This document shows, one piece after another, positions 1 to 41,851 of a DNA stretch of 41,851 nt. The translations under genes were made by a program, and so were the position numbers. A model generated the notes under the pieces. It did not search any database, was not told the origin of the DNA, and saw nothing but the letters and a program-made list of their open reading frames with translations. Position 1 is the stretch's first letter; each line of letters starts with the position of its first letter. The stretch comes from Candidatus Melainabacteria bacterium (GTDB lineage: Bacteria > Cyanobacteriota > Vampirovibrionia > Obscuribacterales > Obscuribacteraceae), in NCBI GenBank assembly GCA_020854255.1, contig JADZFV010000173.1:1-41851 (forward strand). The letters run 5' to 3'.

Positions 1-39
1 AAGCAGGTACTTTACCTGCGGCATGGCCTTGAGAGATGA
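1..39 (+). CDS. 3' end of an upstream gene (partial)
   Basis: The first 36 bases are open in frame 1 and encode the tail KQVLYLRHGLER before a TGA at 37-39. This stop overlaps the start codon of the next gene in an ATGA arrangement, a common sign of translational coupling. Only 12 residues are visible, so no function can be given. A second frame is also open here, so the assignment rests mainly on the overlap geometry. Confidence 0.4.
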   Translation, partial: KQVLYLRHGLER

Positions 40-1640
40 CCGGGAATCCATTCAAAACCCCAAAACTGTCCGAGCTCTCAGATGAAGCTCAAAACTTGCT
101 TTCCTTTTACCGTGCGGTTTGGGATGAGAAACTCAAGGCCGTCAAAGAGGACCTCTCGGAAAGTCGATATCGAGAGATTATTGAATCGTTCTATCACCTT
201 TTGAGCCTTCCCACACCACTTGTAGTTTTTGTTGATAGCCCGATGCAATTGATGCTTATGCCGGCGTTATTGCGTATTCGCGCGCTTTGCGATCAAAGCA
301 CCTGGCAGACGATTCGCGAAAGTCTCACACTGTCTGGCTGGAGAAAAACCATTGAAGCGCTTGATGAGAAGATTTCCGAAAGTGATATCGAAAGGCTAAT
401 CGCTGCCAGAGAAGATTGGAACACTTTCCATAAACGAGAAGAGCAAAAGCGAGACCCAACCAATCGCATCACTGCAATTGATTCAATATTTGGCAGGCCG
501 AAAGGCAAAAGCATTGATTCTCGTCTCGGCTTTTTCGAGTCGCTTATTTGCCAACTTGATGCTGCCTTAAGCGACAGCGTAACGCCGGAGATTCGAGAAT
601 GGGTAGGGTCAGAAAGCCTGTTTGTGGATGGTGGTATGCCCGGGCGGCTGGAGGATTTTGGCAATCCGGAATTCAATGCCGAAATTTCCAGGCTCAATCA
701 AATTCACATTGCCATTCAGAACCTCACCAATATGGGTACCACAGAACGTGCCGCACTGCGCATTTTCAGAGAGAGAGGCGACGCGCCTTCAATATTGCCG
801 GAGCAGTTGGTCAGGCAGGGTGAATTGGAAACGGATTTCCTAAAGCAATTGGGTGAAGAAACTGTCAGCATTCTGGCACATGCTTTGAGCGCTAAGAACC
901 TGGAGCCCACCATCTATGAATCATATCCTCCGGTGCTTGAAGCCATGCTGGACGGCGGCTATACAGGTCTGTGGCTGACTGGTCAATTGTCGGTTGGCTA
1001 CAACAGCATGATCTTCCACCCTCGGCTGGAGAGGTTGTCCAAGTACACCTTCCTTCTCGATGCAGGTGAGAAAAATGTGTTTGAGAAAACCACAGCACTG
1101 GCAGTGGAAAACCTGCGCGTTTTTCTGGCTAACCGCACTCCCATCTCACCCTTCGGCGAAATCGTCTTCGTCTCAAAACAGCCCCTGAGCGTGGAGGTTA
1201 ATGAAGAAGGAAGACTTCATTCAACTGAAGGACCGGCCATTTCATACGCAGACGAATATCGCATTTACTCGATTAATGGAGTCACGGTCAACGAAAAAAC
1301 TGCAGTTTCACCTGAGACCTTGACGGTTGAAGAAATCGAAGCCGAGATCAATCTAGAAGTACGGCGAATCATGCTAGAACGCTTTGGTATAGGCCGATAC
1401 TTACTTGAGTCAAAAGCGGACGTGCTGAACGAAGACGAATACGGGACACTTTACAGAAAACGCATTGCCGGAGATGAGCCACTAGTAATGGTGCGCGTCA
1501 AAAACTCGACAGCCGAGCCGGATGGAAGTTATCGGGAATATTTCTTGCGGGTTCCGCCCTTTGTGCAAACAGCCAGAGAAGCCGTAGCGTGGACATTCGA
1601 CTTCGACGAAGATCAGTATCAACCCGAAGAAGAAACCTAG
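36..1640 (+). CDS. DUF6745 domain protein
   Basis: A 534-residue soluble protein without signal peptide or membrane segment. The C-terminal 200 residues carry the features I associate with DUF6745: LHSTEGPA near residue 392, a conserved block with AEINLEVRRIMLERFG near 435-450, NSTAEPDGSYREYFLRVPP near 489-507, and AREAVAWTF near 512. The N-terminal half is helical and charged and I do not recognise it. The function of DUF6745 is unknown. An in-frame TGA at 30-32 limits the start to ATG 36, which overlaps the preceding stop, so the gene is probably the last of an operon coming from outside the window. It converges with recO. The family call is from recalled motifs; the biological role is unknown. 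Confidence 0.75.
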   Translation: MTGNPFKTPKLSELSDEAQNLLSFYRAVWDEKLKAVKEDLSESRYREIIESFYHLLSLPTPLVVFVDSPMQLMLMPALLRIRALCDQSTWQTIRESLTLSGWRKTIEALDEKISESDIERLIAAREDWNTFHKREEQKRDPTNRITAIDSIFGRPKGKSIDSRLGFFESLICQLDAALSDSVTPEIREWVGSESLFVDGGMPGRLEDFGNPEFNAEISRLNQIHIAIQNLTNMGTTERAALRIFRERGDAPSILPEQLVRQGELETDFLKQLGEETVSILAHALSAKNLEPTIYESYPPVLEAMLDGGYTGLWLTGQLSVGYNSMIFHPRLERLSKYTFLLDAGEKNVFEKTTALAVENLRVFLANRTPISPFGEIVFVSKQPLSVEVNEEGRLHSTEGPAISYADEYRIYSINGVTVNEKTAVSPETLTVEEIEAEINLEVRRIMLERFGIGRYLLESKADVLNEDEYGTLYRKRIAGDEPLVMVRVKNSTAEPDGSYREYFLRVPPFVQTAREAVAWTFDFDEDQYQPEEET

Positions 1641-1664
1641 AATATCGCATCACTCAGACGGGAG

Positions 1665-1725
1665 AGGGGTTCTGTGGACACCCCAACCCCTTCACGTATC
1701 TGAAAGATAACCTTTAGAAAGGGTT
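1665..1725. terminator. Candidate terminator hairpins between convergent genes
   Basis: Two short inverted repeats lie between the convergent DUF6745 and recO genes. The first has AGGGGTT (1665-1671) pairing with AACCCCT (1685-1691). The second has AACCTTT (1709-1715) pairing with AAGGGTT (1719-1725) across a 3-base loop, with one G-U pair. The second is followed on the plus strand by only a weak T-rich stretch, so this is a plausible but not strong factor-independent terminator. Confidence 0.35.
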
Positions 1726-1766
1726 TCATTGTGACTGTTAAAAGATTAAGACTGAAATCAACCAGT

Positions 1767-2609
1767 TCAGTTTGTTATTTGCGACGTTTCACTATAGTTC
1801 AACAGCTCAAGAGACTTGATGCGCCTTCCCGCGCGATGCTCTATATATCCCGCGATGGCCCGATGTGCGGCGCGAGTGGCTTGTTTGATTACATCACTTT
1901 CTTTCTGGGCATTGGGTACATCGCGGCCTGCCGCCGCCAGTACAAGCCGTTTCCAAACAAGCGGCGTGACATACTTGTCGAGCCGCTCGACACCTGGAGT
2001 TTCATAAATGCCTTCCGCCTCGGCCACTCGCGGTCCGACTCTCACGCGTTTTCCTTCCAGATGGCAACGCTCGCACACCATGCCGCCTAACTCGTAGTGA
2101 AAACCGGAAATGGCATGGTCGGAAAGCACGGTCCGGCAATTGACACACACAGTCAACTCCGGCATATAGCCAAGAATGTCCAGCAAGCGCAGTTCGAACA
2201 TCAAACAAAGGTAAGCCGGATCAGACTCTGACAGACTTTGAAAACGCAACGAGATGACCAGAAAGTCAAAATAGTCACTGGCCTCTTCGTTCAAACCCTG
2301 CCCGAAGATGCTCGTCAATTCGGCATAGTAAAGGCTGTAGGAAAGCCGCTCGAGATCGCCGCGAAGCTGTGGAAATGTTTCCAAAGTCTCAGCTTGCGAA
2401 ATAATTTCAAAAGTGCGCCCGGAGGCCAGCAGCAATTTATTCACATTGAGCAAATCCGCGCGTCCGCCGATTTTAGAACCCGGCTTGCGAGCGCCTTTAG
2501 CCACGCATTTGATCAATCCGCGCTCGGCGGAAAACACCGTCACTACTTTGTCGGTCTCTCCTAATGGAAAGCTCGCAACATTGACGGCGTTGACCGAGTA
2601 AGTTGGCAT
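1767..2609 (-). CDS. recO: DNA repair protein RecO
   Basis: A 280-residue protein matching RecO in length and layout. RecO loads RecA with RecR onto SSB-coated single-stranded DNA in RecF-pathway repair. The N-terminal OB-fold region shows the typical opening in which a short strand leads to LGETDKVVTVFSAERGLIKC, then AKGARKPGSK. The helical C-terminal part holds a four-cysteine zinc site at C155, C158, C179 and C182. The start ATG 2609 has no clear ribosome-binding site. The gene lies 78 bases after gnd on the same strand, so it may be the last gene of the pentose phosphate operon, although no terminator or promoter that I trust separates or joins them. Confidence 0.9.
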   Translation of the reverse strand: MPTYSVNAVNVASFPLGETDKVVTVFSAERGLIKCVAKGARKPGSKIGGRADLLNVNKLLLASGRTFEIISQAETLETFPQLRGDLERLSYSLYYAELTSIFGQGLNEEASDYFDFLVISLRFQSLSESDPAYLCLMFELRLLDILGYMPELTVCVNCRTVLSDHAISGFHYELGGMVCERCHLEGKRVRVGPRVAEAEGIYETPGVERLDKYVTPLVWKRLVLAAAGRDVPNAQKESDVIKQATRAAHRAIAGYIEHRAGRRIKSLELLNYSETSQITN

Positions 2610-2687
2610 TGAATCGAAGTACTTTTATGCCCGAAGCGAATCTACGATTCTATTAGAACACGAAAAGATTCAGCATTCTTGCGCCAA

Positions 2688-4151
2688 TTACTTGGCGGCA
2701 GTTTTTTCTTTGATCAGATGTATCCAATCTGTATGCACAAAGCCCTTTTCCGGTGCATCCACTCTTTGATAAGTGTGGGCGCCGAAGAAATCACGCTGAG
2801 CCTGGGTGAGATTCTGGGGCAGGCTTCCACTGCGCAGGCTGTCGAAATAGGCCAGGCTGGAAGTGAGAGCCGGCACAGGAATTGCCCGTTCGATGGCAAA
2901 AACAATCGCTTTGCGCCAGTTCGATTCGAAAGACAGCACTGTTTTGGAAAATTCGCTGTCTAAAAGCAGGTTAGGCAGGTCGGCCCGACGCGCAAAGGCA
3001 GCGCGGATCAACTCCAGCAATTGGGCGCGGATGATGCATCCACCTTTCCAGATGCGGGCGCATTCAGAAAGGTTGATGTTCCATTTATAGAAGTCAGAAC
3101 CTTCCTTGATAAGCGCCATACCCTGGGCATAACTGCATACTTTGGAGGCGTAAAGAGCATCATGAAGCGCTTTGAGAGTCTCATCCTTGACTGATTTGTC
3201 TACGGCTTTGCCGGTGCCGATAAATTGTCCGCCGCCCAAAATTTTGCAGGCTTCTTGACGCATATCATGCATCGCCGAAAGCATGCGTCCGGTCAGGGCC
3301 GCATCGATCGTAGGAACGGCAATACCAAGGTCCAGTGCAGCTTCGCTCGTCCATTTACCGGTTCCTTTTTGACCAGCTTTGTCGAGGATCATATCGACCA
3401 GTGGCTTGCCGGTTACAGGATCAGTGACGGTCAGAATTTTGGCAGTGATTTCGATCAAGAAGGAATCGAGAATACCTTTATTCCAGGTTTCAAAAACGTC
3501 GGCAATCTCGCGGGCAGGCATATTCAAGCCGCGACGCATGACGTCATAGACTTCGGCGATCAATTGCATGTCACCATATTCGATACCGTTGTGAACCATC
3601 TTGACGAAATGTCCGGCACCATCGGGTCCGAGATAGGTGACGCAAGGACCATCATTTACTTTGGCCGCAATCGCTTCCCAGATTGGCTTGACCTTCTCAT
3701 AGGCCGCATTGTCGCCGCCCGGCATCAATGAAGGTCCCCAGAGAGCGCCTTCCTCGCCGCCGGAAACACCGGAGCCTATGAAATGAATCCCCTTTTCTTT
3801 GAGATCCTTTTCTCTCTTTTGCGTGTCGGTAAAATGCGAATTGCCACCATCTATGATGATGTCGCCTTTTTCGAGATCGCCAAGCAGTTTGGCAACGGTC
3901 TGGTCTACTGCCTCGCCCGCTTTAACCAGAAGTATGATCATGCGCGGCTTTTCAAGGCAGTCAACGAAAGTCTTTTCGTCACGGCAGCCGATCACCGGCT
4001 GATCCTTTCCTCGTCCGGTCACAAAAGCATCGACCTTGTCGACGCTGCGGTTGTACACAGCAATTTTAAATCCGTTTCTGGCAATGTTCAAAGCCAGGTT
4101 CTCACCCATGACGCCCAATCCGATCAGTCCAATCTTCGCTTTGTCAGCCAT
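2688..4151 (-). CDS. gnd: 6-phosphogluconate dehydrogenase, decarboxylating
   Basis: A 487-residue enzyme that oxidises 6-phosphogluconate to ribulose 5-phosphate and CO2 with production of NADPH, the last step of the oxidative pentose phosphate pathway. The NADP-binding loop GLGVMGENLALNIARNGF is at residues 11-28, the substrate loop SGVSGGEEGA at 127-136, the catalytic region FVKMVHNGIEYGDM near 185-200, and the GQKGTGKWT segment follows in the all-helical domain. The C-terminal tail carries YQRVDAPEKGF, typical of the long dimeric form. ATG 4151 is preceded by a good ribosome-binding site (GAGGGAG). It follows pgl by 94 bases and is the fourth gene of the zwf-opcA-pgl-gnd operon. Confidence 0.97.
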   Translation of the reverse strand: MADKAKIGLIGLGVMGENLALNIARNGFKIAVYNRSVDKVDAFVTGRGKDQPVIGCRDEKTFVDCLEKPRMIILLVKAGEAVDQTVAKLLGDLEKGDIIIDGGNSHFTDTQKREKDLKEKGIHFIGSGVSGGEEGALWGPSLMPGGDNAAYEKVKPIWEAIAAKVNDGPCVTYLGPDGAGHFVKMVHNGIEYGDMQLIAEVYDVMRRGLNMPAREIADVFETWNKGILDSFLIEITAKILTVTDPVTGKPLVDMILDKAGQKGTGKWTSEAALDLGIAVPTIDAALTGRMLSAMHDMRQEACKILGGGQFIGTGKAVDKSVKDETLKALHDALYASKVCSYAQGMALIKEGSDFYKWNINLSECARIWKGGCIIRAQLLELIRAAFARRADLPNLLLDSEFSKTVLSFESNWRKAIVFAIERAIPVPALTSSLAYFDSLRSGSLPQNLTQAQRDFFGAHTYQRVDAPEKGFVHTDWIHLIKEKTAAK

Positions 4152-4214
4152 TTTTACTCCCTCTACAATTGTTTAAATTGGTTTTTTAAAACTCGCGGTG
4201 ACATTTCTAGCTCG

Positions 4215-4238
4215 ACGTTTACCAGGTTGAGTAAACGT
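4215..4238 (-). other. Intercistronic hairpin between pgl and gnd
   Basis: ACGTTTAC (4215-4222) and GTAAACGT (4231-4238) form a perfect 8-bp stem with an 8-base loop. It lies in the 94-base pgl-gnd gap, the only long gap among the four pathway genes. No T-run follows in the transcribed direction, so it is more likely an RNA processing or stability element, or a weak attenuator, than a full terminator. That role is inference. Confidence 0.4.
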
Positions 4239-4245
4239 GAAATCT

Positions 4246-4995
4246 TCAAAGTTCCGAAGCCATCTCTCTATCCACATACCAGTAAATCTTTCCCTGCTCG
4301 GCTTTCACATTCTGGCTTGGATACTTGCCAACCGGTCCTGTCAAAACATCTTTCAACACAAAAGCTTTGGCTTTGCCTGCGGCCAGGAAAATGATGTTTC
4401 TCGAATGGTTGATGACCGGGTAGGTCGTAGTCAGTCTTGTCGTATTCAATTTCTCGACTTTGTTGTCGACAAACCATCTCTCATTTTCCTGTAGCGCAGG
4501 CGATCCGGGGAAAAGAGAGGCTGTATGCCCGTCTTCCCCAAGCCCCAGAAGCATGAAATCGAATTGGGGAAACTCGCCTGAGTCCAGGCGGAAAAATTCA
4601 TGCATGCTGCGCTCGTAATCTATTGCAGTTGCCTTTGCGTCCATGTCAGGATCGCTCAAAGCAAAAACATTTTCACGGCTGAGTGGAACCTTTGAAAGCA
4701 GGCTCTCGGTAATCATCTGTTGATTGCTTTCAGGGCTCGTACAGGCAACGGTTCTTTCATCGCCGAAAAAGACGTGCACCTTGCTCCAGTCAATGCGGTC
4801 AGCGACCTCCTTTTCGGCCAGGCGCGCGTACAAACCTTTAGGTGTGTTGCCGCCGGAAAGAGAGATGACAAACTTGCCTCTGTCTTGTATAGATTGCTCG
4901 GCAAGCTTTACAAAAAGCTCAGCTGTAGCATTTACCAGCGCTTCATAATTATCGAATACAAATACGTTTTTCTTTTCCATTAAAGACGATTGCAT
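4246..4995 (-). CDS. pgl: 6-phosphogluconolactonase
   Basis: A 249-residue DevB-type lactonase that hydrolyses 6-phosphogluconolactone to 6-phosphogluconate, between the Zwf and Gnd steps. Visible family motifs are SLSGGNTPKGLYARLA (phosphate-binding loop, near residues 44-60), HVFFGDERTV with SPESNQQM, and LLGLGEDGHTASLFPGSP, which carries the conserved Asp-Gly-His. The start ATG 4995 is preceded at 5 bases by AAGGAGG, the strongest ribosome-binding site in this operon, which supports this start over an internal Met at residue 6. It lies 18 bases after opcA and 94 bases before gnd. Confidence 0.95.
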   Translation of the reverse strand: MQSSLMEKKNVFVFDNYEALVNATAELFVKLAEQSIQDRGKFVISLSGGNTPKGLYARLAEKEVADRIDWSKVHVFFGDERTVACTSPESNQQMITESLLSKVPLSRENVFALSDPDMDAKATAIDYERSMHEFFRLDSGEFPQFDFMLLGLGEDGHTASLFPGSPALQENERWFVDNKVEKLNTTRLTTTYPVINHSRNIIFLAAGKAKAFVLKDVLTGPVGKYPSQNVKAEQGKIYWYVDREMASEL

Positions 4996-5013
4996 CAGCC
5001 CTCCTTACTTTGC

Positions 5014-6300
5014 TTATTTGGCGGCGTCGACGAGTTTGACTGTGCACTCCAGTGTCTGCCTGAAGACTGCATCATCAGGCAGCGACTCCATGGCAAAATC
5101 CATCAGGCGTGCTTCGGTCAACTCAACAAAATTTTCGGCACTGCTTGCGCCGCCCTCAGACCCGTTTGTGCCGCAGTCCGAATCATTGAGCACATATATG
5201 CAAGGCGAACCTGCCCTTTGCTCGGCGATCATGCGCTCGGCAATCATTTTGCCATCGCACGGTGTTTCCGCTTCGATGATCACTGATGAGACCGAGCCGC
5301 CACTCAGCTTGTCGCTGGTGAAAGGCTCAATTGATGCGGTGATGCTTTTCTTGCCGTTGGCAAACTGAGCGGAAAACCTACCGCCTGCAAATTTCGCGGA
5401 CTTGCTTTCCCACTGCAAACGAGCCTGCAGCCAGGAAAGGAGCAAGAGAGGCTGCACGGGAATATTTGAAGAACCACGATCTCCTTCTTCCTGCGCATAC
5501 GCAATCGTCACTTTCGAAATACCGGGCAGCGAAGGCAATGACATGGGCGGAGCCGCGTCATTGAAAGCATCTGCAATAGCGCGGCGCCAGGGTATCAAGC
5601 GACCCCAGTTGAGGTCGAAAAGCGGTTTTCTTTGATTGGCCGCGCAGAAGCTCGACATCTCTTTGATGAAGCCTGTAGCGTCTGCAGCTCGCAACGAATC
5701 GACAATCAGCATGTCGATCAATCGGGAGAAGGGCTCAAGATAACCCTTATCGAGTCTATTGGCACGCCACCAGAGCACAACCGGCAAGTCGTGTATCACC
5801 AGAGGCGATACCACGCTGGCCAGCTCTCTTGTCCCTTCACCGTTATAGCGAACCGTGATTTGTTCGGAGCAAATTTGCTTCAGCGTTTTCTGATCGGCCA
5901 TGTGGCAGCGAGCAGAAACCCAGGCTTCCAGGCGCTGTTCGGCTGAGCGGCGCGAAATAGCCAGAATCGCCCTGGACGGATGGCGAATCGCCACTTCATC
6001 CAGGACTTGAGAAGCTTGCACTTCGGCGTCTGTGTCCTCACTGAACAAAATGATGTTGGCCGTGCAAGCGCGCATCACATTGGCAGGCCTGGTCGTGGAT
6101 TCGTTGAAAACCGCGTCTTTGCCCTCAGTCACCATTACAGGCGTGTGGTCGCTCTGAGGCTCCGGCTTGGCGCCGTCGATGGCTCGCCAGAGATCCTTCA
6201 ATTCGCGCTCGATACGCTCAACGTCTACCTGAGCCAGACGCCCGGAAAGAAAATTGGTCGTCTCGATGGTCGATTTGCGTTTGTCAGTGCTGGAGCTCAT
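5014..6300 (-). CDS. opcA: Glucose-6-phosphate dehydrogenase assembly protein OpcA
   Basis: A 428-residue protein of the OpcA family. In cyanobacteria OpcA is an allosteric effector and assembly factor of Zwf and links its activity to redox state. The family core is visible as LVIHDLPVVLWWRAN near residues 170-185, with DMLIVDSLRA shortly after, and an N-terminal ACTANIILFSEDTD segment. There is no signal peptide. The ATG lies one base after the zwf stop (TAAGATG), so the two are translationally coupled. The OpcA-Zwf pairing is typical of Cyanobacteria and Actinobacteria and is one of the better taxonomic clues in the window. Confidence 0.9.
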   Translation of the reverse strand: MSSSTDKRKSTIETTNFLSGRLAQVDVERIERELKDLWRAIDGAKPEPQSDHTPVMVTEGKDAVFNESTTRPANVMRACTANIILFSEDTDAEVQASQVLDEVAIRHPSRAILAISRRSAEQRLEAWVSARCHMADQKTLKQICSEQITVRYNGEGTRELASVVSPLVIHDLPVVLWWRANRLDKGYLEPFSRLIDMLIVDSLRAADATGFIKEMSSFCAANQRKPLFDLNWGRLIPWRRAIADAFNDAAPPMSLPSLPGISKVTIAYAQEEGDRGSSNIPVQPLLLLSWLQARLQWESKSAKFAGGRFSAQFANGKKSITASIEPFTSDKLSGGSVSSVIIEAETPCDGKMIAERMIAEQRAGSPCIYVLNDSDCGTNGSEGGASSAENFVELTEARLMDFAMESLPDDAVFRQTLECTVKLVDAAK

Positions 6301-6301
6301 C

Positions 6302-7897
6302 TTACAGGCGCCTCCAGGAATGACCGGTGGACGCGATCAGCTCGTCTGCCTCCGCTGGTCCCCACGAACCGGCGGCATAATTGGGAAAACGCGGCTGTGG
6401 TCCTTTCTTTTGCTTGGCCAGATCCCAGTTGTCCAGAAGCGGCTGAATGAAGCGCCAGGATGTTTCCACAGAATCGGTTCTGGCAAACAAGGACGCATCA
6501 CCGAGCAGGCAATCGTGAATCAGACGCTCATAAGCGCTGGGGCTGCGCACACCAAAAGCGGTTCCATAATTGAAATCCATATTCAGCCAGCGAATCTGCG
6601 TTGTCGCACCAGGTTGCTTGGTGGCAAACTTGAGCGAAATGCCTTCATCTGGTTGAATTTTCAATACCAGAACATTGGGGCTGAGCTGGTCATCATCACC
6701 TTTCTGTCCCGCTTTCAACCCGGTCAGACCAGCAAACAAACTGTGCGGAGCCCGTTTGAAATGTATGGCAATTTCAGTCAATGATTTAGCCAGACGCTTT
6801 CCGGAGCGAACGTAGAAGGGAACACCCGCCCAGCGCCAATTGTCGATTGTCAATTTCAAGGCAGCATAAGTCTCTGTCGCCGAATCGGCTGCGACCCGCT
6901 CTTCCTGCCTGTATCCGGGCACTTTAGCGCCGTTTATGTAACCTTCGCCGTACTGTCCTCTGACTGCCGAGCGATCCACATCTTCAGGTAAAATCGGACG
7001 CAACGCTTTCAATACTTTCGCCTTTTCATCGCGCGATGCTTCAGGCGCAAGTGACGCAGGCGGCTCCATGGCTACCAGAGATACCAACTGCAACATGTGA
7101 TTTTGAATCATGTCTTTCAGGCAGCCGGACTCTTCGTAATAGGGTCCGCGTTCTTCAACGCCGAGGGTTTCTGCAATCGTGATTTGCACATGATCTACGT
7201 GCTGGCGATTCCACAAGGGCTCGAAAATCCCATTGGCGAAGCGCAAAACCATTATATTTTGCACGGTTTCTTTGCCCAAATAGTGATCGATTCGATAAAT
7301 CTGATGTTCGCTCAAGACTTTGTGGATATGGTCATCGAGCGCAAGCGACGATGCCAGATCGTGCCCGAAAGGCTTTTCAACAATGACTCTCTGCCACGGC
7401 TTGTCAGCGACATTCTTTTTCGAAACCAAATTCGATTTGGCCAGCTGAGTAATAATAGGCTCGTACAGGCTGGGCGGTGTAGACATGTAGAACACATGAT
7501 TGCCGCCGGTGCCGTGTTTGTCTTTCAACTCCTCAAGAAACTTCGCCAGTTCATCAAATGAGCCCTCCTCAGTGAAATTGGACGGCCGGTAATAGAGGCA
7601 GGAGGCAAAACGATTCCAGCTTTCTTCTTCAAATTTCAAATCAGGTGAGTACTTTTGTATCGCCTCTTTCATGGAAGTACGAAAGGCGTCATCTTGAATG
7701 ACGGTTCTGGACATGCCCACTACAGCAAACGTTCTGGGCAAGAGACCGTCGATGTAAAGCGCGTAGAGCGCGGGCAGAAGCTTTCGCTTGGTCAAATCCC
7801 CGTGCGCCCCCAGAATCACCATGGCGAAAGGGTCGACGGCTCGATCTTTCGGTAAGCCCGTAAGCAGCGGATTGTCTACAACAGCGCTTTGTGTCAT
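6302..7897 (-). CDS. zwf: Glucose-6-phosphate 1-dehydrogenase
   Basis: First gene of the oxidative pentose phosphate operon. The enzyme oxidises glucose 6-phosphate to 6-phosphogluconolactone, reducing NADP. The nucleotide-binding segment is VILGAHGDLTKRKLLPALYAL, in which the usual GASGDL reads GAHGDL. The active-site signature RIDHYLGKE lies near residue 205. The frame is open further upstream to 8068, but the extra 57 residues look non-coding. ATG 7897 is preceded by GAGG at 8 bases and gives MTQSAV and 531 residues, close to the cyanobacterial length. The downstream opcA starts one base after the stop. The upstream region is shared with a divergent FAD oxidase gene. Confidence 0.95.
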   Translation of the reverse strand: MTQSAVVDNPLLTGLPKDRAVDPFAMVILGAHGDLTKRKLLPALYALYIDGLLPRTFAVVGMSRTVIQDDAFRTSMKEAIQKYSPDLKFEEESWNRFASCLYYRPSNFTEEGSFDELAKFLEELKDKHGTGGNHVFYMSTPPSLYEPIITQLAKSNLVSKKNVADKPWQRVIVEKPFGHDLASSLALDDHIHKVLSEHQIYRIDHYLGKETVQNIMVLRFANGIFEPLWNRQHVDHVQITIAETLGVEERGPYYEESGCLKDMIQNHMLQLVSLVAMEPPASLAPEASRDEKAKVLKALRPILPEDVDRSAVRGQYGEGYINGAKVPGYRQEERVAADSATETYAALKLTIDNWRWAGVPFYVRSGKRLAKSLTEIAIHFKRAPHSLFAGLTGLKAGQKGDDDQLSPNVLVLKIQPDEGISLKFATKQPGATTQIRWLNMDFNYGTAFGVRSPSAYERLIHDCLLGDASLFARTDSVETSWRFIQPLLDNWDLAKQKKGPQPRFPNYAAGSWGPAEADELIASTGHSWRRL

Positions 7898-8216
7898 CTG
7901 TCCAACCTCAAAACCAAAAATTAAGTCCACTTGACGGCCGGAAATTCCCTCCCGGCGCCATGGAAGAAAAAAGAGTACACCTTTTCGCTTATGTATGCAT
8001 TTAATGGCGTCCGTCGATATACGACCACCCAAGGACTGGCGACGCCATGCGTCGGTCTTGCAGATCAATCATCGAAGTGTTGGCCCTCATGTTTTTGTCA
8101 TGGACCAAACTCGTATGCTGACAATAGAAAGCCAGGTGAGAACACGAGGTTCTTGCCTAACTCGTGAGCGAGAAAAGCCCGAAAAACGACCGCACTAATT
8201 TGGAAACGAGACTATC
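7898..8216. other. Divergent intergenic region zwf / FAD oxidase
   Basis: 319 bases between the divergent zwf and FAD oxidase genes. It holds one copy of the dispersed palindrome (8038-8056) and a GC-rich imperfect hairpin close to zwf in which GCCGG and CCGGC flank a short spacer near 7937-7960. I looked for -35/-10 pairs in both directions and found none I would defend. I saw no RNA gene or credible small ORF. Confidence 0.5.
8038..8056 (+). repeat. Dispersed 19-bp palindrome, copy A
   Basis: Matches the consensus GGCGACGCCATGCGTCGCC at 17 of 19 positions; the last two bases differ. The arms CGACGC and GCGTCG pair around a CAT loop. It lies between the divergent zwf and FAD oxidase genes. 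Confidence 0.7.
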
Positions 8217-9707
8217 ATGCAACCATTTGCTTCAAGAAAAACACAAACACTTGCATCGAGCACTCTAAAAATTGTCAGGCAAACAATGCAGGAGGGCGCC
8301 CGAACAATCGCCAATGATGTTCACTCGAAACTCAATTCCACAAACCACAGAGAAATCATCCAGGTAAAATCCGGACAGCATGTGCAAGCACTGCTCAGCC
8401 AGTACAAAGATTACTCATTCAGTATTGCCGGCGGACGGCACTCGATGGGCGGGCAGCAATTTCTTACAAACGGCATTTTGTTGGATACGAGCCAATTTAA
8501 CAGAATTGTCGATTTCGACCAGGATTCAGGACTTCTTACGGTACAGTCCGGAATGCTCTGGGGAGATTTAGTAGACGCATTGGGCAAGCTCAATCAACAA
8601 TACAAATGCCACTGGTCGATCATTCAGAAACCTACCGGCGCAGATGATATCAGTATTGGCGGATCGCTGGCAGCGAATATTCACGGCAGGGTACTGGGAA
8701 GAAAACCCTTCATCGCCGACATCGAACGCTTCACTGCGATCATGGCCGACGGCACCAGATCGATAATTTCTCGAGAATCGAATGCGGAGCTGTTTACACT
8801 GACCGTGGGTGGATACGGCTTGTTTTGCTTTGTCGAGGAGATCACCATTCGCCTAACAAAAAGTACGCCTCTCGTGCGAAAAGTAGAATTGTCCGTCAGC
8901 GAGAATCTCATCGAAAGATTTTCTCAATTGCAGAAGGAAGGCGCCACGTACGGCGATTTTCAGTTCTGCATTGACAGCGGCGCCGACACTTTTCTAACCA
9001 TTGGAATTTTGTCTGTATATTTTCCGATCACAGTCAACCAAGACCAGGCGCACACTATATGTAATACCAGTAATCTAAAACTCAGCGAAGAAAGTTGGCG
9101 TGAATTGCTGCGCCTGGCTCACATCGACAAACAGAAAGCATTCACTACTTACAGCGATCACTATAAGCGCACAAACGGACAGATTTACGCTTCCGACACT
9201 TTTCAGTTGAGCCAATACGTTCCTGATTATCATGACTGGCTGGAAGACACCTGCCAGTCAAGCAATGCAAAAGGGTCCGAGATGATAACCGAGCTCTATA
9301 TTCCAAAACACAAACTGCATGAGTTTTTAGAAACTTCAAAAGCAGCGCTGAAAAGCCAATCGGCCGACGTCATTTACGGCACAGTGCGCCTGATTGAAAA
9401 AGACGAAGAGAGTTTTCTTGCCTGGGCCAGAGAAGAATACGCCTGTGTGATTTTCAATTTGCATGTCGATCACAATCAAGTTTCCCTCCTGCGCTCCAAA
9501 CATTCATTCCGAACACTTATCGATATCGCCCTGTCCATGGGCGGATCATATTACCTGACCTATCATCACTACGCTTCCAGAAAGCAGCTCATTCAAGCAT
9601 ATCCACAGTTCAAGAGCTTCGTAGACAAGAAGATTCATTACGATCCACAAGGAAGGTTCAGAAGCAATTGGTTCAAGCGCCTTTGCCTCTCGCTTGAGGC
9701 CGCATGA
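8217..9707 (+). CDS. FAD-linked oxidase (PCMH/VAO-type flavoprotein)
   Basis: A 496-residue flavoprotein of the FAD_binding_4 family. The FAD domain begins near residue 45, with FSIAGGRHSMGGQQF at about 68-82. The histidine in RHS sits where many VAO-family members attach FAD covalently. KPTGADDISIGGSLAANIHGR near 137-158 is the second flavin-binding stretch. The C-terminus has the usual oxidase ending, with YLTYHHYASRKQL, a YPQFKSFVDKK segment and a final DPQGRFRSNW. The overall pattern resembles aldonolactone oxidases and DprE1-type dehydrogenases, but the substrate cannot be read from the sequence. No signal peptide is seen. It stands alone on the plus strand between zwf (divergent) and a two-component pair. 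Confidence 0.8.
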   Translation: MQPFASRKTQTLASSTLKIVRQTMQEGARTIANDVHSKLNSTNHREIIQVKSGQHVQALLSQYKDYSFSIAGGRHSMGGQQFLTNGILLDTSQFNRIVDFDQDSGLLTVQSGMLWGDLVDALGKLNQQYKCHWSIIQKPTGADDISIGGSLAANIHGRVLGRKPFIADIERFTAIMADGTRSIISRESNAELFTLTVGGYGLFCFVEEITIRLTKSTPLVRKVELSVSENLIERFSQLQKEGATYGDFQFCIDSGADTFLTIGILSVYFPITVNQDQAHTICNTSNLKLSEESWRELLRLAHIDKQKAFTTYSDHYKRTNGQIYASDTFQLSQYVPDYHDWLEDTCQSSNAKGSEMITELYIPKHKLHEFLETSKAALKSQSADVIYGTVRLIEKDEESFLAWAREEYACVIFNLHVDHNQVSLLRSKHSFRTLIDIALSMGGSYYLTYHHYASRKQLIQAYPQFKSFVDKKIHYDPQGRFRSNWFKRLCLSLEAA

Positions 9708-9799
9708 GAGCCGATCTTCATGCGACCTGATCGAGTTGCCTGCGCTCTCAGGGCGCTTTAAACAAGCAGCCTGGTATTGACACTTTCAGTGCAACCTTT

Positions 9800-9826
9800 C
9801 GTAAGTCTCGCGGCGCAAGACTTACG
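9800..9826. promoter_or_regulatory. Inverted repeat in the response-regulator leader
   Basis: CGTAAGTCT (9800-9808) and AGACTTACG (9818-9826) are perfect 9-base arms separated by 9 bases. A second dyad, AATTGG (9837-9842) and CCAATT (9851-9856), follows at once. Both lie roughly 70-130 bases upstream of the predicted start point of the regulator/kinase operon. They could be binding sites for the operon's own regulator or another factor. There is no T-run, so a terminator for the preceding gene is less likely. Confidence 0.45.
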
Positions 9827-9894
9827 GACGCGCGTTAATTGGGAATACTGCCAATTTAAAGTCCAGGAATCGCTTTCGTCAAACTTTCTCTCCC

Positions 9895-9923
9895 CTTACA
9901 GAGTGACGGTCTTTTGCTATCAT
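9895..9923 (+). promoter_or_regulatory. Predicted promoter of the two-component operon
   Basis: CTTACA (9895-9900) and TATCAT (9918-9923) are spaced by 17 bases. The -10 box is preceded by TGC, giving an extended -10. Transcription would begin near 9930, about 40 bases before the ATG at 9969. Confidence 0.45.
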
Positions 9924-9968
9924 CAGACAGTGCTCTATCCAATTAGGTTTCGAGGTGAGGAGTTTGCC

Positions 9969-10637
9969 ATGAGACTACTTCTGGTCGAAGACGATTCCTT
10001 TTTATCCGAGGGCGTTGCACTTGCTTTGCGGCACAGCGGTTATGTAGTTGATCAGGTTCAATCAGGAACGGATGCAGATCAAGTTTTAACCGTGACGCCC
10101 TATGACCTGGTCATCCTCGACCTGGGTCTGCCGCAATTGGATGGAATTGAGGTTCTAAAACGCCTGCGGTCACGGGGTCAAGCCACGCCTGTGCTGATTC
10201 TTACCGCTCGAGACACCGTCCAAGACCGGGTCACCGGACTGGACAGTGGAGCAAATGACTATATCAGCAAGCCTTTTGAGCTTTTGGAGCTGGAGGCCCG
10301 CATCAGAGCCCTTCTCAGGAAGGAGCAATGGGGCAATATGACCAAAATCGTTGTCGGGGGGCTGGAGTTCGACACAGTCGAGCGACGCGCCACGATAAAC
10401 GGCGACAACCTGGACCTTTCCGCCCGCGAGCTGGCGGTGCTCGAGCAACTATTGAAGAGCGTCGGCAAAGTCGTCAACAAAGTACAATTAATTCGTAACC
10501 TCTCATCCTGGGATGCCGAGTTGTCGCACAACGCCCTGGAAATTATTATGCATCGCTTGCGCAAAAAGCTCGAAAAGACAGGCATCAATGTGCGTACAGT
10601 GCGCGGACTGGGATATATGCTCGAGAAACATGCATGA
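9969..10637 (+). CDS. OmpR-family response regulator
   Basis: A 222-residue DNA-binding response regulator. The receiver domain shows the acidic pair D8-D9, phosphoacceptor D51 in VILDLGLPQLDG, T79 and K101 in DYISKPF. The winged-helix output domain spans about 125-222 and ends with HRLRKKLEKTG and the RTVRGLGYML signature. The frame is open upstream to 9777, but ATG 9969 starts exactly at the canonical MRLLLVEDD and is preceded at 6 bases by a strong purine-rich site (GAGGTGAGGAG), so the longer form is rejected. Its stop overlaps the start of the sensor kinase (ATGA). The TctD/QseB-like subgroup is likely given the kinase's sensor type. Confidence 0.93.
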   Translation: MRLLLVEDDSFLSEGVALALRHSGYVVDQVQSGTDADQVLTVTPYDLVILDLGLPQLDGIEVLKRLRSRGQATPVLILTARDTVQDRVTGLDSGANDYISKPFELLELEARIRALLRKEQWGNMTKIVVGGLEFDTVERRATINGDNLDLSARELAVLEQLLKSVGKVVNKVQLIRNLSSWDAELSHNALEIIMHRLRKKLEKTGINVRTVRGLGYMLEKHA

Positions 10638-12061
10638 CCTCGTCCATCCGGAAGCAGCTTCTGGTGTGGCTTTTGATTCCACTGTCCACAATAGCTGTTT
10701 CCAGTACGTTCATTGCTTATAACGCCGCGATTCTTTTGGCGCGAGAGATTTATGACAAAGGACTGCTCAACTCAGCAGACTCGGTAATTGCTCGAGTGCG
10801 CCACAAACGCGGAAAAGTTCTTGTAGACTTGCCGCCCGCTGCTCAGTCTATTTTAAAACACAACTATCGCGACACGTTCTTTTACCAGATTTACACGATG
10901 GACGGCAAACGCATCGCCGGTGATGGCACGCTGCCCTTCGATCGCGGTGCGGTGGACTTCAGCCAGCCCCACTATTCAACACGGATGTTGAACGGCAAAG
11001 AAGTGCGCGTTTTGACTATGCTCTTTCCTGTCGCCAGTCATTTTGCCGATGAAAGTCCCGACGAGGATGACGACAATGATCAAAAGCCGGAAACGCTCAT
11101 TCTCGAGGTCGCCGAAACCCGCAACGCGCGCCGGGAAATCGTCACTCACATTGTCGTATCGGTGCTTTTGCCGCAGTTGATCTTGATCGTATGTGGTGGC
11201 GTTGCCGTTTGGTTCGGCATCAAGCAAGGTTTGTTTCCGCTGCAGCAATTGAGCAAGGTTCTCTCTTCCCGCTCTCCCACGGACCTCAGCCCCGTCACTG
11301 AAAGCAGCGCCCCCATTGAGGTTCGGCCTCTGGTTGAAGCAATCAATGGGCTGCTTAGAATGCTTAATGATGAAATTGAAAAAGAAAGACGATTTGTGGC
11401 CAATGCCGCGCATCAATTGCGCACACCACTGGCAGGTCTTAAAACATACGCCGATCTGGCTCTAAAAATGAATGAAGACCCTTCAGTGCATTCAGTTTTG
11501 GAGCAACTGCACACGGGCATCAATAGAATGTCCAACCTGATTGTTCGTCTCCTGACCCTGGCACGCGCAGAGCCGGGGGTGGCTGCGCAAGCAGCCAAGC
11601 AATCAACAGACCTCAGTGCCATCGTCTCCAGCGTAACTGAAGACCTGGTGCCGCTTTCCATTGAGAAGAAAGTAGATCTCGGCTTCGAATCACCGGCAGA
11701 ATCGATCATTATCGACGGAGATCCGGTCGGACTGAGAGAGCTGGTTACAAATATCATTGAAAACGCGGTCATCTACACTCAGGAGGGCGGTAGAGTAACA
11801 GTCAGGCTCTCCAAAATGCGCTCCCCGACTCTCTCGGTCGAAGACAACGGTCCTGGCATCCCCGAGAGAGAAAGAGATCTTGTCTTCGAGCGTTTTTATC
11901 GAATTCTCAGAGACGGCGCCTCAGGAAGCGGTCTGGGATTGTCCATCGTCAAAGAAATCGCCAATTCGCACGGCGCTAAAGTAGAAGTGAGTGATGGTGT
12001 GGGCGGCATCGGCACGTGCTTCACAGTCATCTTTCCGGAGACGGCAAACGGCAGAAGATAG
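10634..12061 (+). CDS. Sensor histidine kinase
   Basis: A 475-residue membrane kinase, partner of the preceding regulator (4-base overlap). A first membrane segment is at about residues 10-33 and a second near 171-192. The periplasmic part between them resembles the 2CSK_N sensor domain of TctE/QseC-type kinases and includes a very acidic stretch (SPDEDDDND near 141-149), which could bind cations. A HAMP-like region follows, then the HisKA box FVANAAHQLRTPLAG with phosphoacceptor H260. The ATPase domain shows the N box NIIENAVIYT, G1 DNGPGIPERE and G2 GSGLGLSIVKEI. The ligand is unknown. A substrate such as organic acids or metal ions is inference from related families. Confidence 0.92.
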   Translation: MTSSIRKQLLVWLLIPLSTIAVSSTFIAYNAAILLAREIYDKGLLNSADSVIARVRHKRGKVLVDLPPAAQSILKHNYRDTFFYQIYTMDGKRIAGDGTLPFDRGAVDFSQPHYSTRMLNGKEVRVLTMLFPVASHFADESPDEDDDNDQKPETLILEVAETRNARREIVTHIVVSVLLPQLILIVCGGVAVWFGIKQGLFPLQQLSKVLSSRSPTDLSPVTESSAPIEVRPLVEAINGLLRMLNDEIEKERRFVANAAHQLRTPLAGLKTYADLALKMNEDPSVHSVLEQLHTGINRMSNLIVRLLTLARAEPGVAAQAAKQSTDLSAIVSSVTEDLVPLSIEKKVDLGFESPAESIIIDGDPVGLRELVTNIIENAVIYTQEGGRVTVRLSKMRSPTLSVEDNGPGIPERERDLVFERFYRILRDGASGSGLGLSIVKEIANSHGAKVEVSDGVGGIGTCFTVIFPETANGRR

Positions 12062-12162
12062 ATTCTTTTTCCAGCGGATGAATGGTTGTCAGGCGCGCCC
12101 GTGGTTTCGTGCATAGAATAGGACGCAACCAAGCATTTGCCAAGGACAAACTATCGTCTACT

Positions 12163-12687
12163 TCAGTCCGGCATGGCGTCGTCGAATTGCACGTTGACGA
12201 TCCGCAGCCCGCGCCCATCAAGAAAGTCCATGATGTCTCTGACTTGCTCTCCCATCGGCCATAAAGGCACTTCCATCTGCGCATATGGCGTATGCAAAAT
12301 CATCGATGACGAGTCGCGATATGGATAATATTCGACGTACTTGACGTCATCGAGAAGCACCATTTGCGTTGAAGTGCGCTTCTTGAGCCGATCGTGCACA
12401 TAAAGAACGGCATCTGCATCGGTGAGCTCAAAAACAAAGCTTCGATAAGCATCTTGCACCATCGAATAGGTCATGAAGCTGAGAAAGAGCGAAAAACCGA
12501 ATGTGGAAGCCAAAAGTGTCAGACCCCAATAGATATTGTTCAATAGAGCCAATATGCCGGTGCATAGCCAGAGAAGGGCAAAAACCCAGCCCACGACCAC
12601 TCCGACTATAAGCGGAGCCAGAGCCGTCCTTGTCGAGTACGGCTTGGATACAAGTTTTATCGCTATTTGAGGCTTGGCGGTGACCAT
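12163..12687 (-). CDS. Two-helix membrane protein of unknown function
   Basis: A 174-residue protein I do not recognise. Two hydrophobic segments at roughly residues 22-50 and 53-78 form a hairpin in the inner membrane. The C-terminal 95 residues are soluble and probably beta-rich, beginning FVFELTDADAVLYVHDRLKK; a PH-like fold is possible but unproven. A 32-base palindrome lies just upstream of the start and may regulate this gene or end the preceding one. It is last of a same-strand set after the CPBP protease and converges with the sensor kinase gene. Its final codons include a partial resemblance to the dispersed repeat, which I treat as chance. Confidence 0.6.
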   Translation of the reverse strand: MVTAKPQIAIKLVSKPYSTRTALAPLIVGVVVGWVFALLWLCTGILALLNNIYWGLTLLASTFGFSLFLSFMTYSMVQDAYRSFVFELTDADAVLYVHDRLKKRTSTQMVLLDDVKYVEYYPYRDSSSMILHTPYAQMEVPLWPMGEQVRDIMDFLDGRGLRIVNVQFDDAMPD

Positions 12688-12704
12688 GGTCGCGCTCGAT
12701 TTTC

Positions 12705-12736
12705 TGGAAGTTAAACCGTTAACGGTCTAACTTCCA
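12705..12736. promoter_or_regulatory. 32-base near-perfect palindrome
   Basis: The arms TGGAAGTTA and TAACTTCCA flank ACCGTTAACGGT, so all 16 base pairs match except A12714/C12727. There is no unpaired loop, which fits a protein-binding operator better than a terminator, and no T-run follows on either strand. It lies 18 bases upstream of the two-helix membrane protein gene and 45 bases beyond the stop of the CPBP protease gene. Confidence 0.6.
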
Positions 12737-12781
12737 TATGCCCATAAATGCCTGTGAAATAGTCGGCAAAACCCAACTGGC

Positions 12782-14311
12782 TCAAGGCGAGAAGAGCAGC
12801 AATACCATGGTAAAAGTGCCGCTATTCCATAAACCGTGCGCGATCATGCACGGCAAAATGCTGCGCGTGCGCTCAAGGGTAAAGGCAAAGAGCATGCCCA
12901 GGGTCATGAGAGGAAGAAAGCCACCGGCATCGAGGTGAATTCCTGCAAAAAGCCCGGCGGACAGCAGCATCGAAGGCAGGATGCCCCAGTAGCGACGCAA
13001 CGCTGTATAGAGAAAACCTCGAAAGAGGATCTCTTCACAAATAGGCGCCAGAATGCCAAGCGTTGCATAAAATATCAAGGTAGCGGCGATATTGTTGGTG
13101 CGCGCCGCATGCATCACAATTGAAATAATAGGATTGTTTGAACCCGTGGAGCCAAGGTATTTTGCGGCAATCAGATAGGCGACGACCACGCAGGGTATAG
13201 CAGCAAGCCAGGTAAGGACTCCGTAGACAATCAGCCGAAAAGGACCATTTCGATCGACTTTGAAACGCAGACGAATGCCATCAAGAAATTTGATGGCACG
13301 CGGCTTCAGGGCCAGAAAATAAACCCAGAGTACGCCCGGACCATTGGTGATCAAATACAGCAAAAACGTGGCCGTGCCAGCCACAATTGCCCCTTGCTGG
13401 AGTAAATGAACATCTTTCAGGGCCGTCTGCACGATCACGCCTACTGCCTGCTGAGTAGCCAGCCAACCAATGAAGACCGCATAGATTGTAAGAAGGCCGT
13501 ACTTTTGCGGAGAAGCCACTTGCTCACGATGCTCCGGAGCAGTGACGCGGCGAGGCAGAATGAACAGTGTCGCCAGAATCACAATGAGACCGCCCAGGAA
13601 GGCAAATATGACAAAACCCGCTAGCATTAAGGATCGTGCCACAAAACGCATGTTGGACTGATCAAAATCTTCTGTAACCTGCTTGAGAGCTTCGTTCTGT
13701 TTGGTGACTCGATACAGCCTCATCAATGAAACCGACTTGTACCATCCACTACACTCGGTTTCGATCTTCTTTGCCAGCGCCTTGAGTTTTTCTGAGTCCA
13801 GCGCTTTTGCATTGTCATAGAGATCGTCAAGCATTTGACTGAGCTCTTTGGACTTCTCCGTGTTCAGCTTTGCCAAACGCTCTCTGTAGGTTTTTGTGGG
13901 ATGACCGATCTCATGAGCGATTATAATTACACGCATGAGAGCCTTGGGCTCCGCCGGAGAGGCAAAAGCGGGCTTCTTGAGCAGCTCTTCTGCCTGCACA
14001 AGCATGGATTCGCGCTGCTTGTTGACCACGTCGATGGGCTGACCGGAAGTCAGCATGCTGGCGTTGCGTTGAAAAGTATTGATTGCCGACTCGAACTTCA
14101 GCAGTAGATCAGCATTATTGCTACTTGAGAGCCCGCCTTTCGCGCTCTTTGCCGGACTGTGAGACGATCCCCAGAGTCCCTGGAATACAAATGCCGTAGC
14201 GTAAATGAGCAAGGCCCCTGTACAGGCTCGCTTGAACTTTTTTTTAGTAAAAAGGCTGCCGCCGATAAGCAATACGAATCCGTACAGCCAGAGAAAATTC
14301 GGATCCGCCAA
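12782..14311 (-). CDS. CPBP intramembrane metalloprotease
   Basis: A 509-residue polytopic membrane protein of the CPBP (CAAX protease/bacteriocin-processing, Abi) family. The family's three motifs are present in the C-terminal half: EEILFRGFLY near 425-434 (Glu-Glu-x3-Arg), GIHLD near 457 and MIAHGLWNSGTF near 490. The N-terminal half has a first membrane helix, a long soluble helical region (about 60-220) and further helices from about 225. This extension is longer than in small CPBP proteins. The start appears to be TTG 14311, preceded at 6 bases by GGGAGG. The ATG five bases upstream is in another frame. The substrate is unknown. Confidence 0.85.
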   Translation of the reverse strand: MADPNFLWLYGFVLLIGGSLFTKKKFKRACTGALLIYATAFVFQGLWGSSHSPAKSAKGGLSSSNNADLLLKFESAINTFQRNASMLTSGQPIDVVNKQRESMLVQAEELLKKPAFASPAEPKALMRVIIIAHEIGHPTKTYRERLAKLNTEKSKELSQMLDDLYDNAKALDSEKLKALAKKIETECSGWYKSVSLMRLYRVTKQNEALKQVTEDFDQSNMRFVARSLMLAGFVIFAFLGGLIVILATLFILPRRVTAPEHREQVASPQKYGLLTIYAVFIGWLATQQAVGVIVQTALKDVHLLQQGAIVAGTATFLLYLITNGPGVLWVYFLALKPRAIKFLDGIRLRFKVDRNGPFRLIVYGVLTWLAAIPCVVVAYLIAAKYLGSTGSNNPIISIVMHAARTNNIAATLIFYATLGILAPICEEILFRGFLYTALRRYWGILPSMLLSAGLFAGIHLDAGGFLPLMTLGMLFAFTLERTRSILPCMIAHGLWNSGTFTMVLLLFSP

Positions 14312-14376
14312 GGCATCCCTCCCTGTCAGCTAATTTTATTACCTTTCAGGCAAAAGAGGAGGTTGGGTTGTGAAGT

Positions 14377-14706
14377 CTATTCGCCCATGGAGCCGCCGCC
14401 GCCGTCGCCGCCAAAGAAGGTCTGACCGTATTCGCCCAATTCACCGAATCCGCTGAATTCGCCGAAATCGCCAGCCCCTTCGAAGCCACCGAATTCCAGC
14501 CCGGTGTCGTGCAGGAAGTCGTTGGTGTCTTTGTCATTGAACATGTAGGGGTCCGACTGAGGAATCTGGTCGGCATAATAACCCCACGGAAAGCCTTTTT
14601 GCAGCTTGCGTTTGAGCAACCAGCGAGGCATCCGAGCAAAGCCCAGCCCCATAGCCACGGTGACTATGAACAAGACTTCAAAGACCAGTATGTTGCCCCA
14701 CTGCAT
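14377..14706 (-). CDS. Small membrane protein with Gly/Phe-rich tail
   Basis: A 109-residue protein I do not recognise. One hydrophobic helix lies at about residues 5-24, followed by a basic patch (RMPRWLLKRKLQ) that predicts a cytoplasmic positive side. The C-terminal 40 residues are low-complexity, rich in Gly, Phe, Glu and Asp, and end with a run of Gly-Gly-Asp-Gly type. The tail lacks order-promoting residues and is probably flexible or exposed. It lies 65 bases upstream of the CPBP protease gene on the same strand, so it could be a substrate or partner of that protease; this is conjecture from position. No strong ribosome-binding site precedes ATG 14706. Confidence 0.5.
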   Translation of the reverse strand: MQWGNILVFEVLFIVTVAMGLGFARMPRWLLKRKLQKGFPWGYYADQIPQSDPYMFNDKDTNDFLHDTGLEFGGFEGAGDFGEFSGFGELGEYGQTFFGGDGGGGSMGE

Positions 14707-14920
14707 TGTTTATGCCGTTTTTGGACCTTTTCTGTGCGACCTTTTCAAATTCGAAGGACAGAAAGCCCGTATGGGCCTTTTGCGCCGAGCTTAAGATCGA
14801 CACCTAGAATTCTGAAGCGGACCGCCGCGGAAGTCAACAGACTCAGTGGGGAAAATACTATGCGATTTAACGTCGAGAAAATAGAGTAAAAATAAGGGGT
14901 CAGACTGGACCTGGCCTTAA

Positions 14921-15127
14921 TTACTCAGTTTCGGTAAGTAAAGCAATCTTTTGGGACCCGACGGAGCTTATCGACATGCGCGGCCCTTGAGTGCGCTTGA
15001 ACCCGTCAATGTAGCGCCTGAGAGCCTCCCTGATTAAATCGGAGCGAGTGCGGTGCTCGACTTGAGCAACGCTGTCAATCTGCTCCAGCAATCCGGGAGG
15101 AAGCGCCACAAGTACTTTCTTTGGCAT
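14921..15127 (-). CDS. Ribbon-helix-helix (CopG-like) DNA-binding protein
   Basis: A 68-residue protein with the RHH_1 pattern: a beta strand KVLVALPP at residues 4-11, helix 1 LLEQIDSVAQVE, the turn RTRSDL, and helix 2 IREALRRYIDGF. Such proteins bind DNA as dimers, as antitoxins or as repressors. The C-terminal 20 residues (after GPRMSI) are of unknown role. A good ribosome-binding site (AAGGA, 6 bases before ATG 15127) supports the start. No toxin-sized partner such as RelE, ParE or PIN is adjacent on either side, so it looks like an orphan regulator rather than half of a toxin-antitoxin pair. Confidence 0.75.
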   Translation of the reverse strand: MPKKVLVALPPGLLEQIDSVAQVEHRTRSDLIREALRRYIDGFKRTQGPRMSISSVGSQKIALLTETE

Positions 15128-15510
15128 GCCAGATCCTTCTTAAATATCTGAGTGGGGTAGAAAAAGTTACGAAACCACGAACGCAAAATAGACGTACGCA
15201 AGGACCACCGTCTATGCTAGTTTGCGAGGTGGGTTCCATCGATAAATGTACGCTACTCACTCTCGTTTTGGAATGCCTCAAACGTCACATTTTCAATAGA
15301 GCTGTAGGAATTTAGTTAAAAGCTTTCTTGGAATGGCGAAAACCGGGTCACATCAAGAACTGCATATCATGCGGGTTTGCAGCGGGCCTCAGAAAATTCA
15401 TCTCTTCAGGCAAAGCCGGTCCGGAGAAAAGGAAAAAACACGCCAGCACACCCACTGTAAGATATCCAGTATTCATGCGGGTTCTTTGCGGCAACCATGA
15501 TGCAGACAAA
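15128..15510. other. Intergenic region upstream of selD
   Basis: 383 bases between the divergent RHH gene and selD. The selD frame stays open back to a TTG at 15328, but the sequence there does not resemble SelD. A weak promoter-like pair (TTGGAA at 15268, TTCAAT at 15292) is present. I looked for a selenocysteine tRNA and for a structured riboswitch-like element and could not identify either. Confidence 0.4.
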
Positions 15511-16569
15511 ATGACTACAAGCAATCACGAATCTTCAAGAAAATTGACAGCCAACGTAAAAGCCGCTGGTTGTGCGGCAAAGATTAGTTCTCTCGCGCTG
15601 AAGCAACTTCTAAGCTCGCTTCCCAGACAAAATTGCCCGCAACTGCTCACCAGTCTGGATAATTTCGAAGACGCCGCTGTTTACAAAATTACAGAAGATA
15701 TTGCAATTATTGAAACAGTCGACTTTTTCCCGCCTGTAGTAGACGATCCCTTTCTCTTTGGGCGCATAGCGGCTGTCAATGCGCTATCCGACGTATACGC
15801 AATGGGAGGAAATCCGGTAATCGCGCTCAACATACTGTGTTTTCCAACCTGCGATTATCCTCTTGAAGTAGTAGAAGAAATTTTGAAAGGCGGGCACGCG
15901 GCTTGCGCTGAAGCTGCAGTTACAATCGCTGGTGGTCACTCGATTCAAGGTCCTGAGCCGGTTTACGGGCTGGCCGTTACTGGCTTTATCAATCCAAGAT
16001 CAATACTCACCAATGGTGGTGCGCAGGAAGGCGACGTTCTTCTCACCACAAAACCTCTTGGCACTGGCGTTATGCTCCTCGGTTTGAAAGGTGACAGCCT
16101 CTTAGAAGCCGAAAGTAAGCAGCTTTTAGCTTCACTCACACTTTTGAACAAGGGCGCCCTTGAGATTGCAAAGAAATACCAGCCCAGTGCTGCCACAGAC
16201 ATTACCGGTTTTGGCTTAATCGGGCATACCACCGAAATGGCCTTAGCAAGTGGCTTGTCTGCGTACTTATATATGGATAAGATGCCGTTTTTTGCCGGCG
16301 CCGTCAGACTGGCAGGCCAGGGTTTCGTTCCCGCCGGTGCTTACGGCAACAGAAATACATTTGGACCATCTGTAATCAATCTAAAGCATATAGATATCGC
16401 TGTCCAGGATTTATTGTTTGACCCGCAAACCTCGGGCGGGCTCATGTTCGCACTCAAAGAAGAGCCGGCTATGCGACTTTTGAAAGAACTTATCGATAGC
16501 GGATTGACGGCAAGCATTGTGGGTGGATTTCAACTCGGAGAACCGGGAGCAATTGAGGTAAGAAAATGA
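15511..16569 (+). CDS. selD: Selenide, water dikinase (selenophosphate synthetase)
   Basis: SelD makes selenophosphate from selenide and ATP, the selenium donor for selenocysteine, selenouridine or selenium cofactors. From ATG 15511 (352 residues) the N-terminus KLTANVKAAGCAAKISS aligns with the E. coli active-site stretch. The essential Cys is C21 and the essential Lys is K24. The second, non-essential Cys of E. coli is Ala here, and there is no in-frame TGA that would encode Sec. AIRS-type motifs follow: VDFFPPVVDDPFLFGRIAA, ALSDVYAMGG, AGGHSIQGPEPVYG and ATDITGFGLIGHTTEMA. ATG 15475 is an alternative start; neither has a clear ribosome-binding site. The stop overlaps the yedF start (ATGA). 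Confidence 0.92.
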   Translation: MTTSNHESSRKLTANVKAAGCAAKISSLALKQLLSSLPRQNCPQLLTSLDNFEDAAVYKITEDIAIIETVDFFPPVVDDPFLFGRIAAVNALSDVYAMGGNPVIALNILCFPTCDYPLEVVEEILKGGHAACAEAAVTIAGGHSIQGPEPVYGLAVTGFINPRSILTNGGAQEGDVLLTTKPLGTGVMLLGLKGDSLLEAESKQLLASLTLLNKGALEIAKKYQPSAATDITGFGLIGHTTEMALASGLSAYLYMDKMPFFAGAVRLAGQGFVPAGAYGNRNTFGPSVINLKHIDIAVQDLLFDPQTSGGLMFALKEEPAMRLLKELIDSGLTASIVGGFQLGEPGAIEVRK

Positions 16570-17264
16570 GCGCGCAAGAAAAACAAAATTTTGCCAAAAG
16601 GCTTGACCTGCGGGGACTTATGTGCCCTGAGCCGGTCTTGCGCACCAAGAGAGTTTTGGACGGAAAACCTGAAGGTGCAATTGAGGTACTCGTCGACACC
16701 GACATCAATGTGATGAACTTGACGCGCCTGGCCAATTCGCTTGGACTATTCTTGGAATCGGAGGAAAGAGAAGACGGATATCAGGTCGTGATCAGCTCCA
16801 CAGAGAGCGGGTCTCCCACAAGCCCGGCCAGCCAATCCAGACCTGAACACAATCATGGTGATGCTCCAGGCAGTAAATCGGCAAAGACTGTTTCCAATCA
16901 GGCGGAAGGCACAAATACTCACACGAAAACAAATATGGTCTTGTTCATAGCGAAAGACACCTTTGGCGAGGGAGACAGAGACTTCAGCGTCAATCTAATC
17001 AATGTCTTTTTGCAAACTGTTTTGCAGGCAGGACACAAGCCCCAGGCAATATTGCTGGCTAACACAGGCGTCAGACTCATGGACCCCGACTCATCTGTAA
17101 GCAAAGTACTGAATGAATTCAAAGAAGCAGGCACAGATGTGTTTGCCTGCGGACTGTGCGTTGAGTTCTACGGACTGAAAGACAAAATTGCCAAAGAACA
17201 AATCACCAATATGTACGCCATCTGCGAATACCTGTTTTCCGCAGACAAAATAATTTCGCCATAG
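16566..17264 (+). CDS. yedF: Selenium metabolism protein YedF (TusA-DsrE fusion)
   Basis: A 232-residue two-domain protein. Residues 10-78 form a TusA/SirA-like domain with the signature LDLRGLMCPEPVLRTKRVL, in which C20 would carry a persulfide or selenide. A linker rich in Ser, Thr and Asn (about 80-120) leads to a DsrE/F-like domain (about 121-232) with FIAKDTFGEGD and the cysteine pair in DVFACGLCVEFYGL. This architecture matches the sulfurtransferase-like YedF family that co-occurs with SelD. The 4-base overlap with selD makes a joint role in selenium delivery likely. Chemistry and acceptor are inference. Confidence 0.88.
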   Translation: MSAQEKQNFAKRLDLRGLMCPEPVLRTKRVLDGKPEGAIEVLVDTDINVMNLTRLANSLGLFLESEEREDGYQVVISSTESGSPTSPASQSRPEHNHGDAPGSKSAKTVSNQAEGTNTHTKTNMVLFIAKDTFGEGDRDFSVNLINVFLQTVLQAGHKPQAILLANTGVRLMDPDSSVSKVLNEFKEAGTDVFACGLCVEFYGLKDKIAKEQITNMYAICEYLFSADKIISP

Positions 17265-17285
17265 ACTTTTTAATTCAAGAAAGTC
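17264..17285. terminator. Weak hairpin between convergent yedF and small membrane gene
   Basis: GACTTT (17264-17269) pairs with AAAGTC (17280-17285), extended by one wobble and one A-T pair, with a 6-base loop. It sits between the yedF stop and the convergent small gene ending at 17301. It is A-T rich and has no T-run, so termination here is only a possibility. Confidence 0.25.
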
Positions 17286-17300
17286 CAGCTCAGAAAAGGT

Positions 17301-17438
17301 CTAGTTGCCGTCCCAATCCGGCTGCCATACCTTGAGCAGAAGAAAAATCGCTAAAAGGGAAAAACCAACCAGGGCAACGACAACCACGATTGAAGCGACA
17401 TGAAACATGCCGACTAGACTGGCTATGGCTTCCATCAT
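17301..17438 (-). CDS. 45-residue single-helix membrane peptide
   Basis: A short protein with one long hydrophobic segment (about residues 12-35, containing VASIVVVVALVGFSLLAIFLLL) and a short polar tail KVWQPDWDGN. It resembles no family I can name. The frame is open upstream to 17537, but ATG 17438 is preceded by AGGTGA at about 5 bases, and the extension looks random. It follows the PfkB kinase gene by 129 bases on the same strand and could be transcribed with it. Confidence 0.45.
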   Translation of the reverse strand: MMEAIASLVGMFHVASIVVVVALVGFSLLAIFLLLKVWQPDWDGN

Positions 17439-17567
17439 AAGGTCACCTGAGGCGCATAGGAGAACATAAGCTGAGAATATGAACCGAAAATATGAATATT
17501 CTAGTCTAACCTTACATTTCGGAAAAATATAGCCCAAAACACCATGATTTCATGTAAAAACGGCTGC

Positions 17568-18704
17568 TCAGACCACGGTTTTTACTAATGCAGACAGCTC
17601 CTCACGGGTGGGCAATGCCTCCCAGGCTGTCATCGATCGAGTAGAAAGAGCGCCTGCAGCGTTGGCTACCGTGAGAACACGACACCACTGGTCCTTCTTC
17701 AGTTTGTACAAATAGCCGGGCTCAATTTCTTTACTCTCGCCTGCGCAATTGAGCAACTCAGCGATCATTCCGGCCACAAATGCGTCGCCGGCGCCCAACT
17801 CTGATACCGAATCCGCCCTTAAAGCCGGTGCAAAAACGTCGTCTCCATTTCTTTCGATCAGCAGGCTTCCAGAAGCGCCCAGAGTGACAATCAAATTTGG
17901 TCCCGAAACCTCCCCGTTGTTTGAACCAGAAAGAAAGCCGCTGAGCTTTTTTCCCATTGCAACTACTTCGTCGGACGCTTTCTTTGTCGATTGATCTAGA
18001 GGGTCAACTATTGTGGCCAAGAGCGGCTTGTTTGGCAGCACGCCGGCCGAATTACCGGCATTGCGCTCGCGTCTTTCCTCGGCGAGATTTTCCTTTGCCA
18101 GTGCATCTGTCCAGAATTCCAGCTCGCTCAAATTGACTTTTACGATATCTGCAATTTTTAAAGCCGTGAGCGCAAATTCTCTTGCTTCCCTATCTTCACC
18201 GGTCGGAAAGCCGGCATCGAATGATATCGGCACACCCAGTCTTTTAGCCATTTTCAGTGCCCTGATCACGGCATGACGCCTGGGAGCAATCGTCAGAGAA
18301 ATACCCGTGGCATGAAGGAAAGTAGCATCAATGAGAGAATTTTCAGTGACTTCGTCTTCAGTGAGAAGGTGACTGGCATTCGGCCTGGGCCAGTTGAAAA
18401 AGCTGTACTCCTCGCGCTCGTGACGAAAGACATAGCACTGTGCTGTCGGGCTGCCCTGATCGACAATCAAATCATTCAAGTTGACGCGTTCATTCTGCAG
18501 CACCGAATCAAGGTACTTTCCATGCGGATCATCACCGCGCTTGCCAATCAAACGCACTTCCACACCCAGGCGCGCCAGCCCGATCGCCACATTGGAAGCG
18601 TTGCCGCCCAGAGAGCGAACAAAGTCTTTCGCGTCGGTAAAATCTGTACCGACCTCGGTCGAAATCCAGTCGACTACAACTTCGCCGATCGTTACCACCG
18701 ACAT
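17568..18704 (-). CDS. PfkB-family sugar or nucleoside kinase
   Basis: A 378-residue ribokinase-fold kinase. Signature 1 is GGNASNVAIGLARLGVEV near residues 33-50. Signature 2, with the anion hole and catalytic Asp, is ELGAGDAFVAGM near 300-312. It begins MSVVTIGEVVVDWIS, as fructokinases do, and has the segment ISFDAGFPTG, where fructokinases usually read DPN. An insertion of roughly 60 residues, rich in Glu, Arg, Ser and Asn, lies between the ELEFWT segment (near 200) and NLIVTLGASGSLL (near 270), making the protein longer than the usual 300-330. Fructose is the most likely substrate by overall pattern, but the substrate is not certain. It follows the SCP2 gene by 36 bases. Confidence 0.82.
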   Translation of the reverse strand: MSVVTIGEVVVDWISTEVGTDFTDAKDFVRSLGGNASNVAIGLARLGVEVRLIGKRGDDPHGKYLDSVLQNERVNLNDLIVDQGSPTAQCYVFRHEREEYSFFNWPRPNASHLLTEDEVTENSLIDATFLHATGISLTIAPRRHAVIRALKMAKRLGVPISFDAGFPTGEDREAREFALTALKIADIVKVNLSELEFWTDALAKENLAEERRERNAGNSAGVLPNKPLLATIVDPLDQSTKKASDEVVAMGKKLSGFLSGSNNGEVSGPNLIVTLGASGSLLIERNGDDVFAPALRADSVSELGAGDAFVAGMIAELLNCAGESKEIEPGYLYKLKKDQWCRVLTVANAAGALSTRSMTAWEALPTREELSALVKTVV

Positions 18705-18740
18705 CCTACTGAATCCTGAGGCTCATGGGTAAAGCTCGAG

Positions 18741-19148
18741 CTACGCCAAAACCTTTTTGTGCTGGCTTACGACATTGGGATAAATATCGAAAGCCGGCTT
18801 AATTACTGGAAGAAGCGCCAATGCTTTGGCCACCGGACCGCGGGCCATGATCTTGCCGCTCACAATTGCAAAAGGTACATTGACTTTGCCGAGCCAGAAA
18901 TCATGGGCGACATCGGCTTTCATAGCCATTTCAACAATCGGCTTGATTTGTTGTTTGCCTACAGAAACCTTGATTTCCTGACCGTCCGAGCAGTCGACCG
19001 TGACACGGCCCTCCGGTTCACGATATTGAAATTGCACGATTAATTTTGATTGCAAGAGCTTTTGAGACATGTCAGGGTCTCTGCCGATGCGGGCCCAAAG
19101 CTCGTTCATCACTTCTTGAAGTTCGTCAGTATTTGCGAAAAACTGCAT
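18741..19148 (-). CDS. SCP2 sterol/lipid-binding domain protein
   Basis: A 135-residue protein that appears to be a single SCP2 domain. The N-terminal helix has MNELWARIGRDPDMSQ. Then come beta strands with LIVQFQYREPEGRVTVDC, and the segment AHDFWLGKVNVPFAIVSGKIMARGPVAKALALLP, which is characteristic of SCP2 proteins. It probably binds an acyl or isoprenoid lipid in a hydrophobic tunnel. ATG 19148 shares its A with the stop of the alcohol dehydrogenase (TGATG), so the two are translationally coupled. This start is preferred to one 45 bases upstream that would overlap the dehydrogenase further. Confidence 0.8.
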   Translation of the reverse strand: MQFFANTDELQEVMNELWARIGRDPDMSQKLLQSKLIVQFQYREPEGRVTVDCSDGQEIKVSVGKQQIKPIVEMAMKADVAHDFWLGKVNVPFAIVSGKIMARGPVAKALALLPVIKPAFDIYPNVVSQHKKVLA

Positions 19149-20302
19149 CAGTAAGCCCTCTCGTATAAACCTTTGATATCTTCCGGAGAACACTCTTTCG
19201 GATTGAACATTATGGCAGGATCCGAACCTGTTAAAAAGGCTAGTTCTTCAATGTCGGCAGTCTTGAGCTCTGGAACACCCGCGTCTCGCAATCGTCTGGG
19301 CAATCCGCAATCGTTGCAGAGCTTTTCGATTGCTGTCACAAGCTCGGTTGCAGCCGCTGAATCATTGCTGGAATTGGACATACCGACCAGCCTGGAGAGC
19401 TTCGCATATCTGGCCACAACGGCATCCATATTGAATTGCATACCGTGCGGCAAGAAAATGCAATTGGCAATGCCGTGATGAGTGCCGAACTTAGCGCCCA
19501 CCGAATGTGCCAGGGCGTGAACGACCCCGACTCCTGAATTCGTGAAGGCCACTCCGGCCATGGTGCTGGCTACAAGCATTTGAGAGCGCGCTTCGATATC
19601 GCCACCATTTTTAGTGGCAGCACGCAAATATTCAAAAATCATCTTTGTGGAATCGATGCAGAGAGAGTCGGTAAACACCGAGTTGCTGATCACTGCAGTA
19701 TAGGACTCGACTGCATGCGTGAGCGCATCGAGACCGGTGGCAGCAGTCAGTTTGGGCGGCAGCGAAACGGTAAGTAGAGGATCGAGCACAGCCACAGAAG
19801 GTGCCAGATAGCGGCTGCCAAACAGCAGTTTTTTGCCTTCCGCTCTGTCTTTCACCATAGCCACCATAGAAACTTCGGATCCGGTTCCGGCCGTAGTTGG
19901 CACCGCCACCAGTGGCAGTAATTGTTCGGCGATATTGTTCAATCCTTGATATTCCAAAAGTTCGCCGCCCAGGGTTAGGCAAATGTTGACGACTTTTGCA
20001 GTGTCCATAACCGAGCCGCCACCAATTGCCACTATGCAGTCGCACTCTTCGGCACGGGCCACCTCAGCGGCCTGGTTTACGCAATCGACATCGGAATCAG
20101 GAGGAACTTCATCAAACACAACGTAATGCATATCGTCGAATCCATGCAGGATTTGCTCAACGATGCCCGTATTCATTAAAGGTTTGTCGGTAACTATCAA
20201 AGCGCGGCTGCCAGCCAGCTCCTTGACAATATCGGCAGTGCTGCTCGCTGCCCCTTCTGCGAAGGCGATCTTGGTTGGCACGTGAAAAACAAATGGGTTC
20301 AT
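19148..20302 (-). CDS. Iron-containing alcohol dehydrogenase
   Basis: A 384-residue group III (metal-dependent) alcohol dehydrogenase. The NAD-binding glycine motif GGGSVMDTAKVV is at residues 94-105. By alignment with FucO, the metal ligands are D192 and H196 in GLDALTHAVES, H262 in VVHALAHSVG, and H276 in THHGIAN; all four are present. The length is typical for the family. The substrate is not evident; medium-chain alcohols or aldehydes are plausible given the coupled lipid-binding SCP2 gene. The ribosome-binding site is weak. Two 13-base direct repeats sit 26-55 bases upstream of the start and may be an operator. Confidence 0.9.
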   Translation of the reverse strand: MNPFVFHVPTKIAFAEGAASSTADIVKELAGSRALIVTDKPLMNTGIVEQILHGFDDMHYVVFDEVPPDSDVDCVNQAAEVARAEECDCIVAIGGGSVMDTAKVVNICLTLGGELLEYQGLNNIAEQLLPLVAVPTTAGTGSEVSMVAMVKDRAEGKKLLFGSRYLAPSVAVLDPLLTVSLPPKLTAATGLDALTHAVESYTAVISNSVFTDSLCIDSTKMIFEYLRAATKNGGDIEARSQMLVASTMAGVAFTNSGVGVVHALAHSVGAKFGTHHGIANCIFLPHGMQFNMDAVVARYAKLSRLVGMSNSSNDSAAATELVTAIEKLCNDCGLPRRLRDAGVPELKTADIEELAFLTGSDPAIMFNPKECSPEDIKGLYERAY

Positions 20303-20327
20303 GAGTTGACCGAGGTTTTATGCAAAA

Positions 20328-20357
20328 AAATACGAGTTGCGAAGAAATACGAGTTGC
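20328..20357. repeat. Two 13-bp direct repeats upstream of the alcohol dehydrogenase
   Basis: AAATACGAGTTGC occurs at 20328-20340 and again, exactly, at 20345-20357, a 17-base period. The repeats lie 26-55 bases upstream of the dehydrogenase ATG, where an operator or activator site would be expected. Confidence 0.6.
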
Positions 20358-20458
20358 TAATAAATTCTCATGGAAACACTTTGCACGCGGTGCACGTCGA
20401 TTTCAGTGTTAGGTCCGTTGAATGCGTCCGTCGTCATTCTAGAATGGGTAGATGTTCC

Positions 20459-20487
20459 TTGACCTGAGTGCCATTTCTTTATAGTAT
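20459..20487 (+). promoter_or_regulatory. Predicted promoter of the LptD-like gene
   Basis: TTGACC (20459-20464) and TAGTAT (20482-20487) are spaced by 17 bases. Transcription would start near 20494, giving a leader of about 170 bases to ATG 20666 that contains the purine-rich tandem repeats. Confidence 0.4.
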
Positions 20488-20533
20488 TGTCACCCGATGT
20501 TGACATCCGCAACGGACATTTACATCACTTTGC

Positions 20534-20591
20534 GTTGAAAGATAAGTTGAAAGATACGTTGAAAGAAGACAAAAAGAACACAAAAAGAACA
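20534..20591 (+). repeat. Purine-rich tandem repeats in the LptD-like leader
   Basis: Three 12-base units beginning GTTGAAAGA (20534-20545, 20546-20557, 20558-20569) are followed directly by two exact copies of CAAAAAGAACA (20570-20580, 20581-20591). The run is unstructured and A/G-rich on the transcribed strand. Confidence 0.65.
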
Positions 20592-20665
20592 CAATAGGTC
20601 CAATTCCCTAGAATCTCAAACAACCCGGTTGGGCGGATAGTCAGAAGAAACCAGAAGGACAACCA

Positions 20666-22837
20666 ATGATTTTGAAGCCCTTGTCGGCTCGTTATAGCAA
20701 AAACAATCATGCGCAGTGCGGAATGTCGCATCTTGCAAAGATTATTTCGACGGGCCTGCCACAAGAAGGACTGCGAGTGAAACGCACTCTCTTTGCAACC
20801 GCCCTGTGCCTGCTGTTTGTTTCAAACACCCTAAGTATTTGTCAAGCGCCACCGGCAGAAGCTAAGTCTGCAAGCAAAAACTCCACAAAAACCGAGCCGG
20901 TCGGGACGCTTTTGCACCCCTTGGTGCCAAAGTTGGATGAAAGCTCGACAGCCGAGGCTCCAGTTGCCCCTAAAGGCAGGTTCGCCACACCAATCCAGGA
21001 GTCCCTCGAATACGACATCAATGCCATTAAGCCGGAAGGCGGTGAGGCCGATCAATCGTCGGACAACGCAGCGCCGCAATTTGCTGCGCCGGAAAAAGCA
21101 AAGGTAGATACGCTCAAACCCGAGCCGGAAAGAATTTCGCCTGAGCTCGGCAAAGTGGATGAAAGTTCATTAACAATCAACGAAGACACTACTCTCAAAG
21201 GCACAATTCAAATCGTTGCCGATGACACCGAATACGACCAGAAGAAGAACACTTTCCTGGGTACCGGTAACGCAGTCGCGATCATCGCCGGACAAAATTC
21301 CAAATTGGAAGCCGACATGATCCTTTACGATCAAAACAGCGAGCTCATGGACGCGCGCGGCAACGTCCGCATCTTCCGCAACGGTCAATTGACCACGGGA
21401 AGCGCCTTCAAGTTCAAAGTCAATTCGGACGAATATTTAATCACCAACCCTGACACTGAAGTTCAGGGCACATCGATTGTCGCGCGCAAAGCATACGGTA
21501 CCGACGATGGCTTGACCTTTAAGAACGGCACTATGAAAATGCCGAAGCCAATAGTCGTATCGAGCAACATCGGCTACGCTCCGCTCAACTATCAAACGGA
21601 TCTGATGGACAAGAGAATGCACCCGGAAGCGTACATTCCCGACGAGGCCAGCTTCAAGTTCAGCGCCAAGAAGATGGTATACGAGCGCTATAAAGATCAC
21701 GATAACCTCACCGTATTTGGTGGCAGGATGATGTTCGGAAAGCTGGGCGTCAAGCTTCCAAAATTTACAGCCACAGTCGGTCAGGAAAACAACGTCACCT
21801 TCCCGGTCACACCGTACCTCGGCAACAACATGATGTCTGGCGGTCTCAACGTAGGACCGAATTTCCACAGATCTTTGGGCAAGTACGGCGTACTTTCTTA
21901 TGCGCCACTGCTTCAATTTGGCGGCAGGAAACTGACAGGCCGCACTACCGAGACCAATAATTATCCCGGTGTGGGCGCTCAGATCGGCTATCAAACCAAG
22001 AGACTGCAAGCTCATCTGGCCTATGGCTCAAACTCCGATCTGTTGATAGGCGATCTTAAATACAAGATCAGCAGAACCGCGCGATACCAGGGTGGTATCA
22101 ACCGCTTTATGGAAGACGGGCTATTCGGATTCAGGCGGGCTCGCGTTCTCAGTGAATTCGTCGACACGCGCAGCACCAATAAGGTGCCCTTCCTTGCCAG
22201 CTTGATGTTCAGAACCGCCGGCGGCTGGGCGCAAGACAATCCTCAGTTGATCAACTTGACGCCTGAATATGCCAAATTGTTCAACAAGACCACCTCAGTG
22301 AAGAATGTCTCCGCATTTCGTTTTTCCGAATCGATCAGTGCGTCTTCCCACCCTCTGTTCAAAATCGGCAATGAGAAATACGGACTCTCCTCCAACCTGA
22401 CAGGCGGTCTGGCACTGCGCTATTACTCGACCGGTGACGCCATGGCAATGGCGCAGTTCGGTCCCAATCTTGAAGCTTCAGCCGATCGATTCAAGTTCAG
22501 AGTGGGTTACACGCAATCGGCAATTCGCGGCGAATCGCCATTCGTATTTGACCAATTCATCCAAGGCACCCGCTCGGCATACGTATCAGGCGGCTTTAAG
22601 GTGAGCAAATACTTGACCTTGGGTGGCTCGGTCGGATACAACTTCGTCGATAAGTTGGCATATACAAAATCAATGACCGCTGCCATCGGACCGCAGGATT
22701 TCAAGCTGCTTCTGTCGAATGACTTCATCACCGGCAACCAGCGAATGGGCTTCGACCTGATTTACGGCCAACAAATTCCCTTCAACCGCCTGGTCTTGAA
22801 GGGCACTCCGGACCACGGTCGATTGGGTGGGATTTAA
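20666..22837 (+). CDS. LptD-like LPS-assembly outer-membrane protein (OstA family)
   Basis: A 723-residue protein. An OstA/LptA-type jellyroll begins near residue 175 (TLKGTIQIVADDTEYD, then a segment including NTFLGTGNAVAI and LEADMILYD) and is followed by a long beta-rich region ending near the stop, like the cyanobacterial OstA proteins with a DUF3769-type barrel. The expected role is to insert LPS into the outer leaflet. Two starts compete: ATG 20666 (AGAAGGA, 6-base spacer) and in-frame GTG 20777 (also AGAAGGA, 6-base spacer). The GTG gives an immediate signal peptide, VKRTLFATALCLLFVS to about AEA, so it may be the true start; the longer form is listed as the outer limit. The stop overlaps the ROK kinase start (TAATG). 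Confidence 0.8.
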   Translation: MILKPLSARYSKNNHAQCGMSHLAKIISTGLPQEGLRVKRTLFATALCLLFVSNTLSICQAPPAEAKSASKNSTKTEPVGTLLHPLVPKLDESSTAEAPVAPKGRFATPIQESLEYDINAIKPEGGEADQSSDNAAPQFAAPEKAKVDTLKPEPERISPELGKVDESSLTINEDTTLKGTIQIVADDTEYDQKKNTFLGTGNAVAIIAGQNSKLEADMILYDQNSELMDARGNVRIFRNGQLTTGSAFKFKVNSDEYLITNPDTEVQGTSIVARKAYGTDDGLTFKNGTMKMPKPIVVSSNIGYAPLNYQTDLMDKRMHPEAYIPDEASFKFSAKKMVYERYKDHDNLTVFGGRMMFGKLGVKLPKFTATVGQENNVTFPVTPYLGNNMMSGGLNVGPNFHRSLGKYGVLSYAPLLQFGGRKLTGRTTETNNYPGVGAQIGYQTKRLQAHLAYGSNSDLLIGDLKYKISRTARYQGGINRFMEDGLFGFRRARVLSEFVDTRSTNKVPFLASLMFRTAGGWAQDNPQLINLTPEYAKLFNKTTSVKNVSAFRFSESISASSHPLFKIGNEKYGLSSNLTGGLALRYYSTGDAMAMAQFGPNLEASADRFKFRVGYTQSAIRGESPFVFDQFIQGTRSAYVSGGFKVSKYLTLGGSVGYNFVDKLAYTKSMTAAIGPQDFKLLLSNDFITGNQRMGFDLIYGQQIPFNRLVLKGTPDHGRLGGI

Positions 22838-23832
22838 TGACATCCGCTAAGGGCGCAGAAAGTCAGAACCTCGATCAAATTTTGAAAGACAAAATGCCGG
22901 CTCTCGGCATTGATTTAGGCGGCACAAAAATTGGCTGCGCGCCGGTCTGCGATTTCAAGGTTGTAGGCGAGCCAAAGAAATTACCGACACCGAAGGGCGC
23001 GGACAAAATTATCGACACGCTGGTCGGCTTGATCGAAGAAGCCAGAAGAGATCACATTCTGCGCGGCGTGGGCATCGCCACGGCAGGCATTGTCGACACC
23101 AACACCGGCGAAGTAATTGGTTCGACAGGAAACCTGCCTGGCTGGGCGGGAACACCGATCAAAAAGGTAATTGAATCGAGAACCGGTCTGCCGGTGCATG
23201 TAGATAATGATGCCAATGCCGCCGCTTATGGTGAAGTAAAAACGCTTGGACTGACAGATAAGACTTGCGTGGTTGCCGTGACATTAGGCACCGGTATTGG
23301 TGGCGGCATCATCATGAAGGGAGAGCTTTATCGAGGCGCTCACTTCGCTGCCGGTGAAATCGGTCACTTACGTGTCAATCTTAACAATCACCGTCTTTGC
23401 ACGTGCGGACTTTTTGATTGCTGGGAAGCTTACGGCTCCGGTCGCGGCTTCCGCGCTACTGCAAAAGAACTTCTCACTAATGTCACCGTCGATCAGACTC
23501 CGCTTGCGGCATTACTTCCTGATCCGCCAGTCGATCAGGTTTGCTCCGCAGCCAGTCAAGGCGACATCATCGCCAAACGCATTGTCGAAACCTGGCACCA
23601 ACACGTTTGCGCCGGCATAGTCACGCTCGCACACACGCTCGATCCTGACTGTTTCATTATCTCGGGCGGCATGGCCAAATTTGTCGATTACGAATTGTTG
23701 AAAGAACTAGTGATCGACAAATGCTTGCCCAGAGTCGGAGAGCGCCTCGATATTCACCAGTCCACTTTAGGCGATGTCGCTGGCATCATCGGCGCCGCTC
23801 AAATCGCGCTCGATCATCTGGTTCTTAATTAA
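22837..23832 (+). CDS. ROK-family glucokinase
   Basis: A 331-residue sugar kinase of the ROK family, most likely phosphorylating glucose with ATP. The phosphate-binding motif ALGIDLGGTKIG is near residues 22-33. DNDANAAAYGE near 124-134 carries the catalytic Asp region, and TLGTGIGGGIIM follows. The ROK zinc motif is CTCGLFDCWE with C188, C190 and C195, and the zinc-ligand His lies in GEIGHL near 174. The stop of the LptD-like gene shares a base with the start (TAATG), so the two are co-translated. The product would feed the Zwf-OpcA-Pgl-Gnd route encoded elsewhere in the window. Other hexoses are possible substrates. Confidence 0.9.
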   Translation: MTSAKGAESQNLDQILKDKMPALGIDLGGTKIGCAPVCDFKVVGEPKKLPTPKGADKIIDTLVGLIEEARRDHILRGVGIATAGIVDTNTGEVIGSTGNLPGWAGTPIKKVIESRTGLPVHVDNDANAAAYGEVKTLGLTDKTCVVAVTLGTGIGGGIIMKGELYRGAHFAAGEIGHLRVNLNNHRLCTCGLFDCWEAYGSGRGFRATAKELLTNVTVDQTPLAALLPDPPVDQVCSAASQGDIIAKRIVETWHQHVCAGIVTLAHTLDPDCFIISGGMAKFVDYELLKELVIDKCLPRVGERLDIHQSTLGDVAGIIGAAQIALDHLVLN

Positions 23833-24075
23833 CCGCAGTACTGTTTGACCGGGAAAATGACCGGTTGGACGATTTGGCACCAATACGAGTAACTGCCCAT
23901 TGGCGCCCGCACGCAACTCCCGAGCTAACGCGAGGGCCCCCAGAGGACACTCGCGCATAGGGAGCTTCGCGACGACGTTTTAAGCAGTGCGAGAAGCAAT
24001 ATTCCTATATCACCATTATACAGACATTTGTATGTATGTCAATTCTGAATCGATCATCTGTCGTGCGAAATAGTA

Positions 24076-25572
24076 TCAGTACCGCATCTCTATTTCATAA
24101 GTGACTTTGGCTTCGCTGTCGGGTGCTACTTTCACGTCGAATTCAAAAGTAGTCGAGTCCTTCTTTTTGTAGTCCTGAGAAGAACTGATGATCTTCCACT
24201 GTCCGTAAGCATGCTCTACGGCGGTGACAGTAATCGGCTCTTTCTTGTGGTTGCGCAGGCTAATTTCCATCTGCACGCGAGTGACGCGATCGGAAACGCG
24301 TTGCACGTTCATCTGCTTGCGCTCACCAACCACATCAAAGGCATCTCCAATGTACAGACGCACTTTTTCATCGCGCGGTGTGTGGTCTATTTGATCTTCA
24401 CCAATAAATTGCAAGGCACCGTCTTTGTCCTTTTTGTAGACGCGAACTTTGCCTTTAGGCATCGGCATCCCCAGGTTGTTCTTTTCTGAGTTATCCATTT
24501 CAAGTTTTACATTGATCTTCTTATTTGTACCGGAAGGCGACCAACCGCCCGCATAGAATTGACCGCTCGAATCGAAAACAAACTGCTTTTTGGTGGGAAT
24601 TTGTGCGGCGTTAAAGAGACTCAATTGCTTGGTTTCATGGTCTTTGACGTCGGTTTTTCCTTGCAGTGTGTATAAGTGATATTCAGCAAAAGACTGTTCG
24701 GTAAACTGTTGCTCGGCAGCACCACCGGCACGCGCCATCATCATGCCCTTGGGGTAGTAAGGCTGCGGCGCAGTGACGCGATGAACATCGCCGGCCAGTA
24801 ATTTCAATGCTGCATCGCGATAGGTTCCTCCGGACTTATTGTCGAGCGTCACCCAGCTGGTCAAGTCAGTTTTGGTGTCATCGTTGTTCACAAGTGCCAC
24901 ATAATCGCACTTCCAATTCAGTCCGGCAGTTTGATAGGCGATTTCAGTCTTGTGCATTCCAGCTTTATCGGTTTCCAATTTCCACAAAAGAGATGGTTTT
25001 GGTACCAACCCGGCAGGCAGCTCGGAAAGCTCGACCTGTCCTTGCGGATTCAAGATGACACTATTTCCTGCTTTCACAACCAGGCCGGAATAAGTGGATG
25101 AAACTCGCCCTTCAGCGTCAGACACATAAGTTCTGGGAGAATTGATAAGCGTTCCAGTAATTTCGGAAACACCGCCGCCGGCCATAAAATTCTTGATACG
25201 CACGTCTTTTCCCACCGATTTTGATAAAATCGTCGTCGGTTCAATCAGGTCGTACTGATAATTTTGTTCGCGCACTACAACTTGATTGGGTGCGGTAAGC
25301 GAGGTGAAACTGACCGATGTCGGATCGATTTTGGCGGCAACATCTTCAAAGCGAACATGATTGATGCCGTTTGCCAACTCGACAGAACGGGTGTCTCTGA
25401 CCAAACCAAAATTCTGGTTGTAAATAGTGAGGCTGACGCCGGACGATTCCGAAATCTTCTTCTCATCATATGCAAACGCAGGCAAAGCCAATTGCCCGGA
25501 AGCGACTGCAGCCAGCGCCAGGAAGGAAATTGCCCTTTTGATACCGGTTTTTCTGATCTCGGACTTAATCAC
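24076..25572 (-). CDS. Secreted DUF4139 domain protein
   Basis: A 498-residue exported protein. The start is taken as GTG 25572, preceded at 7 bases by GGAGG, which gives a signal peptide (basic KSEIRKTGIKR, hydrophobic AISFLALAAVASGQLAL, cleavage after PAFA). The frame stays open to 25611 without a ribosome-binding site. The mature part starts with a family-typical SLTIYNQNFGLVRDTRSVEL and has LLWKLETDKAG, a WKCDYVALV segment, WVTLDNKSGGTYRDAALKLLAGDV, and a C-terminal beta domain ending VTYEIEMRY. This pattern matches DUF4139 proteins, whose function is unknown. It is probably periplasmic or surface-associated and is the last gene of the envelope set. Confidence 0.8.
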   Translation of the reverse strand: MIKSEIRKTGIKRAISFLALAAVASGQLALPAFAYDEKKISESSGVSLTIYNQNFGLVRDTRSVELANGINHVRFEDVAAKIDPTSVSFTSLTAPNQVVVREQNYQYDLIEPTTILSKSVGKDVRIKNFMAGGGVSEITGTLINSPRTYVSDAEGRVSSTYSGLVVKAGNSVILNPQGQVELSELPAGLVPKPSLLWKLETDKAGMHKTEIAYQTAGLNWKCDYVALVNNDDTKTDLTSWVTLDNKSGGTYRDAALKLLAGDVHRVTAPQPYYPKGMMMARAGGAAEQQFTEQSFAEYHLYTLQGKTDVKDHETKQLSLFNAAQIPTKKQFVFDSSGQFYAGGWSPSGTNKKINVKLEMDNSEKNNLGMPMPKGKVRVYKKDKDGALQFIGEDQIDHTPRDEKVRLYIGDAFDVVGERKQMNVQRVSDRVTRVQMEISLRNHKKEPITVTAVEHAYGQWKIISSSQDYKKKDSTTFEFDVKVAPDSEAKVTYEIEMRY

Positions 25573-25667
25573 GTCTTCTCCTCCATGCAGGCCGCCGAAC
25601 CTGGATTTCACCTACTGAAAACCCACGCCCTCACACTTGACGGGTAGATCATACCTTCATTCTTCTG

Positions 25668-25692
25668 CCGGGAGGCGCCGCCGCCTCGCCGG
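25668..25692. other. GC-rich hairpin between lpxC and the DUF4139 gene
   Basis: CCGG plus GAGGCG (25668-25677) pairs with CGCCTC and CCGG (25682-25692) around a CCGC loop, with a single bulged G at 25688. This is a very stable 10-bp stem. It lies in the 204-base gap between the lpxC stop and the DUF4139 start and lacks a T-run on either side. It could partly terminate or protect the upstream mRNA. Confidence 0.4.
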
Positions 25693-25776
25693 CAATGTAG
25701 GCGCATGCTAAGACGCCACGATTTTTAGGTGGCTTCAGCTTCGTATCGTTGCAAAATGCGCTGTCAGGCTTCACCC

Positions 25777-26610
25777 TCAGGATAGTGAGGACGTCAAAAG
25801 CGGTGCCAATTTGCGTGCCAATTGCACGTCCAACTCATGTCCACCTTTGATGCTTATGAATTTCGCCTTTACCCTCATCGGATTGACACCGATCAAAGTT
25901 AAATCGCCAAGCAAGTCGAGCAGCTTATGACGAACCGGCTCATCTTCGAAATGAAGAGGCCTCGTAAACCCATCTTCGGTCAAACTGACGCTGTCGTCTG
26001 CCAATCCCAGCATCTGATGTTCTTTAAGCGATGCAAAAGTGCGTGCGGCGGCAATTTCTTCCGGAGCCTTCGAGGCATCGAAAGTCTGCCACTTTCTGCC
26101 GATCTTAGGATGATCCCAATCCATGAGATAGGTGATGGAAAACTTCGAGTCGGGCACTGCCAGAATCATGCGATCGCCTGTGCCGACCGTAATCGTTTCA
26201 TTGAGTTCTATATCGGCAGTGAGAACCCGGCGCGCCACGCCTGCCGATTTGAAAAGCTCGATGAAGAGATTGGCGCTGCCGTCGCCAAGCGGAAGCTCCG
26301 GTCCATCGACCGTAATGAGAACATCTTCCAGACCCCAGATCGACACCGCGCACAAGACATGTTCCACAATGCAAAGGCGCACCGACTCTTTGCCAAGCAC
26401 AACATTGCGCAATGTGTTGACTACGTTTTCAACTCTTGCAGCAACCGTGACGTAAGCGCCTTTCGATTCAGGGCGTGTATCGAGAATTGAAAAGACGATG
26501 CCTTGCCCTGGAGCACCGCTTTCGATAACTACGCTGATGTCCTTTTTAGAAGTCGAGCCGCGTCCTTTGTATTCAACGCGAAACTTATCAGTAACACTCA
26601 GGGATTGCAT
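25777..26610 (-). CDS. lpxC: UDP-3-O-acyl-N-acetylglucosamine deacetylase
   Basis: LpxC performs the committed, zinc-dependent deacetylation of lipid A synthesis. From ATG 26610 (277 residues) the catalytic E83 and zinc ligand H84 are in IVEHVLCA, H228 and D232 in RHKLLDLLGDL, and the catalytic His H258 in KGGHELDVQLAR. All the key catalytic and metal residues are therefore present. It is divergent: the usual GxGLHSG motif near the N-terminus reads GRGSTSK, so its conserved His is missing, and GIDN after the VEH motif reads GLED. The open frame extends to a TTG at 26637, but AAAGGAC before ATG 26610 favours the shorter form. It follows lpxD by 84 bases containing repeat copy B. Confidence 0.88.
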   Translation of the reverse strand: MQSLSVTDKFRVEYKGRGSTSKKDISVVIESGAPGQGIVFSILDTRPESKGAYVTVAARVENVVNTLRNVVLGKESVRLCIVEHVLCAVSIWGLEDVLITVDGPELPLGDGSANLFIELFKSAGVARRVLTADIELNETITVGTGDRMILAVPDSKFSITYLMDWDHPKIGRKWQTFDASKAPEEIAAARTFASLKEHQMLGLADDSVSLTEDGFTRPLHFEDEPVRHKLLDLLGDLTLIGVNPMRVKAKFISIKGGHELDVQLARKLAPLLTSSLS

Positions 26611-26632
26611 GACCGCATGTCCTTTTGAACCT

Positions 26633-26651
26633 GGCAACGCATGGCGTCGCC
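26633..26651 (-). repeat. Dispersed 19-bp palindrome, copy B
   Basis: Read on the minus strand it matches the consensus GGCGACGCCATGCGTCGCC at 18 of 19 positions. It lies inside the lpxD-lpxC gap, 22 bases upstream of the lpxC start, and would form a hairpin in the shared mRNA. Confidence 0.7.
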
Positions 26652-26694
26652 CCTTAAACTTGCTATATCTTTTTATCTGTGTCTGTTTATTTCT

Positions 26695-27825
26695 CTATAC
26701 TTTTTCCAGGGTTTTCTCGGACAGGAGAGCCTCAAGTTTGTCAACCCGTTCATTCAATTTCTTGACGTCGGCATAAGTGCTCTTCAGCTTTTTGAGACGA
26801 ACCAGTTGTTCGATAAATTCGCGTCTTTCAACGGCCGGTATGCCGACCTGTACTTCGCCTGCCGGGACATTTCTAATCACACCGGCCATTCCCTCTAAGA
26901 TCGCGTCTTTGCCAATCCTGATGTGATCTAAAATAATCACCCCGCCGGAAACGATGGCCCGGTCTTCAATTGTGCAGGAGCCGCCCACTGCGGTAGTACC
27001 GATGATCAGCACTTCTTCGCCGATGCGGCAGTTGTGCGCGATCATAACCAGATTGTCGATTTTTGACCCCCGACCTATAGTGGTAGCACCCATGGTGCTG
27101 CGGTCGATTGTAGTGCAAGATCCGATTTCAACATCATCTTCAATGATGACGGTGCCGATGTGTGGAATTTTCAAATGCGGATTTGATTCATCCTTTAGAT
27201 CGCGGTCACCTCTCAGCCTGCGCTCCAGGTTTGACTCGCGTTCGGTAGTGTAACCAAATCCGTCGGAACCAAGGACTGCACCCTGCTGCAAAATTACACG
27301 GTTGCCAATTTTGATTACGTCGGCAATCAAACACCCTGCACCGATCGAGCAGTTTTCACCAATTTCCACCTTTGCACCAATTATGGTACCGGGATGAATT
27401 ACGGTTTTCGCACCGATCTTGCATCCAGGTCCGATTACGACAAGCGGTCCAATCGCAACGCCTTCACCGAGCTGAGCAGTCGCATCGACAACTGCCGACG
27501 GATGAACGCCGGGTGGCGGACAATGGCGTTTGGGTGCAACCGCAGAGAGCATTTTTTGAACTGCCAACATCGGTCGCTCTACGACGATGCGAGGCCGTTC
27601 TGTTTTTGCTTTAGGGGTGACAACCAAGGCTTTGGCTTTGCAATCGCCCAATTGTGAAACCAGCTTCTCATCAAAGACAAGCGCTAAATCGTCCTCAGTT
27701 GCCTGCAGTGGTGACACTGCAACAGAAGAGAGCGTGAGGTCCTTGAGCAGCTCGGCAGGACCTTCGACACGACCGCCAATTACATGGGCGATCTGCTGGA
27801 GAGTCATTTTGGCGGGCAGCTTCAT
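26695..27825 (-). CDS. lpxD: UDP-3-O-acylglucosamine N-acyltransferase
   Basis: LpxD adds the second acyl chain in lipid A synthesis, acting just after LpxC. The N-terminal domain begins MKLPAKMTLQQIAHVIGGRVEG and has the linker HPSAVVDATAQLGEGVAIGPLVVIGPG, after which hexapeptide repeats form a left-handed beta helix. The catalytic His lies in NLVMIAHNCRIGEEVLI near residue 260, followed by AVGGSCTI as in the family. The C-terminus is a charged coiled coil (KLNERVDKLEALLSEK). The start ATG 27825 fits the family; the upstream frame to 27858 has only a TTG. Length 376 is typical. The nearby order bamA-ompH-lpxD resembles proteobacteria. Confidence 0.93.
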   Translation of the reverse strand: MKLPAKMTLQQIAHVIGGRVEGPAELLKDLTLSSVAVSPLQATEDDLALVFDEKLVSQLGDCKAKALVVTPKAKTERPRIVVERPMLAVQKMLSAVAPKRHCPPPGVHPSAVVDATAQLGEGVAIGPLVVIGPGCKIGAKTVIHPGTIIGAKVEIGENCSIGAGCLIADVIKIGNRVILQQGAVLGSDGFGYTTERESNLERRLRGDRDLKDESNPHLKIPHIGTVIIEDDVEIGSCTTIDRSTMGATTIGRGSKIDNLVMIAHNCRIGEEVLIIGTTAVGGSCTIEDRAIVSGGVIILDHIRIGKDAILEGMAGVIRNVPAGEVQVGIPAVERREFIEQLVRLKKLKSTYADVKKLNERVDKLEALLSEKTLEKV

Positions 27826-27921
27826 GTTTAGACCCCGATGATTACAGCGGACTTCCAATCGTTAAAGAAGATGGGCAGCCGCAATACATTTGAGAATGGT
27901 TGAGGCTGCCTCTGGCGTGGA

Positions 27922-28485
27922 CTACTTGGTTGCCGGTTTGGCGGCTTGAGGAGCAGCTGCCGCAAGGCGCTTCATAACGGAGTCGGTAAGATCGATTCCG
28001 CCCATGAACACAACCGGCTTGAGCAGAACGATGTCAAGCTTTCTTGCGGCCGCTTCGGCTTTGATCGCATTTTGGACATCGCTTTCCAACTGTGTTTCCA
28101 GTGACTGAGCGCGACCTTGCACTTTCTTCACTTCCGTATCGATCGTCTCCTGCAATCTCCGCTGCAAGCCTTCCAGCTCTGCCGGCGGCTTATGAGCGGT
28201 CTTCGCTTCTTCGAGTTGACGATTGCCGTCTTCAATCATTTTGTGGACGCGGTCCTCTTCTTTTTTAAGATCCTTAGCCAACTGCTCTGCTTTCGGGTAT
28301 GCCTTAACCACCTTGTCCGGGTCGACAACACCGATGCCGCCGCCTGTCTTAACGGCTGGGGTGGCTGCCGGTGCGGCAGGTGCGTCGGCCGCATTGGCTG
28401 CCGACACGGTCAGTGCCGCATTGGCACACAAACTGATAGATAACGCGCTAGTAACCAGAACCAGGCTCTTTTGCAAGGTGTACAT
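27922..28485 (-). CDS. OmpH/Skp-family periplasmic chaperone
   Basis: A 187-residue exported protein. The start is ATG 28485, preceded at 6 bases by GGAG. The signal peptide (MYTLQKSLVLVTSALSISLCANAALTV, cleavage near SAANA) is followed by an Ala/Pro-rich linker. The OmpH core begins GGGIGVVDPDKVVKAYPKAEQ, then has a long Glu/Lys/Gln-rich coiled coil, and ends with the family's LDIVLLKPVVFMGGIDLTDSVMKRL. Skp-type chaperones hold unfolded outer-membrane proteins for BamA. The gene is directly after bamA (108 bases) and before lpxD (96 bases), the same neighbourhood as skp in many Gram-negative bacteria. The C-terminal Ala/Pro/Lys tail is probably disordered. Confidence 0.85.
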   Translation of the reverse strand: MYTLQKSLVLVTSALSISLCANAALTVSAANAADAPAAPAATPAVKTGGGIGVVDPDKVVKAYPKAEQLAKDLKKEEDRVHKMIEDGNRQLEEAKTAHKPPAELEGLQRRLQETIDTEVKKVQGRAQSLETQLESDVQNAIKAEAAARKLDIVLLKPVVFMGGIDLTDSVMKRLAAAAPQAAKPATK

Positions 28486-28593
28486 GCTCTTCTCCAAAAC
28501 TCAATAGACAAAACGCCGTCAAACGGCTCAGTTTACACCATTAGCAGATGCCAAAGGCGGCTTGGAGACGGGAAGTAATTAAAACATTGGTTA

Positions 28594-30675
28594 TTAAAAG
28601 CGATCGCCAAAACCGACATTGATGCGCGGAGTGAAATCGCCCAAAATGCTTGAGACCAGAGGCATACCGTATTCGAAACGGACCAATCCCAGCATCGGAA
28701 TATTCACTCTCAAACCGACGCCGACGGAGGCGCCCAGCATAGATCGACCGTAAAGGTTGTTGGTCAGACTGTTGCCCATCACCTTGCCGGCGTCACAGAA
28801 AGCAGTCAATTTCACATGCTTGTCGAGCACTTTACCGACCTTGCTGTTGCGGGGCATTGGCAAGCGCGAACGCAGTTCTGCTGTGGCCATGAGCATTCCG
28901 GTTCCCGTTCCCAGATCGGAGAACATTCGATATCCACGAATACCATTCCATCCGCCCAATCGATATTGAGCAAATTGCGGCATTCCACCAATGGCGGTAC
29001 CGCCCTGGAAGTTGGTAGCCAGAGTGATATCTTTAGTGACCGGAATGTACTTGCTGACACTGGCTCCGAGCTTGGCGAAGCTTGGTGCGCCCATGCCCAG
29101 AGACGGTCCGGCAGAGAGTTTGGCAAAAGTTCCCTTTTTGGGATCGACACCATCCCTGGTGTCATACGTCAAGGATGGATTGACGGTAAAGAAAGTACCG
29201 CCTCTCAGTTGTTGATCTCTGACCTGGTTGGCCAGCGCACTGGCTCCAGCTTGAGTAGAGGCCAATCCAGATGTCAGGGCGCGCTCAGTCATTTGATTCA
29301 AAGCGCCATCGGCGCCAAACATACTGCTGTAGTCCCGCAATGCAGTATTTTCACCAATCAGTCCGAGGTTCAATGCCGTGTTGTGACGGAGCTTTCTGGT
29401 AAACGTCGCGGATGCTCCGAGCGTTCGCTGGGTCGATTGATCGACCATCATCGACGAGAAATTGCGTCCAAAGCCGGATACAGCAAGCGAAGTGCCGGTC
29501 TTCAAGAAATTAGGCTCGACAAATGTAGCTTCGACTTGATAGTTGTTTTTGTTGACCATGTAGCCGTTGCCCGGGTTGTTGATGGCGTTGACGCCCTGCC
29601 CGAACATGCCGGTGCCCATTTGCGAGTTGAAGGAAACGATTTGGCCGCGGCCACGGAAGTTGTTGTCGGAAAAGCTCAAGTTGCCGAACGGTCCGGCGAT
29701 GGAATCGACGCCGCCGCCCACGCCCACTGAGCCCGAGCGCTTCTCGTCCACTTCGACTTTGAGCACATATTTATCCGGGCTGGTGGCAGACGGCTGCAAA
29801 CTGCGGCGTATATCCTGAAAATATCCATTGGCGTACAGTTTTTTCAAATCGGCAGTCAATTGCTTTTCGTTGTATACCATGCCCGGTTTTACTTTGAGAG
29901 CATTGCGGATAATGAAATCCTTGGTCTTTCTGTTGCCGCCGATCTGCACGGATTCTATCTGGCCCTCATTCACTTTCAATGAAATGTTGCCGTCGGGATC
30001 GTCCTTCACATCGACTACACGAGCAAGCAAGAAGCCCTTATCGTGATAAAGCTGTTCAACCTTATCTATCGATGACGACAGATCGTTCAAGTTTTGCGGT
30101 TTGCCGAGCTGATTGGCAAAGATCTGGGAGAGTTCTTCAGATCCCAGCGCTTCATTGCCGTCAAATGAAAATTGCGTGATCGGCGCGTTTTCCTGAACGC
30201 GAATTTTCAAAAGCACGCCGCCATTACTCATCTCAGGCAGCGCCTGCAGACTGCGATCGTCAAAATAACCCATGCCATTGATTGCTTTTAAGTCCTGCAA
30301 CAAAACATCACGATCGAATTTGTCGCCGCGCTTTGTTTTGACGACTCCAAGAATATCCTCGGAGGGCACCAGTCGATTGCCCTCTATTTTGACATCGTCG
30401 ACAGTCAGACTGGGCTGTTTGGAAGCACCCGGGTAAGTGAGTTGTCCCGTGAAACCGGAAGACGATGAAGAATCTTCCTTGGGAGTTTCCTTCTTCAGTT
30501 CGACATCGGATGGCTGAGTGTCAGCAGGCAAAACATCATTGGCGTCAGAGGCTGAGCAAGGAGCGCAGGTGCAAGCAAAAGAAGTTGCGAACACGCCCAC
30601 GGCAAGCGTTGCCGAAACCAGGCGTCTGCCTGTAAGCTTCGCAGTACTGCTGCTCTTTAAAACCGTCAAAAACAT
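28594..30675 (-). CDS. bamA: Outer-membrane protein assembly factor BamA (Omp85)
   Basis: A 693-residue Omp85 protein that folds and inserts outer-membrane beta barrels. After a signal peptide with several cysteines (FACTCAPCSASD) comes a Ser/Glu-rich linker. Three POTRA domains follow at about 90-162, 165-240 and 241-315, each with its typical opening (VDDVKIEGNRLV, ITQFSFDGNEAL, IESVQIGGNRKT). Three POTRAs are the cyanobacterial number, against five in proteobacteria. The barrel spans about 330-693, with the conserved GGWNGIRGYR in the L6 region, and ends in Phe (NVGFGDRF) as the family's C-terminal signal does. A predicted promoter lies 25-52 bases upstream. Confidence 0.95.
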   Translation of the reverse strand: MFLTVLKSSSTAKLTGRRLVSATLAVGVFATSFACTCAPCSASDANDVLPADTQPSDVELKKETPKEDSSSSSGFTGQLTYPGASKQPSLTVDDVKIEGNRLVPSEDILGVVKTKRGDKFDRDVLLQDLKAINGMGYFDDRSLQALPEMSNGGVLLKIRVQENAPITQFSFDGNEALGSEELSQIFANQLGKPQNLNDLSSSIDKVEQLYHDKGFLLARVVDVKDDPDGNISLKVNEGQIESVQIGGNRKTKDFIIRNALKVKPGMVYNEKQLTADLKKLYANGYFQDIRRSLQPSATSPDKYVLKVEVDEKRSGSVGVGGGVDSIAGPFGNLSFSDNNFRGRGQIVSFNSQMGTGMFGQGVNAINNPGNGYMVNKNNYQVEATFVEPNFLKTGTSLAVSGFGRNFSSMMVDQSTQRTLGASATFTRKLRHNTALNLGLIGENTALRDYSSMFGADGALNQMTERALTSGLASTQAGASALANQVRDQQLRGGTFFTVNPSLTYDTRDGVDPKKGTFAKLSAGPSLGMGAPSFAKLGASVSKYIPVTKDITLATNFQGGTAIGGMPQFAQYRLGGWNGIRGYRMFSDLGTGTGMLMATAELRSRLPMPRNSKVGKVLDKHVKLTAFCDAGKVMGNSLTNNLYGRSMLGASVGVGLRVNIPMLGLVRFEYGMPLVSSILGDFTPRINVGFGDRF

Positions 30676-30699
30676 TGCAATCTCGCTTTCCAGAGGGCA

Positions 30700-30727
30700 A
30701 TTTTACCATGCGCGGCAGTCATGCCAA
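30700..30727 (-). promoter_or_regulatory. Predicted promoter of the bamA-ompH-lpxD-lpxC set
   Basis: On the minus strand TTGGCA (30727-30722) and TAAAAT (30705-30700) are separated by 16 bases, each one base from consensus, with TGG before the -10 giving an extended -10. The start point would be near 30693, leaving an 18-base leader to the bamA ATG. This is the best promoter I see in the window. Confidence 0.6.
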
Positions 30728-30942
30728 GCGCAACATCTCATGACAACAATACACCGGTCTTCTTATTTGGTGAGACGTCCACGCAGTGTGGAGGATCCGA
30801 AATGGAGATGAAAGCTGCTTAAGAAAAATTCTATTCACATACTTCCACACAATTCGCATTGTGAGTTTCCTTCAACAAAAAGTTTGGGTAAATAACGAAA
30901 CTCCGCTATTTTCGGGCAGCTCCCCTGCAGGCACGCAAGCTT

Positions 30943-31833
30943 TTACTGTTGCGGCGAGGCTCCGGTAGCTGCCGCCGTGCTCATAGCACTCAAATCGCTT
31001 TGGGCCTGGGCACCGAGCCCGGTGGCGACATTAAGAATGATTTTCACCTGTGTGCATGAAGCAATCTCATGCTCCTGCACCTGTTTGTACGACTTGGCAA
31101 GACTGATGTGTGCCGGAGAAACCGTTTTCTCAACGGGCGGAGCCAGCGAGCACATATAGAATTTGAGGTCGCTTTCCGGGCTGGGCAGCTCCGCCTTGCA
31201 GTTGCGCCGATAGAGCCTCAGACCTGGACTGTCTTTCACAAAGTCATGCTGCTTGTCCCACGACTCCAACTGAGCAATATTCTTCAATTCTTCAACGTTG
31301 GATTCAACATTTTCTAGGCGGCCCAATCTCATGCGAACCAGCTGAGGGCTATTCACCTTCATCCATGGCAATGACATCGGATAGGTTCCTTTGATCAGAT
31401 CGAACTTTTTCTCCATTGCAATCAATGCTTCATTCTGCGCGACAATCTTCAAATGCTTTCGCTGAGATTCCAGTTCCTCTGCCGTGTCTCTCGACTCATC
31501 GAGCAACTGTTGGGCAATCGCTATCAACTGCGGGTATTCGCTTTCAACTTTGTCGCGTTGCAATCTAGACTCATAGACGAGCTGTCGAGAACGAGCAATC
31601 ATATTGTTCATCTGACCAATCCGGTCTCCATCATTTAACTTTCTTGCACCGGCAAGAGCGATTTCATCGGCCGATGCCTGCAAACGGTTATGCGTGAAAA
31701 CCAATCCACCATAAGAATATCCAATCGTCAGCCCCAAACCGACCAAAGCCATAACCACGCTTCCGAGAATCAGCATGTTGCCGCTTTGGCGTCGTGAACC
31801 TTTTGCTCTAACCTTGAATGTGTGTCTGCTCAT
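30943..31833 (-). CDS. TadG-like pilus-assembly protein
   Basis: A 296-residue protein of the Tad/Flp pilus type. After a short basic N-terminus (KVRAKGSRRQSGN) there is a single membrane helix MLILGSVVMALVGLGLTIGY, then HNRLQASADEIALAGARKL, close to the hallmark of TadG-like proteins (LQ-x-A-x-D-x-x-ALAGA). The remainder is a long extracytoplasmic region, with heptad-like charge patterns at about 85-140 and an Ala/Thr/Gln-rich C-terminus. No von Willebrand domain is visible. The frame is open 102 bases further, but ATG 31833 fits the family start. It is the last of three adjacent minor-pilin genes; tadA, tadB or tadC are not in the window. Confidence 0.7.
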   Translation of the reverse strand: MSRHTFKVRAKGSRRQSGNMLILGSVVMALVGLGLTIGYSYGGLVFTHNRLQASADEIALAGARKLNDGDRIGQMNNMIARSRQLVYESRLQRDKVESEYPQLIAIAQQLLDESRDTAEELESQRKHLKIVAQNEALIAMEKKFDLIKGTYPMSLPWMKVNSPQLVRMRLGRLENVESNVEELKNIAQLESWDKQHDFVKDSPGLRLYRRNCKAELPSPESDLKFYMCSLAPPVEKTVSPAHISLAKSYKQVQEHEIASCTQVKIILNVATGLGAQAQSDLSAMSTAAATGASPQQ

Positions 31834-31880
31834 CACTATCACTTTTTTGTTTCGCGGCGAGTGAAACCATTGCCTGTTTG

Positions 31881-32432
31881 TTATTCGTTTATGTAATAAA
31901 AAGTTGTTTCCGGGTCGCGACCGAGGTTTTCCCATTGAGCCTGGCTGCTCATGTGCAGGCTTACCGGACTGGTGAAGCCAGGCAAACCGGCACCGGCGTT
32001 AAACAACGGCGAAATGTCACAGTCGGCGGTCAACTGGACGCAGTACATAAACGGGCCTCTGGAGCCATTGGGAAGCAAGTCAGCTGTCAATGCACTGTTG
32101 ATGGTTATGCTGCTTTTGCTTCCGCCATCCTTATCGACAATAATGAGTGATGCCTTCGGATTTTTTACTTTGACCCCGCAAGCTGCAAGTGAGTTCGTCC
32201 ACCATGTATTTGTCTGCAGCAGTTGATTCGCTGCGCTGCGCTTTTCGCAGACCGACATTCTATGGGCTATTTCAGTCATGACACCGTGCGCGATCAAGTA
32301 GCGAACCGGCAGAATACCGATGTTGATCAATGGTGCAAATATAAACAAAATGAAGATAATCATGGCGCCGCTGAACTCTGTCATCGAACTGCCTGATTTC
32401 CTTCTTGCGCATGATTTCATCTCTTGCTTCAT
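31881..32432 (-). CDS. TadE-like minor pilin
   Basis: A 183-residue protein with a basic N-terminus (KSCARRKSGSSMTEFSGAM) followed by one membrane helix FILFIFAPLINIGILPV. The Gly-x-x-x-x-Glu-Phe placement just before the helix is the TadE prepilin-like pattern. The extracytoplasmic part contains four cysteines and a beta-rich segment ending ETTFYYINE. ATG 32432 is preceded by AGG at a short distance; the open frame continues to 32477 without a ribosome-binding site. It lies 47 bases upstream of the TadG-like gene and 401 bases downstream of another TadE-like gene on the same strand. Confidence 0.65.
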   Translation of the reverse strand: MKQEMKSCARRKSGSSMTEFSGAMIIFILFIFAPLINIGILPVRYLIAHGVMTEIAHRMSVCEKRSAANQLLQTNTWWTNSLAACGVKVKNPKASLIIVDKDGGSKSSITINSALTADLLPNGSRGPFMYCVQLTADCDISPLFNAGAGLPGFTSPVSLHMSSQAQWENLGRDPETTFYYINE

Positions 32433-32513
32433 TTGACCTATGTTCCGACAATCAGTTGTGTTCTTCAGCCTGTACATTGATCTAAACGGTTAGCCAGCCG
32501 GTTTTAGGAGGAG

Positions 32514-32681
32514 ATGCAAGCCAAAATGCAACTGATACCACAAATGATGCCCCAGTTTTCTGCAGGAGCGAAAGTTGGCATCGAACGGCCTGTTTTGCAG
32601 GCAGATGCCATAAATCGCCCTGCAATTATTCAGACCACGCTTAAATTGAAAACGCGCTTATACAGGAACTCCAAGATCTAA
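32514..32681 (+). CDS. Candidate 55-residue small ORF
   Basis: ATG 32514 follows AGGAGGAG at only 0-3 bases, tighter than usual. The reading frame gives 55 residues beginning MQAKMQLIPQMMPQF and ending LYRNSKI. It is basic and has no membrane segment. It is the only plus-strand candidate in a minus-strand island. A frame this long can occur by chance in a 400-base gap, and I recognise no family. Confidence 0.22.
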   Translation: MQAKMQLIPQMMPQFSAGAKVGIERPVLQADAINRPAIIQTTLKLKTRLYRNSKI

Positions 32682-32722
32682 TGCGCCACCCCCGACGAAT
32701 CGGAAGTGGTCACATTAGCGCC

Positions 32723-32775
32723 GTTAAAACTTGCTTTGGAACTGTTGAACTTGTTTTAGGCGTTGAACTTGTTTT
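32723..32775. repeat. Imperfect short tandem repeats
   Basis: GTTGAACTTGTTTT occurs exactly at 32744-32757 and 32762-32775. A weaker copy (GTTAAAACTTGCTTT) begins at 32723. Spacing is 21 then 18 bases. The array ends about 30 bases before repeat copy C. Confidence 0.55.
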
Positions 32776-32803
32776 GGAAACTATTGACCTCCTTTTTTTA
32801 ACG

Positions 32804-32822
32804 GGCGACGCATGGCGTCGCC
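32804..32822 (-). repeat. Dispersed 19-bp palindrome, copy C (perfect)
   Basis: A 19 of 19 match to GGCGACGCCATGCGTCGCC on the minus strand, with 8-bp perfect arms around a 3-base loop. It lies 11 bases past the stop of the TadE-like gene. The minus strand continues with CGTTAAAAAAAGG, an A-run rather than a T-run, so it does not look like a standard terminator for that gene. Confidence 0.8.
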
Positions 32823-32833
32823 TCTGCAATTGA

Positions 32834-33334
32834 CTATGGATTTTTGTTGGGAACCACATAGGTAATCGGTAATGTGTGTTTGCAGTTGAGTGCGACACCA
32901 ATCGGTCCGATTACAGCGCCGGCAAGAAAAGGAGGGTAAATATCGATTGTCGTTTTAATCGATACTTCTCCGTCAATTGCTCCACCGGCATCTGTGGGAA
33001 TGTCGCGCACGCTTTCCACTGCTTCGATTTTTTCGCGAACCTTCATAGGCAGTCTGGTTGAGTAAATCTTCTTCACGACGGTCAAGGCTCTGTCATAAGG
33101 CGATGCGCCGGCGCTGACATTGCGGTTTTCGCCGATCGAAAGATCGCTCGGAGGTCCAGAGGCTGCTGCCCTGGCTGCATCTCTGCATGCCTGGTCGTTG
33201 AGACCGGCGCCGATAGCGATCATGCCGAGGTCCATAACCAGTAATACCGCAGGAACCAGACAGACGAGAACACCGACGACTTCGACAAGTCCCTGTCCAT
33301 TTTTGGTTTTTCGGGCAGGTGAAAAAGTGACCAT
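32834..33334 (-). CDS. TadE-like minor pilin
   Basis: A 166-residue protein with a short basic N-terminus (SPARKTKNGQGLVEVV) and a membrane helix GVLVCLVPAVLLVMDLGMIAIG, the TadE arrangement with Glu just before the helix. The mature part opens with ACRDAARAAASG, typical of pseudopilin-like stalks, and ends with a beta-rich region with TLPITYVVPNKNP. ATG 33334 (or GTG three bases earlier) follows GGAG at about 9 bases and is preferred to TTG 33358. It is the first pilin gene after the secreted unknown protein (77 bases). Confidence 0.65.
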   Translation of the reverse strand: MVTFSPARKTKNGQGLVEVVGVLVCLVPAVLLVMDLGMIAIGAGLNDQACRDAARAAASGPPSDLSIGENRNVSAGASPYDRALTVVKKIYSTRLPMKVREKIEAVESVRDIPTDAGGAIDGEVSIKTTIDIYPPFLAGAVIGPIGVALNCKHTLPITYVVPNKNP

Positions 33335-33411
33335 CACGTTGCTCTCCATCTCGTACAAGGGGTTAACGGCAGCCGGGCAACAATTAGGGGGAATCCTGAA
33401 TTATTCCGGTC

Positions 33412-34029
33412 TCATCTAATCAGAGTTACGTGTTTGCCTTCAGGTACTGAAAACAGGGATATGGTCATATCGGACTTGAACTGCTGTGAGTTATCCAGAC
33501 CCTCACCATCTTGTTTGGAATCATGGAAGCCAAGCGCTTGCAACTTATCTGAGACAGTGTCGAATGAATCTACCGGCACTTTCACTGCTGCCAGAGGGTT
33601 TTTGTTCAAATAAGCATCCAGCGCCAATCGAAAAATGGCATTGCCGGCGTCTTTCTTTTCTGCTTGAGTGGCGTTGTTGCCTTTGTGTTTGATCTCTATG
33701 GCAACACCGTCACCTTGATCGATGTCCATCTTGTGCAGCTTTTCCATTCCGAAAGGTCTGCCGTCGTGGTAATACATCAGTTCGTATTTTGTTTTCTTGG
33801 TTTTATCCTTGGTCGAGTACCAGGTCACTTCCAGCCTTTCGACAGGATTCAAAGTAGAACCTTTGTATTCGAATTGGCGCTTGAGCTGATCTGTTTCCAA
33901 CTGAATTACCCAGTCGTACGGTAACGCGACTCCATTCTCGGCAGTAGCATGCTGGGGCGCAAAAGCAAGCAGCAAAAATGCAATCGCCGGCAACGCGCTG
34001 ATCCTCAAAATCTTGTCCTTGCCATTCAT
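33412..34029 (-). CDS. Secreted protein of unknown function
   Basis: A 205-residue protein I do not recognise. A signal peptide is clear (MNGKDKILRISALPAIAFLLLAFAP, cleavage after HATA). The mature part is polar, with YDWVIQLETDQLKRQFEYKG, a Lys/Thr-rich strand pair KDKTKKTKYELMYYH, and a helix near 120-145. There is no cysteine in the mature region and no second membrane segment. A good ribosome-binding site (AAAGGAG) lies 10 bases upstream. It leads a minus-strand run of three Tad-type pilins, so a periplasmic or surface role connected with them is possible but inferred from position alone. Confidence 0.55.
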   Translation of the reverse strand: MNGKDKILRISALPAIAFLLLAFAPQHATAENGVALPYDWVIQLETDQLKRQFEYKGSTLNPVERLEVTWYSTKDKTKKTKYELMYYHDGRPFGMEKLHKMDIDQGDGVAIEIKHKGNNATQAEKKDAGNAIFRLALDAYLNKNPLAAVKVPVDSFDTVSDKLQALGFHDSKQDGEGLDNSQQFKSDMTISLFSVPEGKHVTLIR

Positions 34030-34224
34030 TGGCTGAATACTCCTTTAGATCCCCTCCGGCTCCATCTCTGTCCGGTGATTCTTCTACACATAGATAGCGG
34101 CTTTTAGGAGTATTTCCGCAATTTTCGTGCAGCATAGCAGGCACTTATTTACTGGGGCGACTTTTAGTGAACTGCAGGGGAGATGCCATGGATCTCCCTG
34201 TTTTAGCCACCTCATTGGAAGACG

Positions 34225-34243
34225 GACGACGCCATGCGTCGCC
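34225..34243 (+). repeat. Dispersed 19-bp palindrome, copy D
   Basis: Matches GGCGACGCCATGCGTCGCC at 18 of 19 positions on the plus strand. It is in the 298-base gap between the subtilisin gene and the secreted unknown gene, just beyond the protease terminator. Confidence 0.7.
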
Positions 34244-34257
34244 ACACAAACAAATTT

Positions 34258-34285
34258 AAGACCAGACTCGTTGGAGCCTGGTCTT
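34258..34285 (-). terminator. Factor-independent terminator of the S8 protease gene
   Basis: AAGACCAG (34258-34265) pairs with CTGGTCTT (34278-34285), continued by three more pairs after one A-C mismatch, with a GTTG loop. In the protease's direction the stem is followed by AAATTTGTTTG, a T-rich tail. It starts 43 bases after the protease stop. Confidence 0.65.
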
Positions 34286-34327
34286 TGTGCCTCGAGGAAA
34301 TCTCCAGGTTTTGCCTTTCTCAGATGA

Positions 34328-35704
34328 CTACGGCGTCATTTGCAAGGCCTTTTGCGCATCGGGCATTCCCCAGCCGTAGTAGGCATTCCAGCCAGGTGAG
34401 GAGTTGGTGCAGCTTGCCTTGAGGATTTGCTCAACCACGAAGTTGGGCAGTCCTGGATTTTTGCTGAGGATGAGGGCTGCGACACCGGCTACGATTGGGC
34501 TTGAGAACGAGGTTCCTTTCACGATTGACTCTTTGCCGTCGATGCCCATGCAATGGATTTCTTCGCCCGGGGCCGTGAAATCGATGATTGGACCATAATT
34601 CGAGAAATCGGTAAGAGCGCCGGTTTTATTGATAGCCGAGATCATGTTGATGTATGGAAGATTCGGTGTTCCGTCAAATACTGAATCGTTACCGGCGGAC
34701 AAGAAGAGAAGGCCCTGGCGAACATAATAGAATTCCGAGAACATCTTATGGAGCGGTGCGTGCAGGCTGGCGTTATGGAAACCTACGTAAGGAGCACCAT
34801 AACTGAGGTTGACGATTCTGGCGCCGGAGGTAAACACTTTGGACATCGCGCATGCTACTGAAAAGTCGGTAGCCATTGCACTGCCGCCCGGTGCAGCATC
34901 AGCAACTCTAATAGGATAGATTGTCGACGAAGGTGCGATACCTGCCGAGGTGTTTACGTTGTTCATCTTGGCGCAGATACATGAGGCAACCCAGGTACCG
35001 TGTCCGTGCTGGTCGTGCTTGGCGCCTGACGATGCTTCCGCCGCTACTGCACCGGCGAGATCGGTCACACCAGGCAAGGTGCCGGTGGCCAGCAAGAGCG
35101 CGCCAAGGATTTGGGCAGCGGCTGTATTGGCATCAAAACCTTTTTCGATCTTGCCACTGAGATCTGGTCCATTCGATTCACAACCAGTATCCAGAACTGC
35201 GACTTTGGCTCCGCCTGTACCGTGATCCCAGGCCTTGGGGCAATTCATAGCGCTCAGGTGCCACGATTCGCCGAAATCTTCATCGTTGGGCGCAAACTGT
35301 GCTTTGAAGCGATAATTGCGCCCAACGGCGCTAAAGTGTTTTTTGTCCTTCGCAAGTTTTGCTTCGGTCTCTTCAAGTTTGCCCTTTTCGGTCTTGATAA
35401 GGATCATTTGCATGTTGCCTGCTTTTACGGTTTGGGTAGCAGAAGCATGAACAGATTCCAAAGTTTCTTTGATCTCGTCCTTGTCAGCTTTTGCATCGGC
35501 TACTACGAGCAAGACGTCCGGCTGGTAGTCATAAACAGGTGCGATTCGACGAGTGTAAGGTCTATTCAGCGGATTTTTCAATTTCATGTCAGCACTGAAT
35601 GCCGGAATTTGAGCGACCGATGAAATGCCAATCGCGAGAGTCATCGCCATCGCAAAGAATTTCTTTCTTTCTTTTGAAACCTTAATGACCAGTCCGGAAA
35701 TCAT
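34328..35704 (-). CDS. Secreted subtilisin-like serine protease (S8)
   Basis: A 458-residue exported protease. From ATG 35704 (AAAGGAG at 8 bases) there is a long signal peptide with SKERKKFFAMAMTLAIGISS and cleavage near AFSA. A propeptide-like region spans about 40-150. The catalytic domain holds D172 in VAVLDTGC, H235 in HGHGTWVA, oxyanion N339 in LSAGND and S399 in GTSFSSPIVAG, so the triad is complete. About 45 residues rich in Ala, Gly and Leu (near 195-230) separate the Asp and His motifs and are unusual, perhaps a loop. The open frame to 35773 is rejected because it would precede the signal peptide. It stands alone, with its own terminator. Confidence 0.9.
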   Translation of the reverse strand: MISGLVIKVSKERKKFFAMAMTLAIGISSVAQIPAFSADMKLKNPLNRPYTRRIAPVYDYQPDVLLVVADAKADKDEIKETLESVHASATQTVKAGNMQMILIKTEKGKLEETEAKLAKDKKHFSAVGRNYRFKAQFAPNDEDFGESWHLSAMNCPKAWDHGTGGAKVAVLDTGCESNGPDLSGKIEKGFDANTAAAQILGALLLATGTLPGVTDLAGAVAAEASSGAKHDQHGHGTWVASCICAKMNNVNTSAGIAPSSTIYPIRVADAAPGGSAMATDFSVACAMSKVFTSGARIVNLSYGAPYVGFHNASLHAPLHKMFSEFYYVRQGLLFLSAGNDSVFDGTPNLPYINMISAINKTGALTDFSNYGPIIDFTAPGEEIHCMGIDGKESIVKGTSFSSPIVAGVAALILSKNPGLPNFVVEQILKASCTNSSPGWNAYYGWGMPDAQKALQMTP

Positions 35705-35764
35705 TTGTCGTACTCCTTTGTGCAACTTAATTGAGATACCATTGAATAACTTACCAAGAGCTTT

Positions 35765-35794
35765 TGAGCGCACTTACCCTGTCCTTTGCGCTCA
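35765..35794. promoter_or_regulatory. Inverted repeat upstream of the S8 protease gene
   Basis: TGAGCGC (35765-35771) and GCGCTCA (35788-35794) are perfect 7-base arms separated by 16 bases, 61-90 bases upstream of the protease start. The spacing of the half sites is about two helical turns, as for a dimeric regulator. No promoter was identified with confidence. Confidence 0.35.
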
Positions 35795-35859
35795 CATTGG
35801 TCTCAACAGCAAACAAGATCGAATTAGGCGGAGCACTCAAAAACATCCCGAAAACAAGG

Positions 35860-35883
35860 AGGAGCACCAGTTGTGGTGCTCCT
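35860..35883 (-). terminator. Hairpin terminator downstream of the aldehyde dehydrogenase
   Basis: AGGAGCACCA (35860-35869) and TGGTGCTCCT (35874-35883) form a perfect 10-bp stem with a GTTG loop. On the minus strand it is followed by CCTTGTTTTC. It is 80 bases past the dehydrogenase stop. On the plus strand TTTTTT follows at about 10 bases, but no plus-strand gene precedes it. Confidence 0.6.
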
Positions 35884-35931
35884 GCCAATTACATTTTTTG
35901 ATGCGATATTTCTAATCGGCTTAGATATAGC

Positions 35932-35956
35932 AAGGGCGACGCCGGGCGTCACCCTT
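35932..35956 (-). repeat. Variant of the dispersed palindrome, copy F
   Basis: The central 19 bases (35935-35953) match the consensus at 16 positions in either orientation; the CAT loop is replaced by CGG. The arms extend to AAGGG/CCCTT, giving 11 pairs with one mismatch. It lies 7 bases past the aldehyde dehydrogenase stop. Confidence 0.55.
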
Positions 35957-35963
35957 AAAGCGT

Positions 35964-37469
35964 CTATTTCTTCTCGAACCAACCTACAGGTTGCGGATCC
36001 AGATTGATATTGATCTGTTTGACTTCAGTGTAGGTTTCCAGTCCGAACGTTCCCAGTTCGCGGCCCCATCCACTTTGTTTATAACCGCCCCATGGGCATT
36101 CGTTATATGTGTTGTGGTAGGCGTTCACCCAGGTGATACCGGCCTTCAGCGCTTTTACAACGCGGTGTGCTCTGGTTACATCATTGCTGAAGACTGCGCC
36201 TGCCAGACCGAAGTCTGAATCATTTGCATACTTGATTGCTTCTTCTTCAGTTTTGAACTTTTGCACGACAACGACCGGTCCGAAAATTTCTTCTTGAACA
36301 ATACGCATGTCCTGTTTGACATTGGTGAATACGGTTGGATTGACATAATAGCCTTTGCCGTACTTGTCGCCTTTTGGCTGGTCGCCGCCGGTTTCAAGCT
36401 TGGCGCCTTCTTTGCGCCCGATTTCGACGTATTCAAGGACGCGCTTCAATTGCACTTCGTTGACCAGGGGTCCCATTTCTGTTTCGGGGTCCATTCCAGG
36501 GCCTACCTTTATATGTTTGGCGCGCTCGACAAACTTCTTGACGAATTTGTCGTACATCGGCTCTTCAATCAACAGGCGCGAACCAGCTGAGCAAACCTGA
36601 CCGGCATTGCAGTAAATCGCGAAAAGCGCGTAATCGACAGCAGTATCGACGTCGAAATCGGAGAATACAACCATCGGCGATTTACCGCCCAATTCCAATG
36701 TCACCTTTTTGAGATTGCCGAGCGCGGCGCCTGCAACGGCTTTACCGGTTTTAACGCTGCCTGTGAAAGCAACTTTGTCGACCAACTTGCTTTCGGCAAG
36801 CGTGTTTCCGACTGTCTGTCCATCGCCCAAAACAATATTGACGACGCCTTCCGGCAATTCCAGTTCTTGCAAGATTTCAGCCAATCTTACGGCTGTAAGC
36901 GGTGTGTATTCGCTCGGCTTCAAGATGCAGCAATTGCCTGCAGCAAGAGCCGGAGCCAATTTCCAGGCACCCATCAATAACGGGTAATTCCACGGAATGA
37001 TTTGAGCGCAAACACCGATCGGCTCACGAACTACTGTCGTTACCGACGGGGCCGGGACATCAATTGCTTGCCCGGTCGGTTTGGTGACCAGACCCGCATA
37101 ATAGCGGAAGCAATTGGCTGCATCGCCCATGTCGTATTTGGCTTCGCGCAGAGGCTTGCCGCCGTTCAATGTTTCGAGTTCAGCCAATTCTTCGGCGTGC
37201 TCATCAATCTTATCCGCCAGCTTAAAGAGAAACTGTGCACGCTCCATCGCCGTCATTCTCGGCCACGGGCCTTCATCAAAAGCCTTGCGCGCTGCCTTAA
37301 TCGCCGCTTCGCTTTGCTTCTTGTCGGCTTCAGCCACTTTGCACAGAGGCTTTGCATCGGCCGGATTGATCAAAGTGCGCTCAGTGGCGCCATCTTGAAA
37401 CTTACCGCCAATCCACAATTGCCACTTGCGATCTACTTTCACTTTGGGTGCCACTAGGGTTTGAGTCAT
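35964..37469 (-). CDS. NAD(P)-dependent aldehyde dehydrogenase (betaine-aldehyde type)
   Basis: A 501-residue class 1/2-like aldehyde dehydrogenase. All catalytic residues are present: N161 in PWNYPLLM, K184 in KPSEYTP, E259 in LELGGKSP and nucleophile C293 in NAGQVCSAGSR. The C-terminus PWGGYKQSGWGRELG and ETYTEVKQI fits the betaine, phenylacetaldehyde and aliphatic aldehyde branch. The specific substrate is not fixed by sequence; betaine aldehyde is a reasonable guess, without a choline oxidase gene nearby to support it. It stands alone, divergent from tmk, and is followed by repeat variant F and a hairpin terminator. A TGTTATGAT extended -10-like element at 37631-37639 might serve it. Confidence 0.93.
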   Translation of the reverse strand: MTQTLVAPKVKVDRKWQLWIGGKFQDGATERTLINPADAKPLCKVAEADKKQSEAAIKAARKAFDEGPWPRMTAMERAQFLFKLADKIDEHAEELAELETLNGGKPLREAKYDMGDAANCFRYYAGLVTKPTGQAIDVPAPSVTTVVREPIGVCAQIIPWNYPLLMGAWKLAPALAAGNCCILKPSEYTPLTAVRLAEILQELELPEGVVNIVLGDGQTVGNTLAESKLVDKVAFTGSVKTGKAVAGAALGNLKKVTLELGGKSPMVVFSDFDVDTAVDYALFAIYCNAGQVCSAGSRLLIEEPMYDKFVKKFVERAKHIKVGPGMDPETEMGPLVNEVQLKRVLEYVEIGRKEGAKLETGGDQPKGDKYGKGYYVNPTVFTNVKQDMRIVQEEIFGPVVVVQKFKTEEEAIKYANDSDFGLAGAVFSNDVTRAHRVVKALKAGITWVNAYHNTYNECPWGGYKQSGWGRELGTFGLETYTEVKQININLDPQPVGWFEKK

Positions 37470-37742
37470 CGCCCGCTGAACCTCTTTTGTTTAGTTTGTT
37501 CTTTGTTCCAGGTTTTCTTGCCGAAATTCGCACGCTACATTCGAATCATGGCCCTGCATGCTTGAAACCTCCTGCGACCACTGCAAAGGAGTGACAAGGA
37601 AAGAATTACGCGGATTCCGAAAGTTGGAAGATCATAACATTCTTGCCGGTTTATTTCGACTGCAATGGCGGCTAGTCGCCGCCCTTTGAGGCTGTTTTGA
37701 CTCTGAGATAAACGCTCACTCCTGTAATGGCAGGCGCGCTTA

Positions 37743-38438
37743 ATGTATTCTTTTTGCTCCTCACCATTTTTGCGCTATCTCATGGCAACCAGTTACCCCG
37801 GCAGTTTTATCACCCTTGAAGGTCCTGAGGGCGCAGGCAAGACGACTCAGCTGAAGCTACTCTCTCGGCAACTTGACCAGATCGGCTGCAAGCACATTGT
37901 CACAAGAGACCCGGGCGGGACGTCTTTGGGCAAGCAAATCCGCCGTATATTGCTCAACCCGGAAAACCCTGTCATGCCAATGACCGAGCTTCTGCTCTAT
38001 CAGGCCGACCGGGCCCAGCATGTCGAAGAGCTTATTCTCCCGGCATTGAAAAGCGGCACTTTAGTGCTATGCGACCGTTATGTAGATTCGACCCGGGCTT
38101 ATCAGGGCTATGCCCGTGGCATTGACCTTGACCTGATCAACACGCTTTCAAACATGGCAACAGGCGGGCTTACTCCGGAATTGACGATTCTTTTCGACAT
38201 CGACAGCGCAGATGGTCTCGGGCGTTTGCATCCGGGCGGGCATGACCGCCTGGAGCGCGAAGCCATCGAGTTCCACCACAAAGTGCGCGATGGTTACCAC
38301 GAACTTGCAGCACAAGAGCCGGAGAGATGGGTAATCATTGACGCCAAAAAGCCGCTCACAGTCGTGCAAGAAGACTTGCGCAGGATTCTGGTGGAGCGCG
38401 TCGGTGAAAAACACAAGCTCGCCGCACTAATAGAATAA
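37743..38438 (+). CDS. tmk: Thymidylate kinase
   Basis: A 231-residue (or 218 from ATG 37782) kinase converting dTMP to dTDP. The P-loop GPEGAGKTT is at residues 27-35, the DRYVDSTRAYQGYARG motif follows near 112, and the LID-type segment GHDRLERE near 167. Family length is about 205-215, so the internal ATG, which begins MATSYPGSFITLEGPEG, is the likelier start, although neither has a strong ribosome-binding site. The gene opens a plus-strand pair with the large lipoprotein gene, which begins 16 bases after its stop. A 6-bp GC hairpin (37667-37683) lies upstream. Confidence 0.93.
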   Translation: MYSFCSSPFLRYLMATSYPGSFITLEGPEGAGKTTQLKLLSRQLDQIGCKHIVTRDPGGTSLGKQIRRILLNPENPVMPMTELLLYQADRAQHVEELILPALKSGTLVLCDRYVDSTRAYQGYARGIDLDLINTLSNMATGGLTPELTILFDIDSADGLGRLHPGGHDRLEREAIEFHHKVRDGYHELAAQEPERWVIIDAKKPLTVVQEDLRRILVERVGEKHKLAALIE

Positions 38439-38454
38439 ATTAGGGCGGTGAAAA

Positions 38455-41400
38455 GTGATCTTCGCTCACGTACCGCAGGGAAAAACCTCTTGTCTCTGCG
38501 ACGCCATGCGTCGCCTGTCGACTGAAGCCTCAGGCGAACGGACTGCTTCGGTATTTGGAAGCCCCGGTAATTTGGCAACGCGATTGATCGCTGCCACAGT
38601 TGCCGCAATGTTTTTGCTCACGTCTTGCAGTGCCAACAAACAAGTTCGCTTCAGTTCTCTTTTTAAAGAAGATGACGAACTGACCGCAGACATCGCCTTC
38701 AAGATTATTGAGAAGTCCTATCGAGTCAAACCGGACAGAAGATACTTGCTGGCTTTGTCCGACATTTCATTTATAGTCACCGGCAAGCCCCTGCAAAAAG
38801 TCGAAGCGGTTTTTGCTGATGGAAAGTGGCGCATCCAGTCGGATAAAAAGAATGTGACGGAGATCAACAACTTTGCGACCTTTCAAGACATGCACAATTC
38901 GCTCAGTAAGTATGCGCACTCGCTCGAAGGCAATCAGGGTCAAAACCGTTTTTCATCCAACGGGAAAACAGTCTTGAACATGGCGAAGATTTACGGTCAT
39001 TTCGAAACGCAGACACAATTAATTTACGGAGAACACAACAAAACATCAAAGCAACAGGACAAGCAAGATACATCGCCTGTTCCGGATGCACCACAGCCAC
39101 CTGACTTACCTCAACACGCTAATACACCCGAAAAAACCAAACCAGGCGCTGCACCAACTAAATCGCAGCCGACTCACGCATCTGAGGCATCTCTTTCAAC
39201 TCAGCCACCTGACACATCTGATTCGCCGGGCATTACAGAGCAAGTTGAAGACACTCAGCCTATGGCACCTGACCCGATCGATAATTTGCTTTTGGATTTC
39301 AGTCCACGATCTTTGTTTAAAGCGATCGAAATGCTGAATGCCCGGTGGAAACAGTCCGGCGGATCTCAGCAATCCATAGATCAGGCAGCCACCGCACTGA
39401 CTGGGCTGTCGTTTCAAGTCGCCGACCTAGCAGGTACCGCTGATAATCTGTTATCGAAAGCGCTCGCATTTACAGTTCTGTCGAAAAGATATGAAACAGT
39501 AAATGCAAGAAGAAATTTTGTTCGTATTGCAGAGGCGATGGGATATCACCAAGAAGCAGTGGCGCTGGCGAGAGACATTGATGAAGAAGATCCGCTGCGC
39601 ATGTACATGTTGTGGCAATCAGGAACTGTTCTGGCAGCAATTAAACAGGGTCTGGATTCTCCCGAGGCGAGATTTCTGTATGTAAAAAAACTTGCACAGG
39701 CTGAAATGCTCAATCAAGATGATAAATATCGCCCTGGAGAGGCTTTGCTTTTGCCGGTGTCCGGCTTCATGCAGGAAGCGTTTGCAACAGAGCCGTGGAA
39801 TGTTGACTATACCTCTTTGCCGATGGCCTTGTTCGACGAGCTGGAAGATCCAAAACCGAAGGGTTTGAAAACGGATTCAAACAAAAGAAAAGAACCTTTT
39901 TTTACTCGTCTAAACGAATGTTTTGAGAAGTTTCCCAAGTGGTCTGAAGGATCTTTGATTCCGCAAGATTTGAAGATCGCTTTTTATCAGGCATTTGCAT
40001 ACACTTATGTGCTCCATAATCTGCAGCCTGAAAATGGATCTCGCACCGAGATAAAAGCCGAAAAAATCTTTGACGATAATTTTGGAACTCCCCAGAAGTC
40101 CGAATCAGGTAATTCAATCTGTACGTTAGCTCACGATATTCTCAATTCGCGCACCGGACACTATCAAGTCGCCAAGCTTCTTGGTGATGCAGTTTCTGCC
40201 GGAGATCTCGGAGACTATCCGCGCTTTCTAGCTTACTCGGAAGCATCACGCTGGTTTCAAAATGGAGACCCAAAACTGATCTCGGCAGCCAAAACGATGT
40301 TCGACAACATCGACAGCCGTCCAGAAAGTCGTTATCGAGCAGGCAAGATCGCCCACAATGAAATTCTGCATCCGGTTTTGGCATTACAACTGGACAATCT
40401 CGGTTTTGACGCTGACCCGGACAATGTACTTGCTGTTGATGCAGCGCAGCAGGACGTAAATTTTGAGCGCCTGAGAAAGATCGCAGATACGAGGACAAGA
40501 ACTCCATCGCACCGAGCAAGAGCTATGGCGGCACTCTGCGTGCTTGCGGGCAGCACCGATCGAGGCGCGAAAAACCTTTACGTCAGCCGTCTCGGCGACT
40601 TAGTGGCACAGACACCAGGAAATTTTGAGGTGCTGCGGCAATATGTGCAAACCGCGATTCTTGCGGGCAAAGTACCCCTGGCAATCGCAAACACGAAGAA
40701 ATGGATAGCTGCTCTAAAGGATGCTCAGCCTGTCGCTAAAGCTGCCAATCAGTTGCTTGCCACACTCTATTACAGTAATGGAAACACTCAAGAGTGCCTG
40801 GACCTCATCGATCGTCAGATTAACAATGATGTGCAGCGCAATATCGCAGAAATGTACGTGAATGTCTTGATTCAAAAAGGCAACATCGCCAAGGCAGAAG
40901 CATTCGCCGATACATTTTACGAAAGCAATCGCATAGCGCCATCTGCACTGGCACTGAAATTGCAAATGCTCTGGAAGAGAAAGGCATTTGAAGAGGCAGC
41001 GCTGCTTCTGAAAAAACACCCCTGGTGCATCAAAGTGGAAGACTGGCGTCGCGAAATCTACCCTGCTTTCAAACACACGCTTGCCGGTTTTCCGAACGAC
41101 AGCGCCACGGCTGTGCGAGCGCTGGCAAAAGAGGGCTTTGCTGATTCGACTGACATCGGCGAGCTGGCTCGCTCATTCTCATTTTATGGAAGAGACAATA
41201 CCGGATTTGAAGTCTTGAGCGCTGTGCTATCAAGTTCATTCAGCGGTCATGAATTGAATTACCTAAATCTATCCACACTCGCTTATTCGTTTTTGCAGAA
41301 ATCTGAAAATGAGAGAATCGCTCTTAAATGGATTCAGGAAAAAGTGCCACCACAGTTTTTCACACCACTAGCAATGTTCGCATTTCAAAATGGTGCCTAT

Positions 41401-41817
41401 GATTTGTTGTGGAAACTGATACCGCCGTACCCGCAGGGTGTCGGTTCCGAATACGTGTGGCTGACCCGCGCTGCCGCGATGCCGATGCAAAAGGCTTTGA
41501 GCAAAGAAGAAAATCGATTGATTATCGAACACTATTCGAAAAATGATAACGATGCGCTTTTTCAGATCGGCAAAGCGATGATTGGAGTTTTGCAGACAGA
41601 GAAATTGATGGACAAACGCATAAACGTGCGCGAACTCTGCGATCTATCATACTTTCTTGGATCTAGAGAGACTTATTTGGGTGACCAGACTGCCGCCGCC
41701 AATTGGTATCACATGGCGCTTGAAACCGGACTCAACAAAGCATCCGAATCATCGCGCAACGCAGAGGCGATTCGCCGCCTGTCTGATTTCTATCCCGGCT
41801 GGAGCAAGAAACAGTAG
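38455..41817 (+). CDS. Large helical lipoprotein of unknown function
   Basis: Up to 1120 residues from GTG 38455, which follows an AGGGCGG sequence at 6 bases; ATG 38506 inside repeat copy E is a second possible start. A type II signal peptide is visible: LATRLIAATVAAMFLLTSC, with the lipid-attachment Cys at 58 (41 from the ATG). Residues about 195-275 form a Pro/Thr/Ser/Gln-rich, disordered linker. From about 280 to the end the protein is helical, with repeated Ala/Leu-rich pairs that suggest TPR- or HEAT-like units (for instance RRNFVRIAEAMGYHQEAVAL). No enzyme motif was seen. It is probably anchored to a membrane with a large periplasmic solenoid and may be co-transcribed with tmk. Confidence 0.7.
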   Translation: MIFAHVPQGKTSCLCDAMRRLSTEASGERTASVFGSPGNLATRLIAATVAAMFLLTSCSANKQVRFSSLFKEDDELTADIAFKIIEKSYRVKPDRRYLLALSDISFIVTGKPLQKVEAVFADGKWRIQSDKKNVTEINNFATFQDMHNSLSKYAHSLEGNQGQNRFSSNGKTVLNMAKIYGHFETQTQLIYGEHNKTSKQQDKQDTSPVPDAPQPPDLPQHANTPEKTKPGAAPTKSQPTHASEASLSTQPPDTSDSPGITEQVEDTQPMAPDPIDNLLLDFSPRSLFKAIEMLNARWKQSGGSQQSIDQAATALTGLSFQVADLAGTADNLLSKALAFTVLSKRYETVNARRNFVRIAEAMGYHQEAVALARDIDEEDPLRMYMLWQSGTVLAAIKQGLDSPEARFLYVKKLAQAEMLNQDDKYRPGEALLLPVSGFMQEAFATEPWNVDYTSLPMALFDELEDPKPKGLKTDSNKRKEPFFTRLNECFEKFPKWSEGSLIPQDLKIAFYQAFAYTYVLHNLQPENGSRTEIKAEKIFDDNFGTPQKSESGNSICTLAHDILNSRTGHYQVAKLLGDAVSAGDLGDYPRFLAYSEASRWFQNGDPKLISAAKTMFDNIDSRPESRYRAGKIAHNEILHPVLALQLDNLGFDADPDNVLAVDAAQQDVNFERLRKIADTRTRTPSHRARAMAALCVLAGSTDRGAKNLYVSRLGDLVAQTPGNFEVLRQYVQTAILAGKVPLAIANTKKWIAALKDAQPVAKAANQLLATLYYSNGNTQECLDLIDRQINNDVQRNIAEMYVNVLIQKGNIAKAEAFADTFYESNRIAPSALALKLQMLWKRKAFEEAALLLKKHPWCIKVEDWRREIYPAFKHTLAGFPNDSATAVRALAKEGFADSTDIGELARSFSFYGRDNTGFEVLSAVLSSSFSGHELNYLNLSTLAYSFLQKSENERIALKWIQEKVPPQFFTPLAMFAFQNGAYDLLWKLIPPYPQGVGSEYVWLTRAAAMPMQKALSKEENRLIIEHYSKNDNDALFQIGKAMIGVLQTEKLMDKRINVRELCDLSYFLGSRETYLGDQTAAANWYHMALETGLNKASESSRNAEAIRRLSDFYPGWSKKQ
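38497..38515 (+). repeat. Dispersed 19-bp palindrome, copy E
   Basis: Matches GGCGACGCCATGCGTCGCC at 18 of 19 positions. The ATG in its loop (38506-38508) is in frame with the large lipoprotein, so the repeat either encodes part of its N-terminus or supplies its start codon. Confidence 0.7.
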
Positions 41818-41851
41818 GGTCGACGCCCGTTGCCCGCTTCCTGCAGCCTAG

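Follow-up and report, generated by a model that had tools for sequence, protein, structure and literature searches.

Copies of a short palindrome in the window

The window, a stretch of 41,851 nucleotides, comes from a Candidatus Obscuribacterales (Melainabacteria) MAG (G000; 6.19 Mb, 674 contigs, 90% complete). A first-pass annotation had reported five near-identical copies of a 19-nt palindrome and one loop variant in this DNA, and all six were recovered with 0-3 mismatches. Dinucleotide shuffles of the window yielded none, in agreement with its view that a 19-mer should not recur by chance. We scored the sites with a covariance model of the repeat built from 41 copies in G000. The first copy (8030..8061, hairpin 8038-8056, plus strand, 29.5 bits) has GGACT in place of GTAGG in the decayed head that precedes the hairpin, and it is found between a G6PD gene (minus strand, predicted start 7897) and a FAD-binding/ALO ORF (8217-9707, plus strand). 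The second (26628..26659, hairpin 26633-26651, minus strand, 37.1 bits) has the head TTAAG and separates an lpxC-like ORF from a hexapeptide/LpxD-like ORF. The highest score (43.1 bits) belongs to the copy at 32799..32830 (hairpin 32804-32822, minus strand), which has a perfect 19-mer and the head TGCAG; it is flanked by the stop codon of ORF 32834-33349 on one side and by a conserved non-coding element on the other. The copy at 34217..34248 (hairpin 34225-34243, plus strand, 30.2 bits) has a degenerate head. It is 46 bp from, and in the same orientation as, a seventh site overlooked by the first-pass annotation, a diverged REP-like hairpin (GGGAGATGCCATGGATCTCCC) at 34171..34202 (plus strand, 21.7 bits, E 0.013). 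Another copy (38489..38520, hairpin 38497-38515, plus strand, 33.7 bits, head GTCTC) lies between ORF 37782-38438 and the start of ORF 38506-41817.

The loop variant at 35927..35958 (palindrome 35935-35953, listed on the plus strand) is directly 3' of an aldehyde dehydrogenase ORF (35964-37469, minus strand). It lacks the CAT loop and scores 30.9 bits on the plus strand and 25.7 bits on the minus strand, where the one stem pair that does not match becomes a G-T wobble. In alignments with related genomes this place beside the aldehyde dehydrogenase stop codon is occupied by unrelated hairpins, so the hairpin at 35935 may be terminator-like rather than a REP.

The density of about seven sites in 42 kb compares with roughly 1-1.6 expected. 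An exact GTAG head is missing from all window copies, which look old and decayed. The earlier count placed all but one strictly between genes. The two sites in question overlap only doubtful ORF starts: 8038 is inside a doubtful 5' extension of the G6PD ORF (TTG start at 8068, predicted start at 7897), and 38497 is at the doubtful start of ORF 38455/38506-41817. Because these starts are doubtful, all seven sites may be intergenic.

Structure and abundance of the repeat

Alignment of the flanks showed that the 19-mer forms only the stem-loop part of a conserved unit of about 32 nt, YTTGTAG-GGGCGACGC-CAT-GCGTCGCCC-GG, with a TGTAG head on the 5' side, a T ahead of GTAG, and CGG/TT on the 3' side. 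Thus, the hairpin first described is real but the conserved element exceeds 19 nt. The stem is perfect and 8-9 bp long, the loop has 3 nt, and GTAG is unpaired and directly precedes the stem. An exact GTAG is found in this position in 36 of 87 CAT-loop copies in G000, and GCAG in 9 more. Beyond these ~32 nt, the flanks showed no larger unit bounded by terminal repeats.

The accessible text of Di Nocera et al. (2013; PMC3733652) describes a GTAG superfamily of REPs with 24 families, known from Cyanobacteria and other phyla, whose hallmark is an unpaired GTAG directly before a hairpin. As described there, these are short palindromes of 20-40 bp with a stem of 6-13 bp, with GTAG or a GYRG variant unpaired at one end; the repeat studied here falls within these dimensions and has the consensus head TGTAG. 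It shares with that superfamily, as far as the same text describes it, the unpaired terminal GTAG, an 8-9 bp stem with a 3-nt loop, and stems with alternative complementary bases and G-T pairs. By contrast, many of the GTAG-REP loops given in that text are TY or CMA, whereas the loop here is CAT.

The first-pass annotation had called the loop fixed. The CAT is indeed constant, as are the GC pairs that flank it, but the arms vary through compensated changes. A relative in the same genus, G006, has the stem allele GTCGACGC/GCGTCGAC with T-A at pair 2, G022 has GGCGGCGC/GCGCCGCC with G-C at pair 5, and G028 has GGCGATGC/GCATCGCC with T-A at pair 6, each compensated. Of 87 copies in G000, 56 have C-G and 18 have T-A at pair 6. 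Distinct G000 sequences contained 9 doubly compensated cells versus a shuffle mean of 3.2 and a shuffle maximum of 9; G006 by itself had too few variants to reveal compensation. The covariation test in these two genomes used extracted sequences and excluded a hand-typed alignment (A5), which was discarded: some of the variants observed in G000 were missing from it and two of its 19-mers were untraceable (GGCAATGCCATGCATTGCC, GTCGACGCCATGCGTCGCC). Thus, stem bases co-vary both among the copies of one genome and across species, with CAT and GTAG fixed. Because the stem drifts with compensation, it is the structure that is kept and not the duplex sequence. On the GTAG strand G-T wobbles outnumber A-C mismatches (36 vs 18, two genomes summed), which is modest evidence, because the copies are related, that folding takes place on the GTAG-bearing strand.

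G000 contains well over a hundred copies of the palindrome. Allowing up to 3 mismatches, we found 238 strand hits (118+120) to the 19-mer versus 3 (0+3) for the reversed pattern used as a control, where one perfect palindrome may count on both strands. A pattern of head plus hairpin gave 129 hits (56+73) versus 0 for its control. The covariance model returned at least 145 matches, a few of which are both strands of a single site; since only 150 candidates were scored, this number is not a ceiling. Strand hits were similarly numerous in relatives (262 in G006, 320 in G004, 261 in G005 and 153 in G033) and ranged from 0 to 320 per genome within the sampled Obscuribacterales family. The headed pattern was absent from all 145 sampled genomes of the phylum that belong to other families, and Rfam had no match in the window at gathering thresholds.

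Placement of copies and occupancy of sites in relatives

We examined placement with a simple codon-usage gene finder applied to 400 kb of G006 and to sampled contigs of G000, the latter partly picked for having hits and the former not. None of the 23 copies in G006 was in a predicted gene (70% expected), and 4 of 49 were in G000 (78% expected); several of these four are close to the end of a contig, where genes are predicted less reliably. Because both the genome-wide excess and this intergenic enrichment were found, neither a count at the level expected from composition nor a lack of intergenic bias describes the repeat. Divergent genes flanked 0 of 23 copies in G006 and 3 of 49 in G000, versus 26-28% of random intergenic points, and in G006 copies are enriched between convergent genes. 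In co-directional regions 25 copies run along the genes and 14 against them. High copy number, intergenic location and scarcity at divergent genes are all features of GTAG REPs, and the accessible text of PMC3733652 likewise places members of the superfamily between convergent or co-directional genes, as singles, pairs or clusters. Most copies here are single or in direct arrays, which in G006 have a period of 33-37 bp. A few inverted pairs, 75-340 bp apart, recall REPINs or BIMEs, but the regularly spaced inverted pairs that typify many REP systems make up only a minority here, which speaks somewhat against the REP reading.

The window is collinear with G006, G004, G007, G002 and G003 over the stretches compared, nearly at full length with G006. 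The region is thus syntenic but the copies are not common to the relatives: all seven window sites are empty in each of the five, and the lone copy in 135 kb of their sequence is elsewhere in G006. Compared with the relatives, the gap in the window is longer by ~27-126 bp at 26633, 32804, 34171/34225 and 38497. At 26633, where all five lack a copy, the gap is ~56-65 bp shorter in four of them. At 32804, where all five again lack one, it is ~58-96 bp shorter, and the conserved non-coding element that is close to the stop codon in the relatives is separated from it in the window by the copy. At 38497 the aligned G002, G004 and G006 have no copy and a shorter gap. At 8038 and 35935 the window has no net length gain over the relatives. 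These empty sites are not base-precise, because the relatives share only ~75% DNA identity with the window. Absent at all seven sites in five collinear relatives, the window copies are, by this comparison, lineage-specific.

These observations bear on whether the hairpins are transcription terminators or stabilisers of mRNA 3' ends that are alike by function and do not spread, which we consider unlikely. In its favour, copies are enriched at convergent genes in G006 and depleted at divergent genes, some copies have extended symmetrical stems, and the place of the 35935 hairpin holds unrelated hairpins in relatives. However, of 87 copies only 8 had on one side the T run (at least 5 T of 8) expected after the hairpin of an intrinsic terminator, and only 6 had it on the opposite side; in co-directional regions, moreover, both orientations occur. 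Nor does function alone explain a fixed GTAG head and CAT loop, or absence from orthologous gene ends in relatives. The proposal in the first-pass annotation that the palindrome shapes mRNA ends could apply to single copies, but T runs are rare.

The same annotation had suggested a nucleoid-factor binding site, which none of the tests supported. Sites for such a factor, a segregation protein or gyrase, kept by positional selection, could account for the many intergenic copies and for the distribution on contig C1 of G006, where orientation is uneven and 0.71-1.74 Mb is nearly copy-free around a GC-skew switch at ~1.37 Mb. However, the plus-strand excess on this contig does not flip at the skew switch, and an orientation bias by replication strand was rejected on this ground. 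Moreover, the orthologue of the copy-rich window is inside the copy-poor stretch of G006, sites are not conserved among close collinear relatives, and compensated stem drift indicates that structure rather than duplex sequence is retained. We regard this explanation as very unlikely.

Affinities of the repeat and the search for its mobilising enzyme

We conclude that the palindrome is very probably a REP of the GTAG superfamily that constitutes a separate family within Candidatus Obscuribacterales. The suggestion that it is a REP-type element is borne out by the GTAG head, short perfect stem, fixed loop, more than 100 copies, intergenic location and lineage-specific sites. The repeat was seen only in the Obscuribacterales family sampled; judged from the text of PMC3733652 it is probably distinct from the 24 families there, although it might coincide with one of them. 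Its nearest architecture is that of the 'group 3' REPs (PMC8266576). The group 3 REPtron of Stenotrophomonas maltophilia (REPSm with TnpA-REP) likewise combines GTAG with an 8-bp perfect palindrome and a 3-nt loop, and the bases of that loop matter, which fits the fixed CAT loop here (PMC8266576). Unlike that REPtron, which has its TnpA-REP, the repeat is known from sequence alone and its cognate transposase was not located.

The first-pass annotation had proposed looking for a genome-encoded Y1/TnpA-REP-type transposase. Genomes with GTAG REPs often, though not always, encode a RAYT (REP-associated tyrosine transposase), usually close to repeats. Searches with Pfam Y1_Tnp, NCBIfam NF047646 and protein queries detected no RAYT in the 90%-complete G000; its only Y1_Tnp match is partial and resembles the C-terminal end of an IS200-type TnpA. 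Proteins of a RAYT subfamily (alignment A1) are encoded in G004, G006 (two), G028 and G033, with 45-55% identity to the G006 query. The carriers comprise three of the five genomes that exceed 100 hits, along with one other family member. These RAYT-like proteins carry an HUH motif, those from G006 and G004 pass the NF047646 cut-off, and their YIxxNPVK motif aligns with that of PDB 4er8; the G028 protein has Cys at the position of the presumed catalytic Tyr. Beside aroA, G004 and G006 have an intact RAYT gene and G002 has a remnant; G000 and G003 have none. The repeat is absent from the flanks of all five RAYT-like genes, and a link by adjacency between it and this subfamily was rejected. The G033 gene is flanked by inverted repeats of another sequence, like the 'TIRYT' genes in the accessible text of PMC3733652. 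Across 80 loci from many phyla, GTAGGGKC was not enriched near such genes (22 vs 65 expected from mononucleotide shuffles). Locus L126 nevertheless has GTAGGGGCGACGC-AT-GCGTCGCCCC 0.9 kb from the gene, a single case.

It is very unlikely that the repeats derive from an IS200/IS605 element or another MITE, as its ends or relics, instead of being REPs with their own RAYT. G000 does contain the IS200-type TnpA fragment, and the copy-rich G005 encodes a full-length Y1_Tnp protein of 150 aa, but the hairpins close to these tnpA genes bear no relation to the repeat and no wider unit with terminal repeats extends past ~32 nt. An IS200/IS605 end hairpin was rejected, as the repeat does not border tnpA.

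By analogy with other REPs, a RAYT is the presumed enzyme that mobilised this GTAG-type REP, although G000 has no detected RAYT and the RAYT-like genes of relatives are unflanked by the repeat; the earlier idea of movement by a REP-associated transposase is retained in this form. As in other REPs, one strand would fold as single-stranded DNA, and an HUH/Y1 transposase (RAYT/TnpA-REP) would recognise GTAG and the loop. The enzyme would cut beside the hairpin and copy the unit to new sites. Copies in genes or promoters would be purged, those at gene ends would persist, and old copies would decay, head included. The enzyme may be encoded in the unassembled tenth of G000 or have been lost. A possible but doubtful reading is that this REP family persists in the absence of a resident, flanking RAYT, at more than 200 strand hits in some of the genomes. 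This could occur in trans, through a RAYT encoded elsewhere that is either unlinked or of the TIR-flanked type acting on an unassociated GTAG hairpin. Alternatively, the repeats could have been retained for a host function after loss of the enzyme, with the direct 33-37 bp arrays and the copy-poor stretch at a terminus-like skew switch.

The first-pass annotation knew of no named family with this sequence. The exact sequence is indeed absent from the open papers searched, but the superfamily's name dates from 2013 (PMC3733652). In the open-licence literature no paper joined Obscuribacter with repetitive extragenic palindromic elements, and no relevant paper joined Melainabacteria with RAYT. 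The repeat is thus real, ordinary in kind and undescribed as a family. It leaves the general picture of how REPs work unchanged and extends GTAG-type REPs to Obscuribacterales (Melainabacteria) with a well-characterised family. Within one genus, it shows compensated drift of the stem alongside a constant head and loop, and the collinear genome set allows REP gain and RAYT loss to be followed.

A conserved element beside one REP copy

Downstream of the ORF at 32834-33349, a non-coding element of about 55 nt (window 32678-32731) is kept in five collinear relatives (G002, G003, G004, G006 and G007), with local matches of 92-96% identity; the flanking genes fall below this, at about 66-73% identity to the same relatives. 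An extended hairpin is possible within the element (TAATGCGCCAC...GTGGTCACATTA), and a search of Rfam returned no match for it.

Copy distribution and hairpin variants in G006

On contig C1 of G006, a stretch of about 1 Mb (0.71-1.74 Mb) has hardly any REP copies, and a GC-skew switch near 1.37 Mb falls within it. The window, orthologous to part of this stretch, is rich in copies. G006 also has further GTAG-headed hairpins (L205:2912, L206:4613, L202:9333 and L202:15353) that share the ends of the REP repeat (TGTAGGGGCGG...CCGCCCG) and differ from it in inner stem and loop (e.g., GGGCGGCATTAATGCCGCCC, GGGCGGGATACATCCCGCCC).

RAYT-like genes and their hairpins

In alignment with RAYT proteins and TnpA-REP (4er8), the G028 RAYT-like protein (L055:1453-2148) has Cys in place of the presumed catalytic tyrosine that corresponds to 4er8 position 115, its motif reading CIENNPVK instead of YIxxNPVK. 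In G033, inverted repeats (L054, around 1427-1480 and 2196-2216) lie on either side of the RAYT-like gene, a likeness to TIR-associated tyrosine transposases; inside these repeats are CGGACG/CGTCCG hairpins. Other RAYT-like genes in this bacterial family, at L057, L060, L063 and L056, adjoin different GTAG/GTGG-headed hairpins, for example TGTAGGGGCGGCTTTAGCCGCCCG (G010), GTGGGGGCGCGTTGCACGCGCCC (G002), GTAGGGGAGGGGCTTGTCCCCTCCC (G022) and GTAGGGGCGGCTCGAGAGCCGCCC (G024). These genes and their adjoining hairpins are likely to be separate REP-RAYT pairs.
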